This document shows, piece by piece, positions 1 through 64,000 of a DNA stretch of 64,000 nucleotides; the first letter of the stretch is position 1; each line of letters starts with the position of its first letter. The notes under the pieces are model-generated. The model was not told where the DNA came from, did no database searches, and saw nothing but the letters and a program-made list of their open reading frames with translations. Source of the DNA: Owenia fusiformis (taxonomy: Eukaryota > Annelida > Polychaeta > Sabellida > Oweniidae). The translations under genes and the position numbers were made by a program. Location of the stretch: positions 30,531,001 to 30,595,000 of the forward strand of contig CAIIXF020000012.1 of NCBI GenBank assembly GCA_903813345.2, given 5' to 3'.

Positions 1-572
1 TTGGCGCATGCAATGCCCCAATGAGAGGAGTCACACTCTATGATGAAAATAAGATATTTTGACACGTGAACTGTCTGTCATGATTTCAGTTTCACCTATT
101 TTTCAATCCTCTTGAATTTGGATTTGGATTCTAGATCTTCAATAACGTTGAATACTTTTTTTCAAAAAATTGAATTACTTGATTGTAAGAAAGACATTGG
201 ATAGTTCAGCGAGTTAAACTCACCATCCTGCTTCATTTAAATTTGATTTCTCTTGGGGTCAGAGTCGGCCACCTATGAAATGTCAGATAACAGATAAGGC
301 CCGAACTAGGTTATAATACTCTTGTTGAACTACCCTTTGCATTCGTTTGACTTCACTTCTTAAAAGAGAGCTTCGTATTCCGACTCTGCGCGTTGAACTA
401 GACATTGGCATGCTTTCAAACAATTTTCACTCTCTATCCGTTCATTTAGCAATGGTTGTATCATGCATGTAGGTGGGTGAAGTAGAAATTCTGGACATTA
501 CACATCATTTTAGCAATGTAACGTTAATACAAATGACGTTATGTCGTAGTTTTCTCAATTTCCCTTCCATAC
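1..572. other. Intron of the MUC4-like gene, no further exon seen
   Basis: I see no exon with splice sites here. Positions about 330-412 resemble 3480-3575 (both contain CCCTTTGCATT, then GAGAGCTTCGT and GACTCTGCGCG), so a short dispersed repeat is present twice in introns of the same gene. Confidence 0.5.
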
Positions 573-3315
573 CTTCACATGATTTCTGATCATTTCCGAG
601 TTGAAAGCCTGGATCACAGTAACACTGAAAACCACCCTCTGTATCATTACAACCCACCTCACAACCATCCATGTTGCGTGCACATTCGTCGATATCTACA
701 ACAAAACTAGACAGTTTATTAGTGCCTGTTTGGATATGTGCAAAGAATTATGAGATTCCATTTTTTCAAATATATCGAATGCAACATAATATTCAAAATT
801 AAGTTAAAGTGATATTTCAACATTGTTTATCAATACTGACATTTTTCGAAAATGTGATTATTAGATCGGATGGGTTTCTCATAGAACCCAAGCTACAAAA
901 TCATAAAAATTGAAATGCATTTTCTTGAGAAGACAATACTTTACTTTACTGAATACATTTTAAATTGTAGCTTTATCAAATTAAAAGGTTAGCTAAAACT
1001 CATATCCACTAAATTTTTTTATCATATAAGTTCAGGGGAACAATAGGCTACGTTATCTGGCCCTGATTAACCACAAGGGGCAAAACATCTAAAAGGGCAC
1101 TACCTACTTGCATCTAGTTAAGTAAAGATGAAATGTTACACATACTTGCACAATGAACTTGAAATATGCACATACATGTGCAAAGAACTCGGAATGTTAC
1201 ACATACTTGTACAATGAACTTGAGCTGTTACACATACTTGTGCAATGAACTTGAAATGTTACTCATACTTGTACAATTTTCGGATCCCGTTAGGTCAAAC
1301 CCAGTCTGACAGAAACACACAGGTGGATCGGATGTATTCCTACAGCCATACTCGCAATTCAGATTCTCATCCACACATGGTAATAATGATGCAGGATCTG
1401 GAAACGTTAATGCTCAAGTCACATTTGATTTACGACAACCGTACGGCGGCCATAGCTTCCCAAAATCGAGAGAATTTGCTGCGTGAAAATCGCAGTACGA
1501 TGTAGATTTTCTGTATCGATTTTTTGAGAGTAAATGTGACTGAGGGTCTACTTTGTTTGCTGAAAGTGTAATACTTGTAAGTGATTACCAATTTAATGTA
1601 CGTACTGTGTATATGTATTACTTTATTTGTCATCTTTATCTTAAAAATATCATTTAGCTATGATTTCGGGTCTGACCCCAAGATGGTTTGTTCACATTTC
1701 AGAAACATTTTGATGAGAATGTAGAAGATGTAAACCAAGTTTTTGATATTGTTTTATCATTTGGGCCAGCTGCAGACACCCGGTATTTACCTCTTACACA
1801 CGTTTTCCCATCTGCTGTGAACCCTTCTTCACAGCTACACGTGAAGTTACCCTCTGTATTGTTACATAGTTGTTCACAGCCACTGATGCCCTCAGCACAT
1901 TCATCAATATCTGAAGCAATGTGTTCGGTAAATAAAATGGGATTATTGGCACCTGCACATGCTCATTATAGGCAAGTAGACCAAACAAATAAATTATGAG
2001 TTTAATATTTTTATATCCTGGGCCTATGGGGAAATTGGTATCGGTGCAAAGCTTAGAAAATTATCTATGCCGCGTGAAAAAAAATTGGGGTTTGGACAGG
2101 TGCTGTTGGTATTGGAACGGGAACGTAACGATATAATATGTCTTAAGTAAGAATAAACATAAATGAATTGAAACAAATTTAGTTTATCTTTAACATTTAT
2201 CTCGAAATTAAGCTTGCACATAAAATTGACACGGGAACGTGTAACACGTTGAAAACAAACGAATGTTGATATACTCTGATTCTTACATAGCACGCTAATA
2301 TACAAAATGTCACCTCATAGAAATGGTTACCAAAAAACATTTGTTACAGATACTAACTGCCAGAAGCTGGTCATAAAAACGAATGAGGTGACAGCAGCCC
2401 CAGCAAAATAAAAACTGAATTGACAAAAAGATCAGTGACATATTCTGGTGCTATTTTATGGAATTCTTTGCCAATTGTATTTCGAACATGTAAAACTTTG
2501 AATTCTTTTAAACACAACATTAAAAAGGACCTTTTGGAAAAGATGAATGGAAATACTATATAAGATCACATTCCATTTAAATTAATTATTTATATCTAGA
2601 CTTCAAAGTTTCTGTATTGCATCTAAACAATTTAGATAATGTATGTTATACTGTTATATATTATATGTTTTGTGATTGCTCTGTAATAATTTTTGATATA
2701 TGCACTGATATGCCCAATTACTAAGGGTGTCGAGTGCACATGCTTTGTACATTCCATTGTTATATTATCATGAAATAAAATTTAAAAAAATAAAAAAAAT
2801 AAAAAAAAATAAGTAATTATTATTTTGAGAGATGTGTTGGCTGGTCACCTTGACAATGTGTTTCATTTGTCGCTAAGTAACCTGGTGAACACGTGCAGTG
2901 ATAGCTTCCCTTCTCGTTGACACATTCCTGTTGGCAATCGTTTTGTGTATCGTTGGCACACTCATCAATATCTGCAAAGCAGTACTCATGTTAATACAAA
3001 TTTTTATATCAATGTCAAGCTAGTAAATGTATGATTGGTCAAAATCGGGTCACGTGTCATGAAATTCCGGTGGTATCCACGGGCTATATTTATCACCGCT
3101 CCCGGGAATTTTCTAAGAATCTATCATCTTGACGTAGCTACCCACCCACTTACCTATACACTTGAAATCAACCGTAATGTGACCGTCGGGGCACGAGGAA
3201 CAATTGAATAAGGTGCCGTTGATTTGTTGCTCCTCGGGTGTCATATCATAACAAATAGAGTCATTACCACAGGGGTCACCCTCACATCCATCTAGGTCAA
3301 TCTCACAGTCATCAC
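573..3315 (-). CDS. EGF-like domain exons (14-18) of the MUC4-like gene
   Basis: Exons 3154-3315, 2849-2971, 1791-1910, 1269-1397 and 573-695 are each phase 1 to phase 1 and each encode one cysteine-rich module. Exons 15, 16 and 18 begin DIDEC and have calcium-binding EGF spacing, with endings such as CSPGY and CEEGF. Exon 17 ([13 protein letters not shown]) is a non-calcium EGF-like variant. Symmetrical phase 1 exons let such modules be added or skipped without frameshift. The exon 18 donor (573) is followed by intron to the window edge, so more exons lie to the left. Confidence 0.85.
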
Positions 3316-6300
3316 CTTAAATAAAATACTTACATGTTATTTTACTTGACCAAAATTATATAAAATTGTCACAATGTTTAGTGACAACCTTATTCTTTAC
3401 GTATCTCTATCCCTTTTAGTCCTTTGAGTTTTTTAAGTGTTCAAATGTGCAAACAGTGTTTTCTTTTTGTATTCTCCCAAGATCTGTACCCTTTGCATTG
3501 GTTCGACTTTGCTTCTTTAACGAGAGCTTCGTCTTTAGGTACTTTAAAACTAGACTCTGCGCGCAGGGTAAAGGATTTGAGATCAGGTAATGTTATAACG
3601 AACTAATACATAGAAGCAGGACAAAAACACATATTTTGTTAGTAAAAAACAAATGATATCTTACCTTCCCAGCCAACAAAGCAATCACACATTGGAATCA
3701 TGAAGTAATCGCTCGATTCGGTTTGATTTTCGGCTTCAGTGCCAAACTCACACTCTCCCTGCCCACTGGAACAGTTTGTACACATCCAAACTGTAATCCT
3801 AAACTCCGGGGATCTCGCTCCCAAATCATCTTCAGCGAGAAATCTAGAGAAGTAAGTGAACGTGTTTATGTTGAAAATGAAGAAAAAATGAAAAACGATA
3901 AAATATATATAATTATTCAGAATTTTGAATTATAAATTATTTTTTGACTGTGGAAATCCGTTGACATACTCATGATTAACCAATGGCGTCATGTCTACAT
4001 ACCCTCGATAAATTGAATGGTGTCAAGCCCGTTGAAATACTCATGATAAACTAATGGCGTCAAGTCTGCATACTCATGATAAATTGAATGGTGTCAAGCC
4101 AGTTGAAATACTCGTGATAAATGAATGGCGTCATTTCTGCGTATTCACGATAAATTGTACACACGATAAATTGAATGGTGTCAAGCCCGTTGATATACTA
4201 ATGATAAACAAATGGCGTCAAGTCTGCATACTCATGATAAATTGCATGGTGTCAAACTCGTTGAAATACTCATGATACTCATGATAAATTGGATGGTGTC
4301 AAGTCTGTTGAAATACTAATGATAAATCAATGGCGCCAAGTCTGCGTATTCATGATAAATTGAATGGTGTCAAGCCCGTTGAAATATTCGTGATAAATTA
4401 ATGGCGTCATGTCTGCGTATTCACGATAAATTGTACACACGATAAATTGAATGATGTCAAGCCCGTTGAAATACTCATGATAAATCAATGACGTCGAGTC
4501 TGCATACTCATGATAAATTGCATGGTGTCAAACTCGTTGAAATACTCATGATACTCATGATAAATTGGATGGTGTCAAGTCTGTTGAAATACTCATGATA
4601 ATTCAATGGCGTCATGTCTGCATACTCACGATAAATTGAATGGTGTTAAGTCTTTGGGAGTATATGAAAATGTCCTGGTATCGTTATCTAAGATGGCTCC
4701 GTCGGGGAGCGGTGAGGTTGGTATAACGTAGATGATTGAACTGTCGTTATCCGATACAGATATAGCAAACTCCGTGAGAGACCCAACTGTGAAATTCTGA
4801 CTAAGGTCAACACTGAGCTGAGGTGCAAAATTCTCTACAATGAAAGAAAACTTATATAAATTTTCAATTTGTCTATTGTATAACAGAAGAGCATACTATC
4901 ACTGTTTTATTTGCAATGGTTGATGTAATTTGAGAAATTGTAATTGGTTGAGAATGGCCAAGATACTTGCATATTATCTTTTTAATGATTTTTTGCCATT
5001 GGCACACAAAACACACACTCACTATTTACAATGCTTCATTTATTTAGAGATTAGCAATAAAAAACAAAGAACTCTTGGCAGAAGAATTGCGTGTTAGGTA
5101 TGAACTTGATTATGGGAAATATATATTTTGTTGCTCAAATGTAAAATCATTAAATCATTGAATAGAATGCTGTTTGATGTTGGCCGCACTCTGTAAGTTA
5201 ACTGGTCTAGAGAAAGCATTTTAACAGCATTTATTCAAAGAGAAATATAATCATGCAATATCTGTTAGCAATGCCTGGGTCACATTTGCTCCGATTCAGC
5301 GGCCGCTGCCCGGCCGATGGAGTATTCTCGTCAAAAACTTAATACAATTTTGAACAAAATATTCAATCGGGCGGGCGCCGGCCGATGAATCGGGGCGAAT
5401 GTTACCCAGGCATTAATGATTCTCCTTACTGACCGCAAGTTTTTTTCTCAGACGTTACAAATTATGTGAATAAGTCATATATTGTAACAGACTATTCTTT
5501 TTAATTTCATACCTGCTTGCAATGCGGCATGTGCATTTCCAGCGTTGGTCGACAGCGTTGCATTCGCCACGTCCTCTTCTCCCGTTGCTAGGTAGTCAAA
5601 CACACAAGATATTTCTGACCTACACATCGTATTAGCAGCGTCTCGTTGTTCTTGAGTGAAGTCCGAGAGGAAGAGAGGTTCGAATGAGGCATCTGAGAAA
5701 TCGTCTGTCGAGGATCCATTCGGGTACCAGAATATCGATTGGTCTTGTGTTAATCTCCCTGGAAGGTCAAACGATCAATGAAGTTATCCATGTGGCGTTC
5801 TTGTGTTTCACAAAAATAGTAAAATCAGGTTCTACACGTGAAATAGTCAAATCGATGATTATAATCATATTAACTGTATATAGTGTTTACAATTTGGGAA
5901 ATCTAAGTATTAATAAAATCACAGTACATGTATGTATATGCTCACGTTCAACCCCTTAAAAAGGAGATTTGCCTTTTAACCAATTGCCGAACACCATCCA
6001 CAAAAATTGAACACTACAGTATAACACTACACTTGAGGAGGTGGTGTTTGTTCCTATTTAAAAATTTATGTTTTCTCGTGAATAAGATAATACTTTGAAA
6101 CATTGGTGGATTAGTACACATGTAGAAAGACATGACATGTTTCAAAAAATTCAAATGTGCTTGTTTACTAGTACTGAATCTCATGTTTAACAGATGGACA
6201 TTCTGATGGGACCCTTAATAATACATACACAGTTCTCCAAATCCGCTATAGATCTCCTTGTCATTACTATCTTCTGAGAGGACTGTACCATCTGGCTTTG

Positions 6301-9300
6301 TGAAGTCATCTGATGTATCCCCATTCATGGTTCCCATGAGGCCTTTAGTAACAATCGAGGTGTTGGTCAGCACAGGTGCAGTAACTGTTACTGAGAGACT
6401 GCGAACGGCAACTGATATATTCAGAGAGAATCCTGAAATAGGACAGTGTAATTTTATTTTGTATTCAAAATCAAACACAGCACATAGGCTCTGTATTTCT
6501 ACATAACCAGTCAAGGGTACCTTGCTTTCATATAACTACATTCAAGTAGATTTTTAGCATACTAAGGCAGCTTGCTTTCAAACCCCTCTTGAAACAATCT
6601 TTAAATATCCATGATGAAGCTTTAAATCGTGTTTTCCGTAGATATGCATTTCCCATGAGAATCGAAGGCGGGGACTGAGCAAATGTAAAACAGAACATAA
6701 AATATTGTTTTAAATAAGCAGATTAACACTTAAATATCAATATCTCTAAAATATCGTATGAAACATGAAAGCATAACTTACCACTAGCAAAGGCAGCGGT
6801 TATTACATGGTCGTGAGTGTCAACGCTAATGCTAAGTCCTGTTTTCTCCAGTGTCTCTGGAGGTTCTTCATTTGCTAGATCCTCAACTGCACTAGTGACA
6901 TCAACACCATTTACCAGTACAATCATATCTGAAATAGAATCGGCACATGTTTAAATTTGGAATACTTGGATATGCATTCTTAATTTTTTGCCATTAAGTT
7001 AGCTCTAGCTACAATTTAGATATGGACCAACCGATTAAATTGTCAGCCAGCTGTACATAGAGCTTATCGGAGAGTTCGTCCTTCACAGCAAATGCAGTGA
7101 ATACAGTAGCTTTAGTGATAGTCCCATTGGATGTGACAGCCCTGGATGTCCTGCCCTGAAGGGTGAAATAATCATCCGTTGTCTGAATCAGTGTATACTC
7201 TCCCAAACCATTGAATGTGTATGTCTTGCCGTCTAATGTACGGACGTGGGGATCACCCCAGAACCATGCTAAAAATATGTGAAAAGAGATGTGCAGTTGA
7301 CTACTTGAACTCAAGGGAGTGTTTCATTGGTCAATATTATTTAGTCAATTAAGTGTGTTCAATAATTATTGAGCTCAGTTGGTTGTTCAGTTTCTGTTGC
7401 AAGCGTATAACTTTAAATTCATCACGCACATACACTTGTTAAGATAAGTGGCTTACTCCAACGTGGTGGTCTGTAGTTGCGACAGGTGTCCACTGGTCTA
7501 ATAGAAGTGAATAAGAGGCAGTAATTTGAAGCCTCGCAGCAATAATATCGAGGGAGAATGTCTTTGTTCTTATGTTTCCTCCTGTACCTTCTGTAATGGT
7601 AGCGTTCAAAATGGCCTGCGCCGGTCCTGACATCAGTCAATAACGTCCCCCAAGACCTCCAATCGGTCCACCAGTCATTATTATAGCAGCACATCTATGG
7701 AGTACAATTGCATCGCACTCATCATATAAATGTCAACTATTTTATCATTTGAATCTCGAAATAATGATTTCAAATTAATGAACGAGGGCTGGTCATGACA
7801 ATAGACGCTTTTTACAAAGATCATTTTTGTAGACCGATCTCTTTGATTTTTGAAAATGTATCACTGGTATTAAAACAAAGAGATTGGTCTGTAAAAAGCA
7901 TCCGCGTTAAAAACATTCCATTACTTATTGATCAGCTCTCGTACCTGCCCATGTCTATGTCTGCTAGGGAATCTCTGATGTGCGCATAGTGACCACCAGT
8001 CCATACGGAAACGCCTGTCCCTCCATGCCTGCCATACCATACATGGGCATGGCTGGACTTCATTCTTTGCTTGCCATAAACTTGTAGATAAAGATCGGAT
8101 ATCCCTGATGGCCCAGAGGACACATTTCGCGCCAAAGTTTGGTTTATTCTCCCCATTCAAATCCAGGCGAAAGATCCAACCACCGATCAACCCTTCAAAT
8201 TTGAACAAAGAAAATGAATTGTGATTGGAGTGGTTTCCGTAAAACCCAAAATAAGCACGTAGCACAATTCTATAATTCCAATATACAGGGTGACCCAAAA
8301 AATACCACCGACTCTATTTGGAATAACTTTCGCAATAATGAAAGAATCTTCATGATTTTTTTTGAAGAGCGTCCAATGATAGAAATATTGGTGTACTTAA
8401 CAACTTTGAGATTTAGACTTTTAGAGATATCACGTTTTTCGTCTAGGTATGCTTTCGGTGAAATATTCAAAAAATGTTCAAAAAAACTTTTTTTAATTGG
8501 GATTTCTGTCTCAGCAATTATTTGAGTCATTTTTGGATTGCTTTCACATATATTATCATTAATATGTCATACCTACCCATTTTCTTAAATAGTGTTGTCA
8601 AACTTGATGAACTGCATGCTCGTTAAATGATTCATTTTAATTTTAATTTTTCTTATTTACATTTTTGAGTGAATTTGTTTCAGTGCATGCCTCCTCAAAT
8701 GGTGGTAATTTTTGGGTCACCCTGTATAAGTGAGAAACAATGTAATTTAATAATAAACGGTGTCCGTAAATGTATCTTGTTAGATACTAACCTGTGTTTC
8801 CTTTCATACGGCTGATATCAAGGATACCTTTTTTGCCATATAGATAGTGGTGAAAGTAATTGAAGTCATCTCCAGCGTCGTAGCCAATATTGGCGTTCTT
8901 CCACCATTTCCAAGACATTTCACCATAATGGAATAAAGAATATGTCCTCATTCCATCCGTTACTAGCACAGTTTGGTGATTCACAGTCTGAAAAATAGTT
9001 AATTTTTGCATGGATTTGGCTAGAAACAGTAGAACGTTAACATTGTCAAAAATGACGTGACATTGGTATCGGAATTCTAAAAAGGTGTCTAGGTAACGAA
9101 GATTGCTTTCAAAATGTGTCCGAGTCTTGCATTGTTAAGAAAGTCCCTTGGTACTCTGGTTCTAGATTGTGATATTTGTTCTTAATGGTGGGGAAAGGGG
9201 TATTAGACATCGTTTTTTTCACGTTAGATCATGGTTTTTGGGATAAGTGGGGTCCGTTTTTCTTATAATTGGTATACACTTATGGTTCGCTTTCGCTTTC

Positions 9301-12300
9301 TAGCTTAAATTACGACTTTTGGTCCTTTCCCTTTGGCACTTGTTTGCACATGTGTTGGTTAGGAATATCAGGACGATTTTACCTGCTTTTGGGCGGTACC
9401 ATAACGATCCTGCCAATAATAGCACCACCACCGGGAGTAATAATAAGCGTTTTGATAGCAGTAATGAGGATATGGATAGACCTCCTTCCACGTAACAACC
9501 GCCATCCAAGTTGCTTCAAAATCAGCATTGTTTGTATATCTTGATACGTCTCTACTTGCAAGATCGAGCATATTTTGGGCTTGGTCGTTATTTGCGTCCT
9601 CTCTGTTGTAAGTCTGGTAATACACCCCAGTGGTCGCTGATGTGAGCCGGGGATCGTGGTCAGCCCAAAACGAGGCAACTATGGCAGTGCTCCTCCTATT
9701 TAAGGGGAACCGCCGGGCCCAATAGTTACGATACGCCCTTCCAAAACTTATGAGCCCATTGGAACTCACCTAAAGTTAAAAATCGGTGAATGAATGCTAG
9801 TTTTCTGTGAAGATAAAAATGAAAATGCTGAGTATGTTTGAGAAAATGTCAAGTATATTGTGGCACACCTACGTAAAAGTTTCGATATTTTCTGTGTCCA
9901 AAAAATAGTCCCCTTGGTATGCGAATGGCGTTTGAGGTAATATCGTCTCCATCTCGTAGCTTTGTATCTCCTTCATTATACCCATGTGGATACAGCTGTG
10001 CAGTAGTTGCTATAATACATGGGACGAAATCATAGAAATGAAATTTCCAAGCTTATTATATACATTTTAATCCCTGTAACGTAGATCTCTGCCTGACCAT
10101 ATTAATAAACTACATTAACTCCAATTGTATCATTTTCAATCAATATACCAACATTAGCCGTGTGGGCTCATCGTCATTCTCCGAACAAAGGCCTCCAGAA
10201 TTCGTACATCCTTCGATAAAACATAGTGGATGGTGTCTGGAGCCTTGCGTTTGGAGGATGGCTCATCGTCAGCCAAGTGGCTAATTTGGGGCATTAAAGG
10301 AAAGACTACCAAATAGCCAATTCAAAAATAACTAATTTGATTGATCCTTATTGCTGATGAGAAGAAAATGCTTACCTAAAGGTGTAGCAGCTGCAGTCAA
10401 AACGTCACTTACGATTGACGTAGCAACCGTCGTTTGAGCTTGTGTTGTTGGAAGAGTAGGATTTGTAGCTGATGTTACAACTGCATCAGTCGTTGGTGCA
10501 TCTGTTTCGACTATTACTGATTCTGTTGTTATGTCATCAGTTTCTGTAGTAGGATAATCTGTTTCAACAATTATTGATTCAGTTGTAATGTCAACTGTTT
10601 CTGACGTAGGTTCATCTGTTTCAATTATGATTGATTCAGTTGTAATGTCAACTGTTTCTGACGTAGGTTCATCTGTTTCAATTATGACTGATTCTGTTGT
10701 AATGTCATCTGTTTCTGTCGTAGGTTCATCTGCTTCAATTATGACTGATTCTGTTGTGATGTCATCTGTTTCTGTCGTAGGTTCATCTGTTTCAATTATC
10801 ACTGATTCTGTTGTGATGTCATCTGTTTCTGTCGTAGGTTCATCTGTTTCAATTATGACTGATTCTGTTGTTATGTCATCTATTTCTGTCGTAGGATCAT
10901 CTGTTTCAACAATGACTGATTCAGTTGCAATGTCATCTGTTTCTGTCGTAGGTTCATCTGTTTCAATTATTACTGATTCTGTTGTGATGTCATCTGTTTC
11001 TGTCGTAGGTTCATCTGTTTCAATTATTACTGATTCAGTTGCAACGTCATCTGTTTCTGTCGTAGGTTCATCTGTTTCAATTATGACTGATTCTGTTGTT
11101 ATGTCATCTATTTCTGTCGTAGGATCATCTGTTTCAACAATTACTGATTCAGTTGTAATGTCAACTGTTTCTGACGTAGGTTCATCTGTTTCAATTATAA
11201 CTGATTCTGTTGTGATGTCATCTGTTTCTGTCGTAGGTTCATCTGTTTCAATTATTACTGATTCTGTTGTGATGTCATCTGTTTCTGTCGTAGGTTCATC
11301 TGTTTCAATTATTACTGATTCTGTTGTGATGTCATCTGTTTCTGTCGTAGGTTCATCTGTTTCAATTATTACTGATTCTGTTGTGATGTCATCTGTTTCT
11401 GTCGTAGGTTCATCTGTTTCAATTATTACTGATTCTGTTGTGATGTCATCTGTTTCTGTCGTAGGTTCATCTGTTTCAATTATGATTGATTCAGTTGTAA
11501 TGTCAACTGTTTCTGACGTAGGTTCATCTGTTTCAATTATGACTGATTCTGTTGTAATGTCATCTGTTTCTGTCGTAGGTTCATCTGCTTCAATTATGAC
11601 TGATTCTGTTGTGATGTCATCTGTTTCTGTCGTAGGTTCATCTGTTTCAATTATTACTGATTCTGTTGTGATGTCATCTGTTTCTGTCGTAGGTTCATCT
11701 GTTTCAATTATGACTGATTCTGTTGTTATGTCATCTATTTCTGTCGTAGGATCATCTGTTTCAACAATGACTGATTCAGTTGCAATGTCATCTGTTTCTG
11801 TCGTAGGTTCATCTGTTTCAATTATTACTGATTCTGTTGTGATGTCATCTGTTTCTGTCGTAGGTTCATCTGTTTCAATTATTACTGATTCAGTTGCAAC
11901 GTCATCTGTTTCTGTCGTAGGTTCATCTGTTTCAATTATGACTGATTCTGTTGTTATGTCATCTATTTCTGTCGTAGGATCATCTGTTTCAACAATTACT
12001 GATTCAGTTGTAATGTCAACTGTTTCTGACGTAGGTTCATCTGTTTCAATTATTACTGATTCTGTTGTGATGTCATCTGTTTCTGTCGTAGGTTCATCTG
12101 TTTCAACAATGACTGATTCAGTTGCAATGTCATCTGTTTCTGTCGTAGGTTCATCTGTTTCAATTATTACTGATTCTGTTGTGATGTCATCTGTTTCTGT
12201 CGTAGGTTCATCTGTTTCAATTATTACTGATTCAGTTGCAACGTCATCTGTTTCTGTCGTAGGTTCATCTGTTTCAATTATGACTGATTCTGTTGTTATG

Positions 12301-15300
12301 TCATCTATTTCTGTCGTAGGTTCATCTGTTTCAATTATGACTGATTCTGTTGTTATGTCATCTATTTCTGTCGTAGGATCATCTGTTTCAACAATTACTG
12401 ATTCAGTTGTAATGTCAACTGTTTCTGACGTAGGTTCATCTGTTTCAATTATTACTGATTCTGTTGTGATGTCATCTGTTTCTGTCGTAGGTTCATCTGT
12501 TTCAATTATTACTGATTCAGTTGCAACGTCATCTGTTTCTGTCGTAGGTTCATCTGTTTCAATTATGACTGATTCTGTTGTTATGTCATCTATTTCTGTC
12601 GTAGGATCATCTGTTTCAACAATTACTGATTCAGTTGTAATGTCAACTGTTTCTGACGTAGGTTCATCTGTTTCAATTATTACTGATTCTGTTGTGATGT
12701 CATCTGTTTCTGTCGTAGGTTCATCTGTTTCAATTATGACTGATTCTGTTGTAATGTCATCTGTTTCTGTCGTAGGTTCATCTGCTTCAATTATGACTGA
12801 TTCTGTTGTGATGTCATCTGTTTCTGTCGTAGGTTCATCTGTTTCAATTATTACTGATTCTGTTGTGATGTCATCTGTTTCTGTCGTAGGTTCATCTGTT
12901 TCAATTATGACTGATTCTGTTGTTATGTCATCTATTTCTGTCGTAGGATCATCTGTTTCAACAATGACTGATTCAGTTGCAATGTCATCTGTTTCTGTCG
13001 TAGGTTCATCTGTTTCAATTATTACTGATTCTGTTGTGATGTCATCTGTTTCTGTCGTAGGTTCATCTGTTTCAATTATTACTGATTCAGTTGCAACGTC
13101 ATCTGTTTCTGTCGTAGGTTCATCTGTTTCAATTATGACTGATTCTGTTGTTATGTCATCTATTTCTGTCGTAGGATCATCTGTTTCAACAATTACTGAT
13201 TCAGTTGTAATGTCAACTGTTTCTGACGTAGGTTCATCTGTTTCAATTATTACTGATTCTGTTGTGATGTCATCTGTTTCTGTCGTAGGTTCATCTGTTT
13301 CAATTATTACTGATTCTGTTGTGATGTCATCTGTTTCTGTCGTAGGTTCATCTGTTTCAATTATTACTGATTCTGTTGTGATGTCATCTGTTTCTGTCGT
13401 AGGTTCATCTGTTTCAATTATTACTGATTCTGTTGTGATGTCATCTGTTTCTGTAGTAGGTTCATCTGTTTCAATTATTACTGATTCTGTTGTGATGTCA
13501 TCTGTTTCTGTCGTAGGCGCATCTGTTTCAATTATGTCTGATTCTTCTGTTGTTATGCCATCAGTTACAACTTCATAAGTCGTAGGTCCAACTGTCGTAG
13601 CGATAGTAATATTTGTTTCATTTGTAGGATATTGTGTTATGACGCTTTCGGTAACTGCAAAATTAATTAGTTCTAATGAATTGGAACACGTACATATCTG
13701 CATCCATGAGAGTAGTCAGACACCGGGTAGGCAAGGTTACAATTGTCTTGTTAAAATGGACAATACATTATGAAACTACGAAATTATGTTTAATGGTTAC
13801 ATGCTTTATCTTATGCCTTGAATGCCTAATTTACATCGCCTACATCAGTGGTCGGTCCAATCGTATCGTAAATATTCTAATGATTATCTATTTTTCAGTC
13901 AGGCTTAATTAAACAGAAAGAGGATTATATGGAAATATTGACATGCTGTTTGGAAAGATTTTTTCCAACTCGATCATTTCACTATGTTTTGATGTCACTT
14001 GCTGCAATCAAATCTATAATTTCCTAAAAAATTGTCGATGACGATGACAAGTCACAGTTTCCATTTTATTTTTCAATTAGATATCGATCAGTGCGTAAGA
14101 TTTTCTTCCTGTTTCAGTCCTGATCGTTAACGGTGGTAATAATACTAATAACGTCATTTCTGCGGGCAATATAGTGAAATATTGGACCTTGGGCCTTGGG
14201 CCCTCGGTCCAATATTTAACTATATCGCCCTTCGAAATGACGTTATTGTACTAATCATTAAGTCATTGACTTGCTACCTATTCAAATATTAATCCCTTAA
14301 AATGCCAATTGTTAAACAAACAATCTTAATCTGATTTTTTAGATATTTGAGATATCTCAAATATAAAATTCGAAGTTATCGAGCCTAAAAATAACCAAAT
14401 TTATAAGAATTGAAAAATGGCATATTAAATCGAAAATGAAAAACCAAAGGATAATTCTGAAATAAGATCAGAACTTTTAGAACTTGAAGAAAAACGACAT
14501 GACATAGAATAATGTGAGCAAACGTTCTACGTAAATTGCCCACACATTTAAATGGTTAAGAAATGTCCTCCTATAGTTAGTCCATAGTGACATCCTGATA
14601 GGTTATACCCGAATCCTTTGTCTAGTGTTTTAACCAAGCACCTTTTATATAAAATGTTATCCGAAATATGATTATCATGAATAAATTTTTATGGGTTAAG
14701 TTTATTCTTCCTTTCATCTTTCAAAAATTTAGCAAACACTACTAACAATGCGACACAGAGCGCGTTAAAACGGATCAAGGTCATATGAAAGTAAAATGAT
14801 TGATTATTGAAGTATTGTAACATGAAATAGGAGCCAACGGTGAAGTAATCACAAATACAATAATAAATTGAAATTGTATTTATTGCTGAGAGCTGCCTTA
14901 AATGAATCTATGCGGGCACTATCCTTTACTTCATTTGGTAATTTTGGTAGTATGTTAAGACAAATAAAATTCTAAAATTCCCAGCCAACCTTAATATTAT
15001 TCTATACTTTGGCTTGACTAAATGATATGTTGACCTTGTCATGGCTATGTTGTGATATTTGAAAAAAGCTTTGTGAATATTAGAGGAAAATGGTTAAACA
15101 TATAAATATAAATATGGAGACTCTTTTGAATGGAGCAGTGTGCTTTCTAAAATGAGAATAGTTAATTAATTTTATACATTCTTTTGAGTTAAATGGATTA
15201 AAGCAAGAACGTTTTTCTTGACATAGCCCCAAATGATGTTTAACAGTAGTTAATATGAGAAAGAATCAATAAACGGAAAAGTTTAAGTTCATAATCATGA

Positions 15301-16832
15301 TTGAGGATATATTTTAGTCTGTAAAGAATGCCTGCCTATCTCGAAATTTTCAGTGATATGTTGCATGTGATTTTCCCAATTTAGTTTTCCATCTACAAAA
15401 TCTCAGAGAAAATTAATATATCTTTCTTTTTTGGAACATTGCCTTTAAATATATCTAGATCTATTTTAAATAATGGTTCTGTCTGGGGTAAAATCTATAA
15501 TACTTTATAAAAAAATAGTAAACTAGTGATAATTCATTAGCCTCAAATCATAGATTGACTGACTGATGATTGATTGGAGTTCTTGTTTAATAGTTCCTTT
15601 AGACTCTGATTGGATATAAGAAAATCTGTGTCATCTGCATACAACATTTAAAAAAGTTTGGAATTTGAAGTAATATCATTTATAATTAAATAAAGGGTTA
15701 AAACTGAATTGTTTGATTATCGCAAACCATATTGATGCATGTCAAAGTACAGCAATCATACAATAGAAGTCAATGTATAGAATGACGAGTGATATTTTTT
15801 GAATAAACAGGATACTTGTTTTAGGAAAACAAAATCTTTACAAACTTTTCTCGTTTTTCAAAATCTTTTCAGAATATGCTAAGCAACAATAATAAATAAA
15901 GGAAAAATATTTGCATATATTTGCCAAAACGAAAGTCCTACTTCTATCACGATTATCATATGGCATATCTTTGGAAATCTAAATCTAAAAAAAATATTTA
16001 CTTAATGTTTTTTTATTTAATTCAGCAAATATGATTTAGCCCACTTCAGGTGAACCCAATCTTTTTAAATCGATGGTTCGTTATACAGAAGAAAATACAA
16101 CAATAGCGAAGGCACGGGAAAAGGGGTTGTATCACAGATTTTTTCAATAATTCGATTTTTTGTTATCTTAAAAAGCATATAGAGACCTTTCAAACAGTTT
16201 TCCCCGTAGATATAGCCCAAAAGGACAGATTTGAATTGAGCGCAATTTTTTCTTAATCTTTGGGCTCATTTTTGGCTCTGTAGCACAATTTGAATTTTTG
16301 TGATAAGACCGTTTTTCTGTGTTCAGGCTTGATTGTAACTGGTCTCGGCACAACGTGTGCCATGTGCTACAATCGGACTTGCATCGTGACTAATTGGTCA
16401 ATTTGAACAAACACAATAACGATGCTTGTATTTACCTTAGTCTTCATTTTTGAATTGCCGTGTTTCTCAAGAGTTTATAAAGTTGATTAAACACGTAGAC
16501 TGACAACCGTCTTCACTCATTTAAAACATTTAAACTTCCAACCAGTATAAATAGTCACGATGATGTAATGCGATAAGAAATGATAACAAATTATACTAGT
16601 ATCAGACTGGAAACTTAACATAGTTCCGTATCATTCATTGATATAATTTTGCCTGATGCCCAAATACATGATAACAGAGTATTGAAACAAATGTGTATTA
16701 TGCAGTGGATTATATGTTTCAGATACTCTATTAATCTGAAGATTTTACAAAGTGCACCATAGAGAAAATCTTACCTTCCCACAAAATCGCCAGAGTAACA
16801 GTCAAAAAGACTGCTCTCGTAAAAGGCTTCAT
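573..16832 (-). CDS. MUC4-like secreted/adhesion mucin (NIDO-AMOP-VWD-EGF), 3' end outside window
   Basis: I built 18 exons whose phases all close: 16775-16832, 10376-13654, 9873-10009, 9383-9769, 8792-8987, 7945-8192, 7457-7694, 7032-7268, 6782-6928, 6229-6432, 5513-5758, 4630-4834, 3665-3843, 3154-3315, 2849-2971, 1791-1910, 1269-1397, 573-695. Together they give about 2139 codons before the window ends. The order is signal peptide (1-19), acidic Thr-rich repeats (about 20-1110), NIDO (about 1120-1375), AMOP (about 1378-1512), VWD with GDPH (about 1514-1730), a further extracellular segment with a cysteine cluster, then EGF-like repeats. NIDO-AMOP-VWD-EGF behind a mucin tract is the MUC4 layout, so a cell-surface or secreted adhesion/barrier mucin is likely. 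A C-terminal membrane anchor, if present, is off window. The gene sits head-to-tail downstream of a second AMOP gene with a near-identical first exon. The family call is secure; one-to-one orthology to MUC4 is not claimed. Confidence 0.88.
1133..1275. repeat. Minisatellite of about 31 bp seeded on the exon 17 splice donor
   Basis: About four units with the core TTACACATACTTGTACAATG lie immediately intronic to exon 17. Read on the gene strand, each unit contains ATTGTACAA|GTATGTG, a copy of the exon's last bases plus the donor (true site TACAA|GTATGA at 1269). All copies keep GT. Confidence 0.8.
1404..1546. mobile_element. Palindromic MITE, CTCA(G)TCACATTTG ends
   Basis: The ends CTCAAGTCACATTTGATTTAC and GTAAATGTGACTGAG are inverted copies. 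Related ends occur at about 28340-28358 and 28683-28760 (GTCTCAGTCGCATTTAATTT ... AACAAATGTGACCGAGG). The element lies just upstream of exon 17 of the MUC4-like gene. Confidence 0.6.
2395..2812 (+). mobile_element. 5'-truncated LINE 3' end
   Basis: A short frame at 2440-2560 encodes [19 protein letters not shown] followed by [11 protein letters not shown], the typical C-terminal tail of LINE reverse transcriptases. It is followed by AT-rich 3' UTR and an A-rich tail (AAATAAAAAAAATAAAAAAA) ending near 2810. Everything upstream of the tail is missing, so this is a dead 5'-truncated insertion in an intron. Confidence 0.7.
3665..4834 (-). CDS. Exons 12-13 of the MUC4-like gene: adhesion-type segment and cysteine cluster
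   Basis: Exon 12 (4630-4834) encodes a segment with [11 protein letters not shown] and [18 protein letters not shown], which looks like a beta-sandwich (cadherin- or Ig-like) repeat. Exon 13 (3665-3843) continues with [18 protein letters not shown] and then a cysteine-rich stretch ending CDCFVGWEG, the start of the EGF series. The donor of exon 12 (TTTATC|GTGAGT) lies at the edge of the 3960-4640 minisatellite, whose units are copies of this same junction. No family is named for the exon 12 fold with confidence. Confidence 0.72.
3960..4645. repeat. Minisatellite seeded on the exon 12 splice donor, with about 280-bp higher-order units
   Basis: Units of about 38-45 bp contain ATGATAAATTGAATGGTGTC. 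On the gene strand they read ACACCATTCAATTTATC|(A/G)TGAGTA, copies of the 3' end of exon 12 and its donor at 4630. Most copies carry AT instead of GT at the donor position, whereas the true site has GT. A block at about 4080-4360 is repeated at about 4360-4640, including the doublet ATACTCATGATACTCATGAT. Confidence 0.8.
5270..5414. mobile_element. MITE, TGCCTGGGTCACATTTGCTCCGAT family, copy 1
   Basis: The left end AATGCCTGGGTCACATTTGC and the right end GAATGTTACCCAGGCATT are inverted copies, with a GC-rich GGCCG core. A second copy is at 52530-52665. It lies in the intron after exon 11 of the MUC4-like gene. Confidence 0.75.
5513..7268 (-). CDS. VWD domain exons (8-11) of the MUC4-like gene
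   Basis: Exons 7032-7268, 6782-6928, 6229-6432 and 5513-5758 encode a von Willebrand type D-like domain: [22 protein letters not shown] at the start (shown here only as motif), [11 protein letters not shown] in the middle and [16 protein letters not shown] at the end. The exon 10 donor is T|GTATGT at 6229, which restores the GELWRLT motif across the junction. The GDPH motif is the known Asp-Pro autoproteolysis site in several gel-forming mucins and MUC4. Whether it is cleaved here is inference. Confidence 0.85.
7457..8192 (-). CDS. AMOP domain exons (6-7) of the MUC4-like gene
   Basis: Exons 7945-8192 and 7457-7694 encode the end of NIDO ([11 protein letters not shown]) and then an AMOP domain. 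AMOP marks are an opening C..W (CVLW), the central CPC followed by A.RD.RF, a CCY pair at the start of exon 7, a CC..C spacing near the end and the closing RP.DTC..Y.PP. AMOP domains occur in extracellular proteins linked to adhesion. The neighbouring gene carries a second AMOP domain with the same exon split between the HC..R part and the CCY part. Confidence 0.85.
7786..7910. repeat. Imperfect hairpin in an intron
   Basis: GACGCTTTTTACAAAGATC and TCTGTAAAAAGCATCC, together with GACCGATCTCTTTG and CAAAGAGATTGGTC, form inverted arms. It may be a small MITE remnant. Confidence 0.45.
8286..8724. mobile_element. Mariner-type MITE with TA target duplications
   Basis: The left end is TA|CAGGGTGACCCAAAAA and the right end TTTTTGGGTCACCCTG|TA. 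The 439-bp interior has no long frame that looks like a transposase. Related elements begin at 17075 and 46129. Confidence 0.82.
8792..10009 (-). CDS. NIDO domain exons (3-5) of the MUC4-like gene
   Basis: Exons 9873-10009, 9383-9769 and 8792-8987 encode a nidogen-type extracellular domain. Visible hallmarks are [10 protein letters not shown] at the start, [12 protein letters not shown] across the exon 3/4 junction, [26 protein letters not shown] and [13 protein letters not shown]. The exon 3 donor is placed at TAC|GTAGGT rather than 4 bases downstream, because only this keeps the FYVSSNG motif in frame. NIDO domains occur in nidogen, tectorin-like and MUC4-like matrix proteins. Confidence 0.88.
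9150..9280. repeat. Dispersed repeat, copy 1 (copy 2 at 21700-21835)
   Basis: Both copies contain GACATCGTTT followed by CACGTTAGATCATG and a run near TTTTTCTTAT. One lies in an intron of each AMOP gene. The copies are diverged, so this is either an old mobile element or a remnant of the gene duplication. Confidence 0.5.
10376..13654 (-). CDS. Exon 2 of the MUC4-like gene: about 53 tandem 19-residue acidic Thr/Ser repeats
   Basis: This single 3279-bp exon runs from the acceptor at 13654 to the donor at 10376. Most of it is a 57-bp repeat encoding variants of [19 protein letters not shown], with substitutions such as SETVD, TEIDD, VATES and IEADEP. Threonine and serine would carry O-glycans as in a mucin domain, and Asp/Glu make the tract strongly acidic. 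There is no frameshift or stop in about 53 units, so coding is under selection. The variants recur in the same order in blocks of roughly ten units, which shows higher-order duplication. The opposite strand is also open throughout because the period is a multiple of three. Confidence 0.9.
14077..14262. mobile_element. Palindromic MITE, AACGTCATTTCTGCGGGCAA family, copy 1
   Basis: A near-perfect palindrome has arms AATAACGTCATTTCTGCGGG and CTTCGAAATGACGTTATT around a GGCCTTGGGCCC core, flanked on the left by GATCGTTAACGGTGGTAATA. An inverted copy with the same flank lies at 60712-60898. Both sit in introns or near genes. Confidence 0.75.
14860..15665 (-). mobile_element. Decayed LINE reverse transcriptase remnant
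   Basis: On the minus strand one frame contains [19 protein letters not shown] (RT catalytic YADD) at about 15590-15650. Another contains [20 protein letters not shown] at about 14890-14960, the usual RT tail. Between them the frames are broken by shifts and stops. It lies in intron 1 of the MUC4-like gene, in the gene's orientation, and is a pseudogene fragment. Confidence 0.7.
16775..16832 (-). CDS. Exon 1 of the MUC4-like gene: signal peptide
   Basis: The exon encodes [19 protein letters not shown] and ends in phase 1 before a GTAAG donor. A basic start followed by a hydrophobic core is typical of a secretory signal. It joins in phase to the acceptor at 13654. The first exon of the neighbouring AMOP gene (25461-25518) differs by only a few residues, and the similarity continues into the 5' flank, so one was copied from the other. 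Confidence 0.85.
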
Positions 16833-16930
16833 TCTTCCTGCCTCGTGTAACGTGGTCCTCTAGACATTTAGGGCTCGAAGTACGTTCGGGGATGACGCCA
16901 AAATGAATGTGTAGGCCCAAGAACTCTATT
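16833..16930 (-). promoter_or_regulatory. 5' flank/5' UTR of the MUC4-like gene, shared with the second AMOP gene
   Basis: Upstream of the start codon the sequence matches that upstream of 25518: both have GGCGT.ATC.CCGAACGTAC, then a GAGCCCT..A..GTCT stretch, then GGACCACGT. Conservation of about 85 bp outside coding sequence suggests a retained promoter or leader. No TATA box is obvious; the start site is not placed. Confidence 0.55.
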
Positions 16931-17074
16931 TTTCTTCCGCCTTTTGGAGGGGACAAAGAAGTTATATTTAACAACTGTGAGTAACACCCGGGACTGTTTG
17001 ATCAGCTTCATACGCCAATTTCTAAGAAGTTGGAATAGGTGGCAGGTCAGCACCTTTTGTTCTTTGTCACTATT

Positions 17075-17616
17075 ACAGGGTGACACACAAAATGCCAACC
17101 ACTTATTTTGAAATAACTTTCCCAATAATGAAGGAATCTTCATGAAGATTGTTGTATTTTATTTTGCATCAACAACTTTGAGATTTAGAGATATCACGTT
17201 TTCCGTCCAGGTATGCTCTCGGAGAAATCGTCGAAAACGTTCAAAAATAGCCATTAGTCTTAGTCTAGCCAATAGTCTTAGCCATTATTTGAGTCATTTT
17301 TGGATTGTTTTCACATATTTTCATTTAATATGCCATATTTGTTAAATAATGTTGTCAAATTTGAAAGACTGACTTGTTCATTGGGTAACATTTAAAAAGA
17401 CAGATTAACTAATTTACATTTTTGAATGATATTGTGTAAGAGCATCCTCCGCAGAAAATGAGATATATTTTAACTTCAAAGTTGTTAATGCTTTGCAAGC
17501 ATACCAATCTTTCTTTTAATGAACACTCTACACTGGACATAAGAAAAACAATGAAGATTCCTTCATTGTTGAGGAAGTTATTTCAAAATTGGGTGGCATT
17601 TTTTGACTCAACCTGC
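17075..17616. mobile_element. Mariner-like MITE, degenerate
   Basis: The left part ACAGGGTGACACACAAAATG matches the family at 8286. The inverted right part is degraded (GGTGGCATTTTTTGACTCAA). A shared inner motif (ATTCCTTCATTATTG and its complement) confirms the inverted layout. Confidence 0.6.
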
Positions 17617-17849
17617 ATTATCACCCACTCTTTTTCTATCACCCAAAATGTTGGTAAGTTTTTTTTGATTTTTTGATCCAAGCAAAGCCATAATTCACAT
17701 ACATTACATTTATGTTGTAAAGATTTTTTAGAACGCTAATGTCAACACTATTTGTAATTCATGGAGGCAATGACTGTACCAGGATCCCCCAGGGATGTTA
17801 GTTTTGGGGTATTATGGGTCATTGAGGCCTGATCTTTACTACAAGTTGA

Positions 17850-18320
17850 GTATTGAGCATTTTACATGATAAAGAGACTAACATTATTTTGGGGATAACA
17901 TTAATTCAACATGATAAAGGAACCAATATTAATTCAACGTGATAAAGGAACTAGCATTGATTTAACAAAATAAAGGAACCAATATTAATTCAACGTGATA
18001 AAGTGACTATCCAGCATTAATTTAACATAATAAAAGGCCAATATTAATTTAACGTGATAAAGGAACTAGCATTGATTTAACATGATAAAGGAACCAATAT
18101 TAATTCAACGTGATAAAGTGACTATCCAGCATTAATTAAACATAATAAAAGGCCAATATTAATTTAACGTGATAAAGGAACTAGCATTAATTTAGCATGA
18201 TAAAGGGACTAACACTGATTTAATATCATTACGCGACTAGCATTAATTTGCTTACATGATAAAGGGGCTAGTATTGGATTAACATGATGAAGGGACTTAA
18301 CATCACAACCCTTCAACATG
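17850..18320. repeat. Minisatellite, GTGATAAAGGAAC / ATTAATTTAAC units
   Basis: Tandem units of about 28 bp (ACATGATAAAGGAACCAATA and variants) form a super-unit of about 113 bp that recurs. The array lies between the two AMOP genes, about 400 bp past the stop of the second one. I see no coding sequence in it. Confidence 0.75.
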
Positions 18321-18733
18321 ATGAGCTTGTGTTAGCCTTAACTAAAAGTCAAAATTCGATTTAAACAACTAAAAATCTATACTCTATAAATTAACAAAGG
18401 TCACACTGAGTTTTATTGATACGTTAATTTATTGCTTGTAAGTGGACCTAAAGGTCAGATACATAAATTATAATAATTGTGTCTTTCTATCGTCATTCTA
18501 CTCGAAGGATTTGAAAAGCAAGCAAAATCGACAACGAATTTGGGTGCATAAATTCATTGCAAACTAAGCTCGCTTCCACCAGCTCCCTAAAATTAATGTC
18601 ATTAATCAAATAAAAAATTGAATATCCTAAATCATTGTTTATATTGAAGAGTCGCATTTTTCGTTGTAAGATGTTGAGTACTTATCAAGGCAGTCATTGT
18701 GAGAGAACTAAATCATTGTAAAGTTTTGTCTTG

Positions 18734-21700
18734 TTATTTATCACAGAAAATACAGCTCAGGAGGAATCGTTTGACGTGCTCAGCGGCCAAGAGATCTCGG
18801 CCACCATAGGGTACGTGCCAGCATTGTCTGCCATGCTCCTCGATCAATCGAGCGCGTACGTGCGTCTTCTCTTCTCCTACGACTAGGTTACCGTACTCTG
18901 GGTTGCTTGGTTGCGGAATGACGCCCTCAACGGATTTAACAATGGAGCCTGAAATGAAGAGGGAGAACACCGATGTACCGCAATTGCAACTGAATGTGTT
19001 TATCAAGAAGATGGCCGAAGAAGCTTCAGGAACCATCGTCTTTTCCGACTATTTTCTTCGCTAGAGGACGCCACAAGAAAGACAGGAGTCGCTGAATTTA
19101 GCTTTGAACTGAACTTTCTTAATGTAAATGGCATCTGTATTTCGATATTCTCACGGGGTACCATCGAATAATTTTGGGAACGTACCGGAGAACGACATTT
19201 TACTAAGAAATGGCAATAATTTAGCACAATATATTTTTTAACAATAGTTCTATTTTGATTTTGACAAAAGTAAGTATTCCATGCAATAACTATTTCATTC
19301 ATGAGTTTGTAGGAATTCTGTTGGAACCCAGTTCTGATCAAGTACGAAGTTATTGAAATCGGCGCAGACGGACTTTACTCCGAAAGATGGTTTTTCGAAT
19401 ATAACGTTTCACAACATTTAAGTATAGACTTTTGAAAAAAGTACAAAATAGTCCTTATACTTTTGAATAATTCTGTTATTTCTGATTCACACGACTCTGA
19501 TTTGTTTAATTAAAAAAAAAGTTTTAAAAATATTACTTAGGAACGTAACCGGAGCTGGGAACGTAACCGGAGCAGATCAGTTGAATTATTTAATCAAAAA
19601 ATTAAAATATATGATTTAAAGCACATACTAATTTAAAAACATACGGGATTGTTCGAATGCGTATTTATTACATTTTATTTAAATAAAAAAAATTTATCCA
19701 TTGTGAAAAATTAAATTTGGTATTTACCATGCATAAGTGCACTTACCTTAGAAAGGCTATAAAACATAGAACAATCATTGTATGGAGAATGAAGTGATTA
19801 AATGTAGTAAGCAAATAATTCCAAATGATTTCACCCATTGTATTTGTTCAGCGAACTATTAGAACCCACTCTGTTATACTAATTTCGTATATATACACTG
19901 TTTATACATACATGTATTATACTTCTAAGACAACTTCTCTTTTTCAGGGGAAATAAAAGCATTTAAATGCTAGATTATTAAAAAAGTTAGGATACAACGA
20001 ACTGTATATAGCGTAGGTGTGTTAAGTACTTGTCATGTGCTCGACCAAATCGAATCAACATATATGCATATGCATATGCTTTCTGAAATTCTTCACCTAA
20101 CCTCCCCCCCCCCCTCCATATAAACGTAAGATGTTTGAGTGAGTGCCCGTTTATTGTTTTATGCAAAACCAGTTGTTATCCATCTTTGTTTCGATAAACC
20201 TAGGCGTGGGTCATTAAGCAAGTAAGAAAGTGAATGATTTTTTCTAGTTAAACTACAGAACATTGCTTTTCAGTCGTTAATAGACAGTGTTCTATAATTC
20301 TATCACACCAAGTAAGCTGATAGTATGCTAAGTGTGTGCCAGCCAATCAGCTTAGAGCATTTCAGTGTGTTTTTAATTAGCGATGCGACTGATGACCGCC
20401 TCTTCTTTGTTTGACAGAACTTTGTACTATACATGTATCTCCTTGTGTTACTTCCCAGCTTCCCACTGAAGCAATAACTATCAGTGAATTTTTTGATACT
20501 CTAAGATATAAGTGCAAAAAAATATATCTTTGGAAAATTTATATGTTTTGCCATGCATTGATTTTCCTGTAAGTGAAGGGTAATAAATGCTCATTTTAAC
20601 ATTCATATGTGTTTGTAAATAATATATATGCTTTAAATCATATATTTTGTTTTTTTTAATTATATAATTCAACTGATCTGCTCCGGTTACGTTCCCAGCT
20701 CCGGTTACGTTCCTAAGTAATATTTTTAAAACTTTTTTTTAATTAAACAAATCAGAGTCGTGTGAATCAGAAATAACAGAATTATTCAATAGTATAAGGA
20801 CTATTCTGTACTTTTTTCAAAAGTCTATACTTAAATGTTGTAAAAAGTTATAATCGAAAAACCATCTTTCGGAGTAAAGTCCGACTGCGCCGATTTCAAT
20901 AACTTCGTACTTGATCAGAACTGGGTTCCAACAAAATTCCTACAAACTCATGAGTGAAATAGCCATTGCATGGAATAGTTACTTTTGTCAAAATCAAAGT
21001 AGAACTCTAGTTAAAGAATATATTGTGCTAAATTATTGCCATTTCTTAGTAAAATGTCGTTCTCCGGTACGTTCCCAAAATTATTCGATGGTACCCCGTG
21101 ATTCTATAGAGCCAGCAAAAGACAAAAAAAATGAAATTTTGCATTGTATAGTATCGACCTAGCCTGGAGCTATCAGAAGGATGTACCTACCCATAAGTCC
21201 CCCCTCTGTACCAGGCATCTCATTTTCATTCTCACACGAGAAATCGATATGTTTACCGGATCTCACTACCATGATTCTAATAATAGCGGAACCCTTTTGA
21301 ATTTCAACTTCCATCCTGGTTCTGTCTACCATATTCAACGTGACCTAAAATGGCAATCGATATTAAATTAATCGAAATTAAAGCGGTAGTAAAGATTGTG
21401 GAGTGTAATGCAAATGTGCAGAGCTACGACAACAACGTGTGGTGATACATGGCTTGCATTATCAAAATAAATGTATACATTATATAAGAGTAGAGAGTGG
21501 TCTAAATGCTGGTTGCAATATTTTAGATATTTCGAAAAGCTCGCCCTTGATTCAAAAATGGAATGCCGAAAGTATCCATGTATACTCAACATTTAAATTG
21601 CAGTAATTCAATTTTTGAGAAAAAGAATGGAGAAATCTGATTAAATATGGAAGTCATTGACGATTTACATGCAGACGCGTCTAAATTGTATAAATGTCCA

Positions 21701-22446
21701 TTGATGTTCTGGTCTTGGATTGTGATAATGGATTGTTGAATGGAGAGTTAATGGGGCACTGGACATCGTTTCTTTTCCACGTTAGATCATGATTTGGGAT
21801 ATATGGTGTTTTTTTCTTATGACTAGAATACACTTTTTCTTGCTAGGTCCACTCCAACCTTTTGACATTTTCTTTTGGCACTTATGCTTAGACTTTGGCA
21901 TAAGAATTGAAAAAGCATCCCCTCCACAAAATAACTTCAATAAATTAAAAATAAAGTCAGAAATAAAGGGGTTGATCCTTGGTGAGCCTAGTAAAGTTTT
22001 GAATCTCAAGAACATATAGGGTTTCGTTGTATAGGTATGTACACACGCACGTCCTGGTCATTACGGTCCGAGGTTTGATATAGCATTTCTTACTTGTGTG
22101 TCTTCAGGCGAACCCCATTGATGATATAATGTCTGCCAAGGAGAAATCCGTCTCATCCCGTCAATAACGATGTACGTGGGGAAAATATGAAAAGTAACTT
22201 CCTTTGTCACAATAGCCAACTCTCCAACAATTTTTCCGGAACCTCCCGAAACGAAAAGTTCGGCATTTCCCGAATGTTTCTGTTCCATCCACGGGGCTCC
22301 GGCGAACTTAGCGTTCACTTGGGTTCCGGTGCTCGTTTCGGTGTAGTATTGATATATCTCACCAGCATCCCCGAACCATTCAAAGCAAATGCTGAATTTA
22401 TTGTCCTTTGGTCCAACATCAAAAAGCAGATGTGGATCACCCCAAA
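18734..22446 (-). CDS. ITIH_C-like exons (7-9) of the AMOP-ITIH_C gene
   Basis: Exons 22094-22446, 21191-21344 and 18734-18948 encode the C-terminal domain. The last intron (18949-21190) holds a foldback transposon. The domain's ends carry its identity: a GDPH start with FSICFEW nearby, a TSTGTQVNAKF segment, GGLMG at an exon end, and a final CW..PY.G.DLL followed by a hydrophobic tail and stop. In ITIH heavy chains the Asp of the DPH motif is the known cleavage and chondroitin-sulfate ester site. Conservation of D-P-H here suggests, without proving, that the chain may be cut there. Confidence 0.72.
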
Positions 22447-25400
22447 CTAAAATGAAAGATTATTGAGGGCGATCAAAGAAAGCATAAAACAATGAATGTG
22501 TCAATAAAAACAATGGTATTGGCCAATAAAAATCAGGTTCGAGGAATACTTATTTGTACAAGGAAGCAATCTCACAAATGTGTTGCAAAACTGAAAGAAA
22601 AAAAGCTAGGGACAAAAATAGTTATTAATACTCACCCCCTGCCCAGTAGGAACCTGGTTGCCAACCTCCTTCGGCTGAAATCATAAGTAATTTTGATTGA
22701 TTATTCAAAGTTGCCATATTATGTTTTAATTCACGAAACAATCAAAGTGTCAGTAAAGAATGGAGAATGCAACATTTTTTCAAAAGTTATACCATCTCAC
22801 TAAAATGATTGAAGAAGATTTACATGAATAAACGTAAGGAGATCACGGGTGTCGAAATCATGACCTCATGGTTACGGGAACATTGCCTAGCTTAGCGTGT
22901 TATCAAAATTCATTTGAATAGTCTTCATATAAAAATGGAGGTTTCTGTATTTTTTCAAAGTTATAGCCGCGCAACCTTAAGCTTACAGGTAGACATCGAA
23001 ATATTGATGTTACTTAAGAATATAGTCCCCTTTAAGGGCCATAACATTATCATTTCGTGTGACCGCGCTGGTAAAGAGATCTTCCTTAAGGACACATGAC
23101 GTTGAACCAGTACAGAAATTAAGATGCACTGAAGAAGTACCAAAACAATCTTTTGAATAAGTCGGATACAGTATTATACGAGTATACGTACGTGGTTCGG
23201 GAATTGTACCATTATACCCAGTACAGTCATCTGACGGGCGTCGTTCGTAATATGCTTCACACTTAGACGGGTCGTTATGTTGGGCCCATTTACAGCAATA
23301 CAACCACGGGAGAACATCAAGCTTATAGTAGCTTACTAAAACGGCATAGTAAGGCAAATTGCCGTATCCGTCTAAATGAGCTTTTACCCTATGCCCTCCT
23401 CCTATTGGCCCCTGGTACAGCTCCCCATCTTTGTCATAACAACATTTCTGACCAGCCCCAGTTGCAAAACTAACAAGGAATATAAAGATATTTTCAAATT
23501 GAGTATATCCATATTTTCAGCTATATCATAGCAAGAATTATACTCAAAACAAATAAATGTGATGGATATGATCACGTGAAAAATGTTTTGGCATCCGAAA
23601 TCACTCGACATCCTCCCTCTAACTAAGGCTGAATTTTTCCCAAGGTTGAATTTAACCAAAGATGATATAAGCATGAACATTGAATCCGCCAAAAATGATC
23701 GAGTAAGACTATCATCAGTATCTTTAACGTCAAGACATTAGTCGGGATCTAAACTAAAATCAAGCGTGATAAAATTGAAAATATTAGACAAAAAAATGGT
23801 TTCAAAAATGGGTTAAAAATATTATACTAGCATTTGACCACGTTTTCACAGATTCAATTGAGGGAAGGTCTCTATTACTATTTTTGTAAATTCATTCATA
23901 TGCATGAAGTCTACCTGGGTCTGCGTTGCAACACACAATGAACCGCGCCGGGCTGGATGTTCTTGCATCTGGGTGCAACAAACGTCTCATTATTCCAACA
24001 GAAGGGGTCCCTGCGAAATCTAGGATCTTTCTTCGCTTGCACTATCGTACATGGGCAGGGTTCCAACCCTGTAGGCCTTACAGGCTTGTCGTTCTTAGGG
24101 TCGGCTAGCCACTGAATTTAAAAACAATAGATATTATCGTATGATCTGTAAAATGAAGCACTCTGATTGGTCAGTTCTTGTGCTGTACCAATCTGTATTG
24201 CTACTGAGATTATCCCCGTTGATCATCTCCTTCGCAATACAGAAAATCATATTGGTACGGAGGGGACAATCTCAGTAGCAATACAGAGGATCACACGATA
24301 AAAACGTTATATGAAGTGCAATACAGGATATATTCTGCTCTCGATATTCTGTATTGGCACTCGACTTCGTCTCGTTCCAATACAAAATTTCTCGAGCAGA
24401 ATATATCCTGTATTTCACTTCCAATCATTCAATAATGTATAGTTCAAATCAGAATGATCTACTATACACAAAATACAACTAGGCTAGCTATAATCTCAAA
24501 CCAGTGCTTTTGGGTGAATGTGGATTATGAGTCCTTTCTTATAGTTGTATTTAGTTTACATTTCAATAAAAATAACGTACATAATGTTGAAATTAAAACG
24601 TACCTCGTCACAAAGCTCAACTCCAGCAGCGCTTTGAATTCTTTGATCACCCACTGTCTCTATTTTGCTATCGATGAACCTCTTTGTGTCATCGAATACT
24701 TTAGCAAGAGTATCCCTTGTTGCCTGACCTATTTAAAGTTACACGTAAACACAGAATTGAATCCTGGGTGAATCCTGAAGACGTCACTTCAGATTAATGG
24801 AACGTCATCTATATTTTATGATAAAGGTTATTTTGGAATGGCGTATGAAAAATATATATTTACTTGGAAACATCAAAAGTTAGTTGCATTTGCTCATCAA
24901 ATGATATCCGGAATTCGTTTGGAAAATTAGAATATATTTGACACAAAATCACAATTGTATTGTATAATGCATAACCAACAAATAATCAGTCAAAAAAACA
25001 TTTATGTTAAATATCTTACCATATGCCACAGAGAATGTTAAATTTAAACATCTCTCTTTCAGGAACTCGTTGATCACCTTTTTACATTTCTTGACTTCTG
25101 CTAAAAACTCCGGGGATGATGGATCAAATTCTACCCCATTTTCGGATTGTCTCTTCGACACTTCTTTACTTCCACTAACTAAAAAGACATTTTCAATGCA
25201 TCATAATTTTGGAAATATATTTACAAAGCTGCTTTCTGTTGCATTTGGTAGATTGGTCCTCGCATTACATAATGTTGATAACTTTTTAAGAGAGTCTTTA
25301 GGTTTCTCTTTTATGCCATGGTTAGTTCAAAACTGCTATTATAGTGCGCTTTCTACTATTTATGATTTTCACACAATCGTTATACACTTTTTTGCATCCA

Positions 25401-25518
25401 TTTGCTCTAAATTTCGCCACACATTTATTGAGAACAAAATAATCATAAAGAGAATCTTACCTTCACACAAAATCGCCAAAGTTACAGTCAAAAAGACTGC
25501 TCTCGTAAAAGGCGTCAT
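18734..25518 (-). CDS. Secreted AMOP protein with ITIH-type C-terminal domain, complete (525 aa)
   Basis: Nine exons close in phase: 25461-25518, 25020-25178, 24604-24728, 23915-24111, 23192-23469, 22636-22674, 22094-22446, 21191-21344, 18734-18948 (stop at 18734). Exon 1 is a signal peptide, [20 protein letters not shown] linker of about 90 aa leads to AMOP (about 112-265), a short Gly/Trp linker, and a C-terminal domain (about 287-525). That domain opens WGDPHLLFDV, has GEIYQYYTETSTGTQVNAKF, then GGLMG, and ends CWHVPYGGRDLL...SCIF. These features resemble the ITIH heavy-chain C-terminal domain, which begins at a DPH(F) cleavage motif and ends CW followed by a short aromatic tail. No VIT or VWA domain is present. 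The gene lies upstream of and head-to-tail with the MUC4-like gene. A reading as a very diverged VWD is possible, since both start WGDPH and contain GLMG. Confidence 0.85.
19152..21100. mobile_element. Foldback DNA transposon, CAC termini, 5-bp target duplication ATTCT
   Basis: The terminal inverted repeats begin CACGGGGTACCATCGAATAA on both sides, and the arms match over roughly 450-500 bp. Each arm contains the doublet GGAACGTAACCGGAGC. The 5 bases outside each end are identical (19147-19151 and 21101-21105, ATTCT). No transposase frame is visible, so it is non-autonomous. CAC ends with 5-bp duplications recall the Transib/RAG-like superfamily, but the rest of that consensus is not matched. 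Confidence 0.82.
21700..21835. repeat. Dispersed repeat, copy 2 (copy 1 at 9150-9280)
   Basis: Contains GACATCGTTTCTTTTCCACG followed by TTAGATCATGATTTGGGATA, similar to copy 1. It lies in an intron between the C-terminal domain exons. Confidence 0.5.
22838..22905 (-). repeat. tRNA-derived SINE-like fragment, copy 1
   Basis: On the minus strand CGCTAAGCTAGGC resembles a pol III A box and GATTTCGACACCC a B box, about 35 bp apart. A second copy at 60121-60200 has GCTAAGCTAGGTG and GAGTTCGAAACAC. It is not a functional tRNA by inspection. Confidence 0.45.
23192..24728 (-). CDS. AMOP exons (3-5) of the AMOP-ITIH_C gene
   Basis: Exon 3 (24604-24728) ends ELCDE and exon 4 begins WLAD, giving the opening C..W. 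Exon 4 (23915-24111) has EPCPCTIVQAKKDPRFRRD, and then HCVLQRRP at its end. Exon 5 (23192-23469) starts with GAGQKCCYDKDGELY and has CC..A then C..Y..RPSDDC.GY. This is the same AMOP motif order as in the neighbouring gene and the exon break is in the same place. Confidence 0.85.
24150..24460. mobile_element. Compound palindromic MITE, CAATACAG arms
   Basis: Two nested palindromes are visible: CTGTATTGCTACTGAGATTA against CAATCTCAGTAGCAATACAG, and CAATACAGGATATATTCTGC against GCAGAATATATCCTGTATTT. It lies in the intron between AMOP exons 3 and 4. Confidence 0.7.
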
Positions 25519-25610
25519 TGTTGCTTCCGTCGGGTCACGTGGTCCCCGAGACCTTTAAGGGCTCGTACGTTCGGAGATCACGCCAGAATTAATATTTACA
25601 TGTTTGTTCA
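25519..25610 (-). promoter_or_regulatory. 5' flank/5' UTR of the AMOP-ITIH_C gene
   Basis: Matches the flank of the MUC4-like gene (16833-16930). It contains GGGGACCACGTGACCCG, so the conserved GGACCACGT motif forms an E-box CACGTG here, while the other copy reads CCACGTTACA. Confidence 0.55.
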
Positions 25611-26330
25611 ACAGTTCTGGACTCAGGAGTGAGCTCTCTGATAAAAAGGTGAAGCAATTGGCATTTTATGATTTAAACAATTGACTATGTGTCAAAAACG
25701 TTTTTAATAGGAATATGTAATTAGTGAGTTTTTACACCATATACAATGCTTATTGACATCAGGCGTGTGATGCTAAATGTCATGGGGTTTGTTTTAATCG
25801 GCATATACATCCATTATCAATTTATGACACACGTTTCAGTTGGTTTATGTGTGAACTATAAATTGTGTAATAGCGCTGTAAAGTTAATTTTGATTTTTTG
25901 ATGTCATCAGATATCATTTGTTTTAGTCAATGTTTATGTGCCCCATTTCGTCATCAAATAACTCTCTTTTCTCCGGGGTATTTTTGGCTATTGCTGTTTT
26001 ATCCTGGCCGGCGTCTTGCCCCCTCCCTGGATAGCTACGCAATACTATAATCTAATATTGAATCTTCTTACTATTTCATTAGTTTGCCAGTGCACTGAAG
26101 GAACAGTAATGTATTGCATACAATTCTGTATTTTTGACTGGGGGTATTGCCTGACCACACATGTTTGTGCAGCACAAAAAATGAAAGAATGTTAATGGGA
26201 TTATATCGATAGGTCATGGATCAGTACATGTATTTCCTCAGTTTGTTATTCCGAAGAAAAACAAACACTTATTTTAAATGAGGAACACGTTTTTTGAAAC
26301 TGACGAGGCTACTAATCCATGATCTATCGG
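25611..26330. other. Intergenic, nothing supported
   Basis: AT-rich sequence between the AMOP pair and the SEC14-like gene. I see no exon, RNA gene or clear repeat. Confidence 0.4.
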
Positions 26331-26339
26331 TATGATCTA

Positions 26340-26740
26340 TTGACATTTTCATCATTCTTTTTATGGTAACACATTGTTCTAAACTGCTGAAAACGAGAAA
26401 TGTTCTGGTAAACAAGAAATATGAGGTCCAATAATAGTCCTTGTCAAAAATAAAGCTGTCCAAAATTCTTTGCAATACATTATGGGTCCTTTAATAGATT
26501 ACGTGCTCGGGACTTTTATGGTAACATGTTGTTCTAATTCAAAACGGAAAATGTGAGGTCCAATAATAATCTTTGTCAAAACTAAAGCTGTCCAAAATTC
26601 TTAGCAATACATTATGAGTCATTTGAGAGATCACGTGTTCGGGGTTTTCATGGTGAAATTGTTCTAATTCAAAACGAGGAATGTGATTTTGAAAACTCAG
26701 GATATCTTTTGAGGAAGTTCCGAAATGTGTTACCAAGAAA
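26340..26740. repeat. Direct repeats of about 130 bp, about three diverged copies
   Basis: Recurring motifs are GTTCTAATTCAAAACG, GAGGTCCAATAATA, TTGTCAAAA.TAAAGCTGTC and GCAATACATTATG. The copies are about 75-90 percent alike by eye. Confidence 0.7.
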
Positions 26741-27184
26741 TGCATGGGATGAATTGATTCTTAAGAAACGAATAGTAGTTGTGATATTCAGAACTCTGTG
26801 TTCCTCTCCCTTCTTTTTACCCAATAATTGGCAAATTCGGGTGGCATTTGTTAATGTTTTCTTAGGCTTTATTTTGTTTACACTTCGCATTAGTCTGATT
26901 TAGCTTCATAATAAATGATAGCTTCGTCTTCTTACTATACATTAACACTGCAGGTTTTATCTAATTTTAAATTGCATATATAACATATGAATTATAAATA
27001 TTTGCTGTTTGTCATTGATAAAAGGGACCCGATTTGTCATTGATGTAAGCCATGTGCAACAGTAGCCATTGGAAGTTGAATAGAGGTAATTATTTCAAAT
27101 GCATATTTTGGTTCAGAGTAATTCCATCTATAATTAAATTTAGAACTAACCTATGGGTTATGGGTAATTATGTTTCTGTGTTTT

Positions 27185-27813
27185 AAAGTTTCTTACCGTT
27201 GGCTCTCAATTTTATAGTAAGAGGAGTTGGAAGCTCAAACTTTGACATGAGACAGGATAGTTAGTTTCCTTGAAACTGAACGAGTTTCATATAAATTGGT
27301 TTATTGGTAGTGACACAGAGTCAATACATATTTTCAATGACTTAGCTAGGTGGAGCAGCGTTATATCTAAAAAAATATCTGCTGAGTTGTGGTTCTGGAA
27401 ATTTACCGACATTGTTTAAAACCTCTCATGCGAAGGCCTTAAACGTGTGTTTTTTGGATCGAGTGGACAGATTAAGGAAGTGCATTGCAACTGGGGTTGA
27501 ATATTTTGAAGGAGAATGAATATTAGCAGAAAAACTATTTAAACATGATTAAACTACAGTCTGTTGAGAGATGACACTACTTAGTGTTAGAAATTTCCAA
27601 AACTGCATCTTAGCATAATTTTTTTTATAAAAAACGCTGCTCCACCTAATTCAATCATTGAAAATATGTATTGACTCTGTGTCACTACCAATGAACTAAT
27701 TTAAATGAAACTCAGACAGTCTCAAGCAAACTTACTACCCTATCTCATGTAAAAGTTTGAGTATCCAATTCCTCTTATTAAAAAATCTAGAGCCTACGGT
27801 AAGAAACTTTTTG
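27185..27813. mobile_element. Foldback element with arms of about 190 bp
   Basis: Ends AAAGTTTCTTACCGTTGGCT and its inverted counterpart at 27792-27813. Inner arms share TGACACAGAGTCAATACATA and AGGTGGAGCAGCG in inverted orientation. No transposase frame. Confidence 0.78.
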
Positions 27814-27819
27814 ATCGGC

Positions 27820-28429
27820 CCTTGTATATGCCCTGAGTACAGTTTCAACATATTCAGTTGGCAAACCAGAGAATGTAATTGATGATATATAAAACAATAA
27901 AACAGAACAGAACATATACCAATAGGTTATCAATATGATCTATTACCATTTTTACATTACAAACACGAATATTGGTGTTATCATGATATTCACACATTAT
28001 TCATTTTAGTAAACAACCCCTTTGTGGTCTACAAACGTGTTGATAGGAGGGATAGATGTAACAATTGTCTTCGATATGATACAATTGTATATCACGTCAT
28101 CGATATAGCCTACATTACTGAATAATCACAAATATTGTGCTAAATAATAAAAAATACGTTAAATATTAGTTGAATATTGAATACACCATCAAATTGTAAG
28201 AAGATGTTTCTAATCCCTCTGTGACATACTGCAACTGCAAGGCGGTCGTAGATTAAAAAATCGAAAGAAATATGCAGCATAATTAGGCAGTAATGATGTC
28301 AATTTTCTAAATCGATTTTGTGAAACTGCAGCCGCCGTAGAGCAAATGTGACTGAGACTTTATATACGTCATAAATATACTATCTGTTGTTTGGAGAGTT
28401 GATATAATACTTTTAGACGCAGGACAACA
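27820..28429. other. Intergenic and 3' flank of the SEC14-like gene
   Basis: No exon is visible. The 3' flank contains a MITE end (GAGCAAATGTGACTGAG, about 28340-28356) about 75 bp past the stop codon, so it may lie inside the 3' UTR. I could not place a polyadenylation signal securely. Confidence 0.4.
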
Positions 28430-31400
28430 TCATATACTGGCGTCCTTCATCTTTGAATTAAGTTCGTTCCAGCTACCATGTTGTACAATATCGTTTAGGT
28501 CTTTATTGACGCCGGAATCAGTAGGCTCTATAGTCTCTATGACGTAGAATAACTTCTTGTCACGTGTCCAGCTAAAACTGTTGTCGAATACAATCGTATC
28601 TGGAAATTTTACATAAAAGAAAATATTATGTGAATTGAAAGTAACAGCTATTTTAAAATCAAGGATTGTGTGTCTAATGCATATGTCTCAGTCGCATTTA
28701 ATTTACGACAATCGTACGACAGCCCCCGAACGGCTGCCGTAGAACAAATGTGACCGAGGTTAATACTTAGTACATCCAAGAGGTTAGTACATACTTAGAG
28801 GTTAATACTTAGAGGTTAATACTTAGTTATAGTTTCTCTTTAAAATTGTTGCACAGGAAACAAATGTAGTTTTGAGGCATAGAGACTAGGAAAATTTAAA
28901 AATCTTCAAGAATAATTAAAGTGCCTTTTATCAGCTGGCCATGTATTGTATTGTATTGTATTGTATATTCTTTATTTCCTCCATTAAATGAAGATTACAA
29001 TTTAACATTTTAACTTAACTCAAAATTAAGGAAAAATAAAATAATAATAATAAAATGTACATTATTTACAAATATTCCAGGTATTTACATATTTAAATGT
29101 AGTACAGCATGGTTTAGCAAATAATCTATTTTCACCGCAGATACTATTAAAAATTGTTGCCAAATGCAATCATTACAATCAAATAACATATCTGTTCTGC
29201 TACCTGAAATAGTTTCAAGAAATATCTCATCATCAGTATTAAATAACGCCACAGAGTCAACAACTCCTAATGTATCAACAACAGCATTAAATAGATTATC
29301 TCTTTCTTGAAATAGTACTTGACATTGTAATAATATATGTTTTGTGATGTCATTCGTCACACTATTGCAAAGAGGACAGCATCTATCAGTTTCTGAGTTC
29401 AGTATTAATAAGGATAAAAGCTGTCCCAATTTCCAAGTGTGAGATGGATAAATAATTCCCAATTTCCAATGTATTATTGGTTCGTACACTGTATGACTAT
29501 TTCTAAAGCGATATAGAGAGGCATCCTGATTCAGCATGTGGTGCCATAATTGCTGTTGTTTTGAAAAGATTTGTGCGTTTACTATCATTTTCCATTTGGA
29601 TTTATGCATTACAACAGTAGTTTTAATATAACGTTCAAACTCAGTATATAAAATAGGATAAGAATCTTTAAGTTGCAGAATATCAGCCAAAAAGCCCATT
29701 TGTTTGAGGTGTAAAACGTCTCTAACCAGCAAGCTAGATATTCTAATTAGTAAAATCTGTTTTTGAACATATAGATTATCAGTTCTCAGTAGTCTGCCAA
29801 GAAACAGGAATTTCATTTTATTGATGTAACTCTCAACGGACAATAGACCAAGCGTGCTCAAGACTATAGCACTAGGTGTTCTTATAGGGAAACCTTGGAT
29901 TCTTTTGGCAACCTGTCGTTGAGCACGCTCGAGCTTTTCCATTTCATTTCGTTTAATATTGAACCAAAGTTCACACCCATAAAATGCAGAAGGCATTATA
30001 ATATTTTTCCATATTTTGGCACTAGTTAGAGGGTTGAGACCATTACGGTACATACCAATAAAACACAAAGAGTTAAAAGTACGTGTTGCTTTAAGACAAG
30101 CTTCCGTTATAGCTGCCTTAGAGCTTACATGAGTATTAGAGTCAATGATATTGCCTACGTATATTTGTTGGTGTCTAGTTGGAAGGGATTCACGTCCAAG
30201 GTGCCAACGTGTTTCATCATATCGTTTTAAATGCAAATCATATATTAATATGGCACTTTTACATTTATCTAAGGGAAAACCTGCATGGTATACTAGACGC
30301 CAGCGACAGCTGTAATTATATACAATATCTAATAATTTTTGTAGTTCATTAGGCGTAGTTCCTAACACGGTAGTATCATCCGCTACTAGGATACATGGTA
30401 TTATTAAGTCATCGCTAAGTGCGACTCCAAGGCCAGAATCACATAATTCTTTTATAAGGTCATCAATATATAACATGAACCAGAGCGATGAGCAAATTCT
30501 ACCTTGACCACATCCCTGATTAATAGTAATTTCACGGGAGTATGACCCATCATATAGAATTCTAGCTTTCGTGTCGCTATACGATTTGACAAAGAGTCTC
30601 CAAGCTTTTGAGTTAATTCCAAGTTTATATAATTTTACAAAAAGTCCATTTCTGTACAATAAATCAAAAGCTTGGAGATTATCAAGCATGGCTGTGAAAA
30701 TGGGAGAGTTTCTCTCTTGGAAATGAGCTACTATTTCTTTAAAAACGAATGTGGCCATTTGACTCCCGCCATTATGGGCAAATTGCAATTTGTGCGGAAC
30801 ATTTGCACATTTCAAGATATGCATATTCCTTTCCAAGAGAATAGTATCCCAAAGTTTGTTAATAACAGAGGTGAGTGTAAGTCCTCTATAGTTTGTCTTG
30901 ATTAATTTATCTTTTTTCTTGCCCTTGTACAATGAAATAATCACGCCAATTTTTTGGTTTTGCGGGACGTATTCTAGCCTAATCATTGCATTGAATAGGT
31001 CAGTGATCACCCTGTATGAGAATGCAGCATGAAATATTGATATGCAGATTTGTTATTGTTTTATGTTCCAGGTCATGTAGTTAACCAAATGATATAAAGG
31101 CGGGACAGTTACAGGAATATATTTTGTAAGTGAAATCCAGGATATTAAAGGGAACAAACATTTTTAATGTTGACCTAATTTTCACTGAAAAGGCAAGTTT
31201 TATAATGTGATGTATCTTCTTTAGCCTCAATGCCTTATTTTACATTCTGGCAATACCTCCGCAATGTTTTAAAGGTCAAACACTTGTCAAAACAAAATTA
31301 AAAAAATGTATAAACCTTTTTCGTTGAGTTATGTACTCCCCTTTTGGAAAAAAGCATTTACCTTGGACTGATCATTTTTCATTAATATAAAATAGCGTAA

Positions 31401-32713
31401 TTGCGAAATAATACACTCTCTTTTATCAAAATAAAGATGGCAGAAAATCGCGTTTTTAACAGCACTGGTCAAAACGACCATTACTGTATAAATTACTATA
31501 CTAATTTTCGACATTCTGTAAAAAAGTGTCCTTTGAACAAAAGGGATCAGACATTGAGTTAATTATCACTTTGCCCTTTCGATACGTTTGCGCTGATCGA
31601 TGCAAATGTTAACGTATCGATATTATCATTGACATTCTCAAGTACATGTTTGTGATAGAAGTATGGTTCCACAAAAGTAATATTAATTTTCAGGTTGTGC
31701 TGAAAAAATGTCAAGGATCGGATAAATCTTTTAACTAATATTTTTAGCAGAATATCTGTCAAAATGAGATTTGTGAGAGTTTTTCCTGAAGTTTTTCCTA
31801 CACTGGGTGTACATGTAGTTTTCTTTTGTCGTCTGTGAATAAAATTGTAAAAGTTACAGACTCACATTCTCCAGCTTCGGTGCAAATGTGGTCGCCATCT
31901 TCCGGAACCATGTGACTATTTACACGTTCTACAGGCATGACGTCATGAGTTTCGCCATTTGGTGACGTAAATTTGAGTCCAAACCCAATATCGTAATTTT
32001 CTGTTTTAAATTCCCACCTGGAAAATAGAAGAGAATAATGTTGACTTCAATGTTTGGAATAACTTTTCTCAATCAGAAAAGAATCTTCATTTTTTGTGAA
32101 GAAAGAGCTCGAGTCTACGTAGCGCCAACGACTCAGAGATTAAGATATGCTATATTAGCCATTGCACATCTTTTGAAATGTGCAAAACGAATATCCGTCT
32201 GTTAAAAATGTCATTGGAAAAGATACTCCCTCGGTGAAAATATGTTGCACCCTTCACTTAATCGCACTCACACTGTGTATTCTAATTTCCGTTTGTTAAC
32301 ATGTCAATTAAGAGGATACTCCATTAGTGAAAATATGTTGCACCCTTCACTTAATTGCACTTACATTGTGTATTCTAATTTCCGTTTGTTAACATGTCAA
32401 TTAAGAGGATACTCCATTGGTGAAAATATGTTGCACCCTTCACTTAATTGCACTTACATTGTGTATTCTAATTTACGTTTGTTAACATGTCAATTAAGAG
32501 GATACTCCATTGGTGAAAATATTCTGCACTCTTCACTCAATGGCATTCACAGTGTCCGCTGTTATCAACTTACCTTAACATCGTTCCAGGTTTCTCGATT
32601 TGAAATTTCAGATCTTTAGTTTTTCCTGGGTCGACACTAGATGTCACCATATTCTCAGTGACTGATATGTCTTTTAGGAAAAACTCTTCAGGAACGTCCC
32701 CTCCCCAGCATAT
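28430..32713 (-). CDS. SEC14L: SEC14L exons 10-12: GOLD domain and C-terminus
   Basis: Exons 32574-32713, 31866-32017 and 28430-28599. The beta-sandwich marks are FQIEKPGTMLRWEFKTENYD (phase 2 join), DIGFGLKF, NSHMVPEDGDHICTE, GEY|TIVFDNSFSWTRDKKLFY across the last join, and a terminal SKMKDASI. The last intron contains the RT-bearing LINE in the same orientation. Confidence 0.88.
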
Positions 32714-35700
32714 CTGCAAAGAATTAATTTATTTCGTTAGTGGCAGCCCGTAATGGCCATCTATAAAAGGCATTGTGTACATCTAGCTGATGCGTTAACA
32801 ATTGCAAGGTAAAACTACCTATACTATAAAGGTATTATTTGTTTATTCCTGTTGTTGTGGTATCGAACATTTCATAGGCTTTGGGTAATAGAAAAAATGT
32901 TTATTAAAAGATGACAGTGTAGTTCACCTGTTTATATATTAGCGAGAATAATAGCATATATGTATAAATAGTACAAACAGTGGAAATTCTTTAAGATTGT
33001 CGTACCGCGCTTTTAGGTAAGGAATATTGCCTTGTTTTTTACCTTGAAATTATAGGAATATGGCTACGAATGTTGGTACGAATTTGAACATGATATATCA
33101 ACTTGGTCAATGTCTGTATCATGAAAGCAACGAAAACGAAGATTAAAAACGAAACTTTTTCTGAAACTGTATGTTTGAAATAAATTTCATCTTCCATTTC
33201 CATTTAAAGTCCATCTTCTCTGCCAGTGCCCCCTCACCAACAATATCTATAACCGTACCCCTCGAAGAAGGAGTGCACCTAAGTGGTACAAGACCGCATC
33301 GGGTACACAAGGGATTGGGCAAGATTACCGCCATAATGTACCTTAGAAGGGCATTTTGGGTCACCATCCGGATCTGTCTGGGAACCTCCAAGAAAAGCAG
33401 GTAACTCTTCTGTGTCTATATATTTGAGTAATTCTTCTTTGAAATTACCTGAAACAAAATATCAGCAGCTATAATGAGAGAAAATTGAAATTTCACATTC
33501 GTTTTTTGTTGATTGAGAGCCACTTGATCAGAATTTTGTTCTAGTTTTGAATAGACATATCTTAGACCGCTTTCTACATTTTTGATTCTGCATATATTTT
33601 CTTCCAAAATCGAAATGTATTAAAATTTTGAATGACATTTGCATAGTCATAAACGATATAAACAATGAAAGCAGATATTGAATAATCAAATGTAACTTTC
33701 CAGTGTTCCAAATGGTCAACTATTAGCGCACGTGGATAAAAAAACAAGAGGGAGTTTAAGCTTGCAATGTTTCTCACAACCTAAACGTGAACGGAATAGA
33801 TATAAGCGATGCATTTATATGGGCGATTGGGCATACGTATAGGTTAGCGTTTCGATTTTATATGCAAGCTAAATCTCCCTATTAAAAACGCCGAGATGCG
33901 GAACTATTGGAATAAACCAATATCAGTGACGAAAAAACACACGAACCTCCTAAAACGTGGATTTTGTTCTTCATGTGGTCGCTTATGAGAGGCCTCCCTA
34001 GTCGCCAGATGATTGGGAAAATACTTGGAGCTGAAATTTAGATGAATATATAAATAAGGGCTAAGGGTTGTTCAAAAAGTTTTGCACAAATATATCTAAT
34101 TATGAAAATAATACACAAAGTTTGTTCAAAATTGGTAATGATGTGTCCCTATCTTGTTTCCTTACACTGTCAAGGTTTCATACACTCGTTATGCAAATAG
34201 GCTTATCAAAGAGGTTACATTTTGCCCTAAGTGAGCATGGCAAGACACCATATTTTGATTCAATGATGTATTCAGGATCAAAATGTGGCGAGGCAAATGT
34301 AAAAGGTGAAGCAAATTGAGGGGAAATATGGTATATTTCTATTTTCGGACTTCATTTGCACAGTTTGAATTCGAAATAATATTTTTCTGTAAAGTTTTGC
34401 TGAAGCAGTTACGTCGCCTGCTTCATGCCGGGCTACCCCCTTGGATAATAATAGATTAAAATACAATTACACTTTGGGTTCAGAGCATTTAAAGGTTTTC
34501 ATATTTTGCATTAATATTATGTAATAAAACATAATGAAGCTAGACCCATTACACACATGACAAAACATTTTATTTTATTTCAAATGATAAGTTATAAAAA
34601 TGAGAGCGAATAAGTGAACAAATTAAGATATTTTTGTTTTGAAAAATTCTGCAACTTGTTTTCTCAATTCTTGTCATCTAAGTAGCCAATGTGGTTTACG
34701 ACTTACCATTGACTACAAATAATTTGTAGACAGATTCTGGATAGTTATCTTCTAGAATTTGTACAAGATGTGTGTACATTGTCATGCCAGGCCGCCATAG
34801 TTGTTTCGTGCCTGCGTTACTCATGTCAAATACAACAACCATTTGATCTACTTTTTTACCTAACTGAAAAATAAAGAAAAATGACGAGGATTTAACCAAG
34901 TATTCTCGATATTAAAGTATTCATTATATCATATTTGATATATATTGATTCAGGTAGATGGTCTATTTTCATCAACAATGTTACGATTCAAGGGTAACCA
35001 AAGGGCATTCTTCTTCTAAATATATATTGCATGTTCAAGAAATAGCATCTTATGTCATGCTAAAGAAATAGCATCTTATGTCACGCTCAAGAAATAGCAT
35101 CTTATGTCACGCTCAAGAAATAGCATACTATGTCACGCTAAAGAAAAAGCATTCTATGACATGCTCAAGAAGTAGCATCCTATTTCATGCTAAAGAAATA
35201 GCATAATATGTCATGCTAAAGAAATAGCATCTTATGTCATGCTCAAGAAATAGCATCCTATGTCATGATAAGGAAATAGCATCCTATGTCATGCTAAAGA
35301 AATAGCATCCTATGACATGCTTAAGAAATAACATCCTGTTTCATGCTAAAGAAATAGCATCGTATGTCATGCTAAAGAAATAGCATTCCATGTCAAGCTA
35401 AAGAAACAGCATCCTATGTCATGCTAAAGAAATAGCATCCTTTGACATGATAAAGAAATTTTCACGGCATTCGAAAAATCAATAACGCATTTGTTGTGTA
35501 CAGTTGCTAAACGAAAAGTGTGAAATGTGTGAAAAGAATTTAAGCCCAAGACTCAATGCATTGTGGCTGCTTCATTCCACTCAGATGTTGTTTCCTAAAC
35601 TTTGCATTTTCCTTGCGGGGTCATGCAAAGATTTGAAAATAACATCTTCGTGGAATGGTTCAGCACACAATGCACTGGGTCCAAGGCTTAAATCCTTAAA

Positions 35701-38700
35701 TATAACATCCCCGAGTGCTTAAGATTGATATATCACATTCTACGGATTTGCCATCATAAACAGCTTGCTAAAACTTAATTCTGCAATAAAGTATATTCCC
35801 AATTTTAAAATTTGACTACGATTCTTACAGCATTGTCTTTAGTTCAAACATTCTTTACCAATCGTGATACAACCTGTTTTGTGCTCTTCGGAAGAAGGAT
35901 AAGATATAAGGTTTAATATTATGTGTGATTGAGTTGATTTTTTAAAATTTTTAAGACATTACTATTTTCGTTGATATCCTGACCCATTCACTGTCTTATC
36001 CTTTCATATTAAAGGCCCACTTTGCGTATTTTCAATAGGTATCATAAGGAAGTATAGTGGGCCTTTAAATATGTTAAACTACTCTGCATTGTTTGACAGA
36101 AGTTGTTATGACGCAAATCGGCATTTAGGTAATTCATCGAGCGAATCATCTTGATAAATCATTGTCACTTGAATAACATTCAAGCGTCAATTTGATAATG
36201 AAATTGACAATTCTGCACATATTGTCTTTAGTTTGAAAAATGATAGTCTGGCATTTTATCCACCATTTCGACCTTGTCTTGGCTAAATAAAGGGAGTTAT
36301 GAAAATGATTGACGTGTTATTCTCCTTGTTTCCGTCTTCAAGGGTATAGCAGAATGATAACCTGTCTTCAAGTGCATGTAGTCTTTCAGCTATGGATTAT
36401 TTATTTAGGCACATTCATGCATTAGTAGAAATTCAACTTTATTTGTGGCGATGAATAGAAAAACATCAGCTAGTGTTGTTTTGGTTAATTTACTCATTGG
36501 TCATTTAAAGCAACTACTTTTTTACATGTACATGTATCTAGTCATACAAAGATTATATTAAAAATCACGTTAGTGAGGTTTAACTACATCAGCATGTCCA
36601 TACCTTGTCCATGTTAAAATCTAACCCCCCTATCACACCAAACTCGTTCTTACCCGTTCTTGCCAGTCCTACGAAAACGTCGTAAAACGGGCTCAAACTG
36701 GCTGTGGTCGGGAAATATGTCTGAAATAATTAGCTTCTTCGTTCTTAAACAGTCTTCAATACGTCCATCTCGTTCGCAGTTCGTTCAGGTCGCACCACGT
36801 CGGTGTGCAACGCCGTAGAACGCGTCCCTTAGTCTAGAAGGTCATCATGACCTGTTAACAGAACGGTATGGTCGCAATCGAATTTTGAATCGATTCAAAA
36901 TTCTAAAATCACATTCCCGTCTGAGAACGTTCATAAAGTTCGTAAATAGACCTTAGAAAGTTGCAGCTACGTTCATTCCGTTCGCACACAGTTTAGAACC
37001 AGTTTTGAAGAACGAAGTGGCAACCTGTTTGGTGTGATAGCTATATTTTTGCTAACTCGTTCATAAGCAGTGTTAGATACGTTCTTAATCAGTTTAAACC
37101 CGTTTGCAATGAGTTCTACCTCGTTCTCAACACGTCCTCAGACAGTTCCACTCGTTGTTAAAACGTCCCTAGTAGGATTCAAGTACGACGGTTCCGTTCG
37201 TAGTACGTCCAGCTCGTCGTTAGTACGTTGTCACTCGTTCTAATTGTAGAACGTGACGACCACGAAAACATTTTGAGCATTGTCTAAGTTCTAGAGGACC
37301 TACCCGTTCAAGTACGTTCGATGAAGTTTGTAAATAGATCCCAAACGGTTCTTAGTACGTCCAGTCCGTTCGTACACAGTTGAAGCCCGTTTTCGAGAAC
37401 GTAGTGAGAACTAGTTTGGTGTGATAGTAGGGTAATAGACATATGAGAATATTTCGAGCAAGGGAAAAGGAACAAGTACACGAGTTTCTGATTGTAATTG
37501 CATTATCAAACAAGGTATCATCTTACAAACAAGCCATTAACAGGACAAAACTTCACCACCTAGCTAGGTGCTCACAATATTATGAATCTTTTTTGACCTT
37601 GAGAACATGCACTCAAACAAGTGATGATTTACGACATTATGTCGTAAACTAAAGAAATGAGACAATGTCGTAATTATGACTATGGTCAGATGAAATTTTG
37701 ATGATTTTGAAAAGGAAAATTGGTCAATTTGAACCAAGTTGAAAAATACCTTTTTTGACCTTGAGAATGTCATTGAAGTCATTCAGATTTGAACTTTTGA
37801 GAACGTCTAGATGATTTTGAAAAAATGGTCAATTTGATGCAAGTTGAAAAAATACCTTGTTGACCTTGAGAAGGTCAATGAAGGTCAAATCTCAAATCTG
37901 AAGTCAGGTATGAACCTCTGATAAGTTATAGATGATTTCGGAAAAATTGGTCAATTTAAAGCAAGTTGAAAAAAATACCTGTTTGGCCTTTTTTACCTCC
38001 AAAAGGTCATTGAAGGTCAAATCTGAAATATAAAGTCAGATTTGAACTTTTGAAAACTTGTAGATGATTTTGAAAAACTGAATTCAGTTTAAACAGTATT
38101 TTTTCAGTAATTGGAAGTTTTAAGAATTTGTTATAGACGCCAACCGCCACCCGCCGATCGCCAACCGCCGTCACAAAAACGGAGACCATAAGAATATGTC
38201 ACCACTTTTTGGTGGTCGAATGAAAAACATATTTTTCTAGTTCCGCATTAAACAACGAAAAAGCAAAAAGTTCCCTCGTTTCACTTAAGGCTTTTTTATC
38301 AAATAGTTTTTTTATTTCTTACCATTTAACATTAGTAATCACATCAATGACGATAAAGGGGCACATGGATACTATCGAAATGAACGACGTTAATCGCGAC
38401 ATTTCTCACGTTGTTCAAGAAAATTTCAAAACATATCACCCTCTTAGTCCCTGTGACTTAACTTTATTTCAATTACAAGAGGGCAGGGGCAATATAACCC
38501 CACCCCTCCCTTGTACTTGCTCTGTACTTATACAATTAACATGTACCCGAAATGTCATAAAATACGTTGTCTGCAAATGCAATGGTTTTTCTCATGATCG
38601 TTAGAAGAATTCCATATGGTCCTCCTGTCACTGCAAACTTATTTTTCATAATGTTTATGATTACGTGACATATTTATGAATCATACGAAACTTTAAAAGT

Positions 38701-41700
38701 CATCGAGCTCGAATTAACTTTCAAAAGACAAAACTTGAGACATTCATTTTATTTTATTTCCTTCAAGGTTGATAGAAATTAATGAATTAACAATGTTTAC
38801 TTTTATATTTGGTAAACTACCTCAAAAGTTTGAAATATTATATATTTTAAGCTATAACCTTCATTGCAATAATTATATTTCCTGATGCTAAACATATGAT
38901 CAAACGTATTGTGGACGCCTTGTGTATACCGGGTGTCCCGAAAAAGTGTACCCAAATGAAACAGGAACAACTCATTTTCCTTCATCGAAAAGAATTTTCA
39001 TGGGATAATTATCCCAACGAACGAAGTTCGGTAGGGATATAGTGAAGCCCTCCGTCCGTCCGTCCGTCCGTCAGTCCGTCAGTCCGTCCGTCCGTCTGTC
39101 CGTCCGGAAGATAACTCAAATATTAGTTGACGGATTTTCTTCATATTTGGTAGAAAGATGTATATTGATAAATAGTTTTACGCAAAAAAAATTTTTTCAA
39201 GATGGCCGCCGCTTTAATTAAAAATGACGGGACTTTTTCGCAAAAATCATAAATTTTTCATTCTAAACCAAAGAGTAGATCACAATTATGGTAAAATTTT
39301 TCAGATTTGTACCTCAGAAAATTCAAAATGGATTTTTTCAAGATGGCCACTGCTTTAAAAATGACGGGACTTTTTCGCAAAAATCATAAATTTTTCATTC
39401 TAAACCAAAGTAATTCATATTATTGTTTGAAATTTTGGTAGTATATTCGCAACATCTATCTATTTCACATATATTCAGTGTTTTTCATCCTGACCCCCAG
39501 GGGCCGTGTATGGGGGGTCAGGAAAACAGAAATTTTCGCTAATTTTTAGATCTTTCTGAAGTATAGCTTTATTATACTCAAATGAAAGGCAATTAAGAGT
39601 AGATTGCAAATATTGTATCTTTTTTTCTGATTCGAGCCTCGTAAAATTCAAAATGGCCGTCTAAGTACGATTTCGCAATACTTTTTCGATTCCCTTCAAC
39701 GTATGGCTATATAATACTCAAATTGAAGGAATTTTGGAGTAGATCACAATTATGGTATTATTTTTCAGATTTGTACCTCAGAAAATTCAAAATGGCTGCT
39801 TTGCAGGAATTCGCAATTCTAAAATCTAAATTTTTCAATTTTAACCAAAGTAATGAGTATAATTGATTGGAATTCGGTAATTGATATTTTGTTCGTTGGG
39901 ATTTGCTACTCCGCGGAGTTGCCATCATCTAGTTCAATTTCTATTTGGCAGTTAACGATTCAAAGAATTCTGTATACTGAGAAATATGACTCTTGAGATA
40001 ACATGCACTTAATGATTACATCAACACCATGACTACATCATTTGACTGCATTACTACATCACTACATGACTACATCACCATCTACATCATGACTTCATCA
40101 TGACTAGATCATTTGACTACATCATGATCGATGTAGAGCTGACTACGGGAAGCTTAAAGGTGCAATGTCTGATAAAAGCACAATTAGAGTAACCCCCTGA
40201 TGTTTTGGCTCTAAAATATGTATACTGAGTTGGTCTATTTACCAAACGTTGAGGCATCAACTAATTCGCAACGCGATCAATTTGAGGATTGTTCACATAT
40301 ATTACCTTTCTACTGGTTCGTGATAAAGTCTATATGAAATTGAAATTTTTTTTATCTATTTCTGAACCATAACACATTTCTGGTCATCTTTGTAGTTATA
40401 TTTATTACTTTCAAGGGTTTCAACGGTTGTATGTGGATTTTGACTAATTGTGTTTTATCAGACATTTGGTTGTTCTGTTGATTTTCTCAATATATCGGTG
40501 ATACTGCGCCCTCAATATGTTCTCGAGATTTTAGGTATGTAAGATATTATATGAGCAATTATAATGGGACTTCAATGATTGTCTAGGGGAGAGACCTAGG
40601 TGACATTGTCTATCACGTTTTTAAGCGAACCTATAAATACCTGAACGTATAAAGCTAAATTTATGACCCGCAGTTTTTCAGTGACCCAATCACAACTATA
40701 CACCTTTATACTCAATTGGTGAAATAAGCACTTATATGGGAAAAGTAGTCCTAAGAGAATCATATTTACATGTATCACACGTTCACATACAAGCTCTTTT
40801 AAAACGCATAGCTTTACCCCCCTGTTAAAACCCTCGCTCAACATTCAACATTCTGAATACGGGTACTTAGTACTTCTACCCAGCGGAGTGATATAAAAGC
40901 AGTAATCAAGCCGAAGATTTCAGATCATCTCACTGTCATTTAGCAGAACGCAAGATTGCGAGATAACACAAGGACGTCAGAACGACTCAGAAGATTAACA
41001 CATTACAGTCATGGACTCTGATAAGAAAACACTACCGCCAATTGCATTCCAGGTAATCTACGTTGTACTATTGCTTTAATAGGTCCTACTATGAAGTTAT
41101 TTGAAATAATTAGGCTCACTTACATTTTTGATTAATGTAAAGCTTTGCAGTCAGACCACGTTACTGTGTACATACACGTGCATTACTTTTACGGAGAAAA
41201 TAGAAAATAAAATCCATACCCATGATATTTGACATGCATACAGTAAAGTGTGAATCTGGTAACCCAAACTATGATTTATATTATTTGCTCATTTCAGCAT
41301 ATTGTTGTCGGCTAGCGTCATTTTTATGAAAAGATATGTACCATCTGAATTCAATGAGTATACCATGATGTAAAATATTCGTGTAAGTGACCGGACGAGG
41401 TCACTAGCAGTGATAGACTTAATACGGGTTCCGTATTGTCTTAGGCTAAACTTCGAAAAGATAAATATCTAAGCACGAGTGCCAACGGGAAAGTCCATAA
41501 GCATTTTAAAGGGTCAATATTCATTCGCAAAGCCGTCGGCATAATTTATAAAACAATGATTCACAACATTGATCATCAGGAAAAAACGATGGCTGGTTTC
41601 AATCCCTATCTGTCAACCATTAATGCCATAGCCGGTATACACCTCAAAAGGTGCCCAGTGAAAAAATTTTACATGTTCTCATTATTTCTCAAATCTTGAC

Positions 41701-44700
41701 CAATATAGTATCTAAATGAAACAAAAAATATCAATCAGTTTATCAACATATAGAATTAAGCGTATATGAGAATATGTATCCCCATTATCCGTTTACATTT
41801 CGGAATAAACCCATTGTCTTTTTGTCATGTTTAGATAATGTAATTCTGTCAAGATACGAAAAGGATATCATGATCTGATTGACGTTTTCCGAAATCCCAC
41901 TACATCATCACCAACAACTAAATTTTTAAAATAACATAAATGGTTTAAAATTATTAGTTTGCAGCCGATTCGTCCATTGATAATTTAACGGACACTATGT
42001 TCATTTATGAAGTACATCCTCACTGCTGCACTGACAGTTGTGTCGATTCTGGTCGTAACATTGGGGACAATTATTGTATCTTGTATACAACTTTGCCAAA
42101 ATCATGTTTTGGAACCAGAGAAACCTGTAGCTAAGTCTAACAAGAAGTATTTCTGCACTGACAGCTATGTCGATTCTGGTCGTAACATTGGGGGCAATTA
42201 TTGTAACGTGTATACAACTTTGCCCAAATCATTTTTTAGGAACCGGAGAAGTATTTCATAGCTGCAGTGACAGTAGTGTTGATTCTGGTCATCACATTGT
42301 GAACAGTTAGTGTAATGTGTATACAACTTTGCCCAAATCATGTTTTAGGAACCAGAGAAACCTGTAGCTAAGTCTAACAAGAAGTATTTCCTAGCTGTAG
42401 AGACAGTTGCGCTGATTCTTGCCGTCACATCTGGGCAGTTATTGTAACGTGTATACAGCTTTGCCCAAATCATGTTTTAGGGACCGGAGAAGCCTATAGC
42501 TAAGTCTAACAAGAAGTATTTCATAGCTGCAGTGACAGTCGTGTTGATTCTGGTCATCACATTGGGGGCAGTTCTTGTGACACTGAAATTCACCCTTGGA
42601 TTTCCAAGCAACGGTATCAAGGTAACTAAAATCAGCAGAAATATGATATACATACGACAATGAAGTTACCAAGTAGTCTTAAAAGTATTGCGTTCGAATT
42701 GAACAGAAAATAAACTAGATGTGATAAAGTTTGTTTAAAAACTGTTTAATCCCAGCACCCTATACACCCTATGATGGAATTGGGATAGATATTGAGATGT
42801 GATAAAGAAGTTAGGGGGGTGGGTCTGATTTTGTATCGATACTTGGAAGAAACTTATTTTCGAATTAAATCATTGAATATATTAAAAATGTAAATAAATA
42901 TGTAAATAGCAACATGTAAACCATATACTTTATCATGTTATTACAAAGGCTTAACATACAAAATACAAGATAAATGTCAAATATTTTTAGGAGTACAAAC
43001 TTCAAAGGAACATCATTGTGAAAGTTGACATCGAGAATGACATAACAGTAGTTGATCATCCGGAAAAGGGCTACTCCGTACACAACGACTTTAACATGGT
43101 AAGATCTCTCACCGTCCCTTTTAGAATGTAAAACGTTTGTTTAAACAATTATATATAGAAACAGCGTATTCAAAGTACCAACAACTACAGTGAATGCGGT
43201 TCTTTAGATACGCATTAAGCTGTAGTTGCACTTTTTACCCGGTTTCATTTCCTATTTTATTGTATAATTTTATATTATTTGGTAAATAGCTGAAGTATTT
43301 TGCTAAGTTTATTGCAATACATTATCTAAAAACACTTATTAAATAAGATTGCATCAATCCTGAACAAAGGCGAGCGCCAATGTCATATCTAAGTATAGTT
43401 CACGTTGGTATTTACGATTGTTTTCAAACTATAACAGTGTCCGACCTAACTCAATTGGTAAATAATATGTTACCTAAGCAAGCTCACCAATTGAGATCTG
43501 ACTATCAATGATTGTATTTTAGGGTTTCTCTGTGTTGACGCTTGGTCATAATAAAACCTTTATATACTACCTAAGCAAGCTCACCAATTGAGATCTGACT
43601 ATCAATGATTGTATTTTAGGCTTTCTCTGTGCTGAAGCTCGGTTATAACAAGACCTTCATCTGCTACTTAAGCAGGCTCAGAAAGGGTGTCCTTTCTCCA
43701 GCAGCAATGCAGAGTTATTTGGAGCACCATCCTGTAAGCTAATCAATTTGCAAAAATATGACTGTTTCTGGTAAAAGGGGATCGTCAGTAGAAACTTCAT
43801 TTACGTTCAGAATTCCAAGTCTATTATTTCCTTAAGGGCTTGGTTAATTGATTCAAGAATTCTCAATTTTCCGATGTTTCTTTAATTACCATCAGGTTCT
43901 TTTTTAAATCTGCAAGCAACGTCATTTTTCCAAATGATTAAATAATTCATTTTCCCAAGGGTAAACAGATCACTTTTGTATGAATAGAAAAGAATAGCAA
44001 TACTATTCCTAATAAATCTTATATGAATATTACGTTAGGATGGGGAAGAGATAACATCACACCGCAAGGACGTTGATTGGCTACATGTTATGCCAGCCAA
44101 AGAGGAAATACGTAACCGTGGATTCCTAGGACAACAAGTACGAGATACATGCGCTGGTTCTCCAATACACTGGCTTGTCCCTGCAGGTGAGGAAGATCCA
44201 GATGATGAGGACGAGGCTAGTGAGCCTGATGAAGATGATGAGATGACTGGTAAGCTGACATTACAATGTATATCGTTGAATAACCAAATGAAGATAACAA
44301 AACCATTATAGCCGCGAAAAAACAAATGAAATTTTCTCTTTCTCAAAACAAAGGGCCGCGTGTGACACATCAACACAATACTCTAAATATAAAAACAAAT
44401 CCTTGAGATAAGTGTGTAAGGTCATCGTTAAAAGTTAATGACATAGTTTGACACCAATGCTCCATATCTCATAAATGTGCTAAAATGTGACATATATTTG
44501 CGCAGGTCAAATTAACCGTTGTTTTTTATTAAATTCCGTCTTAATTTGACATAGCCTCCAACTTCCATTGAACCACGATTAGTCAATGTACATGTATAGT
44601 AATGTTTGATCATGGGCCTTCAACTAGACAAAGTAAACATATGTAATCTTGATACTGAAATATGTTTACTTCAGGAAATTCTCACAATGTAACATTAGTG

Positions 44701-47700
44701 AGAGAGAAAAGGCACGGCAAGTCCTACAGCATATACAAGTGCGACTGCACTAGTAGCAGCGGCAGTAGTAGCAGCTGCAGTAGCAGTAGTAGCAGCGGCA
44801 GTAGTAGCAGCGGCAGCAGCAGTAGCGGTGGTAGCAGCAGGGAACGCACGGATAGATGCTACAGTCGTAAAACCGAATGTCGCTGCTACTTAGAAGGGTC
44901 TTACTGCTGCATTGGGTGCTGCAACCCCGGCTGTGGGTCAGCTCCATGCTGCTATTCTTCAGGCTGTCACTGTTCTCGCGGTAAATACGATAGTTCAAGC
45001 GACTCAAGTGACTAGCTAGCCACACAAGTCACACCAGTCATAGCAAATAAAGGTCTATGCACTACTGGTTCAGTAGTAATAAACTATAATAGTACTCCGG
45101 ACAGGTTGAATCACTTGAATGATGCAGTCGTGTTTTTACTCTATATTTGCAATAGAACGACCATTCTTATTGAAATTTTCATGTTTTATTCTGGTGACGA
45201 TTTCTAACATGGAGAAAAAATATTTTAACGAAATTCCAAATTTTATGATTTTGATAGGCTTTTTTCAAAAACAATCCACTGTCAATAAAATACAGGTTTT
45301 TGCTTGAACAATTGAACTTTTTACATCATTTCAAAGGCCGCCTAAGGTCTTTCCAGATGTATTTGATGCCATATAAATTATGGCTGATTATTGTTGTTAC
45401 TCTTTGTCATATTCAATTATATAACAGTGCATTAGGCCAATAAAAAACTTATCACTCTGGGTCATGTTTCCTCAGCTGATAACGCACCTTTTTTGCTACT
45501 GGGCTTTTCCGCCACCGTCACTCAGTATGTATGCAACCCAATGGAACGTAAATTGTACAATGGTTCGAATATGTCAGGTTTCCCTGACAATTTCATGATA
45601 GAATTTGACACAGCTATATGAACATCACTGAAGGATCTAATGCCGGGAATACTTTAAGTTGGATATTCGTAATGTTTACTTCATTTTGGACAGTATTGAA
45701 CAGTTCGATCGGGTTGAACTCGTATCCGTTGACAAGAAGATTGACTTCCTAGGGAACACTTCACGAAACAAGACCCAGAGCAACACGTTTTTAATGGCCT
45801 AATGCACTGTAATAATATTGAATATGACTAAAGTGAATAACAATAATCAGCCATAATTGTTAATATACCAACAAATATATCTGGAAAGACTTTAGGCGGC
45901 CGAAAATTCAATAGCCAGACAATATTTGAAATTACGTTAAAAGTTCAATTGTTCAGGCAAAAGCCTGTATTTGATTGACAGTGAAGTGTTTTGGTAAAAA
46001 TATTTATTTTTCATGCTGGAAATTGTCTCTAGAATAAATTTTGAAAATTTAAATAAGAAAGGTGGTTCCATTGCAAATATAGAGTAAAAACATGACTGCA
46101 TCATTCAACCTGTCCGAGGTACTATATACAGGATGTCCTAAAATTGTTTTACTCATATATGAGACAAGCCTTCTTTCCGTGTTTAAAAAGGTAGATCCTT
46201 TCACAATATAAGGACAATGTTTTTTCCAGTTAGCTTAGTTTTTAGCATTTAGCACACATGGTCTATATACAAGTAACCTCCTTCGATATCGATGATCGAT
46301 GCAGATATTAATGCAATTTTTGGCATTAAAAATGGATAACAACCTTTTTTCTAAAACTAAAATGAGTTACCCCATGAAACATTCAGATATGATTTCATGA
46401 TTATTTGGTTGTTTGCCATATGCCATATTTCTTAATCATTTACAGAGTTATTCTATGTTACCTCGGTACAACATTGGAATATGGGCCATGTTAATAAAAC
46501 CATTTTTCTTAACTAATTTTCTAGACTAAACAGATTTACCCGTTTAAACTTTTAGATGATTAAGATGATTACATTTTCTCTCGGGTGAAGAAGTTTCAAG
46601 AATTATTCCCTTATCCCAGAGTAACAATTAGTCAATGTTTATCTCGGTACATTTTTGGGACACCCTGTAGCTTATAATACACATTGCTTCGTCCAAATAA
46701 ATTTTCCTGGCTAAAATGACATTCTCAAAGAGCAGATTTCAGTTTGTAATTTTTTAAAATATCATGCTATATACTTGTACATTCAGGTTATTGACTTTGA
46801 TATAACTGTGAAGAGACTCACTGCGTACCCAAGAAGAAGAAAAAACAGCACGAAGGGGTCGTTTTTGGCGTGTGCACCGTATACACTAGGGTGTTTTCAA
46901 ATTTCTTTTGAATGAATAGATGGCGTATTTGGTTGAAATATAGACCAAAAAATGAATATCTTTTACGTATTATGAATATCATCGCCATCTTTCATCAGAC
47001 AATGCAAAAAAACTTGACATAAAATGTTGACGAAGGAGCATGTGGGTTATCGCAAACAATTTCAGAAGGCTATATCTTGGATTATGACTATTTTCTGACA
47101 ATGAAGACAAGTTTATCTTTTACATCAATTCATTATCTCAAAGAAAATGCATGGTAATGCACAGTAATAATAAATTCAAACAAACTCTGAGATATTTAAC
47201 TAGCAATTAACCCATCAACACACTTTTTGACCCCATTTTGAAGATGTTGACTCCATTTTCACCAAAAATCCAATCATTTTTTACAATGTTTAATGTATTA
47301 CTATTCTTTATTTTGATGTATCAAGTAGTTCTTGAAAGAAAAACTTAATTGCTTTAAGATCAGTGTTCCCCATGTTATTTCTCCATTGAAAAATCTCATG
47401 CTATCCATTGGTTTCAGTTCATTTTGGTCATCCAAATTGAATATCTTTAAAGTCCCTGGAGCAATCAAATTTTCCTTTTAGGAAATCGAACATGTCTCAA
47501 AGCACATTATAATTATGCATTCAACAATATAATAGTAGGTTGCATTTTTGGTGAAAATTAGGTCAACATTTTTGAAAATATATGTTGATTGGTCCATTGC
47601 CACTTCAATATCACTTAGGTCTGATTAACTAATTATCATTATATATACTTTTCTTGAAGATAATGAATGGATCTAAAAGATACACCCATGTTCATGATCA

Positions 47701-50700
47701 AAACATATTCATAATTGAAGTTAGAATCGTTTGAAATTGTTTGCGATAACCTACATGCTCCTTTTATCATTTATCCTGAGCTCCAATGTGTCCATTTTGG
47801 TCTGTCTTTGGTCTCCTTTAAATAAACGGGTACTAAAAACACTGAAAAGAACGCATTGAGTCACTTTAAATAAAGCTTGGTTGTGAACCATAAAAACTTA
47901 TTAAGCTTGAGCATATTCGATAAAAATGATTCGTTATAAACATAATCTTTGCAAAAGTCACATAATGCAATTTGAGTCTACGGAATTAAGATAAACATTT
48001 TCGTCATAAGTAGAACATGTATTTATCAATTTAAAGTGACATTTCACTTCACGTTGAAGATTCCATGTTTAGTTATTAGACTCTTTTCTTGTGTACAACC
48101 TCGTGTGATCTAATTTGATCAAAAAGTAAGTGCTACGAACTAATTAAACAAGACATTAAACACATTTAGAGCGAATATGAATTCAAACATTCTTATCAAA
48201 CATGTTTATTCGAACATATTTTACTTTTACTTTTTGAATTGAAAAGTTGATTTTGAAGGATTTTTGTTCGAAATATTGTGAAAATAAAATTTTAGTCGTC
48301 ATGCACATACATCGTTAAACATTCACACACAGCAGGGCAAGGTATGTTCGATTCCAGCCAATCCGAACACGCTATTTTATATCACTGCATTCCATTATAT
48401 AACCAATAAGCAATTCAAGGTCACTAGTTAAACGGTTGTCAATGTGACAACTGGATAGTACAGGTTGAGATTGATACTTTGCAAACTCGACCCTTGCAAT
48501 AGGTTTCGTTGAAGATATATTATTTTAGTAATTACCTATCTTTTAGGTATATATATTTCTGTATTTCGACCAATTCTGATCATACACATATAGTTTAACA
48601 TAAAAGGTTATAAAAGGTTATGAAGGAAAAAAATATAACAAAATACCATTAGTAGCAGCGGCAGTAGTAGCAGCTGCAGTAGCAGTAGTAGCAGCGGCAG
48701 TAGTAGCAGCGGCAGCAGCAGTAGCGTATAGGTGTTTTTGTTAAAAATATTTTGCAATGTGTGAAAAGAATTTAAGCCCAGGACTCAATGCATTGTCGAA
48801 TGAACATTTCTTTCGGGCGTTCTTTCCTAAAATTAACATTCGATTCTGTACATCTCGTGCAAAGTTTGAAAAGCAACACCTTTAATGAAGGGTCATTCCC
48901 CATTGCTCCGAGTCCAACTATTGAATGCTTAAATAATTTACACAATAAATCATGTACATCCTAACATATTTTAATTGACAGAATTAAAAAAAATATATAT
49001 ATGATTTTTATCCACGAATGGATATGATATCTGCACGAGCGAGTGTAGCAGGAGATATGCAGATATCAATATCCATGAGTAATGCTTCTTAGATATTTTG
49101 AATAATATTTCAATCTATATGTAGTGCATTTATATATTTTGTCCTTATTTCACATTTTAATAAATCAGGCAAAGCATACAATTGTTGGTTTTATTTTTGA
49201 ACGTTGAGTAGACATAATTCTTTAATTTAAACAAAATATAAAAAAAGAGTTTTATTTTTACAAGAATATGTTATTGTTACAGTTACCAGTGCGTTTAATT
49301 TAAGCATGCTATTTTGGTTATATTTCTGTGCCATATCTCGGAAATAATTTTGATATGACCACGTATAAACATCTTTAACATCCAGCAGGGATGTTATTTT
49401 TCTTTAGCATGTCAGAGAAATAAGTTTTTTGCCAAGCCAATTTTATTCATATTTCTTAAGCCTGTCATTTATAAATCTTATGCATTTTGCTTTATTTCTT
49501 GAGCATGTCATAAATAAATATTTAACATGCCGTTTTGTTAGATTAAGACCCCAATACTACTAAAATCCCCATCACTTTTAAATTATAGTGTAAATGGGGG
49601 ATCTATAATCGATCCTCGAGAATTCGAACCAACTGGTTTTATTGATGTTATGATTATAGTTTCTGCATTGCGATGATTATGTTTAACTTTACTTTATCAA
49701 AAAACATCCGGGGACTTAAGATTAACCTTGAGGTACACCAGTTTAAATTAAAGATCCGATCTGTTAAAAGCATTGAACGATTGATTTCCGAACTGGTGAA
49801 TTCGTAACTGGTGTGGAATAATAAGGCATCTGTTTGCGTCGCCAATATTGGTTTTCTGTTCTTGGGATTTGTGCTCATGGCCATGATGGAGGATTTGGAA
49901 TTTTCAAGCAAGTTTACATCTAATTGTAATGAGACAATATCTATAATATGGAAATGAAAGTTACCTTTACTTCCTGCTCTGCCATGTCCTGCATCTGTCT
50001 CTCAGATATCAATAATTTGGTCTTTTCAAAATCTACTTTTTTACAACTGTACATTAACCCTTTCATATCCAAATGTCCAAACAATTCAACTGCTATCGGT
50101 CGACCGTCTTTGTCATGTCCTACTATGGGACCACCCGCCAGATATTTCTTCAATACCTGAAATAAGATATATCAGAGGATGTAGTTCAACATTTTAACCA
50201 GTATTATACTGTTTTGAGTTTAGTCTATCCTAAGAATAAAACAGCCTTACTAACAGCCCGAAGATTGAGGCAACGCGTTCACTATGATTAACGTAGCCTA
50301 ATGCAAATATGTTGTGGAGCTTTTCGAAAGCAGAACGAATGGGGGGGGGCATGTCGACATGTACATATTTCATTCACTGGGTAAACATAGGTCCATGTAT
50401 TTAATAACTAGTCGGTTTTACATGTTCTGATACGAGTTCTCTCAACCTTAACTCAGCCACTATACCCCCAATAAGCTATGAATTTCATCTTTATGCGCAT
50501 CAAGTTCCAATTATCATAACTTTGCCCCTTTACCCCAATCACCTTGGTGTTTACGCCAAAAAGTATCTTATACATGTGGCATAAGGTAGAAAAATAATAG
50601 AAGCACATACACCCCACCCCCACCCCCCCCCCCCCCCACCACACCCCCCTGCGGAAATAATGGTTAAAATGTGTAGCTCCCTATTGTTTCCATACACCTG

Positions 50701-53700
50701 TATACATCTGTATGATATTACTTCGATCATCGGGTGCAAATGCACAATGACATTTGATTGGCTAACCATTGATTTCAGAAAACAAAGATGCAAATGTCCT
50801 TACCTCAGGAGGTTCATAGTCTTTTACTAAATTCTTCACGTCCATTTTCGCTTTGTACGCCTTACTCTGAAAAAAGAGAACGACGTCAATATAACGATGC
50901 TCTGTTTAAACCGGTTGCCTTGACAACAAGATTTTTGACTAATTTAAACTTAATTAATAGAATCCAAACGTGAGATTTGCGATTAAACTACGACTGCATC
51001 ATATGAAACTCGGATTAACCTATTAAACCTATCCGATATCGTTATTCCGTTCTGAATATAATATATGTGCGAATATCTTACTATCGTGTTGAAGCGTAAA
51101 AGAAAATGGACTATATGAAGTCTTTAACAGTTGTCTATACACATTTTCTCTCATATCCTAACTAACTTATGAATTGTAATCATTTACGATGCTGGAGCAA
51201 GAAACCTCAAACCACCTAACCACCAAACCAAGTTTTAGTGCTAGTCTGTGTTTATTTCTACAACCGGGATTCACCATCGGACGGATTTTTCAGGATAAAA
51301 TATAAAAACACCTGGTTAATTTGGCTAGCATTAAAACCATGGCTGATACATGTAGCTATGTACGCTGATTGCTAAAAAATATTGATATATCGAATGAGTA
51401 TTACCCGAGCATCATTGTTTTTTCTGGATAATCTATTGTTTTCTTTAGAAATATTAGGAAATGAGTTAAAGTTTAAAAAATGAGTCAAAGCTCTCCCAAT
51501 CCACTTCAAAGGAAGAGAATTGGTCTTCCCAATTCAGTGTTTCTGCATATGTAAATCCCATGATCCACCCCTTTATCATATACCTTTTCAATTAGCCTAT
51601 ATAAACCATGTTCCGAATTTTCATACCATTTGGCTCATCCCATATATTTTCAAAACACAACTGCTGTAATCAACAAGAGATTTCGAATTCTGGAATTCTT
51701 TGTACAGTCTGACGTATATGTTTCACTAACGAGAATTAATGCACTTCCCATTATTATGACAGTCCGTGTCACGTGACTGTATCTGATCCAATCAGTTCGA
51801 ATACATGGATCTAGAAAATGTTTAAATGTATTATGGGATTTTATAAGAATTCTGAAAAATACTGACCTCTTTAATTTCTTGAAAACGAGAACATCTGGAT
51901 AAATTAATGGGCATTTGGGTATAATAAGGACTTGAGTGGGCATTAAAATCACATCAATAAGCGGGCATTAGAAAGAATCCAATTAGCGGCCATTAGGAAT
52001 ACTTAAAGTTGGAATTAGAAAAACTTAAATTAACGGCCATTAGAAATACCTAATTAAGCGGACATTAGAAAGACTTCGATAAGCGGGGCATTAGAAATAT
52101 TTCAATTAGTGGGCATTAAAAACGTTGTTCACGTCTGTTTTTGTCATGAATTTGAATATTTCCTCAAATGCAAAAGATAGACATACATAATAAACATGAA
52201 TTTGATACATAAAATAATATCCAAATCGAGGACTAGAATCCCAAAACATCAATCATTCAAATTAATTAATTGGTACATGGTCCAGTAACATGGTAAGTTA
52301 GAGATGCTAAACTTTTGGAGGGAAGTGTAATACATTACCAGGCCTATCAGTGATAAATGGGAGGAATTCTGATTTTGAACAGAGAGGGTACAGGTGAAAA
52401 AACACTAAACTGACAGATTGCATATGGTTTGCAAAAATAACGTTGTAAGACAAACCTTACTACAAGAGATTAAAAAATCAACGAGTCCTGCATCTAAGCC
52501 AGAAAAATCCTAATACTGTTAAGCTTGTAATGCCTGGGTCACATTTGCTCCGATCCATCGGCCGGCCGATTGAATGTTTTGTTCAATATTGTATTCAATT
52601 TTGAACAAAATACTCAATCACCCGGGATCCGTAGTGAAAATCGGAGCAAAGGTGACCAAGGCATAAGAGAGCTGCCTTTATAAATAAGTTATTGGCCTTT
52701 GATTTAGGACAATATAACATGAAATAACAAGCAAGGGTGGCGCCTATCAGAGAAAAAATACCATTTTAAATTTCAATCTAATAATAAGAAATACAAGTAC
52801 CGTTTTTATTACAATAATTTAATGTTAAAAAGATTACCAAAAAGTTTTATTCTGAAAAGCATCTATTGCAAAATTTGAAATCCTAATTAGTGACCTTCAA
52901 AAGAACGTTTTCGTCCAGTGTAAATTAACCATATTACGACAAGTTAAACCAAGCCCAGAGAACGCAAAGACAATGAGCAACATTTGAAAAAAGACCAATT
53001 GACGAAATTCAATTGTGAAAATGTTGATTTAAAGCACGCACTAACCTTATTCGTAATCTCGTCTAATCCATCCATGTTTGAATATCTTATAGACTTAAAA
53101 TTTTCACAATGTTCCAAGATTTTGTTTCATCGACCTTTCTAATGTTGCATGACGTTCCTTACTTTTCCCGACGCCTTCCCTTCCTCATAGATTCATTATA
53201 TCAAGCTATTATACGATATATTTATAATTTTTAAATCATTATTGTCTAGTTTTAATGTGCAGCCAGTCTTATGTCGTGTTCATGCCGAAGCAACGTCGCA
53301 AGTCAAAAAGAATTCTTTGGCCTTATACCATTTTTGCATCATTTAGTCTGCTAAGAAAATATCCAAGGCTAACTGTCATTCCCAATAGAACCTCAGACGC
53401 GCCAATTCCAATATAAATTTAGATGTAAAGCCAGGCATTATTTCCGAAAGAACAAGTTATCCCTTGTATTTTGGATACCGGGGGAGGGGGGCTAAAATGA
53501 AATTGAATTTAATCTGGTCCCAAGAGTAGATTCTTTTTATAAATCTAGTGTTTCGAGTTATATTTTATAGAGAATGATCAGTACAGGAAGAAGCATTATA
53601 ATGGTAACAAAATTAGTACAGTGTATTTTCTGCGAGAGAAATCCTCCGGAAAGTATGGTATTGTACCGACCATAAAATATAACGTCTATTAACATTTAAA

Positions 53701-56700
53701 GCTCAAGCAGGGTGGACAAAAGTCGAATTATCGAAAAAACAGAAGATGCGAAATTGTAGGTATTATTGTCGGGTACATATATATAGCTCTGAGAAAGTGG
53801 TTAATTCTAGAAGATTTCGGGAAGGAATTCCGCAAAACAAGATGTACAGGGTGAAATTTCAAAACTGCGCCATACTTGCTTGAGGGCAGAAGTGGATTTT
53901 ATATTTTAGGCCTACGTAATATATCGATAAAATAGTGCTCAAAAAACTTAATCAATCTCAACATCTAATTGCAATTAGTTGGAAATGTTCATGTACAATA
54001 TAATCAATTAAGCCCGAGGCCCTTCTTAAAGTCTATGACATTGCGCATGCGCAGATTCAGATATTTATTGTTCTTGTAAAGGCCAAACTAGCTTACTGAC
54101 TCGTCATGATCACAATTGTGTTGGGACTACATTCATTTTTGAAAACTACTTTTTTCTATTCAGCGGAAGTGACGTATTAGAGCATTTGGGCCAAAGAAAT
54201 GAACGGAAATCGTCCATCTGAGTCGATTGTCTCACTCACGAAAACATCATTACATGCATGCCATTCTTATCGCGATGGGATATCAGGCATAGTCTATATT
54301 TTATGGCATGCCCTCATTGAAATATAAGCATGTTTATTGGGTCTACACAAACTACTTTTTTTGTTTAAGTTCAAGTTCTGTATATATCCAAACAAAAAAT
54401 CTGAAAACGATAGTTTGTCTAGATTACTGATTACTAAAATGTCTGTGTTCAGATCTATGGGTCACTCGGTGTGTATTAGGTCCTTAGTGTTCATATCTAA
54501 TGCTATTTTTGAGTCTGAGTTCTATCGTGTTCAGCTCTACGGGTAACTGTGTGTTCACATGTATGAAGTCTATCGTGTAAAGCTCTATGGGTCACTTCAA
54601 GTGTATGGGGTCCAGCATGTAAAGCTCTATGGGTCACTTCAAGTGTATTGGGTCCATCATGTAAAGCTTTATGGGTCACTTCAAGTATATGGGGTCCAGC
54701 ATGTAAAACTCTATGGGTCACTTCAAGTTTATGAGGTTCGTGATGTTCTATGAGGTCCATGATGGTCAGCTAAACTATGGACAATGCTATCTGTATGATG
54801 TTCACTGTATTCTGCTAGACTGTGTGCATGAGGTCCATTGTATTCAGTGACGTGTCGCAAAAAGGTGGCGCATTTGTTTTTTAAGGGTATCGCGTGAATG
54901 TAACTTTGATTTCCCGGATTATAAGATAATATTCAAATTAAAGTTGTATATCATTTTAAAGCTGTTTCGATTATTTTTTAGATCAACTACACTCCGTTCA
55001 CGTTTCTTGCGCGTTCGTTTTTAAAAAAGAGTTTTTTACCAAAACATCTGGCAAATATCCCCTGTTGACACGTTACATTTTGAATTATTTTTCGTCTTTA
55101 AACGCTCATAACTCAAACAATATATGACTATTATACTTATTTTCCGTCTTGATAAAGGTAGATGGAAGTTTTATTTCAAAGGATGAATTTTAGTAAGCGT
55201 CCCATATTGTGACATTATAGAGTTTAAAAAATAGAATCTGTTGACAGCGACCTTTTTTGCTAATTTTTTGTTACCTTCAACTTTTCAGGTGTACATTAAA
55301 CAAACAATACGAGACCAATTTTTAATAAATCATACATGATTATTTTGCCCTTAAACTCTAGTTTATTAATAAATAGTTGATTTTGTTCTCAAAAGTATGT
55401 GTTTCCTGTTGTATGTGGAAAAGTGGATGACGAAAGGTTTTCAAAATTCATTAAAATAGGGCTAATTTACGCCATTCGCCTATTTTCAAGCATAGCAACA
55501 CTTGTATTTATTTCACCTAAAATATCAATTGATTCGTGTTTTATGATGCTCCTATCCCATTGTTAAGACATATACGATATCAGAGTTATTCGCCCTAAAT
55601 ATTTTGAGATATAGAAGCAAATGTGGTCGACGAAAGGATTTCCATATGTGTACATTTTTCTCAAAAAAACGTCACATTCTGAGGTGTTAAAACGCGAAAA
55701 TGTGTAACAATGCGTGCTCGACCTTTTTGTGACACGTCAGTACCTATTTGCCATGTTTTCTGAATACTACTTATAAGGTTGGTACGACTGTATACGTTTT
55801 CATTTGCAATTGATAAGAAATGTCCATTGTAAAAAGAGTTGGATAAATGGTCATTTAGTGAGTGGACGTTGGCAAGAATGGGCGCATCGTCAATAAAAGG
55901 GATAATTGAATATCACATCCCGATATATTTATACGTTTTTGTTTTTTCTTCTAGCCCAATTTGCAATGTAAAATATGACTGTCAAGAATTCAGGTTTCTA
56001 TTCTACATAAAAAGCTTTTAATGTATACCTATTCTAGCGACATCTTTTTAAATACAAAACAATCAATTGATGTGATTAGACGATGTAGAGGCGAGTTGGA
56101 GGAAAGAAACTCACAATTTGACAAAATATTTTTATTCCATCATTCGTGGCATGGTAGTCAACTAGTTCTGAGCATTTCTGGAAATCCTTTGATTTTAAAT
56201 CTGTCAAAAATAGAAAGAGGATGTCCTCTTTTTCAATTTTAGTGAATTTGCACATTTCTGTATAACTTCTAAAACAGTTCTGTAATTAAAATAATTTTGA
56301 ATAAACTTTTTTTGATAAGATATTTCAACTCTCTGCTCAGAATTTGAAATTAGGATTATAGGGTTGTTTTTGACATGATTTTTGGAATTATTTTTTACAA
56401 AATCTGACACGCTCTATCAATTCTATTTTTTCATAAATAATTCCCCTGATGCCCCAGGGTGGCAATATAAAAATATACAAATATTGACCCGATCGAGGTA
56501 TTCCAAAGAAAGACAATGCATTTTCAGGTTGAAACAATAGAGCATATTCTATTAAAAAATCGCGACATGCTTTATTAATTGCTTGATTCGAATCAGGCAT
56601 TTCACTTACAACAGTTTTGTCCATGATTCAATGACCACGGAAAATAAGGTCATTGAGTTGACTGAAAAAGAAATTTCCTACAATGACCTACCATGTTAAT

Positions 56701-59700
56701 TTCAAAGAACGTTTTTTGTATAAAGGGGGCGTAAATCTTTTTTTTCATAATTACAAATATCCTATTCTTTCAGACAATTGAGGATAAGAAATAAATTCCT
56801 AATCGATCCTTCTAAGATAGAAGGGTTTCGATGTTGTTTGGTTTTACCTGTAGACATCAGGACATGAAGAAGAAATTGATTAACACGGTAACTATTTTCC
56901 TCTCAAGGTGCCAGCCGGTGCCGTTTAACCTGGGAGCATAGAGTGTACAATGTTTTCATCAATTTTTTTTTTATATAAAGCACATTCTTTCAATGTTGGG
57001 AAGCTACTGCTGTTGTCGTATGGTGAAATATGAATGAAGCCAGGGACATAAAACTGTTTTTGTATATGTCTTTGATGAGGCATAACCCTTGAAGGGTTCA
57101 CAATCACATCCACTTCGAAACAATTCGAACTATTTACATTCCCTGACCTTGATCACAACACAAATGTCACGTGATTCTCAAGGCGCTACCCATTCCCAAG
57201 GAGGATTGGCTCCCAGAATGCAATCTCGATATTTTCCAACAATGAAAATGTCGTGCAAAAATGGCGACTGTTTAATTTTGAATTTCGTAATTAAGACATC
57301 CTTTAAGAACCCGGGACTTGGTATGTGTAATCGGTAAATTTCTTACCTGTCGGTACATTTCTTCAGCTTTGTCCACGTCAAGGTCCCGGGCTGGAAATAA
57401 ATATAAATTAAGATAACATAGTTCCAAAATTCTCGAACAAATAAAGCATGCATATTTTTGTAGTGTATCCCATATCTTTTCATATATGTCACGTCCATTT
57501 TGGGTTATAACTTATACGAAGAGAATGTAACTTCAAAACCGATCATTGCTTTAATTACAAAACTAAAAGATGTCAGGTTGACGAGAAGCCACGAGAAGTC
57601 CATCAACAGATGCTCTATTGTCACATTTGGCCATGTTTTTGTGTAGCTGTGCGTTTGGCTGACACTCACCTTTCAACCATTTGAACAGATCTTCATCTGT
57701 TTCGAAACGACTTGCTATGTCATCCACTTGCATTTTGAACTGCAAATTTCAAAAATAGGTTTTAAAGGATCATCAAAGAAGGCTGGGTTAAAGGAGCATT
57801 CTCTACTTAAGTTGTTGCCGAAAATATCGAATTCATTTTGACTAAATTGGCTGATAACTTTAAACGTATAGTAGAACCTATGCAAGTGGAACATCTTTGG
57901 TACCTCAAAATAGTATTCCACTTGGCAGGTGTTCCACTTATACAGGGTCATTTTACAATTAACGAATTTGGTACGTGGATTTTGAAAAGCGTTCCATTTA
58001 CAGGTGATCCACTTGTAGAGTTTTACGCAATGTTTAATCAAAATGTTCAAAAACTCAATATTTCAATAAAGTTAATTCAGTAAGCATGTGAGATTATACC
58101 TTATTTAGGACATGGGATTTTACCTTATTTAGGACATGGGATTATACCTTATTTAGGACATGGGATTATACCTTATTTAGCTAGGACATGGGATTATACC
58201 TTATTTAGGACATGGGATTATACCTTATTTAGCTAGGACATGGGATTATACCTTATTTAGGACATGGGATTATACCTTATTTAGGACATGGGATTATACC
58301 TTATTTAGGACATGGGATTATACCTTATTTAGGACATGGGATTATACCTTATTTAGCTAGGACATGGGATTATACCTTATTTAGGACATGGGATTATACC
58401 TTATTTAGGACATGGGATTATACCTTATTTAGGACACTTACCTTCTCAAGGCATTGTTCTTCCTTTGTTGTCTGGACTTTCGTTTTTGGGTCCGTATAGT
58501 CGAAATTGTGGCTCAAACGGTACTGAAAAACAAACCAGTTTTATTGTCAAGTAAAAGTTTTCTCCTTAATACAAGACAATTGTTCTCAAACTGGCGATAC
58601 ACTCCCCATCAAATGTATGACAATATACTCCCAACCTAATGTTTTGCAATACACTCCCCATTAAATGTTTGGCAATACGTATACACTCCCCATCAAATGT
58701 TTGACGATGCACTACCCATTGGCAAATCTTACCTGAGATAGCCTGCTTATGTTTGAAATCAATTTCACCTCAATTACAATTAGATATGACATATTATAAG
58801 ATCGAATTTTCGAATTGTTCGTTTTAAAACATCCAAACAGTTTCTAGCATGCAGTCTAAAGGAAAAAAGAAGTTGTTGTCAAAATATCTTGGAATGGAGT
58901 GTACTTCCGCTCGGATACATCTTAGCCCATTAGAAATAAACGCTTCATTTTTTACATTTCTCACCTTCTCCTCTGTAACAATGACGCATATTTAGCCCTA
59001 TAAACTCTCTCAAAATTATGTTTTAAGGACAGTGTAAAAACACCAGGTAGACTAAATTTTATTGATTAATAACTCAGAGGCATATTTTATTTTATCAAAT
59101 ATAATTTCAATTTATATTTTGTCAGTAGAAAAACAATATATTTTCTTCCTTTTGTGTACATTTTGGTTAAACACGTCACACGACTAGAAAATCTCTCTTA
59201 GCATTGTCTAATGGCCCACCCCTTTAAAAGCTAGTTTGACATTTTCGACGTCACATAATCTACAACATCTTGAAAATATCTATAATTTAAGGTCGATGGG
59301 GTTCCGACAATATTTCCATCCAAATCATTCTATTGTCAATTTTCCCGTATTTTGGCACGCATGCCTATATTAACTTGAAAACCATCTTCTCTCGTTTTTC
59401 TTGTTCAACTGTATGTAACACCAGGCATAATATAACTGTTTGTGATTATAAAATATTTTGTAAGTACAATAGTGTCAAAAACTAGTTTCATGGTCGATTT
59501 TATTAATTGACTATTTTTTGAATTGGGTGATCCAAGCGCGTGCAAGGTATGCGAGGCAGGCAATCTCGCTTGTGCTGACTGATCGCACCATACCTCAGTA
59601 CCTGTCCAATGTCCATAAAATTTATACAATATATTACATCGGTGTTTGACAAAATGTTATTCATAGTTGAGCCGGTTTTAGATTGTTTAATATCGTGACT

Positions 59701-62700
59701 CTAATAAGTAAACTAGGCAGAAATTTATTTTATCAGAGCAATATAGCTTGTTATAAACAAAGTCTATGAGAAAACTACTTTAAATGTAGGCTATTAATTG
59801 TACGAAGCGGTGTAATAAATAAATGAATGGAAAGAACTCACCGAGTTATATGAGGCAAATCAAATGCAACCACAGCAAAACTATGCATCGTGGACGTAAA
59901 AAATAACTACTGTGGCAAAGGAAAACGTGCGATTAGGGCATTGCAACATTGACTTTTGATCTTAACATAATTACTTTCTGATACACATCGCATCTAAAAA
60001 CCTGTCTGTCTTTAATCTATGATGCAAGAAAAGAGGCCCATGGTATTCCACGATGACATAATAATAGAACAACTCCAAAAGAGCAAATGCATAATTATAT
60101 GAATACACGCAATTGAGCTCACGTTCGTGTTTCGAACTCATGCCCGTGACCTCATGGTTAGGGTGACAGCACCTAGCTTAGCGAATTCAGGCAAGGGCGT
60201 TACAATACCCGGGAATTTATCGGTTCGTGCAGTACTTGTTTGTGATAGCGCCCTCTGTAGGTCACTGCTCTTATAGCCTACGCGCGCAGCTCATCCACTG
60301 AACGAAACGCCACTTCCCGCTGAAATCACCGGGTATTGATCTTTCCCTTGGTTCAGGTCCGCTCGACGTTTTTAAGCGTTCATGATGTCTTATGGCCCAA
60401 TGTGTTACTGATATCAGTTTTTTATGTATCTATTTTGTATTTTAAAGGACGTTTGAAGACATTCTTCATCGGTAGTGCCATGTCTAGTCGATTCTACTTT
60501 TAGACCATTTCTTATATTAAGCTATTATTGATTTGTATAATATATATGAATAATCTGAATAACATATGATCTAAATTGTAATGATTTAAACTATTGAATT
60601 TAAATCGTTAATTTTATGCTTGAATATACTTTAAAATAAAGAAGATAAAAGCATATATATAGAAGTATATTTGCACGTAAAGAATCGATCTAATACAATT
60701 GTATTGGTTAGTATCAATAGTACAATAACGTCATTTCTAAGGGCAATATAGTGAAATATTGGACCGAGGGCCGAAGGCCCAAGCTCCAATATTTCACTAT
60801 ATTGCTCGCAGAAATGACGTTATTAGTATTATTACCACCGTTAACGACCAGGGCTGAAATAGCAAGAAAATCTTACGCACTGAACGATATCTAATTTCCC
60901 GGGGAAAAATTACCGGTCCAGAATATATTCTAGACCGGTCCATATGGACCACCACTATGACGTCACACATTTCTCAGGTCGATATAGTACAATGAACGCC
61001 TTCTAAACTAGCACTAAAACCCCTAGAATTGGCCCGGCAAGGTGGTAATAATGTCTCTTAAATTAAACATAGCTTCAAATTCAAAAAACTGCAAAAATCT
61101 TAAAATGCCTTCAAAAGTCAATGGTACTAGACCCCATGATACATTGAGCCTGCTAGGCGTTACCATGGCTAAGGCACGGGCTATATGTATTAGCGAGCTC
61201 GGCCGTATGTTAAGCTTGACGTGGATCCTCGAATACTGAACACTATGTTAACGTCTGGTTAGTAACCTTGAAAAGTGGCTAAGAACTAGTCTGACATACC
61301 TAGAATACCAAATAAAATACTACGAAGAAAAGACTGCATGAAAACATGCATAAAAAGTTTTGTCCCAATGTTTACATAGTGACCTGAATTGCCATTCATG
61401 ATTTATTTTTATCAAGTGAATGAATGAAGAATTTCTAAATTTGGACGGTTCACTATTTGAGTGTATATTGCCAAAACACTAAAAAAGAATTTTCTGATAA
61501 TAAAAACAGAACTCACGACCTTATATAGAAAATATGTTTGACAATTAAAAGTACAGTAAGCAAAAAGAAACGTAAAATTGTAACAATTTTAGAATCAATT
61601 CTTCCCGGGATTTTCAGTTAAAGCTTAATTTTCTTCAGGTTAGATTATTAAATCAGCTAAATTTGCTTTTTTTAAATAAATGTTGTCATAGCAAATTAAA
61701 AGCAACGAAAAATTATTATAAATACTTGTATTTTCAATACAGTTCCACTCAGAATCAAAGTTGCGTTTGTTAACTTTTCTGTGTTGTGATTGTACAGGGT
61801 GTTTCATAATGACCGTCCCCCCATCAACCACCAATCCTGAATAGCATACCCCCATGTGTTATATATCATATGAAAGCCTGGTCAATGCTGGACTTATTGA
61901 ATCAACTTTGATTAAGCTTAACATTTTTTACAACTTGCTACATATCTCTATAAAAGGTACCCATTTTACCTTTAGCATAGAATCTGAAAGCCACATTTTT
62001 TCCAAAATTAGCCATGTACCCTGCAAACAGCTATGATAACCATGCCTCAATCCACTATTGGGTATAGTAATGTACAACTTCTAACATTTGATGGATGTTG
62101 AAGATATATCTTGATGATATTTGAAAGATAAAAGTATTAAATAGTACAGTTTTAATTTTAAGACAGGGATTATCCTGGATCTTTGATTCTAAAGGAAGAA
62201 AAATATCAAAGATTTCGATTTTAAGAAGAATACTATACAACATACTTAAAATGAGAATTAAATACCTGATTCTAATTTACATGATTTTTCACATTTATAT
62301 ATACATATAATATACTAGATCTATATTTTAGAATGAGCCAATCTTTTAATCATGAAAGTAGAGAATTCTAAAAGCGGAATTTTCAAAAGCTCGTTCAATA
62401 AATGCATTCTAAAATACCTTTAGAGATTAAACTTAAAAATGTGTCTATTCAGACTTCTGAGGAAATATACTTGCAAAAAATATTTTTCGGGGTTATTAGT
62501 TGACCTTAAACAAATTTAAATGTTACTAACCTTACATTTGAAGACGTATAGCTGTAGTCTAAGTATATATATGGGGGGGTCGGGGAATGATATTTCAATA
62601 ACGACCTTATCATGTATGCCATATACCGGAAGTCAAACTGTAAACCATTCGATCCTCGATCTTCTTCAATAAAAAAGATTTGCTAAAAACAATTTACTTA

Positions 62701-62713
62701 CCTTTTTAGGCAT
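28430..62713 (-). CDS. SEC14L: SEC14-like lipid-binding protein (CRAL-TRIO + GOLD), complete, 12 exons, 423 aa
   Basis: Exons: 62702-62713, 58442-58522, 57670-57739, 57347-57390, 50804-50866, 49965-50156, 34707-34863, 33947-34030, 33342-33448, 32574-32713, 31866-32017, 28430-28599. Phases close throughout and the stop ends at 28430. CRAL-TRIO_N is about residues 38-85, the CRAL-TRIO lipid pocket about 92-262 (GHDKDGRPIAVELFGHLDMK, VVVFDMSNAGTKQLW, EDNYPESVYKLFVV), and GOLD about 280-400 (ICWGGDVPEE, VDPGKTKDLKFQI, HMVPEDGDHICTEAGEY, DNSFSW). The length fits animal SEC14L proteins (about 400 aa), cytosolic carriers of hydrophobic ligands such as tocopherols or phosphoinositides. The N-terminal MPKK exon is tiny, so the start is the least certain part. 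Introns hold a LINE, MITEs and a nested plus-strand BRICHOS gene. Confidence 0.9.
28942..31062 (-). mobile_element. 5'-truncated non-LTR retrotransposon with a pentanucleotide tail
   Basis: The element lies inside the last intron of the SEC14-like gene. On the minus strand it ends with an AATAAAG signal and a (TACAA)n tail (28942-28966 on the plus strand). Its 5' end is truncated near 31060, where an in-frame stop precedes the reading frame. Confidence 0.75.
29085..31010 (-). CDS. LINE reverse transcriptase, 641 codons, intact frame
   Basis: The uninterrupted frame has RT motifs NYRGLTLTSVINKLW, a KLYKLGINSKAWRLF helix, QGCGQGRICSSLWFMLYIDD and the catalytic region LVADDTTVLGTT. It continues to a thumb region (GCELWFNIKRNEMEKLE) and a C-terminal CPLCNSVTNDITKHILLQC zinc motif. 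The catalytic box reads VADD, where YADD or FADD is usual. The intact frame suggests recent insertion, but the 5' half (first ORF and endonuclease) is absent. The annotated start is only the first GTG of the open frame. I do not assign a clade. Confidence 0.88.
   Translation of the reverse strand: MITDLFNAMIRLEYVPQNQKIGVIISLYKGKKKDKLIKTNYRGLTLTSVINKLWDTILLERNMHILKCANVPHKLQFAHNGGSQMATFVFKEIVAHFQERNSPIFTAMLDNLQAFDLLYRNGLFVKLYKLGINSKAWRLFVKSYSDTKARILYDGSYSREITINQGCGQGRICSSLWFMLYIDDLIKELCDSGLGVALSDDLIIPCILVADDTTVLGTTPNELQKLLDIVYNYSCRWRLVYHAGFPLDKCKSAILIYDLHLKRYDETRWHLGRESLPTRHQQIYVGNIIDSNTHVSSKAAITEACLKATRTFNSLCFIGMYRNGLNPLTSAKIWKNIIMPSAFYGCELWFNIKRNEMEKLERAQRQVAKRIQGFPIRTPSAIVLSTLGLLSVESYINKMKFLFLGRLLRTDNLYVQKQILLIRISSLLVRDVLHLKQMGFLADILQLKDSYPILYTEFERYIKTTVVMHKSKWKMIVNAQIFSKQQQLWHHMLNQDASLYRFRNSHTVYEPIIHWKLGIIYPSHTWKLGQLLSLLILNSETDRCCPLCNSVTNDITKHILLQCQVLFQERDNLFNAVVDTLGVVDSVALFNTDDEIFLETISGSRTDMLFDCNDCIWQQFLIVSAVKIDYLLNHAVLHLNM
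31100..31865. other. Intron of the SEC14-like gene, nothing supported
   Basis: AT-rich intronic sequence between the LINE and exon 11. No exon or repeat family recognised. Confidence 0.4.
32215..32574. repeat. Minisatellite of 93 bp seeded on the SEC14L exon 10 donor
   Basis: About three and a half 93-bp units (GATACTCCATTGGTGAAAAT, then GTTGCACCCTTCACTTAATT and so on) end at the donor of exon 10. Aligning on the gene strand, each unit starts at ATGTTAA, the last bases of exon 10, and then follows the intron with substitutions. The GGTAAGT donor has become CAAACGG in the copies. Confidence 0.75.
33342..50156 (-). CDS. SEC14L: SEC14L exons 6-9: CRAL-TRIO lipid-binding domain
   Basis: Exons 49965-50156, 34707-34863, 33947-34030 and 33342-33448. 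Motifs include KKYLAGGPIVGHDKDGRP, KKVDQMVVVFD, LEDNYPESVYKLFVVNAPSI across an exon join, and FLGGSQTDPDGDPKCPS at the end, matching the family's GG..TDPDG.P.C. Intron 6 (34864-49964) is 15.1 kb and hosts the nested BRICHOS gene. Confidence 0.9.
35020..35460. repeat. Minisatellite of 26 bp (ATGCTAAAGAAATAGCATCC)
   Basis: About 17 units of ATGCTAAAGAAATAGCATCCTATGTC and variants, in intron 6 of the SEC14-like gene. The unit contains the self-complementary GCTA...TAGC. Related TTTAGCATGTCA motifs occur in inverted orientation at 49370-49530. Units lack unique spacers, so it is not a CRISPR array. Confidence 0.8.
35520..35705. mobile_element. Small inverted-repeat element, copy 1
   Basis: Ends TTTAAGCCCAAGACTCAATG and the inverted counterpart CACTGGGTCCAAGGCTTAAA. 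A second copy is at 48765-48935. Both copies lie beside or near the TAGCAT-type repeats, so the two units may have moved together. Confidence 0.6.
36008..36070. mobile_element. Very short MITE, TTAAAGGCCCACT ends
   Basis: ATTAAAGGCCCACT and AGTGGGCCTTTAAAT are perfect inverted ends about 60 bp apart. Confidence 0.6.
36627..37433. mobile_element. CGTTC-rich element with CTATCACACCAAACT inverted ends
   Basis: Left end CCCCTATCACACCAAACTCG; right end CTAGTTTGGTGTGATAGTAG. A third copy of the end (TTTGGTGTGATAG) at about 37028-37040 divides it into two similar halves. The interior is densely packed with GTTCGTAACGTTC-type words on both strands. No reading frame. Confidence 0.75.
37670..38100. 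repeat. Tandem repeat of about 130 bp, about three units
   Basis: Units share TGATTTTGAAAAA.TTGGTC, AAGTTGAAAAATACCTT and GACCTTGAGAAGGTCATTG. It lies in intron 6 of the SEC14-like gene. Confidence 0.7.
38990..39915. mobile_element. Dispersed element with ATCCCAACGAAC ends and a CCGT microsatellite
   Basis: Left TATCCCAACGAACGAAG and right GTTCGTTGGGATTTG are inverted ends about 900 bp apart. Just inside the left end is a (CCGT)n run (39051-39108). The interior repeats CAAGATGGCC and AAATTTTTCATTCTAAACCA blocks. A partial mariner-like end (CCGGGTGTCCCGAAAAAGTG) precedes it at 38928. Confidence 0.65.
40015..40135. repeat. CATGACTACATCA minisatellite
   Basis: Imperfect repeats of CATGACTACATCATTTGACT over about 120 bp. 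Confidence 0.7.
40892..40899 (+). promoter_or_regulatory. TATA box of the nested BRICHOS gene
   Basis: TATAAAAG lies 112 bp upstream of the start codon at 41011. A plausible initiator (ATCATCTCACTG) follows about 30 bp downstream. A TATA promoter fits a tissue-specific secreted or membrane peptide gene. Confidence 0.65.
41011..45015 (+). CDS. BRICHOS type II membrane precursor with furin site and Ser/Cys-rich C-terminal peptide (318 aa)
   Basis: Six exons close in phase: 41011-41052, 42481-42621, 42991-43098, 43620-43733, 44039-44249, 44675-45015. A short cytosolic head is followed by one membrane segment (about 27-49, YFIAAVTVVLILVITLGAVL). The BRICHOS domain (about 62-180) has its two conserved cysteines at C112 (FICYLS) and C173 (VRDTCAGSPIHW). 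Then come an acidic linker (EEDPDDEDEASEPDEDDE), the furin-type site REKR (215-218), and a 100-residue tail. The tail starts HGKSYSIYKCDC, runs through a Ser/Gly tract and ends in a Cys-rich block; 15 cysteines in all. This layout resembles chondromodulin/tenomodulin and invertebrate BRICHOS-tethered antimicrobial peptide precursors. The tail matches neither that I recognise. The gene is entirely inside intron 6 of the SEC14-like gene, on the opposite strand. Confidence 0.87.
42005..42480 (+). pseudogene. Decayed tandem copies of the BRICHOS gene's transmembrane exon
   Basis: Three to four degenerate copies of exon 2 and its upstream intron precede the functional copy at 42481. Starts are near 42009, 42109, 42240 and 42350. 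They share GAACCAGAGAAACCTGTAGC, AAGAAGTATTTC and CAACTTTGCC.AAATCATG. The copies are broken by deletion, stops (ACATTGTGAAC, TTATTGTAA) or a lost AG (TTTTGGAACC). The copy near 42350 keeps its AG acceptor, but the frame stops near the end. Confidence 0.75.
43518..43600 (+). pseudogene. Decayed copy of BRICHOS exon 4
   Basis: The sequence TTGTATTTTAGGGTTTCTCT at about 43512 repeats the acceptor and start of exon 4 (43620). It continues with a related frame (GFSVLTLGHNKTF) and then runs into a stop (LTN followed by TGA). About 55 bp of the preceding intron, including CACCAATTGAGATCTGACTA, are also duplicated. Confidence 0.75.
44675..45015 (+). CDS. Last exon of the BRICHOS gene: cleavage site and Ser/Cys-rich peptide
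   Basis: The exon carries NVTLVREKR, then the released-peptide candidate. It has KCDC, a tract of Ser with Gly coded by mixed AGC/AGT/GGC codons (44751-44838), then RERTDRCYSRKTECRCYLEG, and pairs and singles YCC, GCC, GC, PCC, GC, HC. The end is a short Ser/Asp tail. The Ser tract is an imperfect triplet repeat that could vary in length between alleles without frameshift. A second possible basic site is RERTDR. Confidence 0.8.
45046..45051 (+). terminator. Polyadenylation signal of the BRICHOS gene
   Basis: AATAAA lies 31 bp past the stop codon, giving a very short 3' UTR. A foldback element begins about 35 bp later. Confidence 0.7.
45087..46127. mobile_element. Foldback element with arms of about 330 bp
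   Basis: The left arm (TAGTACTCCGGACAGGTTGA, GATGCAGTCGTGTTTTTACT) and the right arm (AGTAAAAACATGACTGCATC, CCTGTCCGAGGTACTA) are inverted copies. Inner arm motifs GGCCGCCTAAGGTCTTTCCA and GGAAAGACTTTAGGCGGCC agree. The centre is about 360 bp of single-copy sequence. Confidence 0.8.
46129..46667. mobile_element. Mariner-like MITE directly abutting the foldback element
   Basis: Left TA|CAGGATGTCCTAAAATT and right TTTTGGGACACCCTG|TA are inverted ends with TA flanks. The interior is palindromic in parts (TTACCTCGGTACA) and non-coding. Confidence 0.7.
47030..47766. mobile_element. Foldback element with GGAGCATGTGGGTTATCGCA ends
   Basis: GAAGGAGCATGTGGGTTATC at the left and GATAACCTACATGCTCCTTT at the right are inverted; arms continue for about 100 bp with mismatches (AAACAATTTC, AAATTGTTTG). 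No frame. Confidence 0.7.
47770..48645. other. Intron of the SEC14-like gene, nothing supported
   Basis: No exon, RNA gene or clear repeat was seen. Confidence 0.4.
48650..48726. repeat. 77-bp perfect copy of the Ser-tract coding sequence of the BRICHOS gene
   Basis: Base-for-base identical to 44751-44827 in the last BRICHOS exon, then divergent on both sides. It is 3.9 kb downstream, in the same orientation, and not itself in a recognisable gene. Confidence 0.85.
48765..48935. mobile_element. Small inverted-repeat element, copy 2
   Basis: Shares GTGTGAAAAGAATTTAAGCC and ACTCAATGCATTGT with the copy at 35520-35705. Confidence 0.55.
50560..50660. repeat. C-rich homopolymer tract
   Basis: A run of about 17 C with flanking CCCCACCCC and ACACCCCCC. 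Apparent Gly-rich frames on the other strand are artefacts of this run. Confidence 0.7.
50804..58522 (-). CDS. SEC14L: SEC14L exons 2-5: CRAL-TRIO_N helical region
   Basis: Exon 2 (58442-58522) encodes 27 residues ending EEQCLEK. Exon 3 (57670-57739) has FETDEDLFKWLK, exon 4 (57347-57390) ARDLDVDKAEEMYRQ, exon 5 (50804-50866) SKAYKAKMDVKNLVKDYEPPE. The order and spacing follow the N-terminal helices of SEC14L proteins (.LRWLRAR..D..KAE.M.R). The family's usual arginine after the tryptophan motif is a lysine here. Confidence 0.85.
50870..51940. other. Intron 4 of the SEC14-like gene, nothing supported
   Basis: No exon or clear repeat was seen. Confidence 0.4.
51945..52115. repeat. Minisatellite, AGCGGGCATTAGAAA units of about 30 bp
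   Basis: About five to six imperfect copies of AATTAGCGGCCATTAGAAAT. Confidence 0.7.
52530..52665. mobile_element. MITE, TGCCTGGGTCACATTTGCTCCGAT family, copy 2
   Basis: Left end matches copy 1 (5270) over about 22 bp. Right end GAGCAAAGGTGACCAAGGCA is its diverged inverse. The ATCGGCCGGCCGAT core is palindromic. Confidence 0.72.
53046..53075 (-). CDS. Possible alternative first coding exon of the SEC14-like gene
   Basis: A 30-bp frame MDGLDEITNK ends in phase 0 at AAG|GTTAGTG. Joined to exon 5 (50866, phase 0) it would give a shorter SEC14-like protein without most of CRAL-TRIO_N. No promoter motif is clear, so this is only a candidate. Confidence 0.25.
54560..54760. repeat. Minisatellite of 42 bp
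   Basis: About four to five units of CATGTAAAGCTCTATGGGTC plus ACTTCAAGTGTATGGGGTCCAG. The 42-bp period keeps frames open on both strands, but no start, splice site or known family supports coding. Confidence 0.8.
54849..55737. mobile_element. Non-autonomous DNA transposon, GACGTGTC ends, 3-bp duplication AGT
   Basis: Left AGT|GACGTGTCGCAAAAAGGT and right ACCTTTTTGTGACACGTC|AGT. The 889-bp interior has no transposase frame. Confidence 0.75.
55745..57346. other. Intron 4 of the SEC14-like gene, nothing supported
   Basis: Several short frames exist but none has splice sites or recognisable motifs. Confidence 0.4.
58095..58442. repeat. Minisatellite of 24 bp seeded on the SEC14L exon 2 donor
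   Basis: About 14 units of TTAGGACATGGGATTATACC plus TTAT, some with an inserted AGCT, end at the donor of exon 2. On the gene strand the true junction AAG|GTAAGTGTCCTAAAT is followed by units AAG|GTATAATCCCATGTCCTAAAT, so each unit is a variant of the junction. Confidence 0.8.
58525..60110. other. Intron 1 of the SEC14-like gene, nothing supported apart from short repeats
   Basis: A short CACTCCCCATCAAATGTTTG repeat (58598-58720) is the only structure noticed. Confidence 0.4.
60121..60200 (-). repeat. tRNA-derived SINE-like fragment, copy 2
   Basis: Minus strand: GCTAAGCTAGGTGCTGTCAC (A-box-like) and GCATGAGTTCGAAACACG (B-box-like). Matches the copy at 22838-22905. Confidence 0.45.
60712..60898. 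mobile_element. Palindromic MITE, AACGTCATTTCTGCGGGCAA family, copy 2 (inverted)
   Basis: Contains CAATAACGTCATTTCTAAGG ... GCAGAAATGACGTTATTAGT and the same flank (TTACCACCGTTAACGA) as copy 1 at 14077, in opposite orientation. Confidence 0.75.
60900..62700. other. Intron 1 of the SEC14-like gene, nothing supported
   Basis: A lone mariner-like end (TACAGGGTGTTTCATAATGA) at 61794 is the only feature noticed. Confidence 0.4.
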
Positions 62714-64000
62714 GTTGCTTTTAGTTTTCGTATCAGTAATGTTAATCCAGTGTAATGTCTGCTTATATTTCCATATAATGTTATAGGCTATATAAAATGT
62801 TTAATATGTCTATCCTCTTACTCCTACGTTCTGCAGTGCCTCTGTATTTTCAGTGATTAAACTCGATGTATCATGGTCCTAATCTGGCCGATTGCATACC
62901 ATCGTCTGACCACAGAGAAATGTGAAGTTGAAGAGTCTTTCCGAGATGATATTATCCTATTTACTTATCTATGTGACTATCATATGTTTCACGTCTTCAT
63001 TGAGGTCGTTATGTTATTGCGAATTCTGTTGTCAGAACACGACTCTTAAAGCGTTTACACTTAAAGCACTGTGTATTGGAGTTGAATTCATTAGTTAATT
63101 CAGTATTTAATATTTATTTGTTGGACGCTGAGTATGATCATTCTATCTTATAAATTTCGACTGGAATCCCAGGACTTAATCACCCGAGGAAATTGCCCAT
63201 TGTATATCCGATACTGCTTCAAACTATCGTACTTCGACCACGAAATTGAAAAACATCGGTAATTTCAATGCATTTGCCATGGTTTGGTTGGTAACACCCA
63301 TCGACGTATTAGTGAGAAAGTATCAAATCTAATCTAATAGATGTTATATCTATTCTATTGCGTATGTTACCCTAATGATATGTAATTTTAGTAATGTGAA
63401 ACCGTGCGTTATAATCTATGTAGTAGGTAATTTTGATAGAGAAATAATGTGCGGTATCTACAGTATACGTCTATACCAGTGTTGAAATTACCTATTTTAT
63501 AGGGTAATTCTAAAAGGCACCGGTGTCTAATTCTAGTAAAATAAGTATACAGCTATATCAGCTGAGACAGTGAATGTAATACTAAAGAAGAAACTATGGG
63601 GTCGGTAACTGGGGTTGTTATCATGCAAAAAATATCCATAAGAAATTACCATAACATAACAACTGTCACGTTGTTCTCCATGTTTCCCGTAACCAATTAA
63701 TACCACAAGTATATAATATTACAGGTAAATTGCTGTAAATTGATACGTAAAACTTTCTCTGCAAATTACTCTACTAAGCTTTCGATTAAGTTTACACGGC
63801 CTTGTATTTTATGCGTTTGATTACAATCTGTTTTGATATATTTATTGGAATAAATTACACACTATGTTTAATACACCTTGAAAATTGGACTCTCTGAGGG
63901 TTTTTTGGTTATTCACAATAATTCGGATCGGGAACTTTTTGAAAACGACCCACTCAGTGGTTCTGGGACGACTAACTCAATTATCGATCTTTGAATTGGA
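62714..64000. other. Upstream of the SEC14-like gene, no feature supported
   Basis: Should contain the promoter and 5' UTR if MPKK is the true start. I see no convincing TATA box or further exon. Confidence 0.35.

What the first reader, a model, noticed from the sequence alone, without database searches (positions are those of the whole stretch)
1133..58442. Four minisatellites that each begin at a 5' splice site and are built from copies of the exon-intron junction
Arrays at 1133-1275, 3960-4645, 32215-32574 and 58095-58442 all start at the donor of a minus-strand exon (MUC4-like exons 17 and 12; SEC14L exons 10 and 2). In each, the unit aligns to the last exon bases plus the first intron bases. 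The period differs (about 31, about 40, 93 and 24 bp), so these are independent events with one rule. Roughly 30 introns are in the window, so four such arrays look non-random. Possible explanations are replication or repair slippage promoted at splice junctions (for example by R-loops), or selection for intron growth.
Basis: seen in the sequence. Interest (0 to 1): 0.85.

Follow-up and report, generated by a model that had tools for sequence, protein, structure and literature searches.

The report
Tandemly repeated exon-intron junctions in introns
In this marine worm genome, short stretches covering the border between a coding block and its spacer have been copied many times in a row inside the spacer, as was already described in lancelets, and it matters because cells must pick one real splice site next to many identical decoys.

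Summary
All four arrays exist and start within -21 to +28 bp of a donor. Only two are built from the junction: array 2 (21 exon bases in the unit) clearly, array 1 (9 exon bases) by a continuous alignment; arrays 3 and 4 hold no exon sequence above chance. The kind is known: 'mirage' minisatellites of amphioxus (PMC3087553, PMC3902484). This genome is a lophotrochozoan, probably the annelid Owenia fusiformis. In sampled kinesin, myosin and kinase exons, 4 of 156 donors and 5 of 157 acceptors have tandem junction copies, so it is no donor rule. Array edges are about 2.3 times denser at junctions than inside introns (combined P 0.02, donors alone 0.06): a modest preference is suggested, not proven. 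A paralog carries array 2 at the same junction with 225 instead of 672 intronic bases; outside the array the introns measure 112 and 114 bp. Two kinesin introns carry at least 17 equal-scoring tandem donors. Most likely, local tandem duplications straddle exon edges, and selection keeps those whose outermost junction still works. Decoys are probably ignored through exon definition (inferred).

The parts
1129..1277 (-). Array 1: 31-bp unit, 4.8 copies; unit holds 9 exon bases plus the donor; four decoy GT sites score higher (2.1-2.2) than the authentic donor (0.6)
1269..1397 (-). EGF-type exon whose authentic donor (ACAA|gtatga) is the 5'-most copy; the next exon 573-695 continues in phase (NCT|NIDEC)
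3958..4650 (-). Array 2: composite array with 20 donor-like sites counted; unit includes 21 exon bases; clearest junction-spanning array of the window
4630..4834 (-). Exon of the MUC4-like gene with authentic donor TTATC|gtgagt, joined to exon 3665-3843 (PFNLS|FLAEDD)
   Evidence: paralog in L181
32222..32545 (-). Array 3: 93-bp unit, 3.5 copies; starts +28 from the donor; no exon match in the unit
32574..32713 (-). SEC14L exon upstream of array 3 (donor TTAAG|gtaagt), next exon 31866-32017
58092..58436 (-). Array 4: 24-bp unit, 13.9 copies; starts +5 from the donor; no exon match above chance
58442..58522 (-). Exon upstream of array 4 in the SEC14L gene (donor GAGAAG|gtaagt), next exon 57670-57739; homology across this junction is weak

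Best explanation
Arrays 1 and 2 are 'mirage'-type minisatellites: a local tandem duplication straddled an exon-intron border, then grew and shrank by slippage or unequal exchange. Such arrays arise throughout introns and at both kinds of splice junction, perhaps two to three times more often at junctions. Selection keeps only forms in which the outermost copy still works (5'-most donor, 3'-most acceptor), so the extra copies lie on the intron side as decoys and lengthen the intron. Arrays 3 and 4 look like ordinary intronic arrays that start close to a donor. The decoys are probably ignored because splice sites are paired across the exon (exon definition), which favours the copy nearest the other end of the exon. 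Shown here: exon sequence in the unit, copies on the intron side, both junction types, copy-number divergence between paralogs. Inferred: the molecular mechanism, correct splicing, and exon definition as the reason for tolerance.
For: Exon bases in the units of arrays 1 and 2. DNA searches with arrays 2, 3 and 4 found only their own place, plus one paralog for array 2 (this search skips common words; array 1 was not searched). Junction copies at 4 of 156 donors and 5 of 157 acceptors (score 36 or more); two further acceptor-side arrays seen outside that count (L041; the next kinesin exon in L069). No donor of 156 has copies on the exon side; in L041 and L069 the last copy is the one that continues into coding exon. 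Paralog L181: exon 180 of 200 bases identical, array at the same donor, intron 337 against 786 bp, remainder outside the array 112 against 114 bp. Decoy ladders with equal donor scores in L067 and L071. PMC9225289 (abstract and passages): exon-defined minigenes with two identical 5' splice sites used the upstream one exclusively.
Against: A purely position-blind origin is strained: pooled array edges are 2.3 times denser at junctions (P 0.02), and acceptors with copies number 5 against 1.0 expected (P 0.004, counting overlapping control centres as independent). The array 2 intron without its array would be about 114 bp, a length at which intron definition would favour the wrong copy; there only 5 of 20 sites, the authentic one included, keep GT, so tolerance may rest on decay of decoys. 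No RNA data were available.
Confidence: 0.75

Rival explanations
1. Splice junctions are real hot spots of tandem duplication, because of microhomology of AG|GT motifs, R-loops or repair; arrays are born there clearly more often than elsewhere in introns.
For: 4 array starts at 23 window donors, shift P 0.002, post hoc; sample: 8 starts in 14,400 donor-edge bp against 9 in 39,336 interior bp, 6 ends in 14,850 acceptor-edge bp against 5 in 28,759, pooled 2.3-fold, P 0.02; acceptors 5 against 1.0 expected, P 0.004; two kinesin genes have different arrays at the same conserved exon end (L071, L089).
Against: Donors alone P 0.06, bootstrap 0.7-6.0 or P 0.18; control centres are not independent; 1 of 8 donor-side arrays is strongly G-skewed.
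Confidence: 0.35
2. Coincidence plus ascertainment: ordinary intronic minisatellites, four of which lie near donors, singled out by eye.
For: Arrays 3 and 4 have no exon sequence in the unit; intron interiors carry arrays too.
Against: Arrays 1 and 2 contain the junction itself, and junction copies were found at 4 of 156 donors and 5 of 157 acceptors chosen without regard to repeats.
Confidence: 0.15
3. The arrays are functional: decoy ladders tune splicing or add protein modules, or intron growth is selected.
For: In L071 five decoy donors lie in phase before the first stop at +324, so their use would add 19-residue modules; array 2 lengthens its intron.
Against: Units 31, 91, 67, 71, 61, 110, 94 and 86 of junction-spanning arrays are not multiples of three, 57, 42 and 159 are; use of the nearest decoy would shift the frame or run into a stop at array 1, L067, L089 and L144; array 2 length is not kept between paralogs.
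Confidence: 0.05

Closest known systems
Mirage minisatellites of amphioxus (Adh3, globins; also TnC and PGBD5)
   Different: Lophotrochozoan host (Lox5-type gene with KLTGP; meaning of the motif recalled); longer ladders than the 3 and 6 repeat units given for BflGb6 in those passages (at least 17 donors in L067 and L071, 18 acceptor-side copies in a kinesin gene); splicing and allelic variation not measured here.
Internal tandem repeats at exon-intron boundaries of human paralogs (PMC2812944)
   Same: Minisatellite-size repeats at an exon-intron boundary that differ between paralogs (passages).
   Different: There linked to formation of novel introns; here an existing intron grew and no new intron was shown.
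Intron gain by tandem genomic duplication (AGGT model; PMC4974935, search listing only)
   Same: Tandem duplication that copies splice signals.
   Different: No new intron was shown here; only extra copies inside existing introns.

Membership tests
Mirage minisatellite | Repeat unit spans an exon-intron boundary: arrays 1 and 2, and sampled junctions | tested here: met
   Arrays 1 and 2; in the sample 4 of 156 donors and 5 of 157 acceptors
Mirage minisatellite | Repeat unit spans an exon-intron boundary: arrays 3 and 4 | tested here: not met
   Exon-only score reached by 67 and 126 of 156 unrelated donors
Mirage minisatellite | Authentic junction at the array edge, extra copies on the intron side | tested here: met
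   No donor of 156 has exon-side copies; in L041 and L069 the last copy continues into coding exon. Authentic here means required by frame and homology; use was not measured
Mirage minisatellite | Both 5' and 3' boundaries can be duplicated | tested here: met
Mirage minisatellite | Splicing is not disturbed | not testable with these tools
   No RNA data
Mirage minisatellite | Copy-number instability | tested here: inconclusive
   Paralogs differ (225 against 672 intronic array bases); alleles and somatic variation not seen
Intron gain by tandem duplication | A new intron absent from relatives | tested here: not met
   Array 2 sits in an intron that the C7 paralog also has; other introns were not compared
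Mutually exclusive exon array (kinesin C2 array) | Each copy is a complete exon with acceptor and donor | tested here: not met
   By eye on the output: copies 0-16 are followed by the same stretch with a stop (KNKPV.L*); only copy 17 continues as coding exon. No donor search was run on the unit

The most novel reading that the evidence does not exclude
Splice junctions of this lophotrochozoan are preferred birth sites of minisatellites at both ends of introns, giving (by extrapolation) thousands of natural ladders of identical decoy splice sites genome-wide. Under exon definition the ladders are silent; in short introns they are harmful and their decoys are selected to lose GT. The worm thus carries a genome-scale natural experiment on exon versus intron definition, and in places (L071) a ladder that could lengthen the protein in 19-residue steps.
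Probability: 0.25. Interest if true: 0.75.

Novelty: new member of a known kind. Interest (0 to 1): 0.5.

Why it matters
In the papers I could search, mirage arrays are reported from amphioxus only. Finding them at 4 of 156 donors and 5 of 157 acceptors in a protostome suggests a general by-product of tandem duplication that is tolerated at exon edges. The ladders make an old splicing question testable in vivo: among a dozen or more identical donors or acceptors at graded distances, which does the spliceosome use, and does the answer switch with intron length? They also show how an intron can gain hundreds of bases without a transposon.

Tried and rejected
Donor-specific rule: rejected, acceptors are hit as often. 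R-loop origin: not supported by G-C skew. Dispersed-repeat origin of the units: no other copies found for arrays 3 and 4, one paralog for array 2; these searches skip common words, so a missing match is not absence; array 1 was not searched. Host is amphioxus: rejected, a Lox5-type homeodomain followed by KLTGP lies on C1, and C1 is 62.2 Mb. The name Owenia fusiformis is inferred: 12 large contigs hold about 477 of 498 Mb (sizes, summed by hand), which agrees with PMC9977687 (passages: 505.8 Mb, 12 scaffolds, Hox cluster on chromosome 1). COX1 search found nothing.

Results that moved against my first reading: the intron-interior control held centres from loci with junction arrays. Without those nine loci it is 57 and 26 of 4088 centres instead of 71 and 39 of 4357; expected donors 2.2 (4 seen, P 0.18), expected acceptors 1.0 (5 seen, P 0.004). 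With the looser score of 30, 8 of 157 acceptors and 4 of 156 donors have copies. For this reason I raised the hot-spot rival from 0.25 to 0.35 and the novel case from 0.2 to 0.25, and lowered the best explanation from 0.8 to 0.75. Exon-interior centres also show some copies (19 down, 42 up of 3216 at score 36).

Slips in calls: the donor finder picked the second copy in array 1 (corrected by frame); the in-frame stop for L067 used a wrong frame, and one search gives +166; the showing of L071 copies at period 53 is out of register.

Papers: PMC3087553, PMC3902484, PMC2812944, PMC4039745 and PMC9977687 passages only; PMC9225289 abstract, outline and passages; PMC4974935 listing only; the original Adh paper was tried under an id recalled from memory, is not held under it, and was not read. 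That mirages are not reported outside amphioxus rests on searches, of whose hits I saw ranked listings (in one search, 12 of 74 papers; all 8, six of them by title and abstract start only).

Rows dropped before counts: of 236 myosin and kinesin hits, 135 were used: E up to about 8e-9 for myosin and 3e-9 for kinesin, fewer than two stops, 17 of the 18 kinesin-array hits and the 12 hits of the C9 myosin cluster left out. Of 144 kinase hits, 73 were put in and 71 used. Of 25 ABC hits, 20 loci were cut and 18 used. Donor and acceptor calls needed a minimum score, closeness to the hit end and a hit not ending at the domain border: 156 donors and 158 acceptors of 206 exons (157 acceptors had enough flank); with ABC 160 and 165 of 224. 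Junction-copy counts were made only on the 206-exon set.
Full report
1. Observation. TRF confirms the four arrays. The exons on both sides of array 2 read through as PFNLS|FLAEDD, those beside array 1 as NCT|NIDEC. The exons beside array 3 align to SEC14L2 without a break (1o6u_A); those beside array 4 are in frame but with weak homology (16.1 bits). Array starts lie at -9, -21, +28 and +5 from the donors. Alignment of the junction to the rest of each array, with 156 other donors as control, shows the exon end in the unit of array 2 (21 bases) and, shorter but continuous across the junction, of array 1 (9 bases); not in arrays 3 and 4.

2. How non-random? In the window 4 of 20 merged arrays start within -60..+30 of one of 23 called donors; circular shifts average 0.63, P 0.002. 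The window was chosen because of this pattern. I therefore sampled kinesin, myosin and kinase exons from the same assembly, chosen by protein-family hits. Tandem copies of the 40-bp junction occur at 4 of 156 donors (L067, L071, L089, L144) and 5 of 157 acceptors (L013, L069, L088, L046, L144) at score 36 or more; at score 30 acceptors are 8. The comparison is with intron positions in the first or last unit of an array: 71 and 39 of 4357 centres spaced 10 bp apart, or 57 and 26 of 4088 without the nine loci that hold junction arrays, which expects 2.2 donors (P 0.18) and 1.0 acceptors (P 0.004); centres are not independent. Array edges: 8 in 14,400 bp at donors against 9 in 39,336 bp inside introns (2.4-fold, P 0.06, bootstrap 0.7-6.0); 6 in 14,850 at acceptors against 5 in 28,759 (2.3-fold, P 0.13); pooled 14 of 28, P 0.02. 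So the phenomenon is general and affects both junction types; a modest preference for junctions is suggested but not proven, and it is not specific to donors.

3. Anatomy of the strongest cases. L067: kinesin exon end with units of about 91 bp and 16 decoy donors scoring the same as the authentic one. L071: units of 53 to 57 bp with 16 such decoys, the first five in phase and without a stop until +324. L089 and L144: one equal decoy each. Array 1: four decoys that score higher than the authentic donor. Kinesin on C2: 18 units of 159 bp, each with acceptor and coding bases; the last runs on into the rest of the exon. L069 holds, besides the counted acceptor, a four-copy acceptor-side array at the next kinesin exon, again with the last copy running on. 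In these cases the junction that frame and homology call for is the outermost copy: 5'-most donor, 3'-most acceptor. Which copies are used in RNA was not measured.

4. Paralog test. The DNA search with array 2 found one relative, on C7. L181 is a paralogous gene: 180 of 200 exon bases identical, and the same intron. Its array reaches 225 bp past the donor, against 672 bp in the window (array low end 3958, donor at 4630); the introns are 337 and 786 bp; the parts outside the array are 112 and 114 bp. The array most simply predates the paralogs, and it accounts for the whole length difference. In the window 5 of 20 sites, the authentic one included, keep GT; in the paralog at least two decoys keep GTGAGT.

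5. Mechanism. Local tandem duplication (inferred slippage or unequal exchange), perhaps more frequent at junctions; purifying selection removes events that break exons or junctions. A duplication across the border is harmless if the outer copy stays in use. Under exon definition that is the expected choice: PMC9225289 reports exclusive use of the upstream of two identical 5' splice sites in exon-defined minigenes, and an intron-side preference in short introns (under about 250 nt). The introns with arrays in the window are 556 to 786 bp. The array-free length of the array 2 intron, about 114 bp, is in the short class, where decoys should be harmful; their loss of GT there fits but is one case, and a single early mutation spread by amplification would look the same.

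6. Known or new. PMC3087553 (passages) describes this as 'mirages' in amphioxus globins and Adh3, at 5' and 3' boundaries, and proposes intron gain; PMC3902484 adds TnC and PGBD5. The present genome has a Lox5-type gene with the KLTGP motif (the meaning of the motif is recalled), so it is a lophotrochozoan, and its 12 large contigs and Hox cluster on C1 agree with Owenia fusiformis (PMC9977687, passages). Within the searches made (ranked listings) I saw no report outside amphioxus, apart from the related human case PMC2812944. I file arrays 1 and 2 as new members of a known kind, in another phylum, and arrays 3 and 4 as ordinary intronic minisatellites.

Noticed in passing
G000:C2:23266359-23269174 (L041, L104): Kinesin gene with 18 tandem 159-bp copies of acceptor plus coding exon start; only the last copy runs on as a full exon.
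   Followed up: partly
L069, copies at 1600-1879: Four-copy acceptor-side array (unit 93) at a kinesin exon that was outside the counted set.
   Followed up: partly
G000:C9:37986009-37994334: Row of 12 hits to the same myosin-head segment (Pfam positions about 18-84) at irregular spacing; perhaps alternative exons of a muscle-type myosin.
   Followed up: no
window 33342-33448 and downstream: After the called SEC14L donor the intron reads on in frame as VHYGGNLAQSLVYP, resembling the start of the next exon (ICWGGDVPEEFF); possible relic of an overlapping exon (read by eye).
   Followed up: no
L071 (C6:40.7 Mb) and L089 (C8:26.5 Mb): Two kinesin genes carry different arrays (units 57 and 67 bp) at the same conserved exon end (SSRSH..FTIV.TQ).
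   Followed up: partly
window 10489-13545: 57-bp repeat, 53.6 copies, in a frame open over 1127 codons on the minus strand and 1006 on the plus strand; probably a mucin-type repeat exon.
   Followed up: no
window 44747-44840 and 48650-48726: Two similar AGC-rich repeats about 3.9 kb apart.
   Followed up: no
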